Source: Streptomyces sp. NBC_00490
GTDB lineage: Bacteria; Actinomycetota; Actinomycetes; Streptomycetales; Streptomycetaceae
Direction of reading: 5' to 3'
DNA: 64,000 bases
Assembly: GCF_036013645.1 (NCBI RefSeq)
Contig: NZ_CP107869.1
Coordinates: 6,324,001-6,388,000, forward strand
Shown here: positions 1-64,000 of the stretch, in pieces
Layout of the letters: the number at the start of each line of letters is the position of its first letter
Numbering within the stretch: position 1 is the first letter of the stretch
Position numbers and translations under genes: made by a program
Notes under the pieces: model-generated
Databases searched by the model: none
Seen by the model: only the letters and a program-made list of their open reading frames with translations
Told to the model about the DNA's origin: nothing

Positions 1-774
1 GCGGCCAGGCGTATCTGGGCGCGTGTGATGCGGGACGAGTTCGGCGCGAAGAACCCCAAGTCCCTCATGCTGCGTTTCCACACCCAGACCGCCGGGGTCC
101 AGCTGACGGCCCAGCAGCCGGAGGTGAACCTCGTCCGGGTCGCCGTCCAGGGCCTGGCGGCGGTGCTGGGCGGCACGCAGTCCCTGCACACGAACTCCTT
201 CGACGAGGCGATCGCGCTGCCGACCGACAAGTCGGCGAGGCTGGCCCTGCGCACCCAGCAGGTCCTGGCGTACGAGACGGACGTGACGGCGACGGTCGAC
301 CCGTTCGCCGGGTCGTACGTCGTCGAGAGGATGACGGACGACGTGGAGGCGGCCGCCCTCGGCCTCATGCGCAGGGTCGAGGATCTCGGGGGTGCGGTGG
401 CGGCCATCGAGCACGGTTTCCAGAAGGACGAGATCGAGCGCAGCGCGTACCGCATCGCGCAGGAGACGGACTCGGGCGAGCGGGTCGTCGTGGGCGTCAA
501 CCGTTTCCGGCTCGACGAGGAGGAGCCGTACGAGCCGCTGCGCGTCGACCCGGCCATCGAGGCCCAGCAGGCCGAGCGGCTGGCCCGGCTGCGCGCCGAG
601 CGCGACCAGCGGGCGGTGGACACGGCCCTGACGGCCCTGAAGAAGGCCGCCGAGGGCGAGGACAACGTCCTGTACCCCATGAAGGAGGCGCTACGGGCCC
701 GGGCCACGGTCGGCGAGGTGTGCAACGCGCTGCGGGAGATCTGGGGGACCTACGTTCCGGCGGACGCGTTCTAG
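1..774 (+). CDS. Acyl-CoA mutase large subunit, 3' part only
   Basis: The reading frame is open from the first base, so the N-terminus lies outside the window; 257 residues are visible. They match the end of the TIM-barrel catalytic domain of methylmalonyl-CoA/isobutyryl-CoA type mutases (LRFHTQTAGVQLTAQQPEVN, GGTQSLHTNSFDEA, VDPFAGSYVVE). The chain stops after the linker that normally precedes the cobalamin domain, which is typical of large subunits that bind B12 on a separate small subunit. The family rearranges acyl-CoA carbon skeletons using adenosylcobalamin; the exact substrate cannot be told from this part. No B12-binding protein is encoded just downstream. Confidence 0.9.
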   Translation, partial: AARRIWARVMRDEFGAKNPKSLMLRFHTQTAGVQLTAQQPEVNLVRVAVQGLAAVLGGTQSLHTNSFDEAIALPTDKSARLALRTQQVLAYETDVTATVDPFAGSYVVERMTDDVEAAALGLMRRVEDLGGAVAAIEHGFQKDEIERSAYRIAQETDSGERVVVGVNRFRLDEEEPYEPLRVDPAIEAQQAERLARLRAERDQRAVDTALTALKKAAEGEDNVLYPMKEALRARATVGEVCNALREIWGTYVPADAF

Positions 775-792
775 CGTGCGACACTCGCTTTC

Positions 793-1440
793 ATGTTCGG
801 TGTCATCGACCTCCCCACCTATCTCGCGGGCCTTGTCCTGATCGTTCTCCTCCCCGGGCCCAACTCCCTGTACGTGCTCTCCGTCGCCGCCCGGCGCGGG
901 GTGCGGGCGGGGTACACGGCGGCGGCCGGGGTGTGGTGCGGGGACGCCGTGCTGATGACGCTGTCGGCCGCGGGGGTCGCCTCGCTGCTCCAGGCCAACG
1001 CCGTGCTGTTCGGGATCGTGAAGTACGCGGGCGCCGGGTACCTGACCTGGCTGGCGGTCGGGATGCTGCGGGCCGCGTGGGGGATGTGGCGGGCGCGAGG
1101 GGAGGCGGCCGCGGTCGCGGAACCCGGTGCCGCCGATGAGCGGCCCTACCGCCGTGCCCTGGTCATCAGCCTGTTCAACCCCAAGGCGATCCTGTTCTTC
1201 GTCGCCTTTTTCGTGCAGTTCGTCGACCCCGGGTACGCGTACCCGGCCCTGTCCTTCGTCGTGCTCGGTGTGCTCGCGCAGTTCGCGAGCTTCCTGTATC
1301 TCACCGCGCTGATATTCAGCGGGACGAGGCTGGCGGACGCGTTCCGTCGCCGGAGGCGGCTGTCGGCGGGGGCGACATCGGCGGCGGGGGCGCTGTTCCT
1401 GGGGTTCGCGGTGAAGCTGTCGCTCGCCGGCGGCGTGTGA
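793..1440 (+). CDS. LysE/RhtB family amino-acid exporter
   Basis: A 215-residue inner-membrane protein with about six hydrophobic segments and the family hallmark near the N-terminus (VLLPGPNSLYVLSVAARRG, residues about 18-36). Family members export amino acids or related small molecules by proton exchange; the substrate is unknown here. A central hydrophilic loop (about residues 103-117, rich in Arg, Ala and Glu) separates two groups of segments, and SLFNPKAILFFVAFFVQFV is the second conserved block. The gene starts 18 bp after the mutase stop and ends immediately beside the convergent monooxygenase, leaving no room for a terminator. The ATG has no strong ribosome binding site. Confidence 0.85.
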   Translation: MFGVIDLPTYLAGLVLIVLLPGPNSLYVLSVAARRGVRAGYTAAAGVWCGDAVLMTLSAAGVASLLQANAVLFGIVKYAGAGYLTWLAVGMLRAAWGMWRARGEAAAVAEPGAADERPYRRALVISLFNPKAILFFVAFFVQFVDPGYAYPALSFVVLGVLAQFASFLYLTALIFSGTRLADAFRRRRRLSAGATSAAGALFLGFAVKLSLAGGV

Positions 1441-2850
1441 CTAGAGGCCCAGGCGCGCCACGTACTCCCCGAGCCCGTCGGCCGTCTCGCCCGCCCAGCC
1501 CACGTAGCCGTCCGGGCGTACCAGGAACAGGCCCGTCCCGTACGAAGCCTGTGTGTCTCCCTGTACGACCTTGACCGCCTCCGGCACATCCGGCGCCTCG
1601 CCGCCCACCGCCACCAGCGTCCAGTGCGGTCCCCGGAACGCGTCGAAGAGCCGTGTCCCGCCCAGCGGCCCGTCCGGTGCGCGGTCGCCCGCCCGTACCC
1701 CGGTCGCCGCGGCCCTCGTCTCCCGGGTGAGGGAGGAGTCCCGGTACCCCAGCCCCAGCTGACGGGTCGCGTCACCGCGCCGGGTCTCCCCGCGGTGGAC
1801 GCTCGCCGACAGGCCGAGCATGTCCGCGGCGACGGGGCGCCGCTCCTCCTCGTAGGTGTCCAGCAGCGTCGGCGAGGCGCCGCCCCGCAGGACCGCGCCC
1901 AGCTTCCAGCCCAGGTTGTAGGCGTCCTGCACGCTGGTGTTGAGTCCCTGCCCGCCGGCCGGTGAGTGCACGTGCGCGGCATCGCCCGCGAGGAACACCC
2001 GCCCCTCGCGGAACCGGTCCGCGAGGGCCATGCGGGGCCGGAAGTCCGAGGCCCAGCGGACCTCCGTCACATCCGAGGGGGCGAGGTGGGAGCGGGCGGC
2101 GACCACCTTGCGGATGCCGTCAGGTGACACGTCCACCGCGGTGTCCGCGGGGAACTGGGCCGTCACCTGGAAGTCCTCCGTGCCCGCGAGCGGGCAGATC
2201 GCCAGGAAGCCGTCGCCCTCCGCGCTCGGCGGGAAGACGTGCCAGTAGTCGCGGTCCAGGCCGGTCAGGCGTACGTCCGCCACCAGCATCGGCTGCGGGT
2301 CCACCGTCTCGCCCGTCATCCCGATGCCGAGCGCCCGCCGCACCGCCGAGCGGCCGCCGTCCGCCGCCACCAGATAGCGGGCCCGGACGTCCTCGCCGTC
2401 CGTGAAGCGGGCCGTCACTCCTTCCCCGTCCTGGCTGAGACCGGTCAGCTCGCGTCCGAAGGCGACCTCGCCGCCCAGCTCCGCCAGCCGCGCCGCCAGG
2501 ATCTGCTGGCTCCGCCACTGCGGCACCATCCACGGCGCGTTGTACGGGGAGTCCTCCGTCGCCTCGGCCGGTTCGAACATCTGGTGCTCGCCGACCTGCT
2601 TGCCGTCCTGCCAGACCATCCCGACCGGGTAGCTGCCGCCGACGGCGTGGATCGCGTCCAGGACGCCGAGGTCGTCGAAGACCTCCATGGTGCGCGGCTG
2701 GATGCCCTTGCCGCGCGAGCCGGGGAAGAGCTTCTCGGCCTTCTCCACCACCAGCGCGTCCACCCCGTGCCGGGCCAGGTCGATACCGAGGGCGAGACCG
2801 GTCGGGCCCGCGCCCACGATCAGTACGTCGGTCTGCGTGTCGGTACGCAT
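1441..2850 (-). CDS. FAD-dependent aromatic-type monooxygenase
   Basis: A 469-residue flavoprotein of the p-hydroxybenzoate hydroxylase/rifampicin monooxygenase class. It shows the N-terminal dinucleotide fold (VGAGPTGLALGIDLARHG), the middle DG motif (AADGGRSAVRRALGI) and the C-terminal GD motif (VFLAGDAAHVHSPAGGQGLN) that close the FAD site, followed by a thioredoxin-like tail of about 100 residues. These enzymes hydroxylate aromatic compounds using NAD(P)H and oxygen. The ATG at 2850 is chosen because AAGGAG lies just upstream and the FAD fold starts nine residues later. It is divergent from a TetR gene, and two palindromic operators fill the gap, so it is probably repressed by that regulator and induced by an aromatic or antibiotic-like ligand. 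Confidence 0.9.
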   Translation of the reverse strand: MRTDTQTDVLIVGAGPTGLALGIDLARHGVDALVVEKAEKLFPGSRGKGIQPRTMEVFDDLGVLDAIHAVGGSYPVGMVWQDGKQVGEHQMFEPAEATEDSPYNAPWMVPQWRSQQILAARLAELGGEVAFGRELTGLSQDGEGVTARFTDGEDVRARYLVAADGGRSAVRRALGIGMTGETVDPQPMLVADVRLTGLDRDYWHVFPPSAEGDGFLAICPLAGTEDFQVTAQFPADTAVDVSPDGIRKVVAARSHLAPSDVTEVRWASDFRPRMALADRFREGRVFLAGDAAHVHSPAGGQGLNTSVQDAYNLGWKLGAVLRGGASPTLLDTYEEERRPVAADMLGLSASVHRGETRRGDATRQLGLGYRDSSLTRETRAAATGVRAGDRAPDGPLGGTRLFDAFRGPHWTLVAVGGEAPDVPEAVKVVQGDTQASYGTGLFLVRPDGYVGWAGETADGLGEYVARLGL

Positions 2851-2862
2851 GCGACCACTCTC

Positions 2863-2877
2863 CTTAACGCTGTTAAG
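2863..2877. promoter_or_regulatory. Operator-like palindrome O1, monooxygenase/TetR gap
   Basis: CTTAACGCTGTTAAG is a near-perfect inverted repeat (CTTAAC/GTTAAG arms) directly upstream of the monooxygenase ribosome binding site. It shares its arms with the second copy, 37 bp away centre to centre. It is the probable binding site of the adjacent TetR protein. Confidence 0.75.
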
Positions 2878-2899
2878 TTCCGTCGGGTACGAGCGTGCC

Positions 2900-2914
2900 C
2901 TTAACGGCGTTAAG
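2900..2914. promoter_or_regulatory. Operator-like palindrome O2, overlapping the TetR promoter
   Basis: CTTAACGGCGTTAAG is a perfect 7-1-7 inverted repeat. It overlaps a possible -10 element (TAAGCT, 2911-2916) located 13 nt before the GTG start of the TetR gene, so binding here would shut off the regulator's own, apparently leaderless, transcript. Confidence 0.75.
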
Positions 2915-2923
2915 CTGTCAAGC

Positions 2924-3580
2924 GTGACTACGGAACGACGCGTGCCCCTCGACCGCACCCGGGTCGCGGCCACGGCCCTCACGCTCCTGAACGAGGTGGG
3001 CCTGGACGGGCTGACCCTGCGTGCCATCGCCAAGGAACTCGACGTCAAGGCGCCCGCCCTGTACTGGCACTTCAAGGACAAGCAGGCGCTGCTCGACGAA
3101 ATGGCGACGGAGATGTACCGGCGCATGATCGCCGGCATTCCGCTCGACGCCGACGACACCTGGCAGGAGCGGCTGCTGAAGGCCAACCGCGGGCTGCGTG
3201 CCGCCCTGCTCGGCTACCGCGACGGCGCGAAGGTCTTCAGCGGCTCACGCTTCACGAGCCTCGTGCATGTGGAGGCGATGGAGGACAACCTGCGCCTGTT
3301 CCTGTCCGCGGGCTTCACCCTCCCCCAAGCGGTCAGGGCCTATTCGACGACGTACCTCTACACCCTCGGCTACGTCATCGAGGAACAGGGCGTCGAGCCC
3401 CTCCCCGGCGAACGCCGCGAGGGCTACGACATCGACGAACGCGCCCGCCTGATGTCCGACTTCCCCTTGTCGGCCGCGGCGGGCGCGGAGATCTTCGCGG
3501 ACTACGAACGCCACTTCGAGGAGGGCCTGGGTCTGGTGGTAGCGGGTATTGAGACGCGGTACGGCAAGCGCGCCCCATAG
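2924..3580 (+). CDS. TetR family repressor (TetR-C type)
   Basis: A 218-residue regulator. The N-terminal helix-turn-helix (residues about 10-55: LTLRAIAKELDVKAPALYWH) is the classical TetR form, and the C-terminal part resembles the tetracycline-repressor ligand domain. The GTG at 2924 is chosen because it starts just before the HTH and has a -10-like TAAGCT 13 nt upstream with no ribosome binding site, suggesting a leaderless message. An ATG further upstream would put the operators inside the coding region. The divergent monooxygenase is the likely target, in a drug- or aromatic-inducible pair. The stop codon abuts an interspersed repeat. Confidence 0.88.
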   Translation: MTTERRVPLDRTRVAATALTLLNEVGLDGLTLRAIAKELDVKAPALYWHFKDKQALLDEMATEMYRRMIAGIPLDADDTWQERLLKANRGLRAALLGYRDGAKVFSGSRFTSLVHVEAMEDNLRLFLSAGFTLPQAVRAYSTTYLYTLGYVIEEQGVEPLPGERREGYDIDERARLMSDFPLSAAAGAEIFADYERHFEEGLGLVVAGIETRYGKRAP

Positions 3581-3606
3581 GGGCGCGGGGAACTGCGCGA
3601 CCAGCC
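3580..3606 (-). repeat. Interspersed repeat A, copy 1
   Basis: One of four copies in the window of a roughly 27-bp element with the core GGTCGCGCAGTTCCCCGCGC (here on the minus strand). It begins at the last base of the TetR stop codon, in the gap between convergent genes. Confidence 0.8.
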
Positions 3607-3629
3607 ACAACGTCCCCGCAGCAGACCAC

Positions 3630-4517
3630 TCAGGCGCGGCTTGCCATAACCTTCCGCACGGCCCGCGTGATGACCGGCGGCAACAGATCCACGGCGATAC
3701 GGCGGGCAGGGGAACGGCGCCGCCCAGGCACCGGCGCCGGCACCGGCTCCGGAGCGACGAAGTGCCGCGACTTGGGAAACTCCGGCCCCCGCACCCCCGT
3801 GGACCTAGCCCGGACCAACCGATGCCCCGCCGCTCGCTGCACACTCACCCCGCAGTCCGCCCGCCCCCGAAGCATCTCCAGCAATTCCTCCTGCACCGAC
3901 GAGGGATCACCCCACGTCCCGTACAGCTTCTGCGTGCTGAGACAGATCGGCCGCAGCCCGCGATTGAGCACCGCCTCCCACGCCGCGACCGACACCCCCG
4001 GCGTGTGCTCGGACCGGAAGTCGTCGAGGACCACCACCCCCTCCGGCAGCAGGATCTCCCGAGCCGCACCGATGTCGTCGCGGACATGCTCGTACAGATG
4101 CGAGGCGTCGATGTGGACGAACCGGCAGCTCCCCGCCGCGACCTCGGAGGAGATCACCGAGCTCGGCGCCTCGATCACCCTCGGGAGGGTGTCGTGGAAG
4201 GAGAGGTAGTTCCGCTCGAAGGCCTGCCGGGTGAGGGAGGCGTACGACTTCGCGGTCTCGGCCTTGTTCGCCCCGTCCGGGGCGTCGCCGCCGAAGAGGT
4301 CGCAGACCGTGAACCGCTCGCCCTCCTCCAGGTGCCGGCCGAGCAGGATCGCGCTCTTGCCCATGTAGGCGCCGAGCTCCAGGAGGTCGCCGGCGAAGCC
4401 CCGCGTCCGCTGCCGGTCGAGGAGCCAGGTGAACAGGACCTGGTCGAGGGGAGGGAACCAGCCCGGTACGTCGCCCAGTTCGCCGGGGTACGTGTATGTC
4501 TGCTGTGCGTTGGCCAT
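3630..4517 (-). CDS. Class I SAM-dependent methyltransferase (Methyltransf_24 type)
   Basis: A 295-residue Rossmann-fold protein. The SAM-binding glycine motif is LLELGAYMGKSAILLGRHL (about residues 45-63). FTVCDLFG is the acidic second strand, FVHIDASHLYEHVRDDI the metal/SAM-side motif and VVLDDF strand 5, all as in the TylF/CmcI-like group that O-methylates sugars or small molecules. The C-terminal 70 residues are Pro/Arg-rich and not part of the fold. It opens the glycopolymer locus and reads in the same direction as the acyltransferase 64 bp upstream. Methylation of a wall sugar is a reasonable inference, not shown. A PHO-box-like direct repeat lies about 40 bp before the ATG. Confidence 0.82.
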   Translation of the reverse strand: MANAQQTYTYPGELGDVPGWFPPLDQVLFTWLLDRQRTRGFAGDLLELGAYMGKSAILLGRHLEEGERFTVCDLFGGDAPDGANKAETAKSYASLTRQAFERNYLSFHDTLPRVIEAPSSVISSEVAAGSCRFVHIDASHLYEHVRDDIGAAREILLPEGVVVLDDFRSEHTPGVSVAAWEAVLNRGLRPICLSTQKLYGTWGDPSSVQEELLEMLRGRADCGVSVQRAAGHRLVRARSTGVRGPEFPKSRHFVAPEPVPAPVPGRRRSPARRIAVDLLPPVITRAVRKVMASRA

Positions 4518-4555
4518 GGAGCATGTCTGCTCGCTGGAGCCCGCCCCAGTTTTCC

Positions 4556-4577
4556 CCGCGCTGAACGTCCGGTGAAC
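4556..4577 (-). promoter_or_regulatory. PHO-box-like tandem 11-nt direct repeat
   Basis: On the minus strand two adjacent 11-nt units both begin GTTCA (GTTCACCGGAC is the first; seven of eleven positions agree). This has the form of the streptomycete PhoP box, which is built of 11-nt direct repeats. It lies upstream of the methyltransferase gene. Assignment is by form only. Confidence 0.35.
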
Positions 4578-4581
4578 AACC

Positions 4582-5700
4582 TCAGCGGGCCTTGGCCAAG
4601 GCCGAACGCAGTTTGGGGGTCAGTGGCTTCTCGACGTAGCGGTTCATCAGCCAGGCCAGCAGCAGCATCGAGGTGACCGTCAGCGCGAACGTCTCCGCGG
4701 AGGGCAGCCCGAGCCCGGTGTGCAGAGCGTGGATCACCACCCAGCCGAGGTGCTCGTGGACCAGGTAGAAGGGGTACGTCAGCGCCCCGGCCACCGTCAG
4801 CCAGCGCCAGTTCACCTGGTTCAGCCAGCCCAGCGCGATCGCGGTGACGGCGAGGAAGCCGAAGGCGACGACGAGGACGATGCCGAGGGTGGTGCGGTGT
4901 GCGAAGGCGTTCGGGTCGGCCGCGTTCCACAGGCCGCGGACCGCGTAGTGCTGCCCGATCAGGAAGCTGACGGCGACGATGCCCCACGCGTAGACGTCCC
5001 GCCGGTCGCGGTGGACGAGGTAGAGACCGACACCGCCGATGAAGAAGGGGGCGTACTCGGGCATCAGCACGATGTCGAGCAGCGGCTCCCTTGAGGCCTG
5101 CGCGATCGCCGCGGCCAGCGTCCAGCCCGCGCAGAACATGATCACCCGGCGCCGGGAGGCCCCGGGCAGGACCACGCACAGGGCGAACAGGGCGTAGAAG
5201 CGGACCTCCGCCCACAGCGTCCAGCACACGCCCAGCACCCGGTCGACGCCCAGCGGCTGCTGAAGCATCGTCAGGTTGACCAGGGCGTCGCTCGGTGCCA
5301 CCGCCTTGAAGGCGACCGTCGGCAGCGCGAACACCGCCGTGACGAGCACGACCGCCACCCAGTACGCGGGCAGCAGCCGGGACGCGCGGGACGCGAAGAA
5401 CGACTTCAGCGGTCTGCCCCAGCCGCTCATGCAGATCACGAATCCGCTGATCACGAAAAAGACCTGCACGCCGAGACAGCCGTATGCGAAATACCCGCTC
5501 AGCGTCGGGAACTGGTCTTTCGGGGAACTTCCCCAGGCCGTAGTGACCTCGCCGCCCCGGCCGCCGTAGTGGTAGGCCGCCACCATCAGCGCGGCCACCA
5601 GACGCAGTCCGTCCAGGGCCCGCAGACGGGTCTCACGGGGAGCTGTCCGGTCCGGCGGCCGGGGTGTGTCGATCACCTGGCGGACCGTCGTCGTGGTCAC
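4582..5700 (-). CDS. Acyltransferase 3 family membrane protein (OafA/YrhL-like)
   Basis: A 372-residue polytopic membrane protein with about ten hydrophobic segments. The family signature is in the first segment (LRALDGLRLVAALMVAAYHY, with the conserved histidine) followed by FFVISGFVICMS. Such enzymes move acyl groups, commonly acetyl, from the cytoplasmic CoA side onto sugars of surface polymers. The GTG at 5700 is preferred because GAGGGGA stands at good distance; an in-frame ATG at 5760 would add 20 residues with no domain content. Its place between a methyltransferase and the glycosyltransferases suggests O-acylation of the wall glycopolymer. Confidence 0.85.
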   Translation of the reverse strand: MTTTTVRQVIDTPRPPDRTAPRETRLRALDGLRLVAALMVAAYHYGGRGGEVTTAWGSSPKDQFPTLSGYFAYGCLGVQVFFVISGFVICMSGWGRPLKSFFASRASRLLPAYWVAVVLVTAVFALPTVAFKAVAPSDALVNLTMLQQPLGVDRVLGVCWTLWAEVRFYALFALCVVLPGASRRRVIMFCAGWTLAAAIAQASREPLLDIVLMPEYAPFFIGGVGLYLVHRDRRDVYAWGIVAVSFLIGQHYAVRGLWNAADPNAFAHRTTLGIVLVVAFGFLAVTAIALGWLNQVNWRWLTVAGALTYPFYLVHEHLGWVVIHALHTGLGLPSAETFALTVTSMLLLAWLMNRYVEKPLTPKLRSALAKAR

Positions 5701-5919
5701 GGATATCCCCTCGATACAGCTGTTCCTACGGGTGCACACAGGGACATTAGTCCGAATCACAGGGATGTCTTGGCGGGCGATCCAACGATTGGCCGCACGG
5801 TCCCGGTGAGTTCACCTGGATGTCGTTTTGGCTTCCTAAATTCCCTCAGAATCCCCCCACACAAGCGGTAAAGCCCAAGAACTCGCCTGAACTTTGGTAA
5901 GAAGACAAACAGGAGTGCC
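5701..5919. promoter_or_regulatory. Divergent promoter region, acyltransferase / GT29-like gene
   Basis: A 219-bp gap with locally lower G+C than the flanking genes (for example around 5828-5850), as expected for promoters. It contains GTTCACCTGGA at 5810-5820, a single PHO-box-like unit. The ribosome binding site AGGAG stands four bases before the ATG at 5920. No clear -35/-10 pair can be assigned with confidence. Confidence 0.45.
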
Positions 5920-7383
5920 ATGACGACGGTCCAGAAGAGACGTGCACGGGCGCGTGGAGGGGAGCTGGACGACTGCCTGCGCGCCTGCGCGGTGCACAGC
6001 GGAAAGGTCGTCGGCAGCATCGACCGGCGCCGCGTCGAACTCGCGGAGCAGCTGCGCAAGCTGCTCGTGGTGTGGGGCACGACGGCCACGTCCGCCCCCG
6101 TGCCCGCCCCGGCCGGCGGCGCCACCGCGCTGCTCAAGCGGGCCGTCAAGGGCGCCGCCACCCCGGCCTCCGCGATCCCGGGCGAGCTCCTCGACGCGCT
6201 GCTCGCCGTCGCCAACAAGGCGCTCGAGTGCGGCTACGACGACGAGCTGGACCTCGCCCTGGTCATCAGCGACACCGTCCTCGCCCAGCGCAAGAACTCC
6301 CGTGCGGGATGGCGGCTGCGCGCCCGGCTTCTGGAGGCCCTCGGCGAGGAGTCCGAGGCCGTCGAGGCGTACGAGAAGTACCTCGCCCTCACCGACGACG
6401 ACGGCTTCGGCGTCCGCGCCAAGATCGCCGGTCTGCGTGTCGCGGCCGACAAGGAGCGGGAGCTGCTCGCGCTGCTGAAGCGGCAGAGCCCGCGCGCCGC
6501 GGAGTTCACCCGCCGTGCCGCCACCGACGTCTGGGCCGAGGGCCTGGCCGCCCACGCGGTGGGGGACTGGACCGAGGCCGAGCCGCGTCTCGTGGGAGCG
6601 CTCCTGACGCTGGCCGCCGAGGGCGCCCCGGTCGCCGACCGGCAGGAACTCCTCAGCCAGTACCTGGACCTGCGCACCACCGAGTCGACGGACCTCGCCT
6701 CCCTCACCGAGGCCCTCGCCCTCTACGCCGAGCAGCGCCGCAACCGGATGCGCGGCCCGGTCACCGACCCCACCGTCGGCGGAGTGCAGTGGATCAGCCT
6801 CGGCGAGTTCCGCAACCGGATCGCCGGCAAGTCGATCTGTCTGATCGCCAACTCCGGGCGGGTCGGCGCCAGTTCGATGGGCGCCGAGATCGACGCGTAC
6901 GACCTCGTCGTCCGCTTCAACTCGTACCGGATCGACCCGAAGCACACCGGCAGCCGCACCGACATCCACGCCACCATCCACAAGCACGGCTTCAACTGGG
7001 ACCAACAGGTCGACACCCGGCTCGTGTTCGGCGGCATCTCCGGCGACTGGAAGTACTCGCTGCGCAACCGGCTCGTCCCCGGCGCCCAGACCCACCTCGG
7101 CGACGAGTCGCTGCGCTGGCCCGTGCGCAACATCGGCAGGCTCGGCACCGACGTCTGGTCCGGCATCCCGACCACCGGCTTCAACATGCTGTACCTGCTG
7201 GACTTCCTGGACGTCAGCCCGACCCTGGACCTGATCGGCTTCGACTTCTACGAGAGCGGCGCCTACCGCGTCCAGGAGGCGATGAAGCTCGCGATCACGT
7301 CCGTGCACGAGTACACCAGCGAGAAGGCATGGGTCATGCAGCGGGCCCAGAGCGTGACCGACATGAGGATCTCCCTGCGATGA
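5920..7383 (+). CDS. GT29-like sialyltransferase family protein with TPR-like N-terminus
   Basis: A 487-residue protein. Residues about 1-290 are helical and TPR-like. From residue about 300 the sequence follows the sialyltransferase GT29 pattern: a sialylmotif-L-like block (CLIANSGRVGASSMGAEID, then YDLVVRFNSYRID and GSRTDIHAT), a sialylmotif-S-like block (PTTGFNMLYLLDFLDV, then LDLIGFDFYESG) and a final HEYTSEKAWVM resembling motif VS, with the His and Glu in place. GT29 enzymes transfer nonulosonic acids from CMP donors. In this locus the donor would be the CMP-sugar made by the NeuA-like protein, probably CMP-Kdn. The stop overlaps the next start (ATGA), indicating translational coupling. 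Assignment by motifs only; the family is mostly eukaryotic. Confidence 0.75.
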   Translation: MTTVQKRRARARGGELDDCLRACAVHSGKVVGSIDRRRVELAEQLRKLLVVWGTTATSAPVPAPAGGATALLKRAVKGAATPASAIPGELLDALLAVANKALECGYDDELDLALVISDTVLAQRKNSRAGWRLRARLLEALGEESEAVEAYEKYLALTDDDGFGVRAKIAGLRVAADKERELLALLKRQSPRAAEFTRRAATDVWAEGLAAHAVGDWTEAEPRLVGALLTLAAEGAPVADRQELLSQYLDLRTTESTDLASLTEALALYAEQRRNRMRGPVTDPTVGGVQWISLGEFRNRIAGKSICLIANSGRVGASSMGAEIDAYDLVVRFNSYRIDPKHTGSRTDIHATIHKHGFNWDQQVDTRLVFGGISGDWKYSLRNRLVPGAQTHLGDESLRWPVRNIGRLGTDVWSGIPTTGFNMLYLLDFLDVSPTLDLIGFDFYESGAYRVQEAMKLAITSVHEYTSEKAWVMQRAQSVTDMRISLR

Positions 7384-9701
7384 CCACTGCCCTGCCTGCG
7401 ACTCAGGCCCCCGCCACCGACGCGCACGCGCTCACCGGCAAGCGCCGCATCGCCTTCGCGTCCTACGTCGACGAGAACTACCTGCCCGGGTTCCTGACCC
7501 TCCTGCGCAGCCTCGCGCTCTCCAACCCCGGCGTGTGCGAGGACTTCGTCGTCCTCTACGACGATCTGCGCCCCGGCTCGATCGCGCGGATCCGCGCCCT
7601 GCACCCGCGGATCGTCCTCAAGCGCGTGGGCGACACGCACTACGACTCGTACAAGAAGGGCGACCAGGACAACTACCTGGTCCGCAAGGCGTACTTCATC
7701 CTCGACGTGTTCAGGATCCGCGAGTACGACACGATCATCACCCTCGACACCGACATGGTGGTCCTGAGCGACCTGAGCGAACTCCTGAAGCTGCGCGAGG
7801 GGCTGGCGGCCGTCCCGCAGTTCTTCTACGGGCAGCACAAGCTCAACTCGGGGCTTCTGGTCATCCAGCGCGAGTACCTGAGCGACGAGTTCTGCGCCCG
7901 GCTCGACCGGTGCGGCCGCAGCGGCGACTACGAGCTCGACAAGCACGACCAGGGCATCCTCAACGCCGTCCTCGACGGCGACTTCGTGCGCCTGGACCCG
8001 CGCTACAACTTCGTCAAGCGGCGGCTGTCCGGAGACCTGCCGGTCCCCGAGGACACCGCGATCCTGCACTTCACCGGCCGCCACAAGCCCTGGCAGGGCG
8101 GCGAGGCCGGATACAGCCAGGCGGAGGAGCGCTGGCGCGAGTTCGAGCTGTCGGACGCCGACTTCCAGAGCGCCTACCTCGCCTCCAGCGGCGGCCTCCA
8201 CCACGACCTGGTCGTCCACTTCGGCACCCCGCACGTCCGGCGCACCGGCGACGTCGAGGTGGCCCGCAAGGTCGCCGCCGCGCACATCGCGAACGGCGAC
8301 TACCAGGACGCCGTCGACGTCCTGTCCGGCGTCCGGATCCCGCTCGACGAGGCGTGGCCGCACGAGGTCCTCGGCCACGCCCTGATGAGCGTCTCCCGCT
8401 ACGAGGAGGCGAAGGCCCAGCTGCTGCTGGCCACCGCCGCCCCCAACCGGGCCGCCACGGCGTACGCCCGGCTGGCCCAGATGGCGTGGGTGCACGGCGA
8501 CAACACGGAGTCCCTGCGGTACGCCACCGCCGGTATCACCGTCGACCCGACCCACCGCTCCAGCCGGCTGTGGGCGCAGCGCGCGGGCGCCGTCCCCTCG
8601 CAGGAGCGGGGCAGTGCCGAGGACCAGCTCGCCCACGTCGCCTTCTACATGGACCGGCAGGGCAACGCGGGCGACAAGCTCCTCCCGGAGACCGTCCGGC
8701 TCGCCTTCGACCCCGACGTCACCTCACGGCGCTGGCACTCGGTCCACGCCCACCGCCTCTTCGACGAGGCCGCGCTGGAGCGGGTCAACGCGCGGCGGGG
8801 CCTGGTCATCGGCGGTGGCGGCCTCTTCATCCCGGACACCATGCCCAACGGCAACAGCGCCTGGCAGTGGAACGTCCCGGACGAACTCCTGAACCGCATC
8901 GACGTGCCGATCGCGGTCTTCGCCGTGGGCTTCAACGCCTTCGACGGTCAGTCCTACCGGGCGAACCGCTTCCGCGACTCGCTCCTCCAACTGGTCGAGC
9001 GCTCCGCCTTCTTCGGCCTGCGCAACCACGGCTCGATCGAGAAGGTCCGCGCGATGCTGCCGTCGCGCCTGCACGACAAGGTGCGCTTCCAGCCCTGCCC
9101 CACCACGGTCATGCGCCAGCTGGTCGCGGGCTGGCAGGACCCGGTCCAGCGCGAGAACACGATCCTCGTCAACGCGGCCTACGACCGCGCGGGTCTGCGC
9201 TTCGGCCACGACTACGGCTACTTCCTCGCCCAAATGGCCCAGGCTGTCCGGGACTTGGGGAAGCTCGCCGAGGTGCAGTGCGTGGCGCACTCGCTCGACG
9301 ACGAGAAGATCGCCTTCGATCTGCGCCGCGAACACGGCATCTCGCTGCCGGTCATCCCGATGTACGACTTCGAGAACGACCAGATCCGCGAGCTGTACGC
9401 CCGCACCAAGCTGGTGATCGGCATGCGCGGCCACGCCGGGATGATCCCGTTCGGCGTCGGCACGCCCGTCATCAGCCTGATCTCGCACCCGAAGATGGCG
9501 TACTTCCTGCGGGACATCGAGCGCCCGGAGTGGGGCGTCTCGGTCCACGACCGCCACCTCGCGGCCCGGCTGGTCGAGCGCGCGAGCGACCTGCTCGCCG
9601 ACCACGCCAAGACGGTCGCCGACGTCCACGGCCGCCAGCAGGAGCTGTGGAAGGTCACCGAGGCCAACGCGGCCGACCTCCGGGTGATCCTGGGGAGCTG
9701 A
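7380..9701 (+). CDS. Three-part fusion: GT8 glycosyltransferase, TPR, polysaccharide pyruvyltransferase
   Basis: A 773-residue protein. Residues about 20-260 are a glycogenin-like GT8 domain: the metal-binding DTDMVV, LNSGLLVIQREYLS, HDQGILNAVLDGDF and LHFTGRHKPWQGG. Residues about 290-400 look like TPR helices. Residues about 420-760 form a CsaB/pyruvyltransferase domain (GNAGDKLLPETVRLAF, GLVIGGGGLFIPD, VIGMRGHAGMIPFGVGTPVI), a fold also found in some glycosyltransferases. One polypeptide may therefore add a hexose and then pyruvylate or extend the product. The ATG overlaps the previous stop. Cytoplasmic; no membrane segment or signal peptide seen. Confidence 0.88.
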   Translation: MTTALPATQAPATDAHALTGKRRIAFASYVDENYLPGFLTLLRSLALSNPGVCEDFVVLYDDLRPGSIARIRALHPRIVLKRVGDTHYDSYKKGDQDNYLVRKAYFILDVFRIREYDTIITLDTDMVVLSDLSELLKLREGLAAVPQFFYGQHKLNSGLLVIQREYLSDEFCARLDRCGRSGDYELDKHDQGILNAVLDGDFVRLDPRYNFVKRRLSGDLPVPEDTAILHFTGRHKPWQGGEAGYSQAEERWREFELSDADFQSAYLASSGGLHHDLVVHFGTPHVRRTGDVEVARKVAAAHIANGDYQDAVDVLSGVRIPLDEAWPHEVLGHALMSVSRYEEAKAQLLLATAAPNRAATAYARLAQMAWVHGDNTESLRYATAGITVDPTHRSSRLWAQRAGAVPSQERGSAEDQLAHVAFYMDRQGNAGDKLLPETVRLAFDPDVTSRRWHSVHAHRLFDEAALERVNARRGLVIGGGGLFIPDTMPNGNSAWQWNVPDELLNRIDVPIAVFAVGFNAFDGQSYRANRFRDSLLQLVERSAFFGLRNHGSIEKVRAMLPSRLHDKVRFQPCPTTVMRQLVAGWQDPVQRENTILVNAAYDRAGLRFGHDYGYFLAQMAQAVRDLGKLAEVQCVAHSLDDEKIAFDLRREHGISLPVIPMYDFENDQIRELYARTKLVIGMRGHAGMIPFGVGTPVISLISHPKMAYFLRDIERPEWGVSVHDRHLAARLVERASDLLADHAKTVADVHGRQQELWKVTEANAADLRVILGS

Positions 9702-9707
9702 GAGACG

Positions 9708-9735
9708 GCGGGCCCCCACGGCACGGGGGGCCCGC
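9708..9735. terminator. Hairpin terminator between convergent genes
   Basis: GCGGGCCCCC pairs with GGGGGGCCCGC across a seven-base loop just after the fusion gene's stop. There is no U tract. Placed between convergent ends, it can serve both strands. Confidence 0.7.
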
Positions 9736-9738
9736 ACC

Positions 9739-10053
9739 TCACTCGTCCGGCAGGTGCTCCAGCACCAGGTCGATGGCCTCCCGTGCCGTCGTCACCCGGC
9801 CGAACGACTCCTGCCGGGACGGGCCCATGACGAAGTACGTGCCCCCGTACTCGGACAGGACGAAGGGGATGTCCCACGTCCACGGCTGCTCCGCGGTGCG
9901 GCTGAAGTGCAGCTCCCCCATACCGACCCAGGGGAACCGGCGCCGCAGCCGGGGTTCCGCGTAGGCCAGGTCCAGCAGCTCCGGCCGTACGCGCCCGTCG
10001 TCCCGCGCCTTCTGCCAGCCCGCCTCTGTCGCCGCGTCCGCGTCCGTGTCCAT
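9739..10053 (-). CDS. Small conserved protein, resembles DUF6193
   Basis: A 104-residue cytoplasmic protein, acidic at the N-terminus, with no membrane segment. The blocks LDLAYAEPRLRRRFPW, LHFSRTAEQPWTWDIPFVL and GGTYFVMGP resemble what I remember of the actinobacterial DUF6193 family; I cannot verify that here and no function is known to me. It ends 35 bp from the convergent fusion gene and follows a methyltransferase-like gene on the same strand by 19 bp, so it is probably transcribed with it. Confidence 0.7.
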   Translation of the reverse strand: MDTDADAATEAGWQKARDDGRVRPELLDLAYAEPRLRRRFPWVGMGELHFSRTAEQPWTWDIPFVLSEYGGTYFVMGPSRQESFGRVTTAREAIDLVLEHLPDE

Positions 10054-10072
10054 GGGGCCATCATGCGACAGC

Positions 10073-11050
10073 TCAGCGGCCGACGGCCCTGTGCAGCAGC
10101 CGGGTCAGCTTCGAACCGCCCGGCGACTCCTTCTCGTACGCCTTGCGCAGCTGCTCGAAGTGGTCGGCGCGGGTGCGGCTCAGGTACTCGTCGGAGGTCA
10201 GCGGTTTGGCGATCGACCAGGCCCGCCGGTGCTGGCCGTCGTAGTGGGCGACATACGCCTTGGACAGCTCCAGGACGGATTTGAAGGGGATGCCGCCGGT
10301 GTGGTCGCGGTCGATCCTCTCCTGGACGGCGGAGATCAGGGCGAGCTTCTCGTCGACGGTGTAGTCGTCCTCGGTGATCCGCGCGAGGACGTCCGAGGGG
10401 ATCGGCTTCGTCACCTCGAAGGCGAGGGTGGAGCGGATCGGCGGACCGGCGATCTCGATGTACGGCAGCAGCGCGCCGGTGCTGTGGTGCAGCCACGGCA
10501 GCCGGGGCCCGGCGAAGTCCTGGTGCAGGACGACCGTCCCGGGCCGCATCCGGGTCAGGAACCGCTCCGACACACACCGGAACACCCGGGCCGTCTTGGC
10601 GATGTCGATGTGCAGGAACTCCACGGGGCTGGTGTCCTCGGGGTCCGAGGTCTGCCACAGGTCACCGGCGTGGATCTCCAGGAACGGCAGGAACGGCTCC
10701 AGGCGTCCCTTGAAGTCGTCCAGGAAGGAGTTGTCGTCCGCGGGCCGGTGACCGGAGTCGAAGAACTTCTCCGAGGCGAACGTGCCCTTGCCGACCCGGA
10801 AGAAGTCGTACGCGTGCAGCCGCCCGCTCTTCTGGTCGAACACGGGGCTCTCGCTCAGGCCGAGCGCGAGCGCGTACGTCGATCCGCCGCCCCCCGAGCC
10901 CAGTTCGACGATCCGGTCCCGGCCCGTGAGATGGTGCCGGCCCACCAGGTACAGGAACTGCAGCTCCCAGGCGCTGCACTGGGTGTAGGGCAGGTTCTCC
11001 GGCAGGGTGACGGTGTCGAAGAGGGAGTAGAGCCGACCGAGCTTCGTCAT
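10073..11050 (-). CDS. Class I SAM-dependent methyltransferase-like protein
   Basis: A 325-residue protein with a Rossmann-type SAM site: IVELGSGGGGSTYALALGL (about residues 46-64), the acidic strand LHAYDFF and FLHIDIAKTARVFRCVSERF with RPGTVVLHQDF as strand 5. The glycine-rich motif is longer than usual (four consecutive glycines). It belongs to the same broad class as the methyltransferase at the left edge of the locus but is not a close copy. The substrate is unknown; modification of the wall polymer or its lipid carrier is possible. The ATG starts directly at the globular domain. Confidence 0.72.
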   Translation of the reverse strand: MTKLGRLYSLFDTVTLPENLPYTQCSAWELQFLYLVGRHHLTGRDRIVELGSGGGGSTYALALGLSESPVFDQKSGRLHAYDFFRVGKGTFASEKFFDSGHRPADDNSFLDDFKGRLEPFLPFLEIHAGDLWQTSDPEDTSPVEFLHIDIAKTARVFRCVSERFLTRMRPGTVVLHQDFAGPRLPWLHHSTGALLPYIEIAGPPIRSTLAFEVTKPIPSDVLARITEDDYTVDEKLALISAVQERIDRDHTGGIPFKSVLELSKAYVAHYDGQHRRAWSIAKPLTSDEYLSRTRADHFEQLRKAYEKESPGGSKLTRLLHRAVGR

Positions 11051-11188
11051 GAGTGCCTCACGGGATACGGATAGGCGGTGCCCGTGATCCTAGGGACCTG
11101 GACACCGCTTCACCATTGAATCAACGGATTAGCTCGATGGTTGGGCTGTATTTCCATGGCCTTTCCGGGGAGTTCACCCCTCATTCGC

Positions 11189-12532
11189 TCAGCGCTTCAC
11201 GGCCTTCCGCAACGCCTTGGCCCGCCGGACCACCCGGCGTGCGGTGGCGTTGCGCGGCAGGAACGACAGCCGCTCCGGGATGCCCCCGGGCAGGCCCAGC
11301 GAGGTCAGCCGCTTGCGCTTGAAGTAGCGCTGGGTACGCGGGCCGAAGTGCTGCGAGAGGTAGCGCTCGGCGGCCGGACGCAGCCGCGGGTGCATCTGCG
11401 GCTGCATGGTGAAGCCGACCGCGGTGACCAGGGCGTTCAGATCCTCGTCGGGCACCGCGTCCTCGCCCTTGCGGGACTCCAGGTCCGCCAGCACGGCGTC
11501 GGCCAGCACCGCCGGGACCCGGTTGCTGTTCTGGTACGGCGTGAGCCGGTCCAGGAGCGGCTCGGTGCCGATGCGGGCGACGGGGAGGCCGTAGAAGACG
11601 GACGCCGTGAACAGCGCCGTCGAGAAGCAGCCCACGACCAGCCCCGGCCGGGCCCTCTCGAACAGCACCTCGGCGAGGACGGGGGTGTCCAGGACGGTCA
11701 GGTCGACGCCCAGCTTCCCGGCCTCGGTCTCCAGGACGCGGCTGTAGCGGGCCGGCGCGGTGGGGTGCGGCTTGAAGACGACGCTGCGATGCCCGCGCTC
11801 GACCGCCCCGCGCAGCATCCGTACGTGCAGGTCCTCCTCCTCCTTGACGGAGAGGATGTTCAGCGCGGACAGATACTGGCCGAGGAGCAGCGCCGAGTTC
11901 TCCGGCAGCGCGGGCAACTCCGGTACTGCCTCGCCGAGTTCGCTCAGCACCTTCAGGAACGCGCCCGTCGGCACGACCTGCCCGGGCACGTCGAACTCGG
12001 TCAGCAGCATCGGCGTGAGGCCCGGCACCAGGTCCAGGTGGAGCAGCCGGCGCACGCGCGTGCCGACCAGCGGGTCGAGCTTGTTGCGGGTGGGGCCGTA
12101 GCTCATCAGGCCGTCCGCGTAGACATGCACGGGGGCGCCGGTGAACAGCTGTGCCACGGTGAGCGCGGGGGTGACCTGGATGGACTCCAGGACCAGCTCG
12201 ACGCGGTCGTCACCGAGGCCCCAGAGCAGCCGCAGATAGCGCTCGAAGAGCGGGATGTCGTCGGCGCGCGGTGTCCAGGAGCCGGGGTGGAAGGGGCGGA
12301 TGGCCTCGTTCCAGGACAGCACGTCGTCGAAGTGGTCGCGCAGCGGCTCGAAGCCCGGCATGGCGTCGACCGCCCAAGTGGTCTCCGGGTTCGCCGAGTT
12401 GTTGAACACCAGCAGCACCCGCCGCTCCGCCTCCTCGAAGAGGTCGGAGTCGAGCGCGGCGGCCAGGGTGGCGGCCCCGTACAGCGTGGAGGCGCAGAAG
12501 ATCTGGGTCGTACGACGGGGGTGGGGGGACAT
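11189..12532 (-). CDS. Polysialyltransferase-like glycosyltransferase
   Basis: A 447-residue cytoplasmic protein resembling the bacterial alpha-2,8-polysialyltransferase family. Seen: an N-terminal Rossmann half (IFCASTLYGAATLAAALDSD), HVYADGLMSYGPTRN, the donor-side motif VVFKPHPTAPARYS and CFSTALFTASVFYGLPVARI, which corresponds to the conserved Ser-Thr block of the family. The C-terminal 60 residues are highly basic (FKRKRLTSLGL, RRAKALRKAVKR), suited to membrane or polyanion contact. The start overlaps the previous stop by one base (TGATG). In this locus it is a candidate polymerase or transferase for the Kdn-containing polymer. Confidence 0.82.
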   Translation of the reverse strand: MSPHPRRTTQIFCASTLYGAATLAAALDSDLFEEAERRVLLVFNNSANPETTWAVDAMPGFEPLRDHFDDVLSWNEAIRPFHPGSWTPRADDIPLFERYLRLLWGLGDDRVELVLESIQVTPALTVAQLFTGAPVHVYADGLMSYGPTRNKLDPLVGTRVRRLLHLDLVPGLTPMLLTEFDVPGQVVPTGAFLKVLSELGEAVPELPALPENSALLLGQYLSALNILSVKEEEDLHVRMLRGAVERGHRSVVFKPHPTAPARYSRVLETEAGKLGVDLTVLDTPVLAEVLFERARPGLVVGCFSTALFTASVFYGLPVARIGTEPLLDRLTPYQNSNRVPAVLADAVLADLESRKGEDAVPDEDLNALVTAVGFTMQPQMHPRLRPAAERYLSQHFGPRTQRYFKRKRLTSLGLPGGIPERLSFLPRNATARRVVRRAKALRKAVKR

Positions 12533-13518
12533 CAGGCAGCCGCCTTCGCTGTGGTGACCCGGCGCCGCAGCCGCCGCAGCCTGGACGAGCGGCGCAGGTC
12601 CATCGTGTCGAGTACGTCGCCGAGGGCGTCCTGCGGCATCCGCCTTATGGCCGCCGCGCTCATCGCCTGGAGCTGCCGGGCCACACCCGGCTCCCACTTG
12701 GCCTCGTCGGAGAGGTGGTGGGCGATGATCGCGCAGTAGGTGCGGACCGCCTTCGGGAGCAGCCGGGCGGCGTCCCGGTCCGTCGCCGTCTCCTCGATGA
12801 CCTGGTCGAAGGCGCGGATGAAGTCCAGCTGGCGGGCGTCGCCGATCTGGGTGAGCGAGGAGGCGACCCCACGCCGGTAGAACACACCGAGCAGGCTCAC
12901 CACGGCGAACGACTCCGCCTCGCGGTGCAGCTTCCAGATCCACGGCCGGTCCTCGGCCGTGCGCAGCCCGTCGGTGAAGTGCAGCAGGCCCTTGTCCAGG
13001 AGGCGGCGGTGGTAGGCGCCGGCCCACGCGTACGCGTAGTCGACGGACGTCGTCCGGTCGGCGGGCAGGATCGCCTCGCGCGGGTTCAGCACCTCCCCGC
13101 GCAGCCCGACCGGCGCCCGGTGGACGGACCGGGCGCGGGCGGTCGCCTGGACATGGTCGGTGCGGATGAAGTCGCAGCCCAGGTCCTCGATGGCCGCCAC
13201 CAGCTCGGCGAGATAGCCCGGCGCGAGCCAGTCGTCGCCGTCGAGGAAGGTGAGGTACTCGCCCGTCGCCGCGTCCAGTCCGGTGTTGCGGGCGGTGGCG
13301 AGACCTCCGTTCTCCTCATGGCGGATATATCTCACCTGCGCGACATCCGAAAGCGACTCGGCGGCCCGTTCGAGAATGGCCGGTGTCTCATCCCTGGATT
13401 TGTCGTCGACCAGGATGAACTCGAAGTCGCTCCGGGCGTTCATCCGAAGAGTTCTGAGGGTGTCCGGGGCGTATTGCTGCACGTTGTAGAACGGCACGAT
13501 CACGGAAAGCTTTGGCAC
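12532..13518 (-). CDS. GT2 family glycosyltransferase
   Basis: A 328-residue GT-A enzyme: KLSVIVPFYNVQQYAPDTL at the very start, FILVDDKSRDETPAIL, NGGLATARNTGLDAATGEYL and the metal-binding FLDGDDW. A helical C-terminal part of about 130 residues ends in a strongly basic stretch (RRSSRLRRLRRRV). It probably adds one sugar to the lipid-linked repeat unit. The start is uncertain: the GTG at 13518 fits the domain but lacks a ribosome binding site, while an ATG at 13602 would add 28 low-complexity residues. It forms a two-gene operon with the polysialyltransferase-like gene and diverges from the next polyST-like gene. Confidence 0.88.
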   Translation of the reverse strand: MPKLSVIVPFYNVQQYAPDTLRTLRMNARSDFEFILVDDKSRDETPAILERAAESLSDVAQVRYIRHEENGGLATARNTGLDAATGEYLTFLDGDDWLAPGYLAELVAAIEDLGCDFIRTDHVQATARARSVHRAPVGLRGEVLNPREAILPADRTTSVDYAYAWAGAYHRRLLDKGLLHFTDGLRTAEDRPWIWKLHREAESFAVVSLLGVFYRRGVASSLTQIGDARQLDFIRAFDQVIEETATDRDAARLLPKAVRTYCAIIAHHLSDEAKWEPGVARQLQAMSAAAIRRMPQDALGDVLDTMDLRRSSRLRRLRRRVTTAKAAA

Positions 13519-13716
13519 CCGAGAAACGGTAGAAGGCCGCCCGGCAGGGGAACTGGACGGTGATCGTACGGGGGGTGAACTGAATGTGTCGGAACGGTGC
13601 ATCCCCTGTACTTCCCGGTCTTCGGCGGGCCAGTTCGGCTCTCGGTGGGCTGTTGTTAACTTTTCGTTGATTCGCGGTTGGGCCATTCCTGGGAATTGCT
13701 TTCTAGCGTCTTGGAC

Positions 13717-15039
13717 GTGCCAGCAAGTACAACGAAGCCGACGCGAATCGCGGTCCTAGCGGACTCGGACACCCGCTGGAAATGGGGTGCCCTCACCTCC
13801 CATCGCATCGCCCCGCGCGAGGACGCGCAAGAGCCCCTCGCCCTGAGCGGATTCCTGCTGCGCGGACGCGCCACCCCCACCCCGCGCCAGCTGGCGGAGG
13901 TCGGCGTGCACGCCGACTCGCTGCGGGAGGTCACGGCCGTCGAGTTCCTGCGCGCCATGGCCGAGGAGGAGTACGACGTGGTCGTCGTCGCCCTCGTCGG
14001 CGGCGGCGTCCAGGCCGTGCTGCACGGCCTCAAGCGGGTGTGGGAGGGCCGCGAGAAGCGTCCCGTCGTCGTCACCGGCTACGTCGGTGTCGTCTACGAG
14101 AAGCTCGCCGACGGCCTCCTGCTGCGCCACGGCGCCGACCTGGTCCTCGCCAACTCCCGCCAGGACGCGGACCGCTTCCGGGCCGTGTACGAAGGAGTGG
14201 GCGCCGACGCCTCGTCGGTCACGGAGGTGGCGCTGCCGTTCCTCGGCGGGGCCGCCTACGAGGGCGAGCACGACCCGTACACCGTGGTGTTCGCCGTGCA
14301 GCCCTCGGTCCCGGACAGCCGCAAGGACCGCACGTACCTGCTGAACCGGCTGATCCGGCACGCCCGGCTGCACCCCGAGCGCGAGGTGCTGCTGAAGCTG
14401 CGCTCCAAGCCGGGCGAACACACCACGCACATCGAGGAGCAGCCCTACCAGAAGCTGGTCCAGCGGCTCGATCCGCCGGCCAACTTCCGCCTGGTGTACG
14501 GGAACATGGGCGAGGTCCTCGACCGCACCGACCTGCTGGTCACCATCAGCTCCACGGCCGCGCTCGAGTCCCTGCACCGCCGGATCCCGACGGTCGTCCT
14601 GACCGACCTCGGCGTCCGCGAGGTCCTCGGCAACCACCACTTCGTCGGCTCCGGCTGCCTCGCCTCCTGGGACCAACTGGACGCGGGGTACCGGCCGGTG
14701 GCCGACGCGGAGTGGGTGGCCCGGCAGGGCGTCGTGGCGGACGGCTCGTACGAGACCGCCTTCGACGCGGCGCGGGAGCGGATCGCCAAGCTGCTGGCCC
14801 GTCCCGGGGGGTTGGCGCCGCTGACGCCCTACTACACACCCGCCACTGCTCCCGGATACCTGCCCGGCATCCTCGCCCGCCATCACCTCGGTCCCGACGG
14901 CAGTCCGCTGCCGGGTGCGCCCGCGCATGACAGGGAGCCCGGACCGGTTCGGCAGATCGTGCGGCGGGCCGCTCGGGGGGCGTACCGGCACGGGGTGCAG
15001 CGGGTGGCGCCTGTCATTCGGCGGATGGGGGAGCTGTGA
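13717..15039 (+). CDS. Polysialyltransferase-like protein (DUF6716-type putative glycosyltransferase)
   Basis: A 440-residue GT-B-like protein. The N-terminal half starts RIAVLADSDTRWKWGALTSH; GYVGVVYEKLADGLLLRHGAD and LVLANSRQDADRFR follow. The C-terminal half carries LLKLRSKPGEHTTH and TDLLVTISSTAALESLHRRI, the basic and Ser-Thr motifs typical of polysialyltransferase-like donor sites. I recall similar streptomycete proteins being called DUF6716 putative glycosyltransferases. The GTG at 13717 has no ribosome binding site; TAGCGT ends 8 nt upstream, suggesting a leaderless transcript. It heads the run toward neuA, neuB and a further polyST-like gene. Confidence 0.78.
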   Translation: MPASTTKPTRIAVLADSDTRWKWGALTSHRIAPREDAQEPLALSGFLLRGRATPTPRQLAEVGVHADSLREVTAVEFLRAMAEEEYDVVVVALVGGGVQAVLHGLKRVWEGREKRPVVVTGYVGVVYEKLADGLLLRHGADLVLANSRQDADRFRAVYEGVGADASSVTEVALPFLGGAAYEGEHDPYTVVFAVQPSVPDSRKDRTYLLNRLIRHARLHPEREVLLKLRSKPGEHTTHIEEQPYQKLVQRLDPPANFRLVYGNMGEVLDRTDLLVTISSTAALESLHRRIPTVVLTDLGVREVLGNHHFVGSGCLASWDQLDAGYRPVADAEWVARQGVVADGSYETAFDAARERIAKLLARPGGLAPLTPYYTPATAPGYLPGILARHHLGPDGSPLPGAPAHDREPGPVRQIVRRAARGAYRHGVQRVAPVIRRMGEL

Positions 15040-15090
15040 GCGCCTTCCAGAGTGCCTCCTCGGGTCGTATCGCGGCTGCTGCGCCGTTTG

Positions 15091-15117
15091 GGCTGGTCGC
15101 GCAGTTCCCCGCGCCCC
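15091..15117 (+). repeat. Interspersed repeat A, copy 2
   Basis: The plus-strand copy of the GGTCGCGCAGTTCCCCGCGC element, inside the 140-bp gap between the DUF6716-type gene and the CMP-sugar synthetase gene. Confidence 0.8.
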
Positions 15118-15179
15118 TGGGGGCGGCTTCGCCGGCCCCCCTCCCTACCTCCGTGAACTCTGCGCAAGGAGTGCAACCC

Positions 15180-16424
15180 ATGTCTGACTCACTGGCCGAC
15201 GCCGGCGTTTCCGTGCGTCGCGTGCTCGCCGTGATTCCCGCGCGCGGTGGCTCCAAGGGGGTGCCCGCGAAGAACCTCGCCTCCGTCGGTGGCGTGCCGC
15301 TGGTGTCCCGGGCCGTGCGTGAGTGCCGCGCGTCCCGGCTGGTGACGGACGTGGTCGTCTCCACCGATGACCAGGCCATCGCGGCCGCGGCCCGTCAGGC
15401 CGGCGCGGAGGTCGTGCTGCGGCCCGCCGCCATCGCCGGTGACCTGGCGACCTCGGAGGCCGCGGTCCTGCACGCCATGGACGCGCACGAGGCGCTGCAC
15501 GGGGCGGTCGTCGACGTCGTCCTGCTCGTGCAGTGCACCAGCCCGTTCATCCTGCGCGAGGACATCGACGGGGTGGCCGGCGCGGTCGTCGACAACGGCG
15601 CCGACACCGCGGTGACCGTCGCCCCGTTCCACGGCTTCGTCTGGCGTGACGCCGACGACGCGGCCGACTCCGGTGAGACGACCGGCGGTTACGGCGTCAA
15701 CCACGACAAGTCCTACCGCCCCCGCCGCCAGGACCGCCCCCAGGACCTCCTGGAGACCGGCGCCGCCTACGCGATGGAGGCGGCCGGCTTCCGCAAGCAC
15801 CAGCACCGCTTCTTCGGCCACACCGAGCTCGTCCGCACGGACCCGGCCCGCGTGCTGGAGATCGACGACCCGCACGACCTCGCCAGGGCGCGGGCGCTCG
15901 CCCCCCTGTTCGACGCGGACCGCCCCGGTTCGCTGCCGACCGCCGACGACGTCGACGCGGTCGTCCTGGACTTCGACGGCACCCAGACCGATGACCGGGT
16001 GCTGATCGACGCCGATGGAAAGGAGTTCGTCTCCGTGCACCGCGGAGACGGCCTCGGCATCGCCGCCCTGCGCGACAGCGGCCTGAACATGCTGATCCTC
16101 TCCACGGAGCAGAACCCGGTCGTCGCCGCCCGGGCCCGGAAGCTCAGGCTCCCGGTCCTGCACGGCATCGACCGGAAGGACCTCGCACTCAAGCAGTGGT
16201 GCGAGGAGCAGGGCATCGCGCCCGAGCGCGTGCTCTACGTCGGCAACGACGTCAACGACCTCCCGTGCTTCGCCCTCGTGGGCTGGCCCGTGGCGGTCGC
16301 GAGCGCCCACGACGTGGTACGCGGCGCCGCCCGTGCGGTCACCACCGTCCCCGGTGGCGACGGCGCGATCCGAGAGATCGCCAGCTGGATCCTCGGCCCC
16401 TCTCTCGACTCCCTCACCAGTTAA
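15180..16424 (+). CDS. neuA: CMP-nonulosonate cytidylyltransferase fused to HAD phosphatase (NeuA-HAD)
   Basis: A 414-residue two-domain enzyme. Residues about 10-235 are a cytidylyltransferase: the nucleotide loop VIPARGGSKGVPAKN, VVSTDDQAIAAAARQAG, VLLVQCTSPF, GAAYAM and VLEIDDPHDL. Residues about 255-414 are a KdsC-type HAD phosphatase with VLDFDGTQTDDRV (nucleophile Asp), ILSTEQN, RKDLALK and VGNDVNDLPCF, so all four HAD motifs look intact. The expected work is dephosphorylation of a 9-phosphate nonulosonate (Kdn-9-P or NeuAc-9-P) and CTP-dependent activation to the CMP-sugar. The ATG at 15180 has AAGGAG upstream. Gene neuB follows 14 bp later. Confidence 0.9.
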   Translation: MSDSLADAGVSVRRVLAVIPARGGSKGVPAKNLASVGGVPLVSRAVRECRASRLVTDVVVSTDDQAIAAAARQAGAEVVLRPAAIAGDLATSEAAVLHAMDAHEALHGAVVDVVLLVQCTSPFILREDIDGVAGAVVDNGADTAVTVAPFHGFVWRDADDAADSGETTGGYGVNHDKSYRPRRQDRPQDLLETGAAYAMEAAGFRKHQHRFFGHTELVRTDPARVLEIDDPHDLARARALAPLFDADRPGSLPTADDVDAVVLDFDGTQTDDRVLIDADGKEFVSVHRGDGLGIAALRDSGLNMLILSTEQNPVVAARARKLRLPVLHGIDRKDLALKQWCEEQGIAPERVLYVGNDVNDLPCFALVGWPVAVASAHDVVRGAARAVTTVPGGDGAIREIASWILGPSLDSLTS

Positions 16425-16438
16425 GGAAATCGCCTGCC

Positions 16439-17380
16439 ATGAGCACCAACTCCCGTCTGCGTTCCTTCGGTTCCGAGCGTCTCGCCGGTCCCGGCCAGCC
16501 CGTCTACATCTGCGGCGAGATCGGCATCAACCACAACGGTGACCTGGAGAACGCCTTCAAGCTCATCGACGTGGCCGCCGAAGCCGGCTGCGACGCCGTG
16601 AAGTTCCAGAAGCGCACCCCCGAGATCTGCACCCCGCGCGACCAGTGGGACATCGAGCGCGACACCCCCTGGGGCCGGATGACCTACATCGACTACCGCC
16701 ACCGCGTGGAGTTCGGCGAGGACGAGTACCGCCAGATCGACGAGTACTGCAAGAGCAGGAACATCGCCTGGTTCGCCTCCCCGTGGGACAACGAGGCCGT
16801 CGCCTTCCTGGAGAAGTTCGACGTGCCGGCCCACAAGGTGGCCTCGGCCTCCCTGACGGACGACGAGCTCCTGCGCGAGCTGCGCGCCACCGGCCGCACG
16901 GTCATCCTCTCCTCGGGCATGTCCACCCCGAAGCAGATCCGCCACGCGGTCGAGGTCCTCGGCTCGGACAACATCCTGCTCTGCCACGCCACGTCGACGT
17001 ACCCGGCGAAGGCCGAGGAGCTCAACCTGCGCGTCATCAACACCCTCCAGGAGGAGTACCCGAACGTCCCGATCGGCTACTCCGGCCACGAGACGGGCCT
17101 GCAGACCACCCTCGCGGCGGTCGCCCTCGGCGCCACCTTCATCGAGCGGCACATCACCCTCGACCGCGCGATGTGGGGCTCCGACCAGGCCGCCTCCGTC
17201 GAGCCCCAGGGCCTGACCCGCCTGGTCCGCGACATCCGCACCATCGAGGCCTCCCTCGGCGACGGCGTCAAGAAGGTCTACGACTCCGAGCTCGGCCCGA
17301 TGAAGAAGCTCCGCCGCGTCTCGGGCGTCGTCGCCGAGGCGGAGATCGCCGCCGCCGCGGGCGAGCCGGTCTCGGTCTGA
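16439..17380 (+). CDS. neuB: Nonulosonate (Kdn/sialate 9-P) synthase, NeuB family, short form
   Basis: A 313-residue TIM-barrel enzyme that condenses phosphoenolpyruvate with a phosphorylated hexose (mannose-6-P for Kdn, ManNAc-6-P for sialate). Seen: YICGEIGINHNGDLENAFKL, CDAVKFQKR, ILSSGMSTPKQIRHAVEVL, CHATSTYPAKAEELNL, PIGYSGHETGL and ERHITLDRAMWGSDQAAS. The chain ends soon after the barrel and lacks the C-terminal SAF (antifreeze-like) domain of about 60 residues present in E. coli NeuB. AAGGAA precedes the ATG. It is co-transcribed with the NeuA-HAD gene. Confidence 0.9.
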   Translation: MSTNSRLRSFGSERLAGPGQPVYICGEIGINHNGDLENAFKLIDVAAEAGCDAVKFQKRTPEICTPRDQWDIERDTPWGRMTYIDYRHRVEFGEDEYRQIDEYCKSRNIAWFASPWDNEAVAFLEKFDVPAHKVASASLTDDELLRELRATGRTVILSSGMSTPKQIRHAVEVLGSDNILLCHATSTYPAKAEELNLRVINTLQEEYPNVPIGYSGHETGLQTTLAAVALGATFIERHITLDRAMWGSDQAASVEPQGLTRLVRDIRTIEASLGDGVKKVYDSELGPMKKLRRVSGVVAEAEIAAAAGEPVSV

Positions 17381-17439
17381 GGCCGAAGGTCCGAGGCTGA
17401 AGTTCTGAGTTGAATCACTTAGGGGACGGTCGTACGTCG

Positions 17440-18510
17440 ATGAGCCGCCGCGCCGGATCAGCCGGCAGCAACTCCACTCTCGCGTTCGTGGAGAGCCCGG
17501 TACAGCTCCTGAACGTGCTGGAGTGGGCGCACGCCCACGCACCCGGCGCGGGGCTCACCCTCGTCGTGCTGTCCCCGACCGACCCCATGACCCGCGGCCA
17601 GCTCCGCCGGATGGCCGAGCTGGCCCGCGAAGAGGGTCACACGGTCCGCTGGGAGGAGGCCCGGGGCGGCCCCGCGGCCCCCTTCCAGACCATCGGGGGC
17701 CTGGCGGGCACGCTCCGCAGGGCGGACCGGGTCGTCCTCGGCGACCCGTTCTCCCGCTACGTACAACTGCTGCTGACCATCACGCGCGCGGCCGAGCTGG
17801 TCGTCGTCGACGACGGCACGGCCACGATGGAGTTCGTGGCCCAACTCGCCCGTGGGGAACGGCTGGTCCGCTGGCACCGCAAGGGCGGTCGGCCGGGCCC
17901 CCGGGACCTGATCTTCGCTCCGGTGTCGGCCTCGGCCCGCAGGCGGCTGACGCCCAGCGAGCGCCGGCGGGTGCAGATCTTCTCGTCGATGCCGATGGAG
18001 GAGACCCCGGCGGGCGTGACGGTCTCGGCCAACACCTTCGCCTGGACCCGTGCCCGCTTCGGCCCGCCCCGCATCACCAAGGGCGCCGACATGGTGGGCA
18101 CCTCGCTGGTGGAGACGGGAGTGGTGGACGGCGAGCGGTACCTGGAGGCGGTCCGCACCCTCGCCAAGGCCCACGGAACCACCCGCTACTTCGCCCACCG
18201 CCGCGAGAGCACGGAGAAGCTCCACCGTCTGGCGGTCGAGACCGGTCTGGAGATCGTCCGCCCGGACCTCCCCCTGGAACTGATCGCCCGCCGGGGCCCG
18301 ATCGGCCGCACCATCCTGAGCTTCCCCTCGACGGTCGTCCACACCCTGCCCCTGGCCCTGGTCGGCACCGACGTGCGGGTCTCGGTCTGCGACATCGACC
18401 CGAGCTGGCTGACGGAGAACGCCTCACCCCGGGCACAGGGGTTCCTGTCGGGGGTGACGGGGACGGCGCGGGACGTGCACCGGCTGTCGTCGGTGGTCGC
18501 GGCGGTGTGA
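17440..18510 (+). CDS. Polysialyltransferase-like protein, third copy in locus
   Basis: A 356-residue protein with the same general build as the other two polyST-like proteins: TLAFVESPVQLLNVLEWAHA at the start (the family's usual ESPVQLLNV type opening), VVLGDPFSRYVQLLL, LVVVDDGTATMEFVAQLARG, RYFAHRRESTEKLHRLAVE (basic donor motif) and ILSFPSTVVHTLPLALVGTD (Ser-Thr motif). The ATG at 17440 with AGGGGA upstream is preferred over an in-frame TTG at 17410. It is the last gene of the neuA-neuB run and a candidate transferase for CMP-Kdn. Cytoplasmic, no membrane segment. Confidence 0.82.
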   Translation: MSRRAGSAGSNSTLAFVESPVQLLNVLEWAHAHAPGAGLTLVVLSPTDPMTRGQLRRMAELAREEGHTVRWEEARGGPAAPFQTIGGLAGTLRRADRVVLGDPFSRYVQLLLTITRAAELVVVDDGTATMEFVAQLARGERLVRWHRKGGRPGPRDLIFAPVSASARRRLTPSERRRVQIFSSMPMEETPAGVTVSANTFAWTRARFGPPRITKGADMVGTSLVETGVVDGERYLEAVRTLAKAHGTTRYFAHRRESTEKLHRLAVETGLEIVRPDLPLELIARRGPIGRTILSFPSTVVHTLPLALVGTDVRVSVCDIDPSWLTENASPRAQGFLSGVTGTARDVHRLSSVVAAV

Positions 18511-18532
18511 GGGCGGGGCGTATCCGGCGGCC

Positions 18533-19210
18533 CTAGCCGTCCTTGCGCGCCAGAAGGAAGGCGCGCGGGCGCACCTCGCCCTCCTGTGGCTCGCGCAGCA
18601 CCCGGGTGTGCGGGCGCAGGCCCGCCTTGCCGAGCTGCTCGGCCATGGCGTCCGGGTCACGCCAGTAGTAGTCGAGCGAGATCTCGTGTCCGAAGCGCTC
18701 GGCGAGGTGCAGGTGCTCGGTGTCCGCATCCGCAGTCGCCCCGGCCTGGAAGGCGAGGAGCACGTATCCGCCGGGCACCAGGACCCGGCGGAACTCGGCG
18801 AGCGTCGCGGGCAGGTGCTCGTCCGGGACGTGGATGAGCGAGTACAGGGCGGTGATCCCGCCCAGCGTCGCGTCCGGCAGATCCAGGGACGTCATCGAAC
18901 CCACGTGGAACCGGAGTTCCGGATACCCCCGGCGGGCCAGCGCCACCATCCGGGGCGAGACATCGACCCCGAAGACCGGCAGGCCCAGACCCTTCAGATG
19001 CGCGGTGATGTGCCCGGGGCCACTGCCGAGGTCGGCGACGGGGGCGGTCGCTCCGTTCGCTCTCACCAGCTCGGCGAAGACGCCGAAGAGGGCGCGCTCC
19101 ACATGCAGGCCCGCCAGCCCGGCGGCGGGGAACCGCTCGGCGTACGCGTCGGCGATCGTGTCGTACGAGGTTCGGGTGTCCGGTATGAAGTCCGGGTGCT
19201 CGGCGCTCAC
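18533..19210 (-). CDS. Class I SAM-dependent methyltransferase (UbiE/Methyltransf_11 type)
   Basis: A 225-residue methyltransferase: the SAM motif VADLGSGPGHITAHLKGLG, VFGVDVSPRMVALARRG, LRFHVGSMTSLDLPD, ITALYSLIHV and RRVLVPGGYVLLAFQ are all standard. It faces the glycopolymer genes tail to tail across 22 bp. The substrate cannot be inferred; small-molecule methyltransferases of this type are very common in Streptomyces, and it may have nothing to do with the polymer locus. Confidence 0.85.
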   Translation of the reverse strand: MSAEHPDFIPDTRTSYDTIADAYAERFPAAGLAGLHVERALFGVFAELVRANGATAPVADLGSGPGHITAHLKGLGLPVFGVDVSPRMVALARRGYPELRFHVGSMTSLDLPDATLGGITALYSLIHVPDEHLPATLAEFRRVLVPGGYVLLAFQAGATADADTEHLHLAERFGHEISLDYYWRDPDAMAEQLGKAGLRPHTRVLREPQEGEVRPRAFLLARKDG

Positions 19211-19220
19211 GGGGGCGACC

Positions 19221-19493
19221 CTAGCGAGGCTCGTCCGGCCCCGGGCCAGGATCTCGAAGGAGGCCGGGGTCCTCGGTCGTCCAGGTGAATCCGTCCAGGG
19301 TGCCCGGCGCGTGCTCGTCGACCGTCAGCGGTGGGTGCCGCCACCGCTGGAACAGCAACACCGCCGAGATCAGCAGCCAGCCCGCCAGCGTCATGATCAC
19401 CAGGATCGCCAGGACCAGGCCCGCCACCCCCAGAACGCCGAATTCCGCCAGCATCCGTGGGATCTGGTCCTCGCCGCAGCCGCATGCCTCCAT
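19221..19493 (-). CDS. Small single-span membrane protein, unknown function
   Basis: A 90-residue protein from the ATG at 19493, starting MEACGCGEDQIPRML and containing one long hydrophobic segment (VAGLVLAILVIMTLAGWLLI) followed by a charged C-terminal tail ending PGPGPDEPR. An in-frame ATG at 19589 would give 122 residues with a Pro/Ser-rich head; neither has a good ribosome binding site. It lies 10 bp upstream of the methyltransferase start on the same strand and is probably co-transcribed with it. I do not recognise the family. Confidence 0.55.
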   Translation of the reverse strand: MEACGCGEDQIPRMLAEFGVLGVAGLVLAILVIMTLAGWLLISAVLLFQRWRHPPLTVDEHAPGTLDGFTWTTEDPGLLRDPGPGPDEPR

Positions 19494-19884
19494 AGGGGAA
19501 GGGTGCTCCCCTGCGGACCGGCCGTCACGTCGCGTGGCGGAAACGTCGCGCGGCGGTGATGATTCCGGGACCGGAACAAGCGTCTCCATGGAGGCAGGGT
19601 GGATTTACGGGGCGGCACGGTCCCGACAGGTGAACAGAGCCGACGGGGCGGCACCCGGCGTGGTATCCGTGGAGGGAGGAGTGGATGAGTGACGGGTGTG
19701 GCCGGATGTCCTGTACCGGGCCGCTCTCCGGGGATTACATGATCCACTCGGCCGGAAAGTCGGCCGAGTTTACCCATCCCAGTCGATACGTATGCGTCGA
19801 GCGGCCGGATTTTCTTCCCCTAACGGGTTGAACTTTTGTTGATCGAGGGGCAGTTGGTCGGCCCGGCGTCCTACCCTTCAGAGG
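19494..19884. other. 391-bp gap with terminator-like hairpin and amidohydrolase promoter
   Basis: No convincing gene. The right half holds a perfect hairpin (19746-19769) and then an AT-richer stretch leading to TACCCT at 19872-19877, 13 nt before the GTG at 19885. The block AACTTTTGTTGAT at 19831-19843 is nearly repeated at 13659-13672, in front of another leaderless-looking gene of this window. Confidence 0.5.
19746..19771. terminator. Perfect 9-bp hairpin with short T run
   Basis: ACTCGGCCG and CGGCCGAGT pair around GAAAGT and are followed by further T residues. It looks like a short intrinsic terminator, but no annotated gene ends just in front of it on the plus strand, so it may end an unannotated small transcript. 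Confidence 0.5.
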
Positions 19885-21117
19885 GTGAAGCAATTGATGT
19901 CCCTAGAGTCCGAGGCCGGTCTTCCCGCGGAAGCTCCGCTTCCCGGCACGCTGCCTGAGTCGCTGCGTGCCGAACTTGTCGCGTTCCGGCGTGACTTGCA
20001 CATGCACCCGGAGCTCGGCAACCAGGAGTTCCGTACGACCGCCGCCATCAAGGCGCGGCTGGAGAAGGCCGGACTGCGGCCGCGTGTGCTCGCGGTAGGC
20101 ACCGGACTCGTCTGTGACATCGGGGACTGGAGCGGCGGGCGTCCCGCGCTCGCGCTGCGGGCCGACATCGACGCGCTGCCGATTCCGGACACGAAGAGTG
20201 ACTGCCCGTACCGCTCGACCGTGCCGGACCGGGCCCACGCCTGCGGGCATGACGTGCATACGACGGTCGTGCTCGGGGCCGGCCTCGTCCTGGCCGATCT
20301 GCATCGGCAGGGACTGCTGCCGCGGCCCGTGCGGCTGGTCTTCCAGCCCGCCGAGGAAGTGCTGCCCGGTGGCGCCGCCGATGCCATCGAGTGCGGGGTG
20401 CTGGAAGGCGTCGGGCAGATCATCGCCGTGCACTGCGACCCGCGGGTGGACGCCGGGCGGATCGGACTGCGGGCCGGGGCCATCACCTCCGCCTGCGACC
20501 GGCTGGAGATCTCCCTCGGCGGACCCGGCGGCCACACCGCGCGGCCTCATCTGACGACGGACCTGGTGACCGCGGCCGCGCGGGTCGTCGTCGACGTGCC
20601 CGCGATCGTCGCCCGGCGGATCGACACCCGTGCCGGGCTCGCCGTGACCTGGGGACGGATCGAGTCCGGGCACGCGCCCAACGTCATTCCGCAGCACGCC
20701 GAGCTCTCCGGCACCGTGCGCTGCCTGGACATCGAGGCCTGGCGCCAGGCACCCGACGTCGTGGTCGCCGCGATCGACGAAGTCGCCAACCTGCATCGCG
20801 CCAAGTCGGAGATCAACTACGTGCGCGGCGTGCCGCCCGTGGTCAACGACCCGGCCGTCACCGACCTGTTGCGGGACGCCATGACCGCCCGGCGCGGTGC
20901 CGCCTCGGTCGAGGGCACCGAGCAGAGCCTGGGCGGCGAGGACTTCTCCTGGTACCTGGAGCATGTGCCGGGAGCCATGGCCCGGCTCGGGGTCCGCACC
21001 CCGGGGGAGCGGACCGTACGGGACCTCCACCAGGGCGACTTCGATGCCGACGAGTCGGCGATCACGGCGGGCGTGGAGCTGTTCACCGCCGCCGCGCTGC
21101 TCGATGGGGTTTCCTGA
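19885..21117 (+). CDS. M20 family amidohydrolase/peptidase (AmhX/HipO-like)
   Basis: A 410-residue zinc hydrolase of the hippurate/N-acyl-amino-acid amidohydrolase group. Metal-site and scaffold motifs: FRRDLHMHPELGNQEF, LRADIDALPIPD, AHACGHDVHTTVVLGAG, VFQPAEEVLPGG, the dimerisation-domain GGHTARPHLTTD and SLGGEDFSWYLEHVPG. It hydrolyses an N-acyl amino acid or similar amide in the cytoplasm. The GTG at 19885 lacks a ribosome binding site and has TACCCT 13 nt upstream (leaderless form); an ATG at 19897 is an alternative. A hairpin follows the stop, so it is monocistronic. Confidence 0.9.
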   Translation: MKQLMSLESEAGLPAEAPLPGTLPESLRAELVAFRRDLHMHPELGNQEFRTTAAIKARLEKAGLRPRVLAVGTGLVCDIGDWSGGRPALALRADIDALPIPDTKSDCPYRSTVPDRAHACGHDVHTTVVLGAGLVLADLHRQGLLPRPVRLVFQPAEEVLPGGAADAIECGVLEGVGQIIAVHCDPRVDAGRIGLRAGAITSACDRLEISLGGPGGHTARPHLTTDLVTAAARVVVDVPAIVARRIDTRAGLAVTWGRIESGHAPNVIPQHAELSGTVRCLDIEAWRQAPDVVVAAIDEVANLHRAKSEINYVRGVPPVVNDPAVTDLLRDAMTARRGAASVEGTEQSLGGEDFSWYLEHVPGAMARLGVRTPGERTVRDLHQGDFDADESAITAGVELFTAAALLDGVS

Positions 21118-21138
21118 GAGGTCCGTAGAAGATCTTGT

Positions 21139-21166
21139 GAAGGGGTGGCCGATTTGGCACCCCTTC
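21139..21166 (+). terminator. Intrinsic-type terminator after the amidohydrolase
   Basis: GAAGGGGTG pairs with CACCCCTTC, with extra GCC/GGC pairing toward the GATTT loop, 22 bp after the stop. Confidence 0.7.
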
Positions 21167-21253
21167 GTCCCCTTGTGTCACCCGGGCGTAACCGGCGGGC
21201 GGCGAACGTAACCCGATGGCGGCACGGTTCGATAACGGCCACGAGGAACCCCG

Positions 21254-21282
21254 TTCCCCTCCTCGTCTACGCGCGTTACTGT
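21254..21282 (+). promoter_or_regulatory. bmpA1 promoter with nucleoside-regulon palindrome (site 1)
   Basis: TTCCCC (21254-21259) and TACTGT (21277-21282) stand 17 bp apart as a -35/-10 pair. The spacer holds CTACGCGCGTTA (21267-21278), which matches the CTACGCGCGTAG palindrome at ten of twelve positions. The copy before bmpA2 has exactly the same variant and geometry. Confidence 0.65.
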
Positions 21283-21360
21283 GCGCCGAAATGGCCACCA
21301 TCGGCGGCGCATTGGGGAAGCGGGCCGTTCGACGGGCCGTGGGATGAAGGGGTGCTTGCT

Positions 21361-22443
21361 GTGCGTTCCATATCTCGGAGGACCAGGTTCTCCCAAGCAG
21401 TGGTGGCCGTTTCGGTCATCGCGCTCGCGGCCGTCGGCTGTGGCGAGTCCAGCACGAAGTCCGGCAGCGACGACGCGTCCGAGTCGTCCTCGTCCGGCAC
21501 GTACTCGGGCAAGGGCATCGGCCTGGCGTACGACATCGGCGGCCGTGGCGACCAGTCGTTCAACGACGCCGCCTACGCCGGCTTCCAGCAGGCCGACAAG
21601 GAATTCAAGATGGGCGGCCGGGACGTCCAGCCGAGCGACGGCGAGTCGGAGGCGGACAAGGTCCAGCGTCTGACCGAGCTCGCCAAGGCCGGCTACAACC
21701 CGGTGATCGGCGTCGGCTACATCTACGCGCCGGCCGTCAAGGAGGTCGCCGAGAAGTTCCCGAAGACCACCTTCGGGATCATCGACGACGAGCAGACCAA
21801 GGCCGCCAACGTGGCCGACATGGTCTTCTCCGAGGAGCAGGCCTCCTACCTCGCGGGCGTCGCCGCCGCCAAGACCTCCAAGGCCAAGCACGTCGGCTTC
21901 ATCGGCGGCGTGGACATCCCGCTGATCCACAAGTTCGGCGCGGGCTTCGTCCAGGGCGTCAAGTCCGTCGACCCGAGCATCAAGATCGAGTCGCAGTACC
22001 TGACCGAGACGCCCGCGGAAGGCGGCTTCTCCAGCCCTGACAAGGGCAAGGAGGCTGCCAGCGGTCAGATCGAGAAGGGCGCCGACGTCATCTACCACGC
22101 CGCCGGTCTCTCCGGTCAGGGCGTGATCTCCGAGGCCGCCGCCAAGAAGGTCTGGGCGATCGGTGTCGACTCCGACCAGTACAACCAGGACGCGCTGAAG
22201 GCCTACAAGGACTACATCCTCGGCTCGGCGCTGAAGAACGTCGGCGGCGCGGTCTACGAGCTCGCCAAGTCGGTCCACGAGGGCAAGCCGCTCACCGGTG
22301 TCGTCCGCGGCGACCTGAAGTCCGGCGGCGTGGGCTTCGCCGACTCCAACCCGAAGTACAAGGCCATGACGGACGTCGTCGCGGCCGTCGACAAGGCCAA
22401 GCAGGACATCGTCGACGGCAAGGTGACGGTGAAGACTTCGTAA
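21361..22443 (+). CDS. BmpA-family nucleoside-binding lipoprotein 1
   Basis: A 360-residue substrate-binding lipoprotein: signal sequence with a lipobox-like AVGC near residue 27, then a Ser-rich linker and the Bmp/PnrA fold (GIGLAYDIGGRGDQSFNDAA, GYNPVIGVGYIYAPAVKEVA, FPKTTFGIIDDEQTKAANV, FSEEQASYLAGVAAA, GFIGGVDIPLIHKFGAGFVQ, VWAIGVDSDQYNQDALKAY). The family binds purine and pyrimidine nucleosides outside the membrane for an ABC importer. GAAGGGG precedes the GTG at 21361. It is a tandem paralogue of the next gene; the importer itself is encoded 1.7 kb downstream. Confidence 0.9.
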   Translation: MRSISRRTRFSQAVVAVSVIALAAVGCGESSTKSGSDDASESSSSGTYSGKGIGLAYDIGGRGDQSFNDAAYAGFQQADKEFKMGGRDVQPSDGESEADKVQRLTELAKAGYNPVIGVGYIYAPAVKEVAEKFPKTTFGIIDDEQTKAANVADMVFSEEQASYLAGVAAAKTSKAKHVGFIGGVDIPLIHKFGAGFVQGVKSVDPSIKIESQYLTETPAEGGFSSPDKGKEAASGQIEKGADVIYHAAGLSGQGVISEAAAKKVWAIGVDSDQYNQDALKAYKDYILGSALKNVGGAVYELAKSVHEGKPLTGVVRGDLKSGGVGFADSNPKYKAMTDVVAAVDKAKQDIVDGKVTVKTS

Positions 22444-22453
22444 GGCCCGGCAC

Positions 22454-22469
22454 GGGGCCGAAAGGCCCC
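22454..22469 (+). terminator. Short GC hairpin after bmpA1
   Basis: GGGGCC-GAAA-GGCCCC, 11 bp after the stop, followed by TT. It is the first of two consecutive hairpins. Confidence 0.6.
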
Positions 22470-22501
22470 TTCGTACGCCCGCCCGGGCAGCGTTGCAGCT
22501 C

Positions 22502-22532
22502 GTACGCCCCTTGCCTCCCGCAAGGGGCGTAC
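22502..22532 (+). terminator. Strong perfect 13-bp hairpin between bmpA1 and bmpA2
   Basis: GTACGCCCCTTGC pairs perfectly with GCAAGGGGCGTAC around CTCCC. It separates the bmpA1 transcript from the bmpA2 promoter. Confidence 0.75.
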
Positions 22533-22594
22533 TGCTGTCCGTAGTCTGTCCACCAACTGTGGCCACAGCTCGGTAACGGACCGGACAGAAGGGG

Positions 22595-22623
22595 TTTTCC
22601 GTCTGGTCTACGCGCGTTACGCT
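22595..22623 (+). promoter_or_regulatory. bmpA2 promoter with nucleoside-regulon palindrome (site 2)
   Basis: TTTTCC (22595-22600), a 17-bp spacer, then TACGCT (22618-22623). CTACGCGCGTTA at 22608-22619 lies in the spacer and touches the -10, so a bound regulator would block RNA polymerase. Confidence 0.68.
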
Positions 22624-22674
22624 GCGGCGGAACCAGCGCCTGGTTTGGGCGCTTGCACAAAGGAGTCTCGTTCC

Positions 22675-23721
22675 ATGCGCCGGGTGTCCCGTATCACGAT
22701 TGCAGGCGTTGCAACCGCAGCCCTCGCCCTCACCGCGTCCGCGTGCGGCAGCTCGTCCAGCGAGTCGTCGGGCAGCGACAGCAAGAACCTCGGCCTGGCC
22801 CTGGCGTACGACGTCGGCGGCAAGGGCGACCAGTCCTTCAACGACGCCGCCACCGCCGGCCTGGACAAGGCCGACAAGGAGTTCGGCTACAAGTCCACCG
22901 CCGTCGAGCCGCAGGACGGCGAGTCGGAGGCGGACAAGGTCCAGCGCCTGGAGACCCTCGCCAAGCAGGGCTACAACCCGGTCATCGGCGTCGGCTTCGC
23001 CTACGCGCCGGCCGTCAAGGAAGCCGCCCAGAAGTTCCCGAAGACCACCTTCGGCATCGTCGACGACGAGCAGACCAAGGCCGACAACGTCGCCGACCTC
23101 GTCTTCTCCGAGGAGCAGGCCTCCTACCTGGCCGGTGTCGCGGCCGCCCTGGCCACCAAGTCGAACACCGTCGGCTTCATCGGTGGCGTGGACGTCCCGC
23201 TGATCCACAAGTTCGCGGCCGGCTACAAGCAGGGCGTCGAGGACACCAAGAAGGGCGTCACGGTCAAGGTGCAGTACCTGACCGAGACCGCCGCCGAGGG
23301 TGGCTTCTCCAGCCCCGACAAGGGTGAGAGCGCCGCCGAGGGCCAGATCGACGACGGCGCCGACGTCGTCTACGCCGCCGCGGGCCTGTCCGGCCAGGGT
23401 GTCATCAAGGCCGCCAACGCCAACAAGATCTGGGCGATCGGCGTCGACTCCGACCAGTACAAGCAGGACGCGCTGAAGGCGTACAAGTCCTCGATCCTGA
23501 CGTCCGCCATGAAGAACGTCGAGGGTGCGGTCTACGAGCTCGCCAAGTCCGTCCACGACGGCAAGCCGGAGACCGGCGTCGTCCGCGGCAGCCTCTCCAA
23601 CGGCGGCGTGAGCGTCTCCAACTCCAACCCGGAGTTCGCGAACAACGCCAAGATCCAGGACGCGATCAAGAAGGCGTCCGAGGGCATCAAGAACGGCACC
23701 ATCACGGTGAAGACCTCCTGA
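22675..23721 (+). CDS. BmpA-family nucleoside-binding lipoprotein 2
   Basis: A 348-residue lipoprotein closely related to the preceding gene over its full length (LALAYDVGGKGDQSFNDAAT, GYNPVIGVGFAYAPAVKEAA, FSEEQASYLAGVAAALATKS, GFIGGVDVPLIHKFAAGYKQ, IWAIGVDSDQYKQDALKAYK). The signal peptide ends in a weak lipobox (TASAC). AAAGGAG stands before the ATG. It has its own promoter and operator copy, so the pair looks like a whole-cassette tandem duplication. It probably delivers nucleosides to the permease encoded downstream. Confidence 0.92.
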   Translation: MRRVSRITIAGVATAALALTASACGSSSSESSGSDSKNLGLALAYDVGGKGDQSFNDAATAGLDKADKEFGYKSTAVEPQDGESEADKVQRLETLAKQGYNPVIGVGFAYAPAVKEAAQKFPKTTFGIVDDEQTKADNVADLVFSEEQASYLAGVAAALATKSNTVGFIGGVDVPLIHKFAAGYKQGVEDTKKGVTVKVQYLTETAAEGGFSSPDKGESAAEGQIDDGADVVYAAAGLSGQGVIKAANANKIWAIGVDSDQYKQDALKAYKSSILTSAMKNVEGAVYELAKSVHDGKPETGVVRGSLSNGGVSVSNSNPEFANNAKIQDAIKKASEGIKNGTITVKTS

Positions 23722-23750
23722 CCCCTCCGGGTAGAGGCCTTGGCCAAAGA

Positions 23751-23770
23751 AACGCTGTAATGACAGCGTT
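23751..23770. promoter_or_regulatory. 8-bp perfect inverted repeat after bmpA2
   Basis: AACGCTGT and ACAGCGTT flank AATG, 30 bp after the bmpA2 stop. The spacing and lack of a T run fit an operator as well as a weak terminator; no other copy was noticed in the window. Confidence 0.45.
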
Positions 23771-23773
23771 ACG

Positions 23774-24003
23774 GCCGCGGAACGGGGTGCGGAGAGGATG
23801 GCTCCTCGCGCCCCTGCCGTCGACCTCCCGTCTGCCGCGCGACGCCTGGCACGCACGGTCGCCGCGTTGCCGAACCGCCCACGTGGCTCCGCCACGAGGA
23901 CGCTCCGGCGCCTTGCGACCGCACGCACCAGACGCCGCGCGGCCCGCCCTGCGGGCGGACGACGGGAGATCGACGGCAGGGACGCGCACCCCGTTCGCGC
24001 GGC
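23774..24003. repeat. 230-bp imperfect inverted repeat (MITE-like or long hairpin)
   Basis: The two ends are nearly identical in inverted orientation (GCCGCGGAACGGGGTGCG at the left; the complement of GCACCCCGTTCGCGCGGC at the right). The arms continue inward: a 20-nt block at about 23813 matches the complement of GACGGGAGATCGACGGCAGG at 19 of 20 positions, then about 29 nt at roughly 80 percent. The centre is the small perfect hairpin CGTGGC-TCC-GCCACG (23882-23896). The left arm has about 18 extra bases that themselves fold. There is no coding gene inside; similar peptides on both strands simply mirror the repeat. Confidence 0.75.
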
Positions 24004-24055
24004 AGAATGCTCGGAACGGATCGTCCGTCAGAAAAGAACGATCAGGTCCGGGCAC

Positions 24056-24084
24056 TATTTAAAGCAGGGGCGCTACGCGCGTAG
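24056..24084 (+). promoter_or_regulatory. ABC-operon leader with perfect regulon palindrome (site 3)
   Basis: CTACGCGCGTAG at 24073-24084 is embedded in a longer inverted repeat (AGGGGCGCTACG and its complement side). TATTTA at 24056-24061 could be the -10, which places this copy just downstream of the promoter, in the message leader before the AAGGAG at 24100. Confidence 0.7.
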
Positions 24085-24113
24085 AGCGGCCCCTTTCCCA
24101 AGGAGAGTGCGCC

Positions 24114-25760
24114 ATCGACGCGTCCAGCAGCCCTCCGCTCACCGCACCGTCGACGATCGCGGTAGAGCTGGCGGGGATCACCAAGCGCTTCCCCGGTGTC
24201 GTCGCCAACCACGACATCCACCTGACGGTCCGCAAAGGCACCGTGCACGCCCTCGTCGGTGAGAACGGCGCCGGCAAGTCGACCCTGATGAAGATCCTCT
24301 ACGGCATGCAGAAGCCGGACGAGGGCACCATCGCGGTCGGCGGCACCCAGGTGAGCTTCGGCAGCCCCGCCGACGCCATCGCCCGCGGCATCGGCATGGT
24401 CCACCAGCACTTCATGCTCGCCGACAACCTCACGGTCCTGGAGAACGTGGTGCTGGGCAGCGAGAAGCTGTACGGCATCGGCGGCGCCGCGCGGAAGAAG
24501 ATCAAGGAGATCTCCGACCGCTACGGCCTCGGCGTCCGCCCCGACGCCCTGGTCGAGGACCTCGGTGTCGCCGAGCGTCAGCGCGTGGAGATCCTCAAGG
24601 TCCTCTTCCGCGGCGCCGACACCCTGATCCTCGACGAGCCGACCGCGGTCCTCGTGCCGCAGGAGGTCGACGCGCTCTTCGCCAACCTGCGCGAGCTCAA
24701 GTCCGAGGGCCTGTCGGTCATCTTCATCTCCCACAAGCTGGGCGAGGTCCTCTCCGTCGCGGACGAGATCACCGTCATCCGCCGCGGCACGACGGTCGGC
24801 ACCGCCGTACCGTCCGAGACCACCCCGCGCCAGCTCGCCGAGATGATGGTCGGCAGCGAGCTCCCCACCCCGGAGACCGCCGAGTCGACCGTCACCGACC
24901 GGGCCGTCGTCGAGGTCAAGAACCTCACCGTGTACTCCTCGGGCGCGCTGACGCTCGGCGAGTCGTCCGCCTCCCTGCTCATGGACGAGGCCGGCGGCGC
25001 CGAGGTCAAGAAGGTCCTCGACGACGTCTCCTTCACCATCCACGCCGGCGAGGTCATGGGCATCGCCGGTGTCGAGGGCAACGGCCAGACCGAGCTCATC
25101 GACGCCCTGATCGGCACCAAGAACGCCGACTCCGGAGCCATCTTCTTCGAGGGCGAGGACGTCACCTCCTGGGCCACCCGCAAGCGCCGCGAGTCCGGCG
25201 TCGGCTACATCCCCGAGGACCGCCACCGCCAGGGCCTGCTCCTGGAGGCCCCCCTCTGGGAGAACCGCATCCTCGGCCACGTCACCGAGACGCCCAACGC
25301 CAAGGGCTTCTGGCTGACCCCGAAGGCCGCCCAGGCCGACACCCGCCGCATCGTCGAGGAGTACGACGTCCGTACTCCCGGCATCGACGTCACCGCGGCC
25401 TCCCTCTCCGGCGGCAACCAGCAGAAGCTGATCGTCGGCCGCGAGATGAGCCACAACCCCAAGTTCCTGATCGCCGCCCACCCCACCCGCGGAGTGGACG
25501 TCGGCGCACAGGCCCAGATCTGGGACCGCATCCGCGACGCCCGTCGCGAGGGCCTGGCCGTGCTGCTGATCTCCGCCGACCTGGACGAGCTCATCGGCCT
25601 GTCGGACACCCTGCGCGTCATCTACAACGGCAGGCTGGTCGCCGACGCCGACCCGGCCACCGTCACCCCGGAGGAGCTCGGCTCCGCCATGACGGGTGCC
25701 GCCACCGGACACCTTGAGCACGTCGAGGACGAGAGCGCCCCGGAGGACGAGGCCCGATGA
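24114..25760 (+). CDS. Nucleoside ABC importer ATPase, double NBD, apparent ATC start
   Basis: A 548-residue ATPase with two nucleotide-binding domains, as in RbsA/NupO-type importers. Domain 1: LAGITKRFPGVVANHDIHL, Walker A ALVGENGAGKST, a degenerate signature AERQRVEILK and LILDEPTAVL. Domain 2 (from about residue 300): GVEGNGQTELIDALIG and signature LSGGNQQKLIVGREM with AAHPTRGVDV in place of a normal Walker B. The homologous sequence begins well before the first in-frame ATG or GTG (24240 onward). An in-frame TAA at 24060 bounds it, and the only start placed after AAGGAG is ATC at 24114. Energises uptake with the next two permeases. Confidence 0.9.
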   Translation: MDASSSPPLTAPSTIAVELAGITKRFPGVVANHDIHLTVRKGTVHALVGENGAGKSTLMKILYGMQKPDEGTIAVGGTQVSFGSPADAIARGIGMVHQHFMLADNLTVLENVVLGSEKLYGIGGAARKKIKEISDRYGLGVRPDALVEDLGVAERQRVEILKVLFRGADTLILDEPTAVLVPQEVDALFANLRELKSEGLSVIFISHKLGEVLSVADEITVIRRGTTVGTAVPSETTPRQLAEMMVGSELPTPETAESTVTDRAVVEVKNLTVYSSGALTLGESSASLLMDEAGGAEVKKVLDDVSFTIHAGEVMGIAGVEGNGQTELIDALIGTKNADSGAIFFEGEDVTSWATRKRRESGVGYIPEDRHRQGLLLEAPLWENRILGHVTETPNAKGFWLTPKAAQADTRRIVEEYDVRTPGIDVTAASLSGGNQQKLIVGREMSHNPKFLIAAHPTRGVDVGAQAQIWDRIRDARREGLAVLLISADLDELIGLSDTLRVIYNGRLVADADPATVTPEELGSAMTGAATGHLEHVEDESAPEDEAR

Positions 25761-26875
25761 AGAAGTTCGACAAGGAGCGACTGCTCCTCGCCGTGGCCGG
25801 ACCGGCCCTGGCGCTCGTCGCGGCGATCCTGCTGACCTCGGTCGTGCTGATCGCCTCGGGCAAGAGCCCGATCGAGCCGTACACGCTCATGCTGGAGCAG
25901 GCCGGCTTCTCCGACGTACAGGTTCTGATCATCAACCAGGCGTCGATGTACTACATCGCCGCCCTCGCGGTCGCCCTCGGCTTCCGGATGAACCTGTTCA
26001 ACATCGGCGTCGACGGCCAGTACCGCCTCGGCGCCATGATGACCGCGGTGGTCGGTGCCCACGTGGCGCTGCCGTCCGCCCTCCAGATCCCGCTGCTGAT
26101 CCTGGTCGGCGCGCTCACCGGCGCCATGTGGGCCGGTATCGCGGGCGTGCTGAAGGTGACCCGGGGCGTCAGCGAGGTCGTCTCGACGATCATGCTGAAC
26201 TCGATCGCCACCAGCCTCATCGGCTACCTCACCCTCACCGACAACTTCGGTGTGCTGGTCGGGGACAACGTCACCACCGGCGTGATGAAGGACTCCGGCT
26301 GGGTGCCCGGCATCAACCTCGGCTCGGACGTCGGCGAGATCTACGGCCTGGTCTTCCTCGCGGTCGCCATGGGCATCGGCTACTGGGCCGTCCTCAACCG
26401 CACCCGCTTCGGCTTCGACCTCAGGGCCACCGGTGAGTCCGAGTCCGCCGCCGCGGCCTCCGGCGTCAACGCCAAGCGCATGGTCCTCACCGCGATGCTG
26501 ATCTCCGGCGCGGTCGCCGGCATCTCGGGCCTGCCGCTGCTGCTCGGCGACGCCCACACCTACAGCCTCAGCTTCCCGGCCGGCCTCGGCTTCACCGCCA
26601 TCGGCATCGCCCTGCTCGGCCGCAACAACCCCGGCGGCATCGCGCTCGCCGCCCTGCTGTGGGCCTTCCTCGACAAGGCGTCCCCCGCTCTCGACTACGC
26701 GACTCCCGAGCCGTACGAGAAGGAGATCGCCACGATCATGCAGGGCCTGATCGTCTTCGCGGTCGTCATCTCCTACGAGGTCGTGCGCACCTGGGGTCTG
26801 CGCCGCCAGCAGAAGCGCGTCGGTGAGGAGCTCGCCGCGGCCGCCGCCAACACGAAGAAGGAGGTGGCGGTCTGA
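25757..26875 (+). CDS. Nucleoside ABC importer permease 1 (NupP/YufP type)
   Basis: A 372-residue permease of the BPD_transp_2 (RbsC-like) family with about ten hydrophobic segments. Typical blocks: YYIAALAVALGFRMNLFNIG followed by DGQYRLGAMM, VSEVVSTIMLNSIATSLIGY, RFGFDLRATGESESAAAASG and FTAIGIALLGRNNPGGIALA. The start overlaps the ATPase stop (ATGA) and the stop overlaps the next start (TGATG), so the three importer genes are translationally coupled. The basic C-terminal tail is cytoplasmic. Confidence 0.92.
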   Translation: MKKFDKERLLLAVAGPALALVAAILLTSVVLIASGKSPIEPYTLMLEQAGFSDVQVLIINQASMYYIAALAVALGFRMNLFNIGVDGQYRLGAMMTAVVGAHVALPSALQIPLLILVGALTGAMWAGIAGVLKVTRGVSEVVSTIMLNSIATSLIGYLTLTDNFGVLVGDNVTTGVMKDSGWVPGINLGSDVGEIYGLVFLAVAMGIGYWAVLNRTRFGFDLRATGESESAAAASGVNAKRMVLTAMLISGAVAGISGLPLLLGDAHTYSLSFPAGLGFTAIGIALLGRNNPGGIALAALLWAFLDKASPALDYATPEPYEKEIATIMQGLIVFAVVISYEVVRTWGLRRQQKRVGEELAAAAANTKKEVAV

Positions 26876-28134
26876 TGAGCACCGCGACCATCGCCAAGGC
26901 GCCGGCGAAGCCCGGAAAGGGCGGCCGCCGCATCTCGCTGCCTGTCGTCCTCCTGATCATCTCGGGCGTCCTCATCCTGACGTCCGTCGTCCGCCTGATC
27001 ACCGGCGCGGACGGCATCACCTCGACCGGCCAGATGTCCACCGCGCTGCGCTCCGCCGTGCCGATCGGGCTCGCGGGCCTCGGCGGTCTGTGGGCCGAGC
27101 GCGCGGGCGTCGTCAACATCGGCCTCGAGGGCATGATGATCCTCGGCACCTGGTTCGGCGCCTGGGCCGGCTACCAGTGGGGCCCCTGGACCGGCGTGCT
27201 CGTCGGCATCATCGGCGGCGCGCTCGGCGCCGTGCTGCACGCCATCGCCACGGTGACCTTCAACGTCAACCACATCGTCTCCGGTGTGGCCCTGAACATC
27301 CTGGCCCTGGGCACCACCCGCTATCTGTCGAAGTACACCTTCGAGGAGGCCCCGCAGGGCTCCTCCAAGCAGTCCCCGCCGATCGAGTCGCTGGGCACCT
27401 TCGACGTCCCGGGCCTGTCCAGCTGGCTGGAGACCCTCAACCAGAAGCACTGGTTCCTGGTCTCCGACATCGCCGGCCTGGTCGGCGGCCTGATCACCGA
27501 CCTGTCGCCGCTCACCGTGGTGGCGGTCGCCCTCGTACCCGCCACCTGGTACGTGCTGTGGCGCACGTCCTTCGGTCTGCGGCTGCGGTCCTGCGGCGAG
27601 AACCCGATCGCCGCCGAGTCGCTCGGCGTCAACGTCTACAAGTACAAGTACATCGCCGTGATCATCTCCGGCGGCTTCGCCGGCCTCGGCGGTGCCTTCC
27701 TGTCGATCGTGTCGTCCAACGTCTACCTCGACGGCCAGACGGCCGGGCGCGGTTACATCGGTCTCGCCGCGATGATCTTCGGCAACTGGATGCCGGGCGG
27801 ACTCGCCCTCGGCGCGGGCCTGTTCGGCTACACCGACAGCCTCAAGCTGCGCGGCGGCACGACCAACGTCCACGCGCTGATCCTGCTCCTGGCGATCCTG
27901 CTGGTGTTCGGCGTCGCGTACCTCATCTGGAAGAAGAAGTACGTCCCCGCCGCCGTCACCGCCGCGATCTCGGCCCTGATGTTCATCTGGTACACCAGCA
28001 CGAACGAGGTCCCGAACCAGGTCGTGACGGCCAGCCCCTACGTCATCACCCTGCTGGTGCTCTCGCTGTCCGCACAGCGCCTGAGGATGCCGAAGGCGGA
28101 CGGACTGCCCTACCGGAAGGGGCAGGGGAAGTGA
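26875..28134 (+). CDS. Nucleoside ABC importer permease 2 (NupQ/YufQ type)
   Basis: A 419-residue second permease of the same family, somewhat longer than usual because of an extra pair of C-terminal hydrophobic segments. Diagnostic blocks: ALRSAVPIGLAGLGGLWAER, GVVNIGLEGMMILGTWFGAW, NHIVSGVALNILALGTTRYL, FGLRLRSCGENPIAAESLGV and GYIGLAAMIFGNWMPGGLAL. It pairs with permease 1 to form the channel. Its stop overlaps the GTG of the cytidine deaminase gene, so import and deamination are produced together. Confidence 0.92.
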   Translation: MSTATIAKAPAKPGKGGRRISLPVVLLIISGVLILTSVVRLITGADGITSTGQMSTALRSAVPIGLAGLGGLWAERAGVVNIGLEGMMILGTWFGAWAGYQWGPWTGVLVGIIGGALGAVLHAIATVTFNVNHIVSGVALNILALGTTRYLSKYTFEEAPQGSSKQSPPIESLGTFDVPGLSSWLETLNQKHWFLVSDIAGLVGGLITDLSPLTVVAVALVPATWYVLWRTSFGLRLRSCGENPIAAESLGVNVYKYKYIAVIISGGFAGLGGAFLSIVSSNVYLDGQTAGRGYIGLAAMIFGNWMPGGLALGAGLFGYTDSLKLRGGTTNVHALILLLAILLVFGVAYLIWKKKYVPAAVTAAISALMFIWYTSTNEVPNQVVTASPYVITLLVLSLSAQRLRMPKADGLPYRKGQGK

Positions 28135-28529
28135 CCACCGCCGACTTCGACTGGGACGCCCTGCGGGAGGTGGCGCGCGAGGCGATGACCCACGCGTACG
28201 CCCCCTACTCGGGCTACCCGGTCGGTGTCTCGGCCCTCGTCGACGACGGCCGTACGGTCTCCGGCTGCAATGTCGAGAACGCCTCCTACGGACTCGGCCT
28301 GTGCGCCGAGTGCGGGCTGGTCTCGGAGCTGCAGCGCACCGGCGGCGGCCGGCTGACGCACTTCACGTGCGTCGACGGCCGGGGCGAGGTCCTCGTTCCC
28401 TGCGGGCGCTGCCGTCAGCTGCTGTACGAGTTCGGCGGCCCGGATCTCCTCCTGGAGACCCCGGCGGGGATCCTGCCGCTGTCCGAGATGCTGCCGCAGG
28501 CCTTCGGACCGGGCCATCTCACCAAGTAA
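28131..28529 (+). CDS. cdd: Cytidine deaminase
   Basis: A 132-residue tetramer-type cytidine deaminase converting (deoxy)cytidine to (deoxy)uridine. The fold starts HAYAPYSGYPVG. The first zinc and catalytic motif is NVENASYGLGLCAECG (Cys-Ala-Glu), and the second is PCGRCRQLLYEFGG. Length and motifs are normal. The GTG at 28131 overlaps the permease stop (GTGA). It feeds uridine and deoxyuridine to the phosphorylase encoded next. Confidence 0.93.
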   Translation: MTTADFDWDALREVAREAMTHAYAPYSGYPVGVSALVDDGRTVSGCNVENASYGLGLCAECGLVSELQRTGGGRLTHFTCVDGRGEVLVPCGRCRQLLYEFGGPDLLLETPAGILPLSEMLPQAFGPGHLTK

Positions 28530-28534
28530 CTCCC

Positions 28535-28584
28535 GTGCGGCCCCTTCGAGTTGCTCCTTCAGACAGCTCGCAGGGGCCGCGCAC
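28535..28584 (+). terminator. Hairpin between cdd and deoA
   Basis: GTGCGGCCCCT pairs with AGGGGCCGCGCAC across a 26-base loop and is followed by TTTCTG. Inside an apparent operon, it may act as a partial terminator lowering deoA expression. Confidence 0.6.
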
Positions 28585-28611
28585 TTTCTGATTGTCCGGA
28601 AGGAATGCTTC

Positions 28612-29895
<1,284 letters not shown>

Positions 29896-29910
29896 TGTGA
29901 GGTGACAAAA

Positions 29911-29942
29911 AAGGGGCCGGTGCCTTCGGGCGCCGGCCCCTT
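29911..29942. terminator. Bidirectional terminator deoA / transporter
   Basis: AAGGGGCCGG pairs with CCGGCCCCTT, with a loop around TTCG, and is preceded by an A run that becomes a T run on the minus strand. It sits between convergent genes. Confidence 0.85.
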
Positions 29943-29956
29943 CTCGGTGCCCGCGG

Positions 29957-30877
29957 TCAGCCCAGCAGCGCCGCGACCACCACCAGGACCGGCACCGACA
30001 GCACGGTCGACACCAGGATCGCGTCCCGCGCGAGGCGCTCGCCCACCCGGTAACTCGACGCATACGTATAGAGGTTCTGCGCCGCGGGCAGCGCCGACGT
30101 CACCACCACGTCCAGGAGTTGGTGGCCGCGCAGCCCGAACACCCCCACCGCCAGCGCCCAGGCGGCCGCCGGCTGGCCCACCGACTTCAGCGCGACCGAG
30201 AGCAGGACCAGGTGGCGGTCCGGGCCCCGGCCCGGCATGGTGCTGCCGCACAGGGAGATGCCGAACGCCAACAGCACCGCCGGGACGGACATGTTGCCGA
30301 TCAGCGTCACCGGGTCCATGACCGCCGACGGGATGCGCAGGCCGGTCGCCGAGACCGCGACCCCCGCCAGTGACCCCACCGCGATCGGGTTGCGCAGCGG
30401 AGTCAGCAGCCGTAGCCACAGGGGGTCCTTGCCGTCCCGGGCCGACAGGTCCAGGACGGTCAGCGCGATCGGGGTCAGCAGGAGCAGCTGGAACAGCAGC
30501 ACCGGGGCCACCAGCGAGGCGTCGCCCAGGACGTACACGGCGATCGGGATGCCGAGGTTGCCGGAGTTGACGTAGCTGGAGCAGAGCGCGCCGATCGTCG
30601 TACGGCCCACGCCCCAGCCGCGTACGACACCCGCCGCCACGAAGACGCCCGCCACCGCCGCCGTGCTCAGCGCGGTCACGACCAGGCGGCTGGAGAAGAC
30701 CATCGACAGGTCGGCCCGCGCGAGTGTGGTGAAGAGCAGGGCCGGGGAGGCGACGTGGAAGGCGAGCTTGGTCAGGACCTCGCGGCCGTTGTCACCGAGG
30801 TAGCCGCGGCGTCCGATCAGATACCCGACCGCGATGACGACGGCGATGACGGCGAAGCCGGTCAGCACCCCCTGCAC
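29957..30877 (-). CDS. AEC (auxin efflux carrier) family transporter
   Basis: A 306-residue membrane protein with about ten hydrophobic segments and the AEC/bile-acid carrier-like inverted repeat. The N-terminal segment VQGVLTGFAVIAVVIAVGYL runs into IGRRGYLG, and YVNSGNLGIPIAVYVLGD is the conserved discontinuous-helix motif. The ligand (organic acid or other) is unknown. The GTG at 30877 has GAGGAGG at ideal distance and starts right at the first helix; longer versions only add low-complexity residues. It is not part of the nucleoside operon despite the proximity. Confidence 0.87.
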   Translation of the reverse strand: MQGVLTGFAVIAVVIAVGYLIGRRGYLGDNGREVLTKLAFHVASPALLFTTLARADLSMVFSSRLVVTALSTAAVAGVFVAAGVVRGWGVGRTTIGALCSSYVNSGNLGIPIAVYVLGDASLVAPVLLFQLLLLTPIALTVLDLSARDGKDPLWLRLLTPLRNPIAVGSLAGVAVSATGLRIPSAVMDPVTLIGNMSVPAVLLAFGISLCGSTMPGRGPDRHLVLLSVALKSVGQPAAAWALAVGVFGLRGHQLLDVVVTSALPAAQNLYTYASSYRVGERLARDAILVSTVLSVPVLVVVAALLG

Positions 30878-31020
30878 GGAACCTCCTCGTCGGTGAGGAG
30901 GGCGTGGGATATCCAGGGCGGTGCTGATCCGTGGGGCATACAGCCAACCCTCTGGGGAAGAGGATGCCCAGGTCAATGTGATCCCGGTCGGTGGACTCCC
31001 GCACGACCCTCGCAGCGACG

Positions 31021-31416
31021 ATGAGTTCTGCCCGCCCGCCCGGTCTACAGATCGTGGACGCCATGACACCCGCCGTGCTCGTACTGGCCGGCCCCGTCAC
31101 CCGGGACGAGGTGGCGGGGCTGTGCGACGACGTGCGGGCACTGCTGGACACGACCGGGGCCGGGGTCGTCGTCTGTGATGTGGCCGGGCTCGGACCGCCG
31201 GGGCTCGGGACCGTCGATCTGCTGGCGCGGCTCCAGCTCGCCGCCCGCCGGGCCGGCGGACGGATCCGGCTCAGAGACCCCGACCCGGCCCTACACGCCC
31301 TCCTCGACCTGGTCGGACTCCGCTTCGAGAGCGTCGAGATGGAGGGGGAGCCCGAACAGCGGGAACCACCTCTTGGTGTCGAGGAAGAAGTGGAACCCGG
31401 TGAGCCGGCCCTCTGA
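31021..31416 (+). CDS. STAS-domain protein (anti-sigma antagonist/MlaB-like)
   Basis: A 131-residue protein whose residues about 15-105 form a STAS domain (VLVLAGPVTRDEVAGLCDDV, GVVVCDVAGLGPPGLGTVDL, LLARLQLAARRAGGRIRLRD). The usual phosphorylatable Ser after the DxxGl strand is not present (PPGLGT instead), so phospho-switching is doubtful. The last 40 residues are acidic and are encoded antisense to the 3' end of the sigma-factor gene. Start choice is uncertain (31021 ATG, 30991 GTG or 31063 ATG). A regulatory link with the facing sigma factor is only suggested by position. Confidence 0.7.
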   Translation: MSSARPPGLQIVDAMTPAVLVLAGPVTRDEVAGLCDDVRALLDTTGAGVVVCDVAGLGPPGLGTVDLLARLQLAARRAGGRIRLRDPDPALHALLDLVGLRFESVEMEGEPEQREPPLGVEEEVEPGEPAL

Positions 31417-32313
31417 GATCTCCAGGACCTGCACCGCCCACGGGGTGTAGCCGCCCGCCTCCGGGTCCGGCTTGTACTGCGCGAACCCCGGCAGACCGTT
31501 GACCTGCACCGGCACCAGGCGGGAGCCCTCGCAGGCCGAGCCCAGGGTCGTCATGAAGCCCGTGATGTCGTCGTGGCCCGTCAGCCACAGGTCGAACGGC
31601 GGCATCGTCATGATGGCGTCCTCGTGCAGCAGGGCCGTCAGCGCCGTCATGTCGTACCCCTCGAACGCCGCCATGTAGCGGTCCAGGAGCTTCTGCTGCT
31701 CCTCGTCCAGCGGGTCGGACACCTTCGCGTCCGCGCCGTGCCCCTCCCGCTCGGCGAGGGTCGCGCGGGCCCGCTGGAGGGCGCTGTTGACCGAGGCGAC
31801 CGTGGTGTCGAGCAGCTCGGCGACCTCGCTCGCCTTCCAGGCCAGCACCTCGCGCAGGATCAGCACCGCGCGCTGCTTGGGCGGGAGTTGCTGCAGGGCG
31901 GCCATGAAGGCGAGCCGCACGGACTCCTTGGCCACGGCCGCCTCCGCCGGGTCCTCGACGGTGGGCAGGATGCGGGCGTCCGGCATCGGCTCCAGCCAGG
32001 TGTGGTCCGGGCGGGGGGAGAGGGCGGCCTGGGCGAGCGGCGTGGAGTCGGTGAGGTCCATGGGCCTGGCGCGTTTGTTGCCGGCCGTCAGCATGTCCAG
32101 GCAGACGTTGGTCGCGATGCGGTAGAGCCAGGAGCGGAGGCTGGAACGGCCCTCGAACTTCTCGTAGTTGCGCCAGGCGCGGACCATCGTGTCCTGCACC
32201 GCGTCCTCCGCCTCGAAGGACGAGCCGAGCATGCGGTAGCAGTACCCGGTCAGCTCGACCCGGTGCTTCTCCAGCCTGACGTCGAGGTCCGCTGTCATCG
32301 TGCTGTCCGTCAT
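31291..32313 (-). CDS. ECF sigma factor with C-terminal SnoaL-like domain (SigG/TIGR02960 type)
   Basis: A 340-residue sigma factor. Region 2: YCYRMLGSSFEAEDAVQDTM and EGRSSLRSWLYRIATNVCLD. Region 4: LPPKQRAVLILREVLAWKAS followed by EVAELLDTTVASVNSALQRA. Residues about 210-335 form a SnoaL/NTF2-like domain (DRYMAAFEGYDMTALTALLH, MPPFDLWLTG), which in such ECF groups replaces a separate anti-sigma as the control module. The ATG at 32313 starts just before region 2. Regulation and target promoters cannot be read from the sequence. Confidence 0.9.
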   Translation of the reverse strand: MTDSTMTADLDVRLEKHRVELTGYCYRMLGSSFEAEDAVQDTMVRAWRNYEKFEGRSSLRSWLYRIATNVCLDMLTAGNKRARPMDLTDSTPLAQAALSPRPDHTWLEPMPDARILPTVEDPAEAAVAKESVRLAFMAALQQLPPKQRAVLILREVLAWKASEVAELLDTTVASVNSALQRARATLAEREGHGADAKVSDPLDEEQQKLLDRYMAAFEGYDMTALTALLHEDAIMTMPPFDLWLTGHDDITGFMTTLGSACEGSRLVPVQVNGLPGFAQYKPDPEAGGYTPWAVQVLEISEGRLTGFHFFLDTKRWFPLFGLPLHLDALEAESDQVEEGV

Positions 32314-32427
32314 CGTCCACCCACCCCTGTGGCCGTTCTGTGTCGCGCCTTTGCGCCCACCACGTTCGAAGCTATCGCAGGGGTCTGACAATGGCGTGCC
32401 GAGTGCGGAAACACGCAGGCCAGCCGT

Positions 32428-32645
32428 CTTTCGCCCCCGCCGCCCTTACCCGTTCCCATCCCCAGGGGGCTCCGCCCCCTGGACCCCCGCTCCTCAAACG
32501 CCGGAGGGACTGGATCTACTGGCGCCGGTCCGTGCAACTCAGCCCGTCCGGCGTTTGAGGACGAGGCCCTTTCGGGGCCGAAGCGGGGGTCTGGGGGCGC
32601 AGCCCCCAGGGATGGGACGGGTAGGGGCGGCGGGGGCGAGAAAAA
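32428..32645. repeat. Interspersed palindromic repeat B, copy 1
   Basis: An approximately 218-bp nested inverted repeat. The outer arms are TCGCCCCCGCCGCCCTTACC with its near complement at 32614-32640, bounded by T and A runs. Inside are AGGGGGC/GCCCCCT hairpins and CTCCTCAAACGCCGGAGGG, whose complement recurs at about 32550. Copy 2 lies at 53.6 kb. It occupies most of the 389-bp gap between the sigma factor and the MFS gene and can end minus-strand transcription from the latter. Confidence 0.85.
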
Positions 32646-32702
32646 GCGGTCCCCCTGGCCGACCGACCTCGACCAGGGGGAAGAACAAAGGGGACGTGCC
32701 GC

Positions 32703-33968
32703 TCAGGCCACCAGGAGCCGCTGCTGGGCCCTAGCCGCGCGCGTGCCCAGGACGGTGATCGTGACGACGCCGAGCACCGCCAGCAGACCGACCCCGACCG
32801 TCCCGGCCCAGCCACCCGCGTGGAACGCGAGCGCACCGACCGTACTGCCCACACTGGAGCCGATGTAGTACGCCGACTGGTACAGCGCCGAGGCCTGCGC
32901 ACGCCCCTCGGTCGCCGTCTTGCTGACCGCCGAGGAAGCACACGCGTGACCCGCGAAGAAGCCACCGGTGATCAGCACCAGACCCAGCAGAACCAGCACC
33001 AGCGAGTCCGCCAGCGACAGCACCAGACCCGCCGCCGTCGTCGCGCCCGCCGCGTACAGCGCACCCCGCCGCCCGAGCCGCCCCACCAGCCGCCCGGCCG
33101 TGGACGCCGACACCGTACCCACCAGGTACACCAGGAAGATCGAGCCGACGACACCCTGCGGCAGACCGAACGGCGCCTCCGTCAGCCGGTACCCGATCAC
33201 CGTGTACACACCGCCGAACACCGTCATGAACAGTGCGCCGATCGCGTACAGCCGGCACATCAGCGGGTCGGACAGGTGCGCACGCACCGTCCGCGCCAGC
33301 ACCCGCGGCTTCAGCGACCCGGCGACGAAGTGCTTCGGCGCCGGCAGCAGCAGCCGGAACGCCACCGCGCACCCGACCGCGATCGCCCCGATCACGCCCA
33401 GGGCCACCCGCCAGCCCCACTCCTGCGCCACCCAGCCGGTGATGACCCGGCCGCTCATCCCGCCGACACTGTTGCCCGCGACGAACAGTCCGATCGCCGT
33501 GACCAGCGCCTTCGGCCGGACCTCCTCCGCCAGATAGGCCGTCGCGGAAGCCGGAAGACCGGCCAGCGCCGCGCCCTGCAAGGCACGCAGCGCCACCAGC
33601 ACCGGCAGCGAGGGAGCCAGCGGGACCAGGAGACCGACGACCACCGCGACCGCCAGCGAGCCCGTCATGACCGTGCGCCGCCCGTACCGCTCCGACACCG
33701 CGCTCATCGGGAGGACGAACAGGGCCAGTCCGCCCGTCGCCGCCGCCACCGTCCAGCTCGCGTCGCTCGCCGCCACCCCGAAGTCGCCGGAGATCAGCGG
33801 CAGAAGGGCCTGCGTGGAGTACAGAAGGGCGAAGGTCGCCACCCCGGCGAGGAAGAGGGCGAGGCTCATCCGGCGGTAGCCGGGGCCGCCCGGGGCCATA
33901 CGGGAGTCGACGACAGGAACAGCGGATACGGCGCCCACGGTCATGGACGCCTCGGTACTGGCAGGCAT
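32703..33968 (-). CDS. MFS transporter (YnfM/AraJ-like exporter)
   Basis: A 421-residue transporter with 12 predicted membrane segments. The loop 2-3 motif is SERYGRRTVMTGSLAVAV, and the N-half carries RALQGAALAGLPASATAYLA. It resembles the DHA1 exporters typified by YnfM. It is divergent from a LysR-type gene across a 63-bp gap, the common arrangement for a locally controlled exporter. The substrate is unknown. Repeat B follows its stop. Confidence 0.88.
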   Translation of the reverse strand: MPASTEASMTVGAVSAVPVVDSRMAPGGPGYRRMSLALFLAGVATFALLYSTQALLPLISGDFGVAASDASWTVAAATGGLALFVLPMSAVSERYGRRTVMTGSLAVAVVVGLLVPLAPSLPVLVALRALQGAALAGLPASATAYLAEEVRPKALVTAIGLFVAGNSVGGMSGRVITGWVAQEWGWRVALGVIGAIAVGCAVAFRLLLPAPKHFVAGSLKPRVLARTVRAHLSDPLMCRLYAIGALFMTVFGGVYTVIGYRLTEAPFGLPQGVVGSIFLVYLVGTVSASTAGRLVGRLGRRGALYAAGATTAAGLVLSLADSLVLVLLGLVLITGGFFAGHACASSAVSKTATEGRAQASALYQSAYYIGSSVGSTVGALAFHAGGWAGTVGVGLLAVLGVVTITVLGTRAARAQQRLLVA

Positions 33969-34031
33969 GCCTCGAAGTTACGTACACCTCGGTTCATGCG
34001 TCCAATGCACGGACTCGCCATAATCGTTCCC
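33969..34031. promoter_or_regulatory. MFS/LysR divergent control region
   Basis: A 63-bp gap containing TGCGTCCAATGCA (about 33999-34011), an interrupted dyad of the T-N11-A kind that LysR-type regulators bind. It is the only clear dyad in the gap. Confidence 0.5.
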
Positions 34032-34994
34032 ATGGTGCATCAACACAGCTCACAGCCTCGGCTGTCACCGTCCAGTGACACACAAGACATGTCGGAGATG
34101 TCGATGGTGCTGGCCCCGCGCCTGGCGTACTTCGCCGGCGTCGCCCGCACCGAGCACGTCACCCGGGCCGCCCAGGAGATGAACGTCCCGCAGTCCACGC
34201 TCTCCCGCGCGATGGTCCGCCTCGAACAGGACCTGGGCGTCGACCTGTTCGCCCGCATCGGCCGCACCGTCTCCCTCACCCCGGCCGGCCGCGCCTTCCT
34301 CGGCCACGTCGAACGCGCCCTCGCCGAGATCGACCGCGCCGCCGAGGAGGTCCGCGCCGACGCCGACCCGGCAACCGGCAAGGTCGCCTTCGGTTTTCTG
34401 CACACCATGGGCTCGGAGACGGTCCCCGGCCTGATCCGCGCCTTCCGCGCCGACCACCCCCGGGTCCGCTTCAGCCTCGTCCAGAACTACGGCGAGGCGA
34501 TGATCGAGCGGCTGCGCGCGGGGGAGCTGGACCTGTGTCTGACCTCCCCGGTCCCGGACGCCCCGGACCTGGTCGGCCGCCGCCTCGACGAGCAGAAGCT
34601 GCGCCTGGTCGTCCCCGCCGACCACCGCCTCGCCGCCCGCAAGCGCGTGCGCCTCGCCGAGGCCGCCGACGAGACCTTCGTGACCCTGGAACCCAACTAC
34701 GGCATGCGCCGCATCACCGACGACCTGTGCCAGGAGGCCGGGTTCAAGCCGCGGATCGCCTTCGAGGGGGAGGAGGCCGAGACGCTACGGGGCCTGGTCG
34801 CCGCCGGTCTCGGGGTCGCCCTCCTCCCGCCGCCCGCCGTGGCCCGCCCCGGTGTCGTCGAGCTGACGGTCACCGCCCCGCGCGCGGTGCGCGAGATCGG
34901 TGTCGCCTGGCTCGACGGCCACCCGGACACGCCCCCGGTGGCGGCCTTCAAGAAGTTCCTGCTCGCACAGCGCGGCCGCCTCCTCCCGGACTGA
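34032..34994 (+). CDS. LysR-type transcriptional regulator
   Basis: A 320-residue LTTR. The winged HTH covers residues about 30-85 (YFAGVARTEHVTRAAQEMNV, PQSTLSRAMVRLEQDLGVDL, FARIGRTVSLTPAGRAFLGH), followed by the periplasmic-binding-like effector domain (FGFLHTMGSETVPGLIRAFR, GELDLCLTSPVPDAPDLVGR, LVAAGLGVALLPPPAV). The first 25 residues are non-conserved; ATG codons at 34089 and 34098 are alternatives. It probably controls the divergent MFS exporter, as its homologue does in many streptomycetes. Confidence 0.9.
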   Translation: MVHQHSSQPRLSPSSDTQDMSEMSMVLAPRLAYFAGVARTEHVTRAAQEMNVPQSTLSRAMVRLEQDLGVDLFARIGRTVSLTPAGRAFLGHVERALAEIDRAAEEVRADADPATGKVAFGFLHTMGSETVPGLIRAFRADHPRVRFSLVQNYGEAMIERLRAGELDLCLTSPVPDAPDLVGRRLDEQKLRLVVPADHRLAARKRVRLAEAADETFVTLEPNYGMRRITDDLCQEAGFKPRIAFEGEEAETLRGLVAAGLGVALLPPPAVARPGVVELTVTAPRAVREIGVAWLDGHPDTPPVAAFKKFLLAQRGRLLPD

Positions 34995-35295
34995 CCGGTC
35001 CGACCGGACCGGCCACCGTCTTCTTGGCAGTACGCTCGAGCAGCCCGTGCCTGGGCGCCAGGCACCACGTCACCACGAACACCCCGGTCAGGACGACGAC
35101 GACGGAGCCGCCGGCCGCCAGGTCGTACGCGTACGACACATACAGCCCGGCCAGGCTCCCCGCGCAGCCGATCACCGACGCGAGCAGCGGCGGCGGGCGT
35201 GATGAGCAGGGCGAGGACGAGGACGTTGCCGACGGCCTCCAGCGACATCACGATCGTGGAGGTCACGACCACGTACAGCGTCAGGTCGAGCTGAA
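34990..35295 (-). pseudogene. Decayed metal (Zn/Mn) ABC transporter permease fragment
   Basis: Two minus-strand reading frames carry successive pieces of one ABC-3 type permease. LTLYVVVTSTIVMSLEAVGN then VLVLALLITPAAAAR lies at about 35295-35190; after a frame change and a loss of some 20 residues, VIGCAGSLAGLYVSYAYDLA and AGGSVVVVLTGVFVVTWCLA follow, down to about 35030. No intact start, N-terminal half, partner ATPase or binding protein is nearby. It fills most of the 399-bp space after the LysR gene. Confidence 0.75.
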
Positions 35296-35393
35296 CGCCC
35301 AGTTGACGTGCGTGTGCGCCTGGGTCATGGGAGGGACGTAAGCGTGCTGTGAACCGCGCGAGGGTGCCGGCCACCGCCGGGCGATGCCGTCGG

Positions 35394-36155
35394 CTACCGC
35401 CGTAGCGACCGCCCGAAGCCCGCCGCCAGCGGCATCCGCAGCCCCAGCGGCGGCGGGGCGGCCAGGGCGTCCTCGACGGGACGGGAGAACGCGCGGCCGA
35501 ACAGTGAGCCCATGACGAAGTCCTCCGCCAGCGCGTGGACTTCGTCCCGGTGCTGGCGCAACGCATGGCCGTCCGAGTGGACTTCGAACCGGCAGACGTC
35601 CCGGTTCGCCTTCTTCGCCCGTGCCGCGAGCCGGAACGACAGCTCCGGGTCCGTGCGCGCGTCGTTCGTGCCGTGCACCATCAGCACCCGTCGGCCCGCG
35701 AGCTGCTTCACCGGTTCGGGGGGCGCCGCCACGTCCTCCTCGGGCAGCCAAGGGGCGATGGCCAGAACGGAGTTGACGGCCTCGTGGCCGCCCGCGTGCA
35801 GCGCGGCCCGGGCGCCCATGTCGACACCGGCCAGGCACACGGCGACATCGCCGTAGCGCCGTACGACCTCTTCCGTCGCCCAGTCGGCGTCCCGGGCGAG
35901 ATGTGCCTCCGCGCCGTTCCAGCCGCGGTAGCGGTAGTGGACGACATGGGTGGCCAGGCCGTCCTCCCGGCCCGCGCGCGCCAGCCGGCGGCCGAGGGCG
36001 CGGACGGACGCGTTCGCCATCATGGGGGACGGTCTGCGGCTGGAGCTCTCCTCGCCGCCGGGGAGCAGCAGCACCACCCCGCTCACCGCCGTCGGTTCCG
36101 GACCGAGCGCCCGTCCCAGCCGGGCCGTGCGAACCGGCGTCGCTTGCTGTGCCAT
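35394..36155 (-). CDS. Alpha/beta-hydrolase fold protein with Asp at the nucleophile elbow
   Basis: A 253-residue cytoplasmic alpha/beta-hydrolase: SGVVLLLPGGEES (oxyanion strand), VHYRYRGWNG, VCLAGVDMGARAALHAGGHE at the nucleophile elbow, VLMVHGTNDARTDPE (acid strand) and VHSDGHALRQHRDEV (histidine). The elbow GVDMG has Asp where serine hydrolases have Ser. It could be a dehalogenase-like or non-catalytic member. It is divergent from adenosine deaminase; the intervening region contains two palindromes, so it might share regulation with nucleoside genes. Confidence 0.8.
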   Translation of the reverse strand: MAQQATPVRTARLGRALGPEPTAVSGVVLLLPGGEESSSRRPSPMMANASVRALGRRLARAGREDGLATHVVHYRYRGWNGAEAHLARDADWATEEVVRRYGDVAVCLAGVDMGARAALHAGGHEAVNSVLAIAPWLPEEDVAAPPEPVKQLAGRRVLMVHGTNDARTDPELSFRLAARAKKANRDVCRFEVHSDGHALRQHRDEVHALAEDFVMGSLFGRAFSRPVEDALAAPPPLGLRMPLAAGFGRSLRR

Positions 36156-36180
36156 GACAGAACAGTGTCAGAAGCGTTGG

Positions 36181-36232
36181 TGTACTCCACCCGTCGGGGC
36201 GGTCACCGTTACGTATCGACGGGTGGAGTACA
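36181..36232. promoter_or_regulatory. 16-bp perfect inverted repeat upstream of add
   Basis: TGTACTCCACCCGTCG and CGACGGGTGGAGTACA flank a 20-bp spacer in the divergent hydrolase/add gap. As neither gene ends here, a terminator is unlikely; an operator or cruciform-forming site is more plausible. Distinct from the regulon palindrome 10 bp further on. Confidence 0.7.
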
Positions 36233-36241
36233 GCGAGCGAT

Positions 36242-36263
36242 CTACGCGCGTAGGAGTTAGAGT
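36242..36263 (+). promoter_or_regulatory. add promoter with perfect regulon palindrome (site 4)
   Basis: CTACGCGCGTAG at 36242-36253 lies just upstream of TAGAGT (36258-36263), a -10 placed 12 nt before the ATG. The palindrome would occupy the -35/-10 spacer. Confidence 0.72.
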
Positions 36264-36269
36264 GCGTGA

Positions 36270-37433
36270 ATGACGAGCCAGACTGACCGGACGGGAACCA
36301 CCCCGAGCTCGGACCAGATCCGCCGGGCACCCAAGGTTCTGCTGCACGATCACCTCGACGGCGGGCTGCGCCCCGGTACCGTCGTCGACCTCGCCCGGGC
36401 CACCGGGTACGCCCAACTCCCCGAGAACGACGCCGACAAGCTCGGCATCTGGTTCCGCGAGGCCGCCGACTCCGGTTCGCTGGAACGGTACTTGGAGACC
36501 TTCTCCCACACCGTCGGTGTGATGCAGACCCGCGAGGCCCTGGTCCGGGTCGCCGCCGAGTGCGCCGAGGACCTCGCCGCCGACGGGGTCGTCTACGCCG
36601 AGGTGCGGTACGCCCCCGAGCAGCACCTCGAAGGCGGGCTCAGCCTCGAAGAGGTCGTCGAGGCCGTCAACGAGGGCTTCCGGGAAGGGGAGCGGCTCGC
36701 CCGCGAGAACGGCCGGCGCATCCGAGTCGGCGCCCTGCTCACCGCGATGCGACACGCTGCCCGCGCCCTGGAGATCGCCGAACTCGCCAACCGCTACCGC
36801 GATCTCGGTGTGGTGGGCTTCGACATCGCGGGCGCCGAGGCCGGCTACCCGCCCACCCGGCACCTCGACGCGTTCGAGTACCTCAAGCGCGAGAACAACC
36901 ACTTCACCATCCACGCCGGCGAAGCCTTCGGGCTCCCCTCGATCTGGCAGGCCCTGCAGTGGTGCGGCGCCGACCGGCTCGGCCACGGTGTGCGCATCAT
37001 CGACGACATCCAGGTCCAGCAGGACGGCTCGGTCAAGCTCGGCCGGCTCGCCTCCTACGTCCGGGACAAGCGCATCCCGCTGGAGCTGTGCCCGAGCTCC
37101 AACCTCCAGACCGGGGCCGCCGACTCCTATGCCGAGCACCCGATCGGGCTGCTGCGCCGGCTGCACTTCCGGGCCACCGTGAACACCGACAACCGGCTGA
37201 TGTCCGGCACGAGCATGAGCCGGGAATTCGAGCACCTGGTCGGGGCATTCGGCTACACGCTCGACGACATGCAGTGGTTCTCCGTCAATGCGATGAAATC
37301 AGCGTTCATTCCTTTCGATGAACGACTGGCCATGATCAATGACGTCATCAAGCCCGGTTATGCCGAGCTGAAGTCCGAATGGTTGTTCCAGCAGACCGCC
37401 TCCACCAGCGGTTCTGTGGCCGAAGAGGGCTGA
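36270..37433 (+). CDS. add: Adenosine deaminase
   Basis: A 387-residue zinc enzyme that deaminates adenosine and deoxyadenosine to (deoxy)inosine. Metal and catalytic residues are visible: [14 protein letters not shown] (HxH), [13 protein letters not shown] (His and Glu), [18 protein letters not shown] and [10 protein letters not shown] (Asp pair region). Length is normal for the actinobacterial type. The message looks leaderless or nearly so. It stands alone between a control region and a terminator. Its product feeds the purine nucleoside phosphorylase at 54 kb. Confidence 0.95.
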
Positions 37434-37454
37434 CCGGGAATCTCGCGGGAATCG

Positions 37455-37489
37455 AAATGCGGACGGGTATTCACCATCCGTCCGCATTT
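37455..37489 (+). terminator. Rho-independent terminator of add
   Basis: AAATGCGGACGG pairs with CCGTCCGCATTT and is followed by TGATGTTT. One of the clearest intrinsic terminators in the window. Confidence 0.85.
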
Positions 37490-37571
37490 TGATGTTTGCG
37501 GTGGATGCCGATGCGTGTTTACGGTCGTGGACCGCTCACATCACCGTCATCCCATTCGAGGACGCACTTTC

Positions 37572-37931
37572 ATGAAGCAGTCTGCTGCCAAGACCCTCGG
37601 TGTCGCCGCCCTCGGTGCCGCCTTCGCCGCCGTCGGCGCGGGTGCCGCGAACGCCGCGCCGGCCGTTCCGGACGCCTCCCAGGCGCTGGACACCGTCACC
37701 AAGACGCTCCCGGCGGAGAACGTCGCCAAGGCGCTGCCGGGAGCCGGTGACGCGCTGTCGCAGGCGCAGCCGGCGCTCGCCGCGGGTCTGGCCGCCGTGA
37801 CGCCCGCCGCTCAGGGCGCGCTCGCCGACGGCCCGACCAAGCCGGTCGCCGGTCTGCTCGGCGGTCTGCCGATCGGCCAGACCGGGCTGCCCACCCAGGG
37901 TCTGCCGCTGAACGGGATCCCGCTCGGCTGA
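37572..37931 (+). CDS. Small secreted Ala/Gly/Pro-rich protein
   Basis: A 119-residue precursor. The N-terminus is a Sec signal peptide (basic MKQSAAKT, hydrophobic core, AANAAPA cleavage region near residue 28). The mature part is rich in Ala, Pro, Leu and Gly, with the C-terminus LLGGLPIGQTGLPTQGLPLN. There are no Cys, no enzyme motif and little charge. It resembles the protein at 44.2 kb in build, and such proteins are common in Streptomyces, sometimes mislabelled ATP-binding. The ATG at 37572 follows an AT-rich stretch; a strong terminator follows. Confidence 0.75.
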   Translation: MKQSAAKTLGVAALGAAFAAVGAGAANAAPAVPDASQALDTVTKTLPAENVAKALPGAGDALSQAQPALAAGLAAVTPAAQGALADGPTKPVAGLLGGLPIGQTGLPTQGLPLNGIPLG

Positions 37932-37946
37932 ACCCGCCGAACGCCC

Positions 37947-37984
37947 CGATGGGGCGCACCCCGTACCGGGGGTGCGCCCCATCG
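37947..37984. terminator. Very strong GC hairpin, convergent genes
   Basis: CGATGGGGCGCACCCC pairs with GGGGTGCGCCCCATCG around a short loop, between the secreted protein gene and the convergent PspC gene. Confidence 0.85.
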
Positions 37985-38004
37985 GCGTATGTGCGTGAGG
38001 CCGG

Positions 38005-38214
38005 TTACCAGGCCGCCTGCGTCTTGTTCGCCTTGCCCTCGGAGGGGAACAGGATCCACAGGGCGATGTAGAGCAGGAACTGCGGGCCGGGCAGCAGGCA
38101 CGAGAGCACGAAGATCACCCGCATCGTGGTGGCGGAGGTGCCGAAGCGCCGTGCCAGCGCGGCACACACTCCGCCGATCATGCGGCCGTTGGTGGGGCGG
38201 GCAAGGCGGGACAT
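38005..38214 (-). CDS. PspC-domain small membrane protein
   Basis: A 69-residue single-domain PspC protein: MSRLARPTNGRMIGGVCAAL, ARRFGTSATTMRVIFVLSCL and PGPQFLLYIALWILFPSEG, with one or two membrane segments. PspC relatives take part in envelope-stress responses. The ATG at 38214 has GAAGGA upstream; a longer start would add 16 non-conserved residues. Confidence 0.85.
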   Translation of the reverse strand: MSRLARPTNGRMIGGVCAALARRFGTSATTMRVIFVLSCLLPGPQFLLYIALWILFPSEGKANKTQAAW

Positions 38215-38304
38215 TGCGGCTCCTTCACGAGCGTCGGCGGGCGGCCTTTCCGGCTGCCTCATCTGACGTCAACGCTACGGAGCCCGGAGGGACAAAGCGT
38301 CGCT

Positions 38305-38856
38305 CTACGGTGCGATGCCGACCCTGGGAATTGTCGGGGTGCGACCCTGAGAGGGGTCGTCCGCGAGGACGGTCACCCGCCTGGGGGAGTGGGACCGGCG
38401 GCGGAACCAGGCGCGGCCCGCGGGGATGAAGGCGGCGTGTGCGAGGGCCACGCCCACGGTGTTCAGGAGGACCGAGTCGATGTCGACGACCTGACCGGGG
38501 ACGCCGGTCTGCAGCAGTTCGATGCCCAGCGAGATCAGGGCGCCCGCGGCGACCGTACGGATCAGGGACGCCAGCGGGGAGACGTACAGCCTGCCGTGCG
38601 CCAGCGGGAACAGCACCCCCAGCGGGGCCAGCAGCGCGACCGCCTCACCGATCCGCCGGGCGGCCTCCGGCCAGCCGAGGGCCAGGTCGGCCCGGATGCC
38701 GGCGAACGGGGTGAGATTCGGTGGCGTCATCCACGGGACATCCAGCGGTCGCAGGGTGAGCCAGGCCACGAACGCGAGATGCGCGACGAGGAGGAAACCC
38801 CCCGCCGCCCGCATCCGGATCACGGCGCTGCTGCCGATGGAGCCTTGACGCTGCAC
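38305..38856 (-). CDS. VanZ-family membrane protein
   Basis: A 183-residue protein with about four to five hydrophobic segments. The VanZ pattern is seen in LTPFAGIRADLALGW, LLAPLGVLFPLAHGRLYVSP, LISLGIELLQTGVPGQVVDI and DSVLLNTVGVALAHAAF (conserved acidic residues). Function is not established for most members; some affect teicoplanin resistance or envelope properties. It lies just downstream of the afsQ operon on the same strand, 71 bp after its lipoprotein gene. Confidence 0.85.
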   Translation of the reverse strand: MQRQGSIGSSAVIRMRAAGGFLLVAHLAFVAWLTLRPLDVPWMTPPNLTPFAGIRADLALGWPEAARRIGEAVALLAPLGVLFPLAHGRLYVSPLASLIRTVAAGALISLGIELLQTGVPGQVVDIDSVLLNTVGVALAHAAFIPAGRAWFRRRSHSPRRVTVLADDPSQGRTPTIPRVGIAP

Positions 38857-38927
38857 GATCCCCTAGACGCGAGGTGCGGCGGGATCGGTTCCGGGCGTAC
38901 GGGTGAGGCGTCCGACACACCCGCACA

Positions 38928-39572
38928 TCAGCCGTCCGTGACCTCCGTCGACGGCGGCTTCGCGCTGGTCGGTTCGGCGCGGACCTCGTCGGTGCACTCG
39001 TAGCGGCGCGGGGCGGCGCCGTCCGGTCCGCCGAGGATGACCGACCCGTCGCCCTCGGCGGCGGCCGAGTCGGAGAACGTGCAGACGATCTGGGCGAGGG
39101 AGGACTTGGCGAGGGCACCCGGCGGGAAGCTCAGCCGGAGGGTGTCCTCGGGGTCCTCGGGGCGCGGCCCGGTCACCGTCATGCCGTCGCGCACGGTCGT
39201 CCGGTACCCGGCGTCCGCCTCGCCGGCCGACGGCGTCGCGGCGAGCTGGTTGAGCAGCTCCTGCGCCACCAGCACCCGCCGCCGGGAGTCCGCCGTACCG
39301 TCCTCGACGCTCACCGTCCGGTCGACGGCCACCAGCGACGAACCGCACAGCAGGAACACCTGCACCGCCAGCCCGCGCGAGGACTGCGCGGAGATGTCCG
39401 GCTCCGAGACGGAGCAGTGCACCCGTGAGGGCGCGGGCCCGAAGTCCGTCGGGACCTCGGTGGCCCGGATACCGCACCCGGTGGCCAGCGCCGCCAGCAC
39501 GGGCAGCGCCAGCAGCCGTCGTACGGTCACGGTGCTCATGGCCCGCCGTCCCCGCCCTCGCGTCACGCTCAT
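38928..39572 (-). CDS. AfsQ-operon lipoprotein
   Basis: A 214-residue lipoprotein. After MSVTRGRGRRAMSTVTVRRL the hydrophobic core ends in the lipobox LAALATGC; the mature part is acidic with several Ser/Thr. The ATG overlaps the afsQ2 stop (ATGA), so it is translationally coupled as the third operon gene, as in S. coelicolor. The position suggests a membrane-anchored accessory or ligand sensor for the AfsQ2 kinase, but this is inference. No enzyme motif seen. Confidence 0.85.
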   Translation of the reverse strand: MSVTRGRGRRAMSTVTVRRLLALPVLAALATGCGIRATEVPTDFGPAPSRVHCSVSEPDISAQSSRGLAVQVFLLCGSSLVAVDRTVSVEDGTADSRRRVLVAQELLNQLAATPSAGEADAGYRTTVRDGMTVTGPRPEDPEDTLRLSFPPGALAKSSLAQIVCTFSDSAAAEGDGSVILGGPDGAAPRRYECTDEVRAEPTSAKPPSTEVTDG

Positions 39573-41119
39573 GAGCTCTTCTCCGCCTCGCACTCCTGCG
39601 CCAGCTCCGACCCGTCCCTGGGCAGGCGCAGCGTGAAGACCGCGCCGCCCTCGGGGGAGTTCGCGGCGGTGATCTCGCCGCCGTGGATGTGGGCGTTCTC
39701 CAGGGCGATGGAGAGGCCGAGTCCGCTGCCCTCGGAGCGGGGGCGCGACGCGCTCGCCTTGTAGAACCGGTCGAAGACGTGCGGCAGGACGTCCTCGGGG
39801 ATGCCGGGCCCGTGGTCCCGCACCTCGATGACGACCGAGTCGTCCGCCGCACGCACCGCCACCCGCACCGGTGAACCGCCGTGCTTGAGCGCGTTGCCGA
39901 CCAGGTTCGCCATGATCACGTCCAGGCGGCGCGGGTCGAGCCGGGCGTGGATGCCGCGTTCGGCGTTCAGGTCCACCGCGTCCAGCCAGGCCCGCGCGTC
40001 GAGGCAGGCGGTGAGCTGGTCGGCGACGTCGACATCGTCCAGGACGAGACGGGCGGTGCCCGCGTCGAAGCGGGTGACCTCCATCAGGTTCTCCACGAGG
40101 TCGTTGAGGCGCCGTGTCTCGCTGACCACCAGCCGTACCGCCGGCTCGATCATCGGGTCCATCGAACCCGACTCCGCCTCCAGCTCCTCCTCCAGGATCT
40201 CCGTCACGGCGGTGATCGCGGTGAGGGGCGTCCGCAGTTCATGGCTCATGTCGGCGACGAACCGCCGGGACGCCTCGTCCCGCGCGGCCATGTCGTCGAC
40301 CCGTTTCTCCAGGGCCGCGGCCGCGTCGTTGAACGTCCGTGAGAGATCGGCGAGTTCATCGGTGCCGGACACCCGCAGCCGGGTGTCCAGCTTGCCCTCG
40401 CCGAGCCGGCGGGCGGCGACCCCGAGCCGGTGCACCGGCTTCAGCACGGTCGTGGCGGCGGCCTGCGCGAGCAGCGCCGAGCCGATCAGCGCGAGACCGG
40501 TGGCGATACCGAGCGACCAGGCAAGGGAGTTGAGGTCCTTCGCCTCCGGCTCCAGCGACTTGAGCATGTAGCCGGTGGTGCCGCCGTTGATGACCTTGGT
40601 GCCGGCCACGAGATACGGGGTGCCGTCGTCGACGATCCGCTGCCAGTACAGGTGGTACGCGTACTTGTTGGAGGAGTCGACCTCCTGCGTCTCGTTCACC
40701 GCGGCCCGCAGCGACTCGGGGACGTCCTGGACCGAGAAGCCGTTCAGCGCACCGGAGTTGGCGTACAGCGCCTCGCCGTCGGAGTCCTTCGCGACGAGCA
40801 GCACGCTGAAGCGCTGGCTGCTGTTGGCCATGTTCTGCGCGGTGCGCTGGAGTTCGTACCGCTCGGGGAGCTCCGGCAGCAGACCCGCGTGGTTCTGCAT
40901 CTCCTGCTGGAAGTCGCGCAGCACCGCGTCCTGGGTGCGGGTGAGCACCGCCTCGCGGTTGAGCCAGTAGGCGATCCCGGACGCGGACACGGCGGCGGTG
41001 AGAGCCACGAGTCCGAAGACCACGACGAGCCGCAGCCGCAGACTGGTGAAGCGCAGTCGTGTCAGATGTCCCTTGCGAGCCGCGGCCCAGCCGCGGATCC
41101 CCCCTTGCGCTTGGGTCAC
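39569..41119 (-). CDS. afsQ2: Sensor histidine kinase AfsQ2
   Basis: A 516-residue kinase: first membrane segment at about residues 27-50 (VVFGLVALTAAVSASGIAYW), an extracytoplasmic sensor loop of about 140 residues, a second membrane segment, HAMP (LKPVHRLGVAARRLGEGKLD), H-box FVADMSHELRTPLTAI, N-box LVGNALKHGG, G1 DHGPGIPEDVLPHVFDRFY and G2 GSGLGLSIA. It phosphorylates AfsQ1; in S. coelicolor the pair responds to nitrogen source (glutamate) and affects antibiotic production. The GTG overlaps the afsQ1 stop. Confidence 0.95.
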   Translation of the reverse strand: MTQAQGGIRGWAAARKGHLTRLRFTSLRLRLVVVFGLVALTAAVSASGIAYWLNREAVLTRTQDAVLRDFQQEMQNHAGLLPELPERYELQRTAQNMANSSQRFSVLLVAKDSDGEALYANSGALNGFSVQDVPESLRAAVNETQEVDSSNKYAYHLYWQRIVDDGTPYLVAGTKVINGGTTGYMLKSLEPEAKDLNSLAWSLGIATGLALIGSALLAQAAATTVLKPVHRLGVAARRLGEGKLDTRLRVSGTDELADLSRTFNDAAAALEKRVDDMAARDEASRRFVADMSHELRTPLTAITAVTEILEEELEAESGSMDPMIEPAVRLVVSETRRLNDLVENLMEVTRFDAGTARLVLDDVDVADQLTACLDARAWLDAVDLNAERGIHARLDPRRLDVIMANLVGNALKHGGSPVRVAVRAADDSVVIEVRDHGPGIPEDVLPHVFDRFYKASASRPRSEGSGLGLSIALENAHIHGGEITAANSPEGGAVFTLRLPRDGSELAQECEAEKSS

Positions 41120-41793
41120 TGAGGCGTGTCCAGCCGGTAGCCGACACCACGGACCGTGCGGATCAGTGTCGGGGACGACGGCACGTCCTCGACCTTGGCG
41201 CGCAGCCGCTGGACACAGGCGTCCACCAGGCGCGAGTCACCGAGGTAGTCGTGCTCCCAGACCAGCCGCAGCAACTGCTGCCGCGACAGGGCCTGGCCGG
41301 GCCGCCGGCTCAGCTCCAGGAGCAGCCTGAGCTCGGTGGGCGTGAGCTGGAGGTCCTCGCCGTTCTTCGTGACGGTCATCGCCGCGCGGTCGATGACCAG
41401 GGAGCCGAAGCTCGCCGCGTCGGTCGACTCGCGTTCCCCGCGCCGCAGCACGGCCCGGATCCGGGCGTCCAGCACCCGCCCCTGGATCGGTTTGACGACG
41501 TAGTCGTCGGCGCCGGACTCCAGTCCGACCACGATGTCGATGTCGTCGCTGCGCGCGGTCAGCAGAATGATCGGCAGCTGGTCCGTGCGCCGGATGCGCC
41601 GGCACACCTCGAAACCATCGATGCCGGGCAGCATCACATCCAGCACGATCAGGTCCGGCCGCTGCTCACGCAGCAGCTTCAGGCCGTCCTCGCCGGTGGC
41701 AGCCGTGGCAACCCGGTGACCCTGGCGCGTCAGAGACAGCTCCAGGGCCGTACGGATGGCGTCGTCGTCCTCGATCAGCAACAGGGAAGGCAC
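41116..41793 (-). CDS. afsQ1: Response regulator AfsQ1 (OmpR family)
   Basis: A 225-residue regulator. Receiver: LLLIEDDDAIRTALELSLTR with phospho-acceptor Asp52 in LIVLDVMLPGIDGFEVCRRI, LLTARSDD and the switch Lys in DDYVVKPIQG. The winged-helix domain begins around residue 125 (LTPTELRLLLELSRRPGQAL, RTVRGVGYRL). The GTG at 41793 is chosen because it gives 225 residues, the length I remember for S. coelicolor AfsQ1; an ATG three codons upstream (41802) is possible. It is divergent from sigQ, with its own type of box in the gap. Confidence 0.95.
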   Translation of the reverse strand: MPSLLLIEDDDAIRTALELSLTRQGHRVATAATGEDGLKLLREQRPDLIVLDVMLPGIDGFEVCRRIRRTDQLPIILLTARSDDIDIVVGLESGADDYVVKPIQGRVLDARIRAVLRRGERESTDAASFGSLVIDRAAMTVTKNGEDLQLTPTELRLLLELSRRPGQALSRQQLLRLVWEHDYLGDSRLVDACVQRLRAKVEDVPSSPTLIRTVRGVGYRLDTPQ

Positions 41794-41866
41794 GGGGCTC
41801 ATTCTGGCCCATGGCGGGGTGCGGTATCGACACCTGTACAGGTACGTACGTGTAGCGCCGCTCTCT

Positions 41867-41882
41867 GTGACCAAGCTGTGTC
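41867..41882 (+). promoter_or_regulatory. AfsQ1-type box, imperfect
   Basis: GTGAC, six bases, then GTGTC: the first half matches GTnAC, the second has one mismatch. It lies 35 bp before the perfect box, nearer afsQ1. Confidence 0.5.
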
Positions 41883-41901
41883 TTCCCTGAGGCCGACCCC
41901 T

Positions 41902-41917
41902 GTGACAGGTCTGTGAC
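41902..41917 (+). promoter_or_regulatory. AfsQ1 box, perfect GTnAC-n6-GTnAC
   Basis: GTGACAGGTCTGTGAC in the afsQ1-sigQ gap fits the published AfsQ1 recognition form exactly. It is about 110 bp before the sigQ ATG and as far from the afsQ1 start, so it may control both. Confidence 0.8.
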
Positions 41918-42024
41918 AGTCGGCGGACACGGTCATGAAGGTGCGAGGGCAAGCTTCTCGGCACAGGCAAGGAAGCACAGCCTGGGCAAGCAGAACACCG
42001 GAAGTCCACGACGGGGGGCGCGAG

Positions 42025-42768
42025 ATGAACACGCTGCACAGCAACAGCACCAGCGCAGTGATCACGCGTCTGCACGACGTGAACGGGGGCCGGGGTTCCG
42101 AGAAGTCCGGCGCCGTGAGCGGGCGGGGGTGCGCTCGCGGCGCTGGGCGTCAGCACACCGCGTACATGACGGTGGTTGACGGCTTCACGGGGGAAGCACA
42201 CGGGGGAAGCGCGTACAGGGAGGACACGGGGGAGCGTCGTTCGCTGTCGGAGGCGGAGTTCACCGCCTACGTCCAGGAGCGCCGCGCCTCCCTGTACGCA
42301 ACCGCCTACCACCTGACCGGTGACCGCTTCGAGGCCGAGGACCTGCTCCAGAGCGCGCTGTTCTCGACGTACCGGGCATGGGACCGGATCAGCGACAAGG
42401 CGGCCGTCGGGGGATACCTCCGCCGGACGATGACGAATCTGCACATCAGCGCGTGGCGCCGCCGCAAGCTGAACGAGTACCCGACCGAGGAACTGCCGGA
42501 GACGCCCGGCGACACGGACGCGATGCGCGGCACCGAGCTGCGTGCGGTCCTGTGGCAGGCGCTGGCCCGGCTGCCCGAACTCCAGCGGACGATGCTGGTC
42601 CTTCGTTACTACGAGGGCCGCACCGACCCGGAGATCGCGGACATCCTCGACATCAGTGTCGGCACGGTGAAGTCCAGCATCTGGCGGTCGCTCCGCCGGC
42701 TGCGCGAGGACGAGGTCCTCAGCTTCGGCCGTGACGAGGAAGACGCCTTCGGGGAGCTTGTCGCCTGA
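42025..42768 (+). CDS. sigQ: RNA polymerase sigma factor SigQ
   Basis: A 247-residue ECF-type sigma factor of the SigE/SACE group. Residues about 75-140 are region 2 (EFTAYVQERRASLYATAYHL, TGDRFEAEDLLQSALFSTYR, VGGYLRRTMTNLHISAWRRR), and residues about 175-235 are region 4 (LWQALARLPELQRTMLVLRY, DPEIADILDISVGTVKSSIW). The first 70 residues are non-conserved and low complexity, so a later start (ATG 42166) is possible. In S. coelicolor sigQ is a target of AfsQ1 and opposes its effect on antibiotic genes. G-rich repeats lie within its 5' part and after its stop. Confidence 0.92.
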   Translation: MNTLHSNSTSAVITRLHDVNGGRGSEKSGAVSGRGCARGAGRQHTAYMTVVDGFTGEAHGGSAYREDTGERRSLSEAEFTAYVQERRASLYATAYHLTGDRFEAEDLLQSALFSTYRAWDRISDKAAVGGYLRRTMTNLHISAWRRRKLNEYPTEELPETPGDTDAMRGTELRAVLWQALARLPELQRTMLVLRYYEGRTDPEIADILDISVGTVKSSIWRSLRRLREDEVLSFGRDEEDAFGELVA

Positions 42769-42773
42769 GGGTT

Positions 42774-42881
42774 GGGGGGGAGCACCACCACGGGGGAGCG
42801 CCGCGGGGGAGCGGTAGCGCGGTGGTGCGGGTAACACGGGGGAGCAATACGGGGGGAAACGGGGGAAGCACCACCACGGGG
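42774..42881 (+). repeat. G-run repeat cluster after sigQ
   Basis: Seven runs of four to seven G in 108 bp, most in the unit ACGGGGGAGC or ACGGGGGAAGC. Three similar units lie inside the sigQ 5' coding part (42188-42235). It could form G-quadruplexes on the plus strand or RNA. Confidence 0.65.
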
Positions 42882-42884
42882 AAG

Positions 42885-42937
42885 CACCAAAAAGCGGGAC
42901 TGGAGGGCCGGGGGGCCCGTCCGGTTCCGCTTTGGTG
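42885..42937. terminator. Hairpin after sigQ, before a convergent lipoprotein gene
   Basis: CACCAAAAAGCGGGAC pairs imperfectly with GTTCCGCTTTGGTG around a GC-rich loop. The A run upstream gives a T run on the other strand, so it can act in both directions. Confidence 0.75.
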
Positions 42938-42942
42938 TGTGG

Positions 42943-43269
42943 TCAGCCCGCCGTCATGGGAGCCGCCTCGGCGGCACTGTCACCGACGGCGATGCCCACG
43001 GCGGGATCGACCCCCTCGATGCGGTACGCGCCGGTCCTGCTCTCGGGGATGCCGTCCCCGGAGTCGTTCGGGGTGTCGTCGCACTCCCCGACCGTGGCGG
43101 TGCCCAGCCGCTCGCCGACGGTGAAGACGGACTTCTCGGTGGGCAGATAGTCGCGGCTGTCGAAGGTCACCACGCCCGAGCAGGAGGCCGCGGCCTCGCC
43201 CTCCGCGCATCCGGTGGCGGCCAACAGCACCGCGGCCGCCACGAGCAGGGTTTTACGTGTGATCGTCAT
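42943..43269 (-). CDS. Small lipoprotein, resembles DUF6281
   Basis: A 108-residue precursor: signal TLLVAAAVLLAATGC with a good lipobox, then a mature part of about 85 residues containing SCSGVVTFDSRDYLPTEKSV, GERLGTATVGECDD and TGAYRIEGVDPAVGIAVG. Two Cys in the mature part may pair. The pattern resembles what I remember of DUF6281. The ATG at 43269 starts right at the signal peptide. The 3' end is convergent with sigQ. Confidence 0.75.
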   Translation of the reverse strand: MTITRKTLLVAAAVLLAATGCAEGEAAASCSGVVTFDSRDYLPTEKSVFTVGERLGTATVGECDDTPNDSGDGIPESRTGAYRIEGVDPAVGIAVGDSAAEAAPMTAG

Positions 43270-43300
43270 GGTCCTACGACGCGGAAGGCGCCGCGGACGT

Positions 43301-43939
43301 TCAGCCAGCCGGCGTCGAAGCCGCCGGACGGCGTCCCGCCGCGGCCGCGGCAAGTCGGCCCAGCGCCTCGTCCTTGTCGCAGGCGTGGGCGCCGAGCGCG
43401 GTCTGCCGGGAGACGATCGTGCGTTCCTGTCGCATCAGCCGCCAGCCGCGGCGCAGCAGGAACGGCACCGACTTGCGGCCCTCCTTGAGGTCCCGCAGGA
43501 ACCGGCGCCGGAACGTCTGCACGGGACCGCGGCTCAGACACAGGGCGTCGGCCAGCACGCCCAGCTCCTGGCAGCGCGTGACGATCTCCGCGGCGAAGAT
43601 GCCCTCCGCGATGAACAACGGGGTCCGGCCGATGTCGACGGTCTCCGCGCCGGTGCGGGCGCTCAGCGAGATGTCGTACTGGGGGACGTCGGTGCGACCC
43701 GTGCCGCACAGCTCGACGATCGCCGCGACGGCCACGTCCGCGTCCCAGGACTCGGGGTGGTCCCAGTCGATGTCGGAGCTCCCCGCCACCAGCGGCAGAG
43801 TCGGGTCGTCGCCCTCCTTGTAGAAGTCGTCGAGCCTCAGGACCGGAAGACCGGAACGGGCCGCGAGAAGGGACTTGCCGGAGCCGGAGGGGCCGCAGAG
43901 CAGCACGACTCGCGTCGGTATGGACGAAGGGGAACTCAC
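43301..43939 (-). CDS. Uridine kinase-like P-loop protein
   Basis: A 212-residue NTPase of the uridine kinase/phosphoribulokinase family: P-loop LCGPSGSGKSLLAARSG, LRLDDFYKEGDDPTLP, DWDHPESWD (substrate side) and PLFIAEGIFAAEIV. It may phosphorylate uridine/cytidine or another small alcohol. The C-terminus is Ala/Arg-rich. The GTG at 43939 is the only start before the P-loop. No regulon palindrome precedes it, so it may not belong to the nucleoside set. Confidence 0.8.
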   Translation of the reverse strand: MSSPSSIPTRVVLLCGPSGSGKSLLAARSGLPVLRLDDFYKEGDDPTLPLVAGSSDIDWDHPESWDADVAVAAIVELCGTGRTDVPQYDISLSARTGAETVDIGRTPLFIAEGIFAAEIVTRCQELGVLADALCLSRGPVQTFRRRFLRDLKEGRKSVPFLLRRGWRLMRQERTIVSRQTALGAHACDKDEALGRLAAAAAGRRPAASTPAG

Positions 43940-44159
43940 GGGTCACCAGTCTGCGGCATTCACCGGCTGTTCATCGACCCCGCGGACCGGCTTTGCAGTG
44001 CGCGTCACATGCCGACCACCGTGGGTGCGGACCCGGTCACCCTGGGCGAGTCGCCGGTTCGATGCGGAGTCCGCGGGTCGGCGGTGGAGTGTGCGCCGAA
44101 CCTCAACTACCCTTCGTGTCGACCCGATTACCTTGCGCAAGATGAAGGTGGCAGCAGCA

Positions 44160-44567
44160 ATGGCCCGACACGCGTCCTCCTCCACCCTGACCGCCCAGCG
44201 CGCGCTGGCCGCCCTCGCGACCGCGGGCGCGGCCCTGGGCGCAGGTGCGGCGACGGCTGCCGCGGACACCGACCCGGTCGTCGACGTGGTGCGCACCCGC
44301 CCCACCTCGCTGGGCAACATCGACCCGCAGGCCGGCCTCCAGGGACTGACGAGCACGGTCGGCTATGTCACCGGCCCGGTCAGCGGCCTCAAGCCCAACC
44401 CCCTCGCCGGCACCGGCGTCGACCCCCTCGACAACGGCCTGGGCACCCAGCTCGCCGACTTCCAGCCCCTGGCCACCCAGGCGCTGACCGGCCCGGTGGC
44501 GCAGGCCCAGTCCATCGGCAGCATCCCGGTGGTCGGCCAGGCGGCGGGGCTGCTCGGCAACGGCTGA
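44160..44567 (+). CDS. Small secreted Ala/Gly/Leu-rich protein (similar type to the 37.6-kb gene)
   Basis: A 135-residue precursor with a Sec signal peptide (MARHASSSTLTAQRALAALA, cleavage around GAATAAADT) and a mature part containing LGNIDPQAGLQGLTSTVGYV, GPVSGLKPNPLAGTGVDPLD and IGSIPVVGQAAGLLGNG. No Cys and no enzymatic motif. AAGGTGG precedes the ATG at 44160; the ATG at 44142 is an alternative. Followed by a terminator. Function unknown; abundant in Streptomyces. Confidence 0.75.
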   Translation: MARHASSSTLTAQRALAALATAGAALGAGAATAAADTDPVVDVVRTRPTSLGNIDPQAGLQGLTSTVGYVTGPVSGLKPNPLAGTGVDPLDNGLGTQLADFQPLATQALTGPVAQAQSIGSIPVVGQAAGLLGNG

Positions 44568-44576
44568 CGGTACGCA

Positions 44577-44618
44577 GAGAGCCGCGTCTCCCCAGGACGG
44601 TGGGAAGGCGCGGCTCTC
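44577..44618. terminator. 10-bp perfect stem, convergent terminator
   Basis: GAGAGCCGCG pairs with CGCGGCTCTC between the secreted protein gene and the aldehyde dehydrogenase-like gene. Confidence 0.8.
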
Positions 44619-44633
44619 CGGTCTGTGCGGCCG

Positions 44634-45545
44634 TCAGTAGGACGAGCCGGACGCGCCCAGCGAGCCCGTCGGGTGCCAGACCGTCTTCGTCTCCAGGAAC
44701 GCCGTCATGCGGTCGATCCCCGGAGTCGCCGAATAATCCACAGCCTGTGGACGGAGAACCCGCTTCAGGTTGTCCGCCGCCGCGATCTCCAGCTCCTTCG
44801 CCAGTACGTCATCGGCGCCCGCCAGATCGATCGCGTTGACGTCCTGGTGCGAGGCCAGCGGCGCCGCGATCTCCGCCGTACGGCCGGACAGGACGTTGAC
44901 GACACCGCCGGGCAGGTCGGAGGTGGCCAGCACCTCGCCCAGGGACAGGGCAGGCAGCGGGGACCTCTCGGACGCGATCACGATCGCCGTGTTGCCGGTC
45001 GCGATCACCGGGGCGACGACCGAGACCAGGCCCAGGAAGGACGACTCCTGCGGGGCCAGGACCGCGACCACGCCGGTCGGCTCCGGGGTGGAGAGGTTGA
45101 AGAACGGACCCGCCACCGGGTTGCCGCCACCGACCACCTGGGCGATCTTGTCGGTCCAGCCCGCGTACCAGACCCAGCGGTCGATCGTCGCGTCGACGAC
45201 AGCGGCCGCCTTCGACTTCGACAGCCCCTCGGCGTCGGCCACTTCGCGCACGAACTGCTCGCGGCGGCCCTCCAGCATCTCCGCGACGCGGTAGAGGATC
45301 TGACCCCGGTTGTACGCCGTCGCGCCGGACCAGCCGCCGAACGCCTTGCGCGCGGCGACCACCGCGTCACGGGCGTCCTTGCGGGACGAAAGCGGCGCGT
45401 TCGCCAGCCAGTTGCCCTTCGTGTCGCTCACCTCGTACACCCGGCCGCTCTCGGAACGCGGGAACTTCCCGCCGACGTACAGCTTGTAGGTCTTGAAGAC
45501 CGACAGCCGGTCAAAACGGTCCGTCTTCTCGTTCTTCTCAGACAT
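44634..45545 (-). CDS. Truncated aldehyde dehydrogenase-like protein lacking catalytic Cys
   Basis: A 303-residue protein with the ALDH N-terminal and NAD-binding part (YKLYVGGKFPRSESGRVYEV, APQESSFLGLVSVVAPVIAT, GNTAIVIASERSPLPALSLG, DLPGGVVNVLSGRTAEIAAP) but no catalytic domain: the region with the active-site Cys is missing and a short tail (ETKTVWHPTG) ends it. The sequence is not frameshifted and codon use is normal, so this looks like a maintained short form. It begins inside the end of the full-length ALDH gene (8-bp overlap), suggesting a partner subunit. Confidence 0.85.
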   Translation of the reverse strand: MSEKNEKTDRFDRLSVFKTYKLYVGGKFPRSESGRVYEVSDTKGNWLANAPLSSRKDARDAVVAARKAFGGWSGATAYNRGQILYRVAEMLEGRREQFVREVADAEGLSKSKAAAVVDATIDRWVWYAGWTDKIAQVVGGGNPVAGPFFNLSTPEPTGVVAVLAPQESSFLGLVSVVAPVIATGNTAIVIASERSPLPALSLGEVLATSDLPGGVVNVLSGRTAEIAAPLASHQDVNAIDLAGADDVLAKELEIAAADNLKRVLRPQAVDYSATPGIDRMTAFLETKTVWHPTGSLGASGSSY

Positions 45546-46974
45546 CGAGGTACGCCTCCAGGCCGTGGCGACCGCCCTCGCGGCCGAAGCCCGACTCCTT
45601 GTAACCGCCGAACGGCGAGGTCGGGTCGAACTTGTTGAACGTGTTGGACCAGATCACGCCCGCGCGCAGCTTGCCCGCGACGGCGAGGATCCGCGACCCC
45701 TTCTCCGTCCAGATGCCCGCCGACAGGCCGTACTGGCTGTTGTTGGCCTTGGCGACGGCCTCGTCCGGCGTACGGAAGCTCAGGACCGACAGGACCGGGC
45801 CGAAGATCTCGTCGCGGGCGATGGTGTGCGCCTGGGTGACGTTGGTGAAGAGCGTCGGGGCGAACCAGTAGCCGGAGGAGGGGAGTTCACAGGCCGGGGA
45901 CCAGCGCTCGGCGCCCTCCGCCTCGCCCGCCTCGACGAGCGTGGTGATCCGGGAGAGCTGCTCCGCGGAGTTGATCGCGCCGATGTCGGTGTTCTTGTCC
46001 AGCGGGTCGCCGAGCCGGAGGGTGGAGAGCCGGCGCTTCAGCGAGTCCAGCAGCTCGTCCTGGATCGACTCCTGGACCAGCAGCCGGGAGCCCGCGCAGC
46101 AGACCTGGCCCTGGTTGAAGAAGATGCCGGTGACGATGCCCTCGACGGCCTGGTCGATCGGGGCGTCGTCGAAGACGATGTTGGCGCCCTTGCCGCCCAG
46201 TTCGAGGGTGACCTTCTTGTCCGTGCCCGCAACCTGGCGCGCGATCGCCTTGCCGACCGCGGTGGAGCCGGTGAAGGCCACCTTGTCCACGTCGGGGTGC
46301 TCGACGAGGGCCGCGCCCGCGTCGCCGTACCCCGGAAGGATGTTGACGACGCCCTTGGGCAGACCGGCCTGGCGGCAGATGTCCGCGAAGAACAGGGCCG
46401 ACAGGGGAGTGGTCTCCGCCGGCTTCAGCACGACCGTGTTGCCGGTCGCCAGCGCCGGGGCGATCTTCCACGCCAGCATCAGCAGCGGGAAGTTCCACGG
46501 GATGACCTGGCCCGCGACACCGAGCGGCCTCGGGTTCGCGCCGAAGCCGGCGTGGTCGAGCTTGTCGGCCCAGCCCGCGTAGTAGAAGAAGTGCGCGGCG
46601 ACCAGGGGGAGGTCGGCGTCGCGGGTCTCCTTGATGGGCTTGCCGTTGTCCAGGGTCTCCAGGACGGCCAGCTCGCGGCTGCGCTCCTGGATGATCCGGG
46701 CGATGCGGAACAGGTACTTGGCGCGCTCGGCGCCGGGCAGCGCCGACCACTTCTCGAAGGCCTTGCGGGCGGCCCGCACCGCACGGTCGACGTCCGCCTC
46801 GCCCGCCTGGGCGATCTCGGAGAGGACCTCCTCGGTGGCGGGGGAGACGGTCTTGAAGACCTTGCCGTCCGCCGCCTCCACGAACTCGCCGTCGATGAAC
46901 AGCCCGTAGGAGGGCGCGATGTCGACGACCGAGCGGGACTCGGGTGCCGGTGCGTACTCGAATGCAGATGCCAT
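45538..46974 (-). CDS. Aldehyde dehydrogenase, full length
   Basis: A 478-residue NAD(P)-dependent ALDH. Seen: PWNFPLLMLAWKIAPALATG, NTVVLKPAETTPLSALFFAD, FTGSTAVGKAIARQVAG, the catalytic Glu region VTLELGGKGANIVFDDA and active-site Cys in FNQGQVCCAGSRLLVQES, FGPVLSVLSF. It is cotranscribed with deoC (6 bp upstream) and the short ALDH. DeoC releases acetaldehyde, so a likely job is to oxidise it to acetate. The ATG is followed by a normal N-terminus. Confidence 0.92.
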   Translation of the reverse strand: MASAFEYAPAPESRSVVDIAPSYGLFIDGEFVEAADGKVFKTVSPATEEVLSEIAQAGEADVDRAVRAARKAFEKWSALPGAERAKYLFRIARIIQERSRELAVLETLDNGKPIKETRDADLPLVAAHFFYYAGWADKLDHAGFGANPRPLGVAGQVIPWNFPLLMLAWKIAPALATGNTVVLKPAETTPLSALFFADICRQAGLPKGVVNILPGYGDAGAALVEHPDVDKVAFTGSTAVGKAIARQVAGTDKKVTLELGGKGANIVFDDAPIDQAVEGIVTGIFFNQGQVCCAGSRLLVQESIQDELLDSLKRRLSTLRLGDPLDKNTDIGAINSAEQLSRITTLVEAGEAEGAERWSPACELPSSGYWFAPTLFTNVTQAHTIARDEIFGPVLSVLSFRTPDEAVAKANNSQYGLSAGIWTEKGSRILAVAGKLRAGVIWSNTFNKFDPTSPFGGYKESGFGREGGRHGLEAYLDV

Positions 46975-46979
46975 GTGGA

Positions 46980-47939
46980 TCAGTCCACCGTCACGTAGTC
47001 GGGGCCGGAGTAACGGCCGGTGGCCAGCTTCTGACGCTGCATCAGTAGGTCGTTCAGGAGCGAGGAGGCGCCGAAGCGGAACCAGTGGTTGTCCAGCCAG
47101 TCCTCGCCGACGGTCTCGTTGACCAGAACCAGGAACTTGATGGCGTCCTTGGTGGTGCGGATGCCGCCGGCCGGCTTCACGCCGACCTGGACGCCGGTCT
47201 GGGCGCGGAAGTCGCGGACGGCCTCCAGCATGAGGAGGGTGTTCGCGGGCGTCGCGTTCACCGCCACCTTGCCGGTCGACGTCTTGATGAAGTCGGCCCC
47301 GGCCAGCATGCCGAGCCAGCTCGCGCGGCGGATGTTGTCGTACGTCGAGAGCTCGCCGGTCTCGAAGATGACCTTCAGACGGGCGCTGGTCCCGCAGGCC
47401 TCCTTCACGGCGGTGATCTCGTCGTACACCTTCAGGTAGTGACCCGCGAGGAACGCCCCGCGGTCGATGACCATGTCGATCTCGTCCGCGCCCGCGGCGA
47501 CGGCGTCGCGCACGTCGGCGAGCTTCACCGCGAGGGCGGCGCGGCCCGCCGGGAAGGCGGTGGCGACCGAGGCGACCTTCACGGAGGAGCCGGCGACGGC
47601 CTCCTTCGCGGGAGCCACCATGTCGGGATAGACACAGACGGCCGCGGTCGCGGGGGTCGTACGGTCGGTCGGGTCGGGGCGGACCGCCTTGGCGCCGAGC
47701 GCCCGGACCTTGCCCGGGGTGTCCGCGCCTTCCAGCGTCGTCAGGTCGACCATCGAGATGGCGAGGTCGATGGCGTACGCCTTGGCGGTCGTCTTGACGG
47801 AACGGGTGCCGAGAGAGGCGGCGCGCGCCTCCAGGCCGACCGCGTCGACGCCGGGCAGCCCGTGGAGGAAGCCACGCAGCGTGCTGTCGGACGCGGCGAC
47901 ATCCGTAGGCGGGTGTGCGGGAGATGCAGTGGTGGGCAT
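46980..47939 (-). CDS. deoC: Deoxyribose-phosphate aldolase
   Basis: A 319-residue aldolase cutting deoxyribose-5-phosphate to glyceraldehyde-3-phosphate and acetaldehyde. The barrel motifs are AAVCVYPDMVAPAKEAVAG, DEIDMVIDRGAFLAGHY, the Schiff-base Lys in ADFIKTSTGKVAVNATP and GVKPAGGIRTTKDA. The N-terminal 60 residues are longer than in E. coli DeoC, as in other actinobacteria. The ATG at 47939 is preceded by an excellent promoter carrying the regulon palindrome; a GTG two codons earlier is possible. First gene of a three-gene operon with the ALDH pair. Confidence 0.94.
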   Translation of the reverse strand: MPTTASPAHPPTDVAASDSTLRGFLHGLPGVDAVGLEARAASLGTRSVKTTAKAYAIDLAISMVDLTTLEGADTPGKVRALGAKAVRPDPTDRTTPATAAVCVYPDMVAPAKEAVAGSSVKVASVATAFPAGRAALAVKLADVRDAVAAGADEIDMVIDRGAFLAGHYLKVYDEITAVKEACGTSARLKVIFETGELSTYDNIRRASWLGMLAGADFIKTSTGKVAVNATPANTLLMLEAVRDFRAQTGVQVGVKPAGGIRTTKDAIKFLVLVNETVGEDWLDNHWFRFGASSLLNDLLMQRQKLATGRYSGPDYVTVD

Positions 47940-47951
47940 GGTCACCAGACG

Positions 47952-47980
47952 AGCATATCTACGCGCGTAGCGGCTGTACA
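47952..47980 (-). promoter_or_regulatory. deoC promoter with perfect regulon palindrome (site 5)
   Basis: On the minus strand TGTACA (47980-47975), 17 bp, TATGCT (47957-47952). CTACGCGCGTAG at 47959-47970 fills the spacer almost exactly, the clearest promoter-operator overlap of the set. Confidence 0.8.
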
Positions 47981-48024
47981 CCCCGAAAGAACGGTTTGCT
48001 CTGGACGCAGGGGAGCGCACCCAC

Positions 48025-48054
48025 CCAGGGGCGCGGGGAACCGCGCGAGCAACC
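48025..48054 (-). repeat. Interspersed repeat A, copy 3 (diverged)
   Basis: Minus-strand relative of the GGTCGCGCAGTTCCCCGCGC element with several substitutions. It lies between the deoC promoter and the PH-domain gene. Confidence 0.7.
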
Positions 48055-48129
48055 ACGGCCGGACCTGCGCCCGCGCACTCGGCGGCCCCCCACGGCGAGA
48101 AGGCGAACAACTGAGGCACAATCGCCCGC

Positions 48130-48753
48130 ATGACGACCAAGGACCGCATCTACCGCTCACCCGCAGGCATCGCCGGAGGCGCCCTGCTGCTCGCCATCGT
48201 CCTCTGGCTCGGCATCGACGCCCTGGTCCAGGGCGAGGACCGCGCCCCCTGGCTGGCGCTCGCCTCGATGATCCTCGCGCTCCCGCTGATCGTCGCCTTC
48301 ACCGTCCGCCCGGCCGTCTACGCCAACGAGGACCGCCTGCGCATCCGCAACCCTTTCCGCGTGATCGTGCTCCCCTGGGGGCAGGCCGCGGCACTGCGGT
48401 CCGGTTACTCCAATGAGGTCGTCACCGAGTCCGGCGACAAGTTCCAGCTGTGGGCCGTCCCGGTGTCGCTGCGCGCCCGCAAGAGGGCGGCCCGCAAGGA
48501 CGCGCGCGCCGAGCGCGGCGGCGGCACCGGCCTGCGGCTCGGCTTCGGCGGCGGTGGCGCCGCCCCGGCCCCCGACGCCGGGCCCGCCCGGGCCGAGACC
48601 GACAAGATCATGGACGACCTGCGCGAGCTCATGGAGACCCGCGGGACGGCGGAGAGCGCCCAGGGCGAGGTGACCGTGCGCTGGGCGTACGAGATCTTCG
48701 CGCCGGTGATCGCGGGAGCGGTACTGCTGGTGATCTTGATCGCAACGGGCTGA
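48130..48753 (+). CDS. PH-domain membrane protein
   Basis: A 207-residue protein with two N-terminal membrane segments (AGIAGGALLLAIVLWLGIDA, ALASMILALPLIVAFTVRPA), a bacterial PH-like domain of the bPH_6 type (EDRLRIRNPFRVIVLPWGQA, DKFQLWAVPVSLRARKR), a basic then Gly/Ala-rich linker, and a final membrane segment. Function unknown; similar proteins are widespread in actinobacteria. The following gene has a related PH-like domain, so the two may work together. Confidence 0.8.
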   Translation: MTTKDRIYRSPAGIAGGALLLAIVLWLGIDALVQGEDRAPWLALASMILALPLIVAFTVRPAVYANEDRLRIRNPFRVIVLPWGQAAALRSGYSNEVVTESGDKFQLWAVPVSLRARKRAARKDARAERGGGTGLRLGFGGGGAAPAPDAGPARAETDKIMDDLRELMETRGTAESAQGEVTVRWAYEIFAPVIAGAVLLVILIATG

Positions 48754-48868
48754 GACGCCTGGCCTTTCACGGTTGTCCGGGGCGATGATGCGGCCCACCT
48801 CGGCGTGCCGCCCCGAACAAGGACCCGAGGACCGCAACCACACCTGTGGTCCGAGTGTCTGGAAGACA

Positions 48869-50530
48869 ATGAGCACGAACCTCCAGCGGCCGCTGCCGCT
48901 GCCCGCCTCCGCGATACCCGACGGCTGCCTCCCCTGGGACGCGGAGCAGACCCGGCGGTGGACACAGGCCCTGCCCGCCCGGTGGGTGCCGGTACGGCTC
49001 GACACGGGCGTGCTCATCGGGGTGGCGCTGGCCGGTCTGCTCGGCTCCGGCGCCCTGGCGCTGTCCACCGACCTGAGCCCGTGGGCCGCGGCCGTCCTCG
49101 CGCTCCACGCGATCTGGCTGGCGGTACGGCCCGAGGTCGTACGGGTCTCGGTGCCGGTTCTGCTTTTCCTGGGTCCCGCCCAGCAGCCGCTGCCGTGGCC
49201 GGTGACGTTGCCCGTGCTCGCGTTCCTGCTGCTGGCCTGGACGCTCGCCATGCTCCGGCTCGTCGCGCGCGGACGGCAGCGGGCGGCGGCCCTGGCGGCG
49301 GCCGGCGGGGCCACGGCCGTACCGCCGGACAAGGGCAAGACGTTCCGGCGGGGCAGGCTCCTGGTCTGGTTCGGGCTGGCCGTGACGGCGGCCGGTGCCG
49401 CCGGGGTCGCGACGTTCGGGCCCGGAGACGACCACGTGCTCGCGGCGACGGGCCTCTACGTGAGCGGGCTCGGCCTCACCGCCGTCCTCTCCGGTCTCCT
49501 CGGCCGCCGCCGCGCCGCCGCCCTGCGCGGCGCCCCCGTCCCCGTCCTCCGCGTGCTTGTACGCGAGAACGCCGACGTGGACACCGAGGTCTACGCGGCC
49601 GACGACCTGGGCGCGCTGCGCCCCCTGTTCACCGTCTCGGTGTCGGAGCCCTACGACGAGGGCGAACCCTTCTTCGAGGAGGCGGACGACGACTTCGACG
49701 AGGAGGCGGCCGAGGCGGAGATGCGGGAGGCCCTGGACCGGATCGACGACGAGGAGCCCGGCCCCCTGCGCGAGGCCGTCCTGTACGGCACGCCGTACGA
49801 CGGCGCCGAGATCCTCCTCGTCAGCGCCGACGAGGAACCCGGCGAGCCGCCGCTGTTCGAACGCTCGCAAGGGCCCGTACGGCCCCTGTCGGACCGGTTC
49901 GGACGCGGCCGCATCGTGGGCGAGAAGCGGGCGGGGACCCGTAAGGCGGCGTACCAGGAGCTGGGCCGGCTGGCCGCCGGGGCGGCCGTCGCCCCGCTCG
50001 GCTCGGGGGCTGTGCGACGGTGGCGCGCGGGGTGGACGGACCGGATCATCGCCGTGGTGGTGATCCTGTGGTTCGTCCCGATCGCCCTGGACGAGTCCGG
50101 CTGGTTCTGGCGCTACGTCCTCGTCGGCAGCGTGGCCCTGGGCGGTGCCCTGCTGCTGTCCGAGCGGCTCGGCTGGACCGTCACCGCCGACCGCGAGGGC
50201 CTCTGGTTCAACGGGCTGCGCCGTGTCCGCCACATCGCCTGGGACGACATCCGCGTCGTCCGCTGCAAGGGCGCCGAGCTGAAGATCGACAGCCGCAACG
50301 CCGGCTTCCCCACCTGGACGATGCAGAGCGTCCGCTGGCCGAAGCTGGAGCTGCGGCGGGGCTGGATCCACCCCTACGAGCGCACCGCCGCCGAGATCAC
50401 CGCGATGTGGGAGGACCCCGCGCTGCGGCCGACCGTCTCGGCGACCGAGCGGGAGCGGGGCCGCCCGCTGTGGCCGCTCGCCCTCGCCCAGGCGGCGGTC
50501 TTCACGGCGTTCCTGGTGCTGCTGCCGTAA
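48869..50530 (+). CDS. Large membrane protein with C-terminal PH-like domain
   Basis: A 553-residue protein. The N-terminal half has about six hydrophobic segments in pairs. A long acidic cytoplasmic stretch (residues about 285-365, including FFEEADDDFDEEAAEAEMRE) follows. A further membrane pair (RIIAVVVILWFVPIALDESG) leads into a PH-like domain (RLGWTVTADREGLWFNGLRR, WDDIRVVRCKGAELKIDSRN). GGAAG precedes the ATG at 48869; an ATG at 48773 would add 32 non-conserved residues. Function unknown. Confidence 0.75.
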   Translation: MSTNLQRPLPLPASAIPDGCLPWDAEQTRRWTQALPARWVPVRLDTGVLIGVALAGLLGSGALALSTDLSPWAAAVLALHAIWLAVRPEVVRVSVPVLLFLGPAQQPLPWPVTLPVLAFLLLAWTLAMLRLVARGRQRAAALAAAGGATAVPPDKGKTFRRGRLLVWFGLAVTAAGAAGVATFGPGDDHVLAATGLYVSGLGLTAVLSGLLGRRRAAALRGAPVPVLRVLVRENADVDTEVYAADDLGALRPLFTVSVSEPYDEGEPFFEEADDDFDEEAAEAEMREALDRIDDEEPGPLREAVLYGTPYDGAEILLVSADEEPGEPPLFERSQGPVRPLSDRFGRGRIVGEKRAGTRKAAYQELGRLAAGAAVAPLGSGAVRRWRAGWTDRIIAVVVILWFVPIALDESGWFWRYVLVGSVALGGALLLSERLGWTVTADREGLWFNGLRRVRHIAWDDIRVVRCKGAELKIDSRNAGFPTWTMQSVRWPKLELRRGWIHPYERTAAEITAMWEDPALRPTVSATERERGRPLWPLALAQAAVFTAFLVLLP

Positions 50531-50558
50531 CGGCCGGGCCGACCGCCGCGGCGGGGCG

Positions 50559-51779
50559 TCACGGCGCCCCCGGCCACACCAGGACCATGTGCGCGCCCCA
50601 GTACACCGAGCCCGCCACCACCGCCGTCAGGACGAGCACGCGGTGGCGACGGGCGGCACAGGACAGCCGCAGGGCCAGGGGGAACAGCAGCGGGAAGGCC
50701 GGCAGGAGGTAGCGGGCGCGCGGGAAGTAGACGCCCCCGCTGGTCAGGACGATGAGCAGCGTCACGCCCGTGAAGACCAGCAGGGACAGGGGCTGACGGT
50801 CGCGCACCGACAGCGCGAACAGCGCCACCGAGACGACCAGCACCAGCGTCACCAGCACCAGGAACAGATGCGGCGTCGCGTCCCGCACCAGCAGCTGACG
50901 GATCTCCCGCAGGGTCCGCCGGCCGCCGTCCATCTCGTTGCTCCACACCCGCTGTTCGGCGAAGTAGCCGTCCCAGCGGCCCACCCGCAGGCCCACCCAG
51001 GCGATGAACCCGCACCAGCCGAGCGGGGCCAGGACAGCGGCCGTGAGCGCGCGCACGGAGAAGCCGCGGCGCAGGGACAGCAGGGCTGTGATGGTGACCG
51101 CGGCCGCCAGCGCGATACCGGTCGGGCGGGTCAGACCCGCGAGCACGGCCAGCGTGCCCGCCCACAGCCAGCGGCGGGAGAGCAGCGCGTACAGCGACCA
51201 GGCCGCGCACGCGGTGAACAGGGACTCGGTGTAGCCCATCCACTGCACCAGGCCGACCGGGAACGCCGCCCACAGAACCGTGGCCAGAATCCCGACCCGG
51301 CGGCCGTACAGCCGGTCGCCCACCGCGAAGACCCCCCACGCCGCGACGAAGGACGCGGCGACGGCGAGGAACAGACCGGTGGTGGCCCGGGTGCCGGGGG
51401 TGACGGCCGCGACCGCCTTGAGCAGGACCGGGTAGAGCGGGAAGAACGCCAGATTGCTTCCCTCGGTGCCGACCTCCCGGGCGTAGCCGTGGTCGGCGAT
51501 GCCGAGATACCACTTCGCGTCCCACTGCCGCGCCAGGATCGGCCAGACGCCGTGATCCTGGTGATGGGCCCACAGCGCGAGGAACAGCAGACCCGCGAGC
51601 CGTACGGCGACGAAGGCGCCCAGCGCCGGGGCCGCGCGGCGAAGGGCGCGGACGGCGGGGTGCGGGCGGGACGTGGTCTCGGGTCGCCGGCTGCCCGGGA
51701 TGCTGCCGCCCGGGGCGGTTTCGGGGGCGGTCGAGGACACGGGGCGGCTCCGGGGCTCGGCGGACGCGATACCCGTCAC
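50559..51779 (-). CDS. Polyprenyl-sugar-dependent mannosyltransferase-like membrane protein (GT-C)
   Basis: A 406-residue protein with about nine to ten membrane segments in a GT-C fold. The loop WDAKWYLGIADHGYAREVGT, the first extracytoplasmic loop with an Asp/Trp-rich motif, and FFPLYPVLLKAVAAVTP match the PIG-V/mannosyltransferase-like proteins of actinobacteria. These use lipid-linked sugars outside the membrane. The N-terminal 50 residues are disordered Pro/Ser/Arg. It is convergent with the preceding PH gene and ends 28 bp from it. Confidence 0.8.
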   Translation of the reverse strand: MTGIASAEPRSRPVSSTAPETAPGGSIPGSRRPETTSRPHPAVRALRRAAPALGAFVAVRLAGLLFLALWAHHQDHGVWPILARQWDAKWYLGIADHGYAREVGTEGSNLAFFPLYPVLLKAVAAVTPGTRATTGLFLAVAASFVAAWGVFAVGDRLYGRRVGILATVLWAAFPVGLVQWMGYTESLFTACAAWSLYALLSRRWLWAGTLAVLAGLTRPTGIALAAAVTITALLSLRRGFSVRALTAAVLAPLGWCGFIAWVGLRVGRWDGYFAEQRVWSNEMDGGRRTLREIRQLLVRDATPHLFLVLVTLVLVVSVALFALSVRDRQPLSLLVFTGVTLLIVLTSGGVYFPRARYLLPAFPLLFPLALRLSCAARRHRVLVLTAVVAGSVYWGAHMVLVWPGAP

Positions 51780-51837
51780 CGTTTCCCGGGGTGGGCGCCG
51801 AGGCGCGCAGCGCGCTTCGACCGGCGCGGTGAAATCA

Positions 51838-51877
51838 CCCGTTGGGGTGCCCTGGTCGGTCAGGGCACCCCGACGGG
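51838..51877 (-). terminator. Strong terminator after the PGM2-like mutase
   Basis: CCCGTTGGGGTGCCCTG pairs with CAGGGCACCCCGACGGG around GTCGGT, only 4 bp after the mutase stop on the minus strand. Confidence 0.85.
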
Positions 51878-51881
51878 CGGG

Positions 51882-53513
51882 TCAGATGCCGGCCGCCGCC
51901 GACAGGTCCCGCTTGATCGTCGCCAGCAGGTCCGTCGCCTTCGCGTGGGCCGCGGGCAGATCGGCGTGGGCGGCGACCGGGACGACGACCTCCAGGTAGC
52001 ACTTGAGCTTGGGCTCGGTGCCGCTGGGCCGGACGATGACACGGGCGCCGTCGAGGGTGTACCGCAGCCCGTCGGTGGGCGGCAGCCGGTCGGTGCCCCG
52101 CGTGAGGTCCTCGGCCTTGGTGATCGCCAGGCCGGCCAGCTCGGTCGGCGGCCGCTCCCGCAGACGCCCCATGGCATCCGCGATGACCGACAGGTCCTCG
52201 ACCCGGACCGACAGCTGGTCGGTGGCGTGCAGACCGTGCTCCACGGCGAGGTCGTCGAGGAGATCGAGCAGCGTGCGCCCCTGCTCCTTGAGCTCCGACG
52301 CCAGCTCGGTGATCAGGAGGGCGGCGGTGATGCCGTCCTTGTCCCGTACGCCGTCGGGGTCGACGCAGTAGCCGAGGGCCTCCTCGTAGCCGTAGCGCAG
52401 GCCCTCGACCCGGGCGATCCACTTGAAGCCGGTGAGGGTCTCCTCGTACGGCAGACCCGCCTTCTCGGCGATCCGGCCGAGGAGGGAGGAGGAGACGATG
52501 GACTCGGCGAAGGTCCCCTGCGCCCCGCGTCGGACGAGATGCGCGGCGAGGAGCGCGCCGACCTCGTCACCGCGCAGCATCCGCCAGTCGGCGCCTGCCT
52601 TGACGGCCACGGCGCAGCGGTCGGCGTCCGGGTCGTTGGCGATGACCAGGTCGGGGTCCGTCTCGCGGGCCCTGGCGAAGGCGAGGTCCATCGCGCCGGG
52701 CTCTTCCGGGTTGGGGAAGGCCACGGTCGGGAAGTCGGGGTCGGGCTCGGCCTGCTCGGCGACGAGCACCGGCTCCGGGAAGCCGGCCCGGGCGAAGGCG
52801 GCGAGGAGGACGTCCTTGCCGACGCCGTGCATCGCCGTGTAGACGGTGCGGGCGGTGCGGGGGGACCCGTCCGACAGGACGGCGTCCGTGCGGGCCAGGT
52901 AGGCGTCCAGGACGGCGCCGTCGAGGGTCTCCCAGCCGGCGTCCGGGCGGGGGACCTCGTCCAGGGACCGTACGGCGTCGATCTCGGCGGCGATCTCCGC
53001 GTCGGCGGGGGGCACGATCTGCGATCCGTCGCCGAGGTAGACCTTGTAGCCGTTGTCGCGGGGCGGGTTGTGGCTGGCGGTGACCTCCACGCCGGCGACC
53101 GCGCCGAGGTGCCTTATGGCGTACGCCAGGACGGGGGTCGGGAGGGGGTGGGGGAGGACCGCTGCCCTGAGGCCGGCGCCGGTCATCACGGCCGCGGTGT
53201 CGCGGGCGAAGTCGGCGGACTTGTGGCGGGCGTCGTAGCCGATGACGACGAGGCCGTCCGACCGGCCCTTGCCCTTGAGGTACGCGGCGAGACCGGCGGC
53301 GGCGCGGATGACCACGCTGCGGTTCATACGCATCGGGCCGGCGCCGAGCTCGCCCCTGAGACCCGCGGTGCCGAACTGGAGCGTGCCGCTGAAGCGCGCG
53401 GTGAGTTCGGTGACGTCTCCGGCCTCGATGAGCTTGGCGAGCTCGTCACGGGTCTCCGTGTCGGGGTCCTCGGCCAGCCATGCGGTGGCTCGTGCGATGA
53501 GATCGTCGTGCAC
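51882..53513 (-). CDS. PGM2-type phosphohexo/phosphopentomutase
   Basis: A 543-residue alpha-D-phosphohexomutase-family enzyme with four domains: the phosphoserine loop EVTASHNPPRDNGYKVYLGD, the metal loop IANDPDADRCAVAV, the sugar loop and GTEPKLKCYLEVVV at the end. TASHNP followed by DNGYKVY is the PGM2 (phosphopentomutase-like) form, not the ManB form. Next to purine nucleoside phosphorylase it probably isomerises (deoxy)ribose-1-P to 5-P, linking the phosphorylases to DeoC. The GTG at 53513 is the start used. Phosphoglucomutase activity is also possible. Confidence 0.88.
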   Translation of the reverse strand: MHDDLIARATAWLAEDPDTETRDELAKLIEAGDVTELTARFSGTLQFGTAGLRGELGAGPMRMNRSVVIRAAAGLAAYLKGKGRSDGLVVIGYDARHKSADFARDTAAVMTGAGLRAAVLPHPLPTPVLAYAIRHLGAVAGVEVTASHNPPRDNGYKVYLGDGSQIVPPADAEIAAEIDAVRSLDEVPRPDAGWETLDGAVLDAYLARTDAVLSDGSPRTARTVYTAMHGVGKDVLLAAFARAGFPEPVLVAEQAEPDPDFPTVAFPNPEEPGAMDLAFARARETDPDLVIANDPDADRCAVAVKAGADWRMLRGDEVGALLAAHLVRRGAQGTFAESIVSSSLLGRIAEKAGLPYEETLTGFKWIARVEGLRYGYEEALGYCVDPDGVRDKDGITAALLITELASELKEQGRTLLDLLDDLAVEHGLHATDQLSVRVEDLSVIADAMGRLRERPPTELAGLAITKAEDLTRGTDRLPPTDGLRYTLDGARVIVRPSGTEPKLKCYLEVVVPVAAHADLPAAHAKATDLLATIKRDLSAAAGI

Positions 53514-53566
53514 GTCGGGTCAACCTCTCGTGTTGGTGTTGCGGGTGAGTGAGGGGTGCGGGGCGG

Positions 53567-53766
53567 TTTTTTCGCCCCCGCCGCCCTTACCCGTTCCCGT
53601 CCCCAGGGGCGTGCCGCCCCTTCGACCCCGCTCCCAGGGGGCGCTGCCCCCTGGACCCCCGCTCCTCAAACGCCGGAGGGGCTGGATCTGCTGACGCCGG
53701 TCGTGGGGGTCTGGGGGCGCAGCCCCCAGGGACGGGACGGGTAGGGGCGGCGGGGGCGAGGAAAAA
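53567..53766. repeat. Interspersed palindromic repeat B, copy 2
   Basis: About 200 bp, same family as the copy at 32.4 kb: T run, CGCCCCCGCCGCCCTTACCC, AGGGGGC hairpins, CTCCTCAAACGCCGGAGGGG, GGTCTGGGGGCGCAGCCCCC and the closing arm GGGTAGGGGCGGCGGGGGCG with an A run. It stands between pnp and the PGM2-like gene and can end minus-strand transcription from pnp, so the mutase gene may have its own promoter. Confidence 0.85.
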
Positions 53767-53776
53767 GCCCCGTCGG

Positions 53777-54601
53777 CTACAGCCGGCTCAGGACCTGCCC
53801 GAGCAGCGCGCCCATCTGCGTCGCCGAGTCGCGGCCCGCCTGGAGGACCTCCTCGTGGTTCAGCGGCTCGCCCGTCATGCCCGCGGCGAGGTTGGTCACC
53901 AGGGAGATACCCAGAACCTCCGCACCCGCCTCGCGCGCGGCGATCGCCTCGAGGACCGTCGACATACCCACGAGGTCCGCACCGATGACCCGGGCCATAC
54001 GGATCTCGGCCGGCGTCTCGTAGTGCGGGCCGGGGAACTGGGCGTAGACGCCCTCCTCCAGCGTGGGGTCGATCTCCTTGCACAGGGCGCGCAGCCGGGG
54101 CGAGTACAGGTCCGTCAGGTCCACGAAGTTCGCGCCGACGATGGGAGACGTCGCCGTGAGGTTGATGTGGTCGCTGATCAGCACCGGCTGCCCGGGACGC
54201 ATGCCCGCGCGCAGCCCACCGCAGCCGTTGGTCAGCACGATCGTCTTGCAGCCGGCCGCCACGGCCGTACGGACGCCGTGCGCGACGGCGGCCACACCAC
54301 GGCCCTCGTAGTAGTGCGTGCGGCCCAGGAAGACCAGGGCCCGCTTCTCGCCGATCTTGTACGAGCGGATCTTGCCGCCGTGACCCTCGACCGCCGGCGG
54401 CGGGAACCCGGGCAGCTCGGTGACCTGGAACTCGGCGTCGGGAACGCCGAGCGCGTCCACGGCCGGAGCCCAGCCGGAGCCCATCACGAGGGCGACGTCG
54501 TGGGTCTCGGCGCCGGTCAGTTCGCGCAGGCGCGCGGCGGCGGCGTCGGCGGCGCCATGCGGGTCGCCCTGGATGTCGTCCGGAAGAAGAGATGCGTTCA
54601 C
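53777..54601 (-). CDS. Purine nucleoside phosphorylase (trimeric)
   Basis: A 274-residue enzyme cleaving (deoxy)inosine and guanosine to the base and (deoxy)ribose-1-phosphate. Motifs: [91 protein letters not shown] and [10 protein letters not shown] with the Asn typical of 6-oxopurine specificity. The GTG start lacks a ribosome binding site and has TACGCT 13 nt upstream. The regulon palindrome lies 25 bp upstream. Confidence 0.94.
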
Positions 54602-54608
54602 GCGGATG

Positions 54609-54638
54609 AGCGTAGCCTCTTCCGGCCTACGCGCGTAG
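54609..54638 (-). promoter_or_regulatory. pnp promoter with perfect regulon palindrome (site 6)
   Basis: CTACGCGCGTAG at 54627-54638 overlaps the expected -35 position of a promoter whose -10 is TACGCT (54614-54609, minus strand). Transcription would start at or next to the GTG. Confidence 0.75.
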
Positions 54639-54712
54639 ATGACAGAGCGAACGGGTTGCCGATCGTTGTCTTGTCGTTTCCAACGAATCCGGCGACAGGT
54701 GGGGCGTGAGGG

Positions 54713-55150
54713 CTAGCAGGGGCGCTTGCGGAGTTCCATCACGTAGTCGTGGGGCGCCCCCGCCGATTCCGCCGCGTCCGCGATCTCGCCGAGGTAGCGC
54801 GCCGACGGCAGGCCCCCCTCGTACGCGTCGAGGACGTACAGCCAGGCCGACTCCTCGGTCTCCATGGTGTGCACCCGCACCCGCATCCGGCGGTAGATGC
54901 CGAGGCCGACACCCTCCCAGCGGTCCATCGAGTCCTCGTCCGGCGGCGCGATGTCGTACAGCGCGACGAAGACCTGGGACTCGGGGTCCTCGACGAGTGT
55001 CGCGAGCGCGCCCTCCCAGCCCATCTGCTCGCCGCCGAAGGTCAGCCGCCATCCGTTCAGCCAGCCGGTCGCGCGCATCGGCGAGTGCGGTGCGCGGCGC
55101 GTCATCAGCCGCGCGTCGAGGTTGCCGGCGTACGCGGCGTAGAGCGACAT
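54713..55150 (-). CDS. Gamma-glutamylcyclotransferase-like protein
   Basis: A 145-residue protein of the GGCT-like fold: MSLYAAYAGNLDARLMTRRA (the YGSNL-type substrate loop, here YAGNL), LTFGGEQMGWEGALATLVED, VFVALYDIAPPDEDSMDRWE and ALSAWLYVLDAY-type segment. The Glu/Asp pair near residue 77-80 (DEDSMDRWEGVG) is in the expected catalytic position. The substrate (gamma-glutamyl peptide) is a family inference. Reads toward pnp, 111 bp before its control region. Confidence 0.8.
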   Translation of the reverse strand: MSLYAAYAGNLDARLMTRRAPHSPMRATGWLNGWRLTFGGEQMGWEGALATLVEDPESQVFVALYDIAPPDEDSMDRWEGVGLGIYRRMRVRVHTMETEESAWLYVLDAYEGGLPSARYLGEIADAAESAGAPHDYVMELRKRPC

Positions 55151-55256
55151 GGGGAGAGGGTACGGCAGTCGAAACGCCCGGCCCGCCCGTCCCGTAGGTA
55201 ACAACATGGACCGTCCCGCCGCCCCCGGGCAGTAGCACCTTGAAGCGTGCGGGACA

Positions 55257-56705
55257 ATGGAGTACGTGACTCGGATCGTGATCATCGGTGGCGGACCCGG
55301 CGGATACGAAGCGGCGCTGGTAGCAGCGCAGCTCGGCGCGGAGGTGACCGTCGTCGACTGCGACGGTCTGGGCGGAGCGTCGGTGCTGACCGACTGCGTG
55401 CCGTCGAAGACTCTTATCGCTACGGCCGAGGTGATGACCACCTTCGACTCGTCGTACGAAGAGCTCGGCATCATCGTCGCCGACGACACCCCACCCCTGG
55501 AGCAGGCCGCCCGGGTGGTCGGCGTGGACCTCGGGAAGGTCAACCGTCGGGTGAAGCGGCTCGCGCTCGCGCAGTCCCACGACATCACCGCCTCCGTCAC
55601 CCGCGCCGGCGCCCGGGTGCTGCGTGGCCGTGGCCGCCTCGAGGGCATGCAGTCCCTCGACGGCTCCCGCAAGGTCATCGTGCAGGCCGCCGACGGCACC
55701 GAGGAGACCCTCGTCGCCGACGCCGTCCTCATCGCGACCGGCGGCCACCCCCGCGAGCTGCCCGACGCCCAGCCCGACGGCGAGCGCATCTTCAACTGGA
55801 CGCAGGTCTACGACCTCACCGAGCTGCCGGAAGAGCTCATCGTGGTCGGTTCCGGTGTGACCGGTGCGGAGTTCGCCGGTGCCTACCAGGCGCTCGGCTC
55901 GAAGGTCACCCTCGTCTCGTCCCGTGACCGGGTCCTGCCCGGCGAGGACCCGGACGCCGCCGCCGTGCTGGAGGACGTCTTCCGGCGCCGCGGCATGAAC
56001 GTCATGGCCCGCTCCCGCGCCGCCGCCGCCAAACGGGTGGGCGACCGGGTCGAGGTCGCCCTCTCGGACGGCCGCGTCATCACCGGCAGCCACTGCCTCA
56101 TGGCGGTCGGCGCCATCCCCAACAGCGCGGGCCTCGGTCTGGAGGAGGCCGGCGTCAAGGTGCGCGAGTCCGGGCACATCTGGACCGACAAGGTGTCCAG
56201 GACGACGGCTCCCGGTGTGTACGCCGCCGGTGACGTGACCGGTGTCTTCGCCCTCGCGTCCGTGGCCGCCATGCAGGGCCGTATCGCCATGTACCACTTC
56301 CTCGGCGACGCGGTGGCCCCGCTCAACCTCAAGACGGTCTCCTCCAACGTCTTCACCGACCCCGAGATCGCCACCGTCGGCTACACGCAGGCGGACGTGG
56401 ACGGGGGCAAGATCGACGCCCGGGTCGTGAAGCTCCCGCTGCTGCGCAACCCGCGCGCCAAGATGCAGGGCATCCGCGACGGCTTCGTCAAGATCTTCTG
56501 TCGCCCCGGCACGGGCATCGTCGTCGGCGGTGTGGTCGTGGCGCCGCGCGCCTCGGAGCTGATCCATCCGATCTCGATCGCCGTCGACAACAACCTGACC
56601 GTCGAGCAGATCGCGAACGCCTTCACCGTGTACCCGTCTCTTTCGGGCTCGATCGCCGAGGTCGCACGCCAGCTCCACACCCGCAAGGAGACGGGCGAGA
56701 GCTAG
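55257..56705 (+). CDS. lpdA: NAD(P)H-quinone reductase-type flavoprotein (LpdA family)
   Basis: A 482-residue member of the pyridine nucleotide-disulfide oxidoreductase family: FAD motif IVIIGGGPGGYEAALVAAQL, NAD motif VVGSGVTGAEFAGAYQALG, VYAAGDVTG and a dimerisation domain with HPISIAVDNNLTVEQI. The redox-disulfide loop reads GGASVLTDCVPSKTLI: the first Cys of the usual CxxxxC is Ser, so disulfide chemistry is lost. This matches M. tuberculosis Rv3303c LpdA, a quinone reductase. Alternative GTG start at 55266. Confidence 0.9.
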   Translation: MEYVTRIVIIGGGPGGYEAALVAAQLGAEVTVVDCDGLGGASVLTDCVPSKTLIATAEVMTTFDSSYEELGIIVADDTPPLEQAARVVGVDLGKVNRRVKRLALAQSHDITASVTRAGARVLRGRGRLEGMQSLDGSRKVIVQAADGTEETLVADAVLIATGGHPRELPDAQPDGERIFNWTQVYDLTELPEELIVVGSGVTGAEFAGAYQALGSKVTLVSSRDRVLPGEDPDAAAVLEDVFRRRGMNVMARSRAAAAKRVGDRVEVALSDGRVITGSHCLMAVGAIPNSAGLGLEEAGVKVRESGHIWTDKVSRTTAPGVYAAGDVTGVFALASVAAMQGRIAMYHFLGDAVAPLNLKTVSSNVFTDPEIATVGYTQADVDGGKIDARVVKLPLLRNPRAKMQGIRDGFVKIFCRPGTGIVVGGVVVAPRASELIHPISIAVDNNLTVEQIANAFTVYPSLSGSIAEVARQLHTRKETGES

Positions 56706-56773
56706 GGCACGCCTGGCGGCCGAAACCGACTCCCCGCTGGTCACAGGGAGTTGTCGCCCATTCGTACGGCATA

Positions 56774-56806
56774 GTCGGGAGGCGTAGGCCCTATACCACT
56801 CCCGAC
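56774..56806 (+). terminator. Hairpin after lpdA
   Basis: GTCGGGAG and CTCCCGAC pair across a 17-base loop, 69 bp after the stop; no T tract. Confidence 0.5.
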
Positions 56807-56882
56807 CCTCCTGTGCGAACAACTTCTGTTATTCGGCGCATACTGCTGAAAGCAGACGGTCGTTGGGGTTACTGTCAGTTTC

Positions 56883-57836
56883 GTGTTCGCTGCAGAACGT
56901 CGCCAATTGATCCTCGAAATGGTGCGAGCGAACGGGGCCGTATCGCTCCGTGAGCTCGCCCGCGTCGTCCAGACCTCCGAAGTGACCGTACGGCGGGACG
57001 TGCGCGCACTGGAGGCAGAAGGACTCCTCGACCGCCGACATGGCGGTGCGGTATTGCCGGGCGGGTTCACGCGGGAGTCCGGCTTTCCGCAGAAATCACA
57101 TCTCGCGACCGCCGAGAAGACGGCCATCGCCGACCTCGCCGCGAGCTTCGTCGAAGAGGGCGAAGCGATCGTGGTCGGGGCGGGTACGACGACACAGGAG
57201 CTGGCCCGCCGGCTCGCTCGCGTACCCGGGCTGACCGTCGTCACCAACTCCCTGCTGGTGGCTCAGGCGTTGGCCCATGCCAACCGGGTGGAAGTCGTGA
57301 TGACCGGCGGCACTCTGCGCGGTTCCAACTACGCCCTGGTGGGCTCCGGTGCCGAGCAGTCCCTCCAGGGGCTGCGGGTCTCGCGGGCCTTCCTGTCCGG
57401 GAGCGGACTCACCGCCGAGCGCGGGCTGTCCACGTCCAACATGCTGTCGGCGTCCGTCGACCGGGCGCTGGTGCAGGCCGCCGCGGAGGTCGTCGTCCTG
57501 GCCGATCACACCAAGCTCGGTTCGGACACGATGTTCCAGACCGTGCCCACGGATGTGATCACCCGGCTGGTGACCGACGAGCCTCCGGCGCACGACGACC
57601 GTGCGGCCACGGAGTTGCAGGCGCTGGCCGACCAGGGTGTTCAGATCGCTGTCGCCGGGGGCTCGGGGAGTGATGCGGTCCCCCCGCGCCAACCTCGCCG
57701 GGACGTGTCCCTCCCGGGGCCGCGCCGAGTGCAGGCCGGCTCCGCCGGGGCGGGGCTCCGGGCGACGTCGGTCCTCAGTGAGCCGGCGGGGGCGGAGCAG
57801 CGGGCGGCCCGGGTCGCGGACATGCGGCGGCGTTAG
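56883..57836 (+). CDS. DeoR-family transcriptional regulator
   Basis: A 317-residue regulator: the N-terminal HTH (ERRQLILEMVRANGAVSLRE, VVQTSEVTVRRDVRALEAEG, LLDRRHGGAVLPG) and the DeoRC sugar-phosphate isomerase-like sensor domain (residues about 80-235: AIVVGAGTTTQELARRLARV, VVMTGGTLRGSNYALVGSGA, VVVLADHTKLGSDTMFQTVP). The last 60 residues are Pro/Arg-rich. The GTG has TACTGT 13 nt upstream and no ribosome binding site. It is the only sugar-phosphate-type regulator in the window and thus a candidate for the nucleoside regulon; no CTACGCGCGTAG lies at its own promoter. Confidence 0.9.
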   Translation: MFAAERRQLILEMVRANGAVSLRELARVVQTSEVTVRRDVRALEAEGLLDRRHGGAVLPGGFTRESGFPQKSHLATAEKTAIADLAASFVEEGEAIVVGAGTTTQELARRLARVPGLTVVTNSLLVAQALAHANRVEVVMTGGTLRGSNYALVGSGAEQSLQGLRVSRAFLSGSGLTAERGLSTSNMLSASVDRALVQAAAEVVVLADHTKLGSDTMFQTVPTDVITRLVTDEPPAHDDRAATELQALADQGVQIAVAGGSGSDAVPPRQPRRDVSLPGPRRVQAGSAGAGLRATSVLSEPAGAEQRAARVADMRRR

Positions 57837-57838
57837 GT

Positions 57839-58504
57839 TCAAGTTCGCCTATGCGCCGTAGCGGTTGGGTGTGCTGCGCGAGTGCCCGTCGTGTGTGGCT
57901 GGTCGCGCAGTTCCCCGCGCCCCTGGGTCGGTTTGAGTCCCGTCAGTGTCAACATCAGCAATCTGTCCGCCAGGTCTGGATCGCTTGACATCTCCTCCGC
58001 TGCCAGCGCGATGGCGTGGGTCAGCTGGAGCAGATCACCGATCACCACGTCCTCGCGGACCGTGCCCGCCTCCTGCGCGCGGGTCAGCAGGGCGCTGCCG
58101 GCTTCCCGGATGGGGTCGCTGCACCGCGCCAGGGCCGAGGTGTCGTCGTGGGAGACGGACATCAACGCCCTTGCCAGGCCCCGGTACTCGCTCGCCTGGG
58201 TGATCATCTCGCGGAGCCAGGTCACCAGGGCCGCGCAGGGTTCCGGTGACCGGCGCAGTTCGCTCGCGCGAGCCAGCAGGTCGTTCACCGCGTCCTCGAA
58301 GACCGCGCTCAGCAGGGCGTTGCGGTTGGGGAAGTGGCGGTAGAGGGTGCCGATACCCACGCCCGCGCGGCGGGCCACGTCCTCCAGGGACGCTTCGGAG
58401 CCGTGGGCGGCGAAGGCGGTGCGGGCCTCGGCGAGGAGACGCTCGTAGTTGCGGCGGGCGTCCGCGCGCATGGCACGCGTCGCCGTGGCCTCCTGGCTCC
58501 CCAT
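57839..58504 (-). CDS. TetR-family transcriptional regulator
   Basis: A 221-residue regulator. The HTH lies at residues about 22-60 (FAAHGSEASLEDVARRAGVG, IGTLYRHFPNRNALLSAVFE), followed by a helical ligand domain. The last roughly 30 residues (from QGRGELRDQP) are encoded by an interspersed repeat, so the native C-terminus was probably replaced or extended. The ATG at 58504 is chosen just before the HTH; later ATG codons are possible. The target is unknown. Confidence 0.85.
   Translation of the reverse strand: MGSQEATATRAMRADARRNYERLLAEARTAFAAHGSEASLEDVARRAGVGIGTLYRHFPNRNALLSAVFEDAVNDLLARASELRRSPEPCAALVTWLREMITQASEYRGLARALMSVSHDDTSALARCSDPIREAGSALLTRAQEAGTVREDVVIGDLLQLTHAIALAAEEMSSDPDLADRLLMLTLTGLKPTQGRGELRDQPHTTGTRAAHPTATAHRRT
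57897..57927 (+). repeat. Interspersed repeat A, copy 4
   Basis: The plus-strand element GGTCGCGCAGTTCCCCGCGC, here inside the 3' end of the TetR gene, between convergent genes. Confidence 0.8.
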
Positions 58505-58552
58505 GGCCCCCACCTGCCCTCTCTCCGGCCCGCGTGTGCCTCCAGGATGCCG

Positions 58553-58597
58553 GAAAAAGAAGCGCCCGGCGGACTGACCTTCAGTCCGCTGGGCGCT
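58553..58597 (-). terminator. Intrinsic terminator of the carboxylase alpha gene
   Basis: AGCGCCCGGCGGACTGA pairs with TCAGTCCGCTGGGCGCT (one mismatch) and, on the minus strand, is followed by TCTTTTT. A textbook rho-independent terminator 35 bp after the accA2 stop. Confidence 0.88.
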
Positions 58598-58631
58598 CCG
58601 GGATGTCCTACGACCTTCCGGGGAAGGTGTG

Positions 58632-60404
58632 TCAGTCCTTGATCTCGCAGATCGCCGCACCCGAGGTGAGCGAGGCACCGACCTCCGCGGACAGGCCCTT
58701 GATGGTGCCGGACTTGTGCGCGTTGAGCGGCTGCTCCATCTTCATGGCCTCCAGGACGACGACCAGGTCGCCCTCCTTGACCTCCTGGCCCTCCTCGACG
58801 GCGATCTTGACGATCGTGCCCTGCATCGGGGAGGCGAGGGTGTCGCCGGAGGCGACGGGGCCGGACTTCTTGGCCGCGCGGCGCTTGGGCTTGGCGCCCG
58901 CCGCGAGACCGGTGCGGGCCAGGGACATGCCGAGCGAGGACGGCAGGGAGACCTCGAGGCGCTTGCCGCCGACCTCGACGACGACCGTCTCGCGGTCCGG
59001 CTCCTCGTCCGTCTCCGTGTCGGCGGGGGCGGCGAAGGGCTTGATCTCGTTGACGAACTCGGTCTCGATCCAGCGGGTGTGGACCGTGAAGGGGTCCTCG
59101 CTGCCGGTCAGCTCCGGAGCGAACGCCGGGTCCTTGACGACCGCGCGGTGGAACGGGATGGCCGTCGCCATGCCCTCCACCTGGAACTCCTCCAGGGCAC
59201 GCGCGGCACGCTGCAGGGCCTGCTCACGGGTGGCGCCGGTGACGATCAGCTTGGCCAGCAGGGAGTCCCAGGCCGGGCCGATGACCGAGCCGGACTCGAC
59301 GCCGGCGTCCAGCCGGACGCCCGGGCCGGACGGACCGTTGAACACGGTGACCGTGCCGGGGGCCGGGAGGAAGTTGCGGCCCGGGTCCTCGCCGTTGATA
59401 CGGAACTCGAAGGAGTGACCGCGCAGCTCCGGGTCGCCGTAGCCGAGCTCCTCGCCGTCGGCGATGCGGAACATCTCGCGGACCAGGTCGATGCCGGCGA
59501 CCTCCTCGGTGACCGGGTGCTCCACCTGGAGGCGGGTGTTGACCTCGAGGAAGGAGATCGTGCCGTCGACGCCGACGAGGAACTCCACGGTGCCGGCGCC
59601 GACGTAGCCGGCCTCCTTGAGGATGGCCTTCGAGGAGGCGTACAGCTCGGCGACCTGGGCGTCGGAGAGGAAGGGCGCGGGGGCCTCCTCGACCAGCTTC
59701 TGGTGGCGGCGCTGCAGCGAGCAGTCACGGGTGGAGACGACGACCACGTTGCCGTGCTGGTCGGCCAGGCACTGTGTCTCCACGTGCCGCGGCTTGTCCA
59801 GGTAGCGCTCGACGAAGCACTCGCCGCGGCCGAACGCGGCGACGGCCTCACGGACCGCCGAGTCGTAGAGCTCCGGCACCTCTTCGAGGGTGCGGGCGAC
59901 CTTCAGACCGCGACCGCCACCACCGAAGGCGGCCTTGATGGCGATCGGCAGACCGTGCTCCTCGGCGAAGGCGACGACCTCCTCCGCACCGGAGACCGGG
60001 TCCGGCGTACCGGCGACCAGCGGGGCGCCCGCGCGCTGCGCGATGTGCCGGGCGGCCACCTTGTCGCCCAGGTCGCGGATGGCCTGCGGGGGCGGGCCGA
60101 TCCAGATCAGGTCCGCGTCCAGGACCGCCTGAGCGAACTCGGCGTTCTCGGACAGGAATCCGTAGCCCGGATGGATGGCGTCCGCGCCCGACTCGCGCGC
60201 CGCGTTCAGGACCTTCTCGATGTCCAGGTAGCTCGTTGCCGGGGTGTCACCACCCAGGGCGAACGCCTCATCCGCGGCGCGGACATGCAGAGCGTCCCGA
60301 TCCGGGTCGGCGTACACGGCCACGCTCGCGATGCCGGCATCCCGGCAGGCCCGGGCAACGCGGACAGCGATTTCGCCACGGTTGGCGATGAGCACCTTGC
60401 GCAC
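58632..60404 (-). CDS. accA2: Acyl-CoA carboxylase alpha subunit (biotin carboxylase-BCCP)
   Basis: A 590-residue biotin-dependent subunit. Biotin carboxylase domain residues about 1-450 ([23 protein letters not shown]-grasp loop [49 protein letters not shown]), a linker and a C-terminal biotinyl domain with [13 protein letters not shown] (biotin Lys). The length equals the S. coelicolor AccA1/AccA2 proteins. It works with the beta subunit at 63.5 kb and the epsilon subunit. GGAGGG precedes the GTG at 60404. Confidence 0.94.
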
Positions 60405-60767
60405 GATTGAGGCTCCCTCCTTGAAACAAGCCGAGTTTAGGGACTGCCGACACGGCACTTCGACCCGTCCCCAATGGTGAGCTTGCCCACACGGAGCGTG
60501 ATTCGAGGCTCGCTCGACCCGCGAAATCCCATGTCGCACCTCGGTACGCAGGACTCCTCCGGGAAACCCTAGCCCTCCTCTGTGGCCAAGGTCTCTGTGA
60601 GAGCGTGCTGCGGACCACTCGCTTTCTTTGTGGAGTCCCTACGAATGGCCCAATGATTCTTTGCCCTCCGTAGAACCCTTGTCCCGCGGTTTACCCGTTA
60701 GTAGCGTTCGCGTGTATCGAACGTACTTGAGGTAACAAGAGCTCGGCTTGAGAGTGGGTGGGGGCCG
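60405..60767. promoter_or_regulatory. 363-bp divergent control region, carboxylase alpha / membrane protein
   Basis: No gene is supported. It contains TTACCCGTTAGTAG (60691-60704), an interrupted dyad (TTAC-N6-GTAG) of the kind TetR-type regulators bind, near the plus-strand gene. An AT-richer part at 60620-60670 may hold the minus-strand promoter. No convincing -35/-10 pair could be fixed. Confidence 0.4.
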
Positions 60768-61286
60768 GTGGTGCGTAGACCGGTGGCGTGGGTCGTGGCG
60801 GTCGTGCTCTTCGTCGAGGCGGTCGGTATCGCGGCGGTGCAGTGGTTCATGGGCGTAGTCGTGGACCGGCAGGACATGTCCCTGGCGGGACTGGACCCGG
60901 ACGTGATGTCGCTGTCGTCGAAGATCGGCGGCATCGTCTTCGGTCTCTACTTCGCGCTGTGCGGCGTGGTCGCGCTGCTCGTGGCCTTGCGGAACCGTCC
61001 GCCGGCCGGTCTCGGGCGTGTCCTGCTGGTCAGCGCGGCCGTGGTGCACGCGCTGCTGGGCGCGTTCGCGTGGGGGCTGCTGGGCTGGCCCGAGTTCGTG
61101 TTCATGGTGGCCGTGCTCGGCCTCATCGTGCTGCTCCTGATGACGTACGACCGTCCCCAGGAGCCCGCCGACGCGAAGCCGGACGTCCCCCAGGGGGACC
61201 CGGAGGGGCCCAGGGCGGGCCCGGAGACCCCCGAGGGGGACGACGTGAGCCCGGTCAGGCCTGCGCCGGCGCCCACAACTCCGTGA
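60768..61286 (+). CDS. Membrane protein with four segments, unknown function
   Basis: A 172-residue protein with four hydrophobic segments ([80 protein letters not shown]) and an acidic, Pro-rich C-terminal tail. I do not recognise the family. The GTG at 60768 is followed by a second GTG; either may be used. Its 3' end overlaps the convergent maf gene by 32 bp. Confidence 0.75.
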
Positions 61287-61875
61287 TGCCGACGCCCAGT
61301 CGGGCCAGCAGCTTGCGGACGAGGGGCAGGCTGATGCCGATCACGTTGCCGTGGTCGCCCTCGATGCCGTCGATGAACGGCGCGGAGCGGCCGTCCAGGG
61401 TGAACGCCCCGGCGACGTAGAGGGGTTCGCCGGAGGCGACGTACGCGGCGATCTCGTCGTCGGTCGGCTCGCCGAAGCGGACGAGGGTCGAGGCGACGCC
61501 GGAGACATAGCGTCCGGTGACGGTGTCGTAGATGCAGTGCCCGGTCTGCAGCGTGCCCGCGCGGCCGCGCATGGCCTTCCAGCGGGCGGTGGCCTCCTCC
61601 TGGTCGGCGGGCTTGCCGAGCGCCTCGCCGTCCAGGTCGAGCACCGAGTCGCAGCCGATCACCAGCGCGCCCTTGACCTCGGGCTTCGCCGAGACGACGG
61701 AGGCCTTCGCCTCGGCCAGGGCGAGCGCCAGATCGGCGGGGGTGGGGGCGGTCACGGCGTCCTCGTCGACCCCGCTCACCAGCACCTCGGGGGTCAGTCC
61801 GGCCTGCCTCAGCAGGTTGAGCCGGGCGGGGGACTGCGAGGCGAGAACGAGTCGGCGGCGCGGCTGATCAGTCAT
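61255..61875 (-). CDS. maf: Maf nucleotide pyrophosphatase
   Basis: A 206-residue Maf protein that hydrolyses non-canonical or pyrimidine nucleoside triphosphates. Conserved blocks: [48 protein letters not shown] and [20 protein letters not shown]. All expected acidic residues are present. In Streptomyces maf sits beside the acyl-CoA carboxylase genes as here. The 3' end overlaps the facing membrane protein gene. Confidence 0.92.
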
Positions 61876-61897
61876 GCGGTCAGGGTATCGGCGTCCG

Positions 61898-62026
61898 TCA
61901 GCCGATGCCGAGCACGATCATCGCGAGCACCATGGCCAACGCCAGGAAGAGTCCCAGTCTCCGCAACATGTCCTGCATGTCGCGCAGTTCCTTGGGCGGC
62001 TCGTTCTCGGGGTCGGACCACAGCAT
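61898..62026 (-). CDS. Small conserved single-span membrane protein
   Basis: A 42-residue protein from the ATG at 62026: [20 protein letters not shown] followed by [20 protein letters not shown], that is an acidic amphipathic part and one C-terminal membrane helix. It lies 22 bp upstream of maf on the same strand, separated by little else, and I recall a similar small protein at this place in other streptomycetes. A TTG at 62086 would add 20 residues. Function unknown. Confidence 0.65.
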
Positions 62027-62060
62027 GCCTCCAGGGTGCGCGGAGGCAGGGGGCGGCGCC

Positions 62061-62076
62061 TGAGTACGCGTACTCA
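62061..62076. promoter_or_regulatory. 16-bp perfect palindrome upstream of the small gene and SGNH hydrolase
   Basis: TGAGTACGCGTACTCA is a perfect palindrome in the divergent region between the 42-residue protein gene and the hydrolase gene. It is a strong candidate operator for an unknown regulator. Confidence 0.6.
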
Positions 62077-62154
62077 AATTCACCAAAAGGGTCTGGAGTT
62101 CCGTTAGTCTGTCTGTGGTTAAAGGAACTCTGGTCCCGTTTGGAAGGGCGTGCC

Positions 62155-63261
62155 ATGTTCACCACCGTCTGGACCGCGTCACCTCAACTGCCGAGTGAGG
62201 GCCTCACGCCCAACTGGTCCCGGGAGGGCTTCTGGCGGCAGTCGCTGCGTCAGGTCGTCCGGCTGAGCGCGGGCGGGGAGCGGGTGCGGGTGCGGCTGTC
62301 CCACGCGTACGGCACCTCGCCGGTACGGATCGCGGGCGCGAGCGCCGGGTCCGCGGGAACGTCGACGCGGCTCACCTTCGCCGGCGCGCCGGACACCGAG
62401 ATCCCGGCACGCGGGGAGGTCGTCAGCGACGCCGTGCCCCTCGCCGTCGCGGCGGGGGAGTCGATGACGGTCACGCTGTACTTCGACACGGCGACCGGGC
62501 CCGCGACCTTCCACGCGCAGGCCTTCACGACCAGCATGCGGGGAGAGGGGAACCTGCTGGACGACGTGGACGGGGAGGGGTTCGACGCGGCGAGCGAGTC
62601 CTGGTACTTCCTGAGCGCGGTGGAGGCGGACGCCGGCCGGACGGACGGGGTCGCCCTGTTCGGGGACTCCCTCACGGACGGCTTCGGATCCACCCCGGGT
62701 GCGGACCGACGCTGGTCGGACACGCTGGCCCGGCTCACCGGGCGGCCCGTCCTGAACGCGGGGATCGGCGGCAACCTGCTGCTCAACGACTCCTCGTGGT
62801 ACGGGGAGAAGGGGGTGCACCGGCTGCGGCGGGACGTCCTGGACCGGCCCGGCACGGACACGCTGGTCGTGCTGCTCGGGCTCAACGACATCGGGTTCAG
62901 CGAGACGGACGAGCAGCCGACGTACAAGCCGGCGCCGGTGGTGGAGGCGGACGAGATGATCGCCGGGTACCGGGATTTGATACGGCAGGCCCGTCAGGGC
63001 GGCCTGCGCGTCGTCGGCTGCACCCTGCTCCCCTTCGCGGGCTCCGACCACTGGGGCGAGCGCGCGGCGAAGGTGAGTCACGAGGTCAACGAGTGGATCC
63101 GTTGCTCAGGGGAGTACGACGCCGTGGTGGACCTGCAACGCCTGATGGCCGATCCGCGGGACCCGGACCGGCTCCACCCCGCCTACGACTTCGGCGATCA
63201 CCTGCACCCGAACGACGAGGGATACGAGGTGATGGCCGAAGCCGTCGCGGCGGTCCTCTAA
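62155..63261 (+). CDS. SGNH/GDSL-type hydrolase
   Basis: A 368-residue esterase-like enzyme. N-terminal beta-rich part of about 160 residues, then the SGNH domain: block I VALFGDSLTDGFGS (Ser), block II Gly, block III LLGLNDIGFS (Asn) and block V DHLHPNDEGYEVMAEAV (Asp and His). No signal peptide is visible, so it may act inside the cell. Likely a carbohydrate or lipid esterase. GGAAGGG precedes the ATG; a low-GC leader with a possible promoter precedes it. Confidence 0.88.
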   Translation: MFTTVWTASPQLPSEGLTPNWSREGFWRQSLRQVVRLSAGGERVRVRLSHAYGTSPVRIAGASAGSAGTSTRLTFAGAPDTEIPARGEVVSDAVPLAVAAGESMTVTLYFDTATGPATFHAQAFTTSMRGEGNLLDDVDGEGFDAASESWYFLSAVEADAGRTDGVALFGDSLTDGFGSTPGADRRWSDTLARLTGRPVLNAGIGGNLLLNDSSWYGEKGVHRLRRDVLDRPGTDTLVVLLGLNDIGFSETDEQPTYKPAPVVEADEMIAGYRDLIRQARQGGLRVVGCTLLPFAGSDHWGERAAKVSHEVNEWIRCSGEYDAVVDLQRLMADPRDPDRLHPAYDFGDHLHPNDEGYEVMAEAVAAVL

Positions 63262-63467
63262 CCGGGCCAGTAGGTACGTGCCCAGGTCGCCGGCCCCGGC
63301 CGGGGCAGACGGTGTGCCGCGATGCGGGACGGGTCCGACCACCCGTCCCGCTGCTCGGGTGCGCCGGACGGAGCGGCCGCTGCCGCCGCGGCGCGGGCTC
63401 GGACCACCGCCAGAGCGGCGGCCAGCTCCTCGGGGGTGGGGTTGCCCCGTACGACTCTGATCGTCAC
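63258..63467 (-). CDS. pccE: Acyl-CoA carboxylase epsilon subunit
   Basis: A 69-residue protein of the AccE/PccE type: starts MTIRVVRGNPTPEELAAALA, an Ala-rich helix, then WSDPSRIAAHRLPRPGPATW and the end ARTYWPG, which is the typical epsilon pattern. It helps assemble the alpha and beta subunits. It follows the beta gene by 9 bp. Its stop overlaps the end of the SGNH gene by four bases. Confidence 0.9.
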   Translation of the reverse strand: MTIRVVRGNPTPEELAAALAVVRARAAAAAAAPSGAPEQRDGWSDPSRIAAHRLPRPGPATWARTYWPG

Positions 63468-63476
63468 AGCGGCTCC

Positions 63477-64000
63477 TTAGAGGGGGATGTTGCCGTGCTT
63501 CTTCGGGGGCAGGGACTCCCGCTTGCTGCGCAGCTGGCGCAGGCCGCGGACGATGTGGCGGCGGGTCTCGGACGGCATGATGACCGAGTCGACGTAGCCG
63601 CGCTCGGCCGCGACGTAGGGGTTCAGGAGGGCGTCCTCGTACTCCCGGATCAGCCGGGCGCGGACCACCTCCAGATCCTCCCCGTTCGCCTCCGCCTCGG
63701 CGATCGTGCGCCGGTGCAGGATGTTGACCGCGCCCTGCGCGCCCATGACGGCGATCTGGGCGGTCGGCCAGGCGAGGTTGAGGTCGGCACCCAGGTGCTT
63801 GGAGCCCATGACGTCGTAGGCGCCGCCGAAGGCCTTGCGGGTGATCACCGTGATCAGCGGGACCGTGGCCTCCGCGTACGCGTAGATCAGCTTGGCGCCG
63901 CGGCGGATGATGCCGTCGTGCTCCTGGTCGACGCCCGGGAGGAAGCCGGGCACGTCCACGAAGGTGATGACCGGGATGTTGAAGGCGTCGCAGGTACGCA
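63477..64000 (-). CDS. pccB: Acyl-CoA carboxylase beta (carboxyltransferase) subunit, 3' part
   Basis: The frame is open to the window edge; about 170 C-terminal residues are visible. [60 protein letters not shown] and the ending [15 protein letters not shown] are those of propionyl/acetyl-CoA carboxylase beta subunits. The substrate range (propionyl versus acetyl) depends on residues outside the window. It is followed directly by the epsilon gene and works with the alpha subunit at 58.6-60.4 kb to make methylmalonyl-CoA or malonyl-CoA. Confidence 0.93.

Follow-up and report, generated by a model that had tools for sequence, protein, structure and literature searches.

A family-wide palindrome and a putative nucleic-acid scavenging regulon in Streptomycetaceae

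Nucleoside genes and palindromic sites of the window

The window, by which we mean the whole 64,000-nucleotide stretch of Streptomyces DNA analysed here, carries genes for nucleoside uptake and breakdown on both strands. On the plus strand, bmpA1 (21400..22443, approximate start) and bmpA2 (22675..23721) encode Bmp/PnrA-like nucleoside-binding lipoproteins (Pfam PF02608). ABC importer genes recognised by domain matches follow at 24114..28134 and comprise an ATPase gene, whose uncertain start is 24114 or later and whose end is 25760, and two permease genes (25757-26875 and 26875-28134). The next block on this strand (28131..29895) contains a cdd-like frame (28131-28529), named by eye, and a deoA/pyrimidine phosphorylase gene identified by a domain match (28612-29895). 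The adenosine deaminase gene add is found at 36270..37433 (plus strand, PF00962), while the minus strand carries deoC for deoxyribose-phosphate aldolase (46980..47945, PF01791), two aldehyde dehydrogenase genes 3' of deoC (44634..46974, PF00171), and pnp for purine-nucleoside phosphorylase (53777..54601, TIGR01698 above cut-off). A DeoR-family regulator gene of the SCO4920 type, considered below as a rival candidate, lies at 56883..57836 on the plus strand; its nearest named locus is that of Streptomyces canus V4I20 (99%).

The initial annotation had described a 12-bp palindrome, CTACGCGCGTAG, in the control regions of these nucleoside genes, with four exact copies, two copies with two mismatches, and none elsewhere in the window. 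Our motif scan reproduced this pattern in full. Exact copies, given without strand, are located upstream of the ABC-cdd-deoA operon (24073..24084), add (36242..36253), deoC (47959..47970) and pnp (54627..54638), and the two-mismatch form CTACGCGCGTTA is located on the plus strand upstream of bmpA1 (21267..21278) and bmpA2 (22608..22619); the rest of the scan at up to two mismatches was empty. Every copy stands beside a nucleoside gene according to Pfam and NCBIfam matches to Bmp (twice), the ABC ATPase, two permeases, pyrimidine phosphorylase, adenosine deaminase, DeoC, two aldehyde dehydrogenases and purine-nucleoside phosphorylase, with cdd assigned by eye. At up to three mismatches, the window gave 31 matches, 25 of them with three mismatches, and because 50.8 were expected, we regard these weak matches as noise. 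Rfam at gathering cut-offs gave no match in the window.

Five of the six copies had also been placed in or against the -35/-10 interval, and we indeed found, in five of six cases, a TANNNT hexamer beginning 10-24 bases beyond the first base of the site. These hexamers were read by eye and by a TANNNT scan, and are putative promoter elements predicted from sequence alone. At bmpA1 and bmpA2, the site overlaps the -10-like hexamers TACTGT (21277-21282) and TACGCT (22618-22623), respectively, and the deviating final TA of the two-mismatch copy forms the first two bases of the hexamer. The deoC region reads TGTACA, a 17-bp spacer with the site inside, TATGCT (47957-47952, minus strand) one base after the site, six bases, and the start codon; a strict sigma-70 scan of this region did not find a promoter. 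In front of add, TAGAGT (36258-36263) ends six bases before the ATG at 36270, and in front of pnp, TACGCT (54614-54609, minus strand) ends seven bases before the GTG start, a spacing that would fit leaderless transcripts. Around the ABC-operon site, no TANNNT was found from 45 bases before to 60 after. Because the site overlaps promoter-like hexamers, a repressor is likely; the geometry appears to be that of a repressor competing with RNA polymerase, and activation would be possible too.

Distribution in the genome and across the family

In the 10.8-Mb genome, CTACGCGCGTAG occurs exactly five times, four of them in the window. The fifth copy (C1:1487885) covers the opening codons of add2, another adenosine deaminase gene, and the genomes G050 and G187 have an exact copy at the corresponding position. 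A genome scan had been named as the test that could refute the regulon, and it placed all five exact copies at nucleoside genes. When two mismatches were allowed, the genome yielded 303 forward matches, most of them outside the set read for gene context, against 720 for the reversed pattern; since the reversed pattern gives more matches, this degree of looseness is uninformative. The pattern CTACGCGCGTNR was found at 24 distinct places (reversed control, 9 forward and 5 reverse matches), of which 17 were assigned to nucleic-acid or phosphate scavenging.

The scavenging set includes add, deoC, pnp, bmpA1, bmpA2 and the ABC operon within the window and add2 outside it. It also includes an ExeM/NucH-like nuclease gene with two upstream sites 44 bp apart, a paralog of it with one site, genes for 2',3'-cyclic-nucleotide phosphodiesterase/3'-nucleotidase-like and 5'-nucleotidase-like proteins, and genes for a secreted RNase and for a class B acid phosphatase, both with a site 11 bp upstream. 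In a GmrSD_C-domain nuclease-like gene, the site lies within the first codons and coincides with the codons for YARR. Further targets are PhoX, which is a general phosphatase, and purS, where PurS and PurQ were identified by eye. The nuclease and nucleotidase genes extend past the 3-kb loci, so their NCBIfam scores stay below cut-off (ExeM/NucH, 105 and 62 of 300 bits; 3'-nucleotidase, 321 of 486), while their Pfam phosphoesterase and 5'-nucleotidase domains pass. The seven sites without a visible link comprise four inside coding sequence (L016, L018, L074 and L075), one 414 bp upstream of an NlpC/P60 gene (L008) and two in loci without annotation (L331 and L332). In a by-eye reading of the genes directly 3' of all 24 sites, we recognised no transcription-factor gene. 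The regulon proposed initially, one of nucleoside utilisation, is supported by this distribution, but its scope was drawn too narrowly in that secreted nucleases, nucleotidases and purSQL also carry the site.

At one mismatch, the signal thins, with 10 of 29 genome places linked to scavenging and 19 without a visible link. Among the linked places are those of another 3'-nucleotidase-like gene (L023) and of a gene of the NCS2-type xanthine/uracil permease family (L017). Places upstream of oligopeptide ABC loci (L073 and L076), NlpC/P60 genes (L008 and L072), peptidase M23 (L020), peptidase M17 (L013), an rpoB-like gene (L025, by eye) and others were left uncounted. A CN-hydrolase gene (L079, site CTACGGGCGTAG) was considered as a pyrimidine-base enzyme and likewise left uncounted, its best NCBIfam match being N-carbamoylputrescine amidase at 261 of 410 bits.

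The site is conserved across Streptomycetaceae and is rare outside the family. Exact copies are present in 19 of 19 genus genomes (73 copies versus 8 for the reversed control) and in 15 of 16 other family genera represented by one genome each (44 versus 6), which gives 117 copies versus 14 in 35 family genomes. Four genomes from other families of the order had one copy in total. In a survey of 177 genomes outside the genus, nine had exact copies (11 copies), and the reversed control was often commoner. One of these genomes had three copies (G075) and the other eight had one each; in G075, no neighbour of a copy matches a window protein or looks nucleoside-related by eye; the single copy in the outgroup G196 has no recognisable adjoining gene.

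Among close relatives, we used the best 80 of 570 named DeoR loci, 79 titled Streptomyces and one Actinobacteria bacterium. The site is exact at pnp in all 78 loci with usable upstream DNA and at deoC in 57 of the 58 loci where that gene was found, the remaining one having one mismatch. Its distance is 36-37 bases to the matched start of pnp in 73/78 loci and 25 bases to deoC in 58/58, with flanks that are conserved within the pnp set or within the deoC set and differ between the two. In the 1.416 Mb of these loci, the 12-mer has 135 exact copies, whereas 59 permuted palindromes with identical base composition averaged 0.07 (largest 3); the 135 equal the 78 pnp and 57 deoC sites taken together and, the loci being related, are not independent events. 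At 70% G+C, palindromes rich in G+C can arise repeatedly, and most loose matches are noise, as would be expected if the 12-mer reflected chance or base composition and had no regulatory role. Nevertheless, the invariant pnp site, the counts for the permuted palindromes and reversed controls, and the outgroups refute such an origin, to which we give almost no credence.

Across eight divergent genera, the site is present with 0-2 mismatches at pnp (8/8) and deoC (8/8), is exact at add wherever add fell in the stretch (6/6), and is found at bmpA in 5/5 cases with sufficient upstream DNA; in G288, the 152 upstream bases covered at bmpA contain no site. The purS site occurs in 19 of 24 family genomes, 310-400 bases before purQ, and in none of four outgroups; it is absent in G276, G279, G283, G284 and G289. 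For the 3'-nucleotidase-like gene, called at E 1e-90 and without such a match in 9 of the 24 family genomes, all 15 genomes that have the gene carry the site with 1-2 mismatches at 34-107 bases upstream, three of them with a second copy 14-15 bases away. The ExeM-like nuclease gene has the site in 12 of 18 family genomes and in neither of two outgroups; of the other six family genomes, two carry a copy in a different position and four carry none. We rejected purNH as a general target, with a site in 4/24 family genomes (exact in G288 and G289 only, one mismatch in G285, two in G278) and in 0/8 genus genomes.

Operator character and candidate regulators

We compared 41 distinct site variants, which had been pre-selected as matches with up to two mismatches. 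The central CG is constant in 41/41, T10 is constant, and A3 is changed once; at positions 4/9, the only substitutions are C to T (or G to A), positions 5/8 accept any base, and the outer positions are poorly constrained. According to the operator statistics in PMC4052901, LacI operators are even palindromes in 1251 of 1303 transcription factors, have a central CG in 1173, and measure 16-22 nt when even. The site is an even palindrome with a central CG, and the stretch common to its targets is 12 bp only, short of that length range. It has the look of a LacI-family operator because the central CG is invariant in an even palindrome, and its regulator is probably a LacI-family protein. The passages on LacI specificity in PMC2978694 tie NT-6 to residue 20 and NT-5/NT-4 to residues 15/16, with Arg-20 accompanying G at NT-6. 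In CTACGCGCGTAG, both NT-3 and NT-6 are C.

LacI genes were surveyed in five genomes, with all genes fetched from G000 (49), G284 (21), G286 (8) and the outgroup G196 (6) and 7 of 30 from G278, and six shared groups, seeded by the eight genes of the LacI-poor G286, were compared. Our best candidate, named tentatively and with somewhat less than even confidence, is an RbsR/PurR-like LacI protein encoded beside glnR, of the SCO4158 type. The neighbour of its gene carries a GlnR domain, and SCO4158 itself is placed downstream of glnR in PMC9739823. Ten family genomes were found to encode this type (67-84% relative to the G286 protein); it is not among the six LacI genes of G196 (best 37%), and none turned up in the limited sequence covered from G280 (9 stretches) and G289 (2). 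Its specificity residues, numbered by eye, are Thr-15, Ala-16 and Tyr-20. Another Tyr-20 LacI gene of the genome (L369) has an upstream palindrome, GTCGAAGCGCTTCGAC (GTCGAAGC-GCTTCGAC), with C at NT-6 as in CTACGCGCGTAG, a single example. LacI-family regulators often, but not always, control their own genes. In 8 of 10 genomes, the promoter of the SCO4158-type gene has at the same place a weak copy of the site (2-3 mismatches) over TAGACT, half of the copy being the -10-like hexamer itself; G284 and G279 lack it. Among random windows, 85 of 4000 of 60 bp hold an equally good match, and 148 of 800 of 330 bp hold one with up to three mismatches. The gene itself lies far outside the nucleoside cluster. 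The protein of our genome (L397) is no equivalog of the named regulators by NCBIfam cut-offs, scoring 184.7 of 382 bits for RbsR, 177.1 of 501 for PurR, 163.9 of 436 for CytR and 118.5 of 550 for UriR. An abundance of SCO4158 under phosphate limitation is reported in PMC9739823, where glnR is proposed as its target, and such abundance would suit a scavenging regulator.

The same regulon might instead be controlled by the DeoR-family protein encoded at 56883-57836, responding, like E. coli DeoR, to a phosphorylated (deoxy)ribose, a reading that we consider distinctly unlikely. Its gene is the positional favourite, with two genes between it and pnp, and shares one stretch with lpdA and pnp in each of the eight divergent genera and also in G116 and G152, a linkage that may be plain synteny. 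Orthologs are present in 84/84 genus and 121/121 family genomes (17 genera), while the best matches among those listed in one other family (f39) are 38-44% identical and another (f38), represented by one genome, gave no match at 1e-30; this boundary coincides with that of the motif. The protein has a DNA-binding domain nearly invariant over nine genera and, with HTH_DeoR and a DeoRC sensor domain, belongs to the DeoR superfamily by its gene, not by the operator. By NCBIfam, it is no equivalog of E. coli DeoR (72.8 bits, cut-off 244; best AgaR, 185.7, cut-off 260). A site at its own promoter was rejected, as the window gene has none and, among the 80 loci, there are 0 with up to one mismatch and 2 with two. 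No DeoR-family operator known to us has a central CG that never varies, which also counts against this protein.

A regulator of another kind (GntR, XRE, another LacI or DeoR paralog, or other) could bind the palindrome, which we judge unlikely, though less so than control by the DeoR-family protein. Our survey covered the LacI family in five genomes and followed, of 19 HTH_DeoR matches, the one in the window; moreover, with no transcription-factor gene seen directly 3' of the 24 strong sites, autoregulation points to none. The family-wide LacI groups C (Asn-20) and E (Asp-20) are candidates of this kind, although the SCO4158- and SCO4920-type proteins fit reasonably. LacI groups B, D and F were rejected, as their Arg-20 goes with G at NT-6 (passage in PMC2978694) whereas the site has C; the own operator of B is TGTAATCGATTCCA-like, and F is present in the outgroup. 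On this more weakly founded ranking, the SCO4158-type LacI protein would come first, and the DeoR-family protein and another regulator would share the rest.

Proposed regulon and relation to known systems

The sites, their conservation, their proximity to promoter-like hexamers and the flanking gene families can be demonstrated from the DNA itself, and from them we infer a model in which CTACGCGCGTAG (core ACNCGNGT) would be the operator of one repressor over the nucleic-acid scavenging programme of Streptomycetaceae; that one repressor runs the whole regulon through this site seems rather probable. The programme would comprise digestion of DNA and RNA outside the cell, import of the products and their catabolism. 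Under the repressor would be secreted DNases, an RNase, cyclic-nucleotide/3'- and 5'-nucleotidases and phosphatases, the nucleoside ABC importer of Bmp type, deaminases and phosphorylases, deoC and its two aldehyde dehydrogenase genes, as well as purSQL. Bound over or between the -35 and -10 elements (bmpA1, bmpA2, add, deoC and pnp) or near the transcription start (ABC operon), the repressor would block transcription, and an intermediate of nucleoside breakdown would release it, the effector being perhaps ribose, deoxyribose, a nucleoside or a purine base. That a single LacI-type repressor beside glnR couples nuclease secretion, nucleotidase production, nucleoside import, sugar and base catabolism and purSQL throughout the family is a possibility to which we give slightly less than an even chance. 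If true, the regulon would serve the use of soil DNA and perhaps of recycled DNA of dying hyphae during development. Joint control of purine synthesis and nucleoside breakdown would tie nucleotide scavenging to purine formation; for a simple repressor that responds to nucleosides, it makes no obvious sense, and the purS site could instead serve the divergent Lsr2-like gene.

A regulon under a LacI- or DeoR-type repressor is of a known kind. Nucleoside use is under RbsR3 and UriR and purine synthesis under PurR in the accounts of PMC4746261 and PMC4052901, and both would be under control here too. Like the sites of LacI nucleoside and purine regulators (E. coli PurR and CytR, and also UriR and bifidobacterial RbsR paralogs), ours is an even palindrome with a central CG. 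Unlike them, it is the 12-bp CTACGCGCGTAG with C at NT-3 and NT-6, its series spans secreted nucleases through deoC and purSQL, and the candidate protein is far under every NCBIfam cut-off of these families. The E. coli DeoR regulon includes deoCABD and nupG, with the operator TGTTAGAA-TTCTAACA; to our knowledge, it includes no secreted nucleases or pur genes. Our putative regulon shares with it repressor-type control of deoC, phosphorylases and nucleoside uptake and a DeoR-family gene, here within the cluster; it differs in the operator and in that the DeoR-family protein of the cluster is not an equivalog and has its own promoter without a site. NupR of Bacillus thuringiensis, described in PMC9430930 as a GntR/HutC nucleoside permease regulator, also governs nucleoside transport but belongs to another family and another host.

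Streptomyces secrete nucleases and recycle lysed hyphae, and one paper reportedly deals with SCO4158 and pigment. A passage in PMC7244524 addresses the nuclease secretion and recycling. In our search of the open-access literature, with subscription journals mostly outside it, no title, abstract opening or passage among the results listed described the motif, the regulon or a named regulator; for the literal motif string, all papers among the matches listed were unrelated by title. As far as searched, what is new is the operator, a target range that extends from secreted nucleases to purSQL, and the connection with two orphan core regulators. With no regulator for Streptomyces nucleic-acid use among those results, the operator and two named candidates make the question testable; the regulon would give a role to orphan regulators of the SCO4158 and SCO4920 types and could provide a repressor system for apparently leaderless promoters. 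In the literature, SCO4914 is deoxyribose-phosphate aldolase (PMC3293853), SCO4901 is adenosine deaminase (PMC7244524), and SCO4920 appears in a table of glucose-affected regulators (PMC4848846) and as the centre of an inferred network module (PMC3224704).

Operator-like sites at dispersed promoters

Two operator-like copies, spaced 14-15 bases apart, were found at the 3'-nucleotidase-like promoter of three genomes (loci L213, L216 and L224; genomes G063, G016 and G277), which suggests stacked binding. Among the loci upstream of purS (L021 and L183-L207), the site in the genome under study is flanked by purS on one side and, on the other, by a divergently oriented gene that we named Lsr2-like by eye; it may therefore serve either gene. 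Possible additional regulon members are two secreted-looking proteins without an assigned function (loci L080 and L152, from different genera), whose genes are preceded by a one-mismatch site at 51 bases and an exact site at 39 bases, respectively, and whose ABC_transp_aux matches fall under the cut-off.

Regulatory genes

Genes for a histidine kinase, a response regulator and a sigma factor also lie within the nucleoside cluster (window 38928-42768); from its position, we take this set to be the AfsQ2-AfsQ1-SigQ locus. The kinase and response regulator were found again in all eight divergent genera compared, and the sigma gene in seven of the eight. Upstream of the LacI gene L369 (G000:C1:7235900-7237950) is a perfect 16-bp palindrome, GTCGAAGCGCTTCGAC, with a partial second copy, which is likely an autoregulatory operator.

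Irregular reading frames

The ABC ATPase frame contains no ATG, GTG or TTG from the stop at 24060 to GTG 24243 (window 24057-24243), and this GTG falls within the conserved N-terminus. ATC 24114, which is preceded by a GGAG-like ribosome site, may be a rare start codon; alternatively, the frame may lack a usual start because of a sequence error or a mutation. The DeoR-family gene match in genome G343 (G343:C2:5624202-5625063) is split into two overlapping pieces, which may represent a genuine frameshift or a sequencing error.
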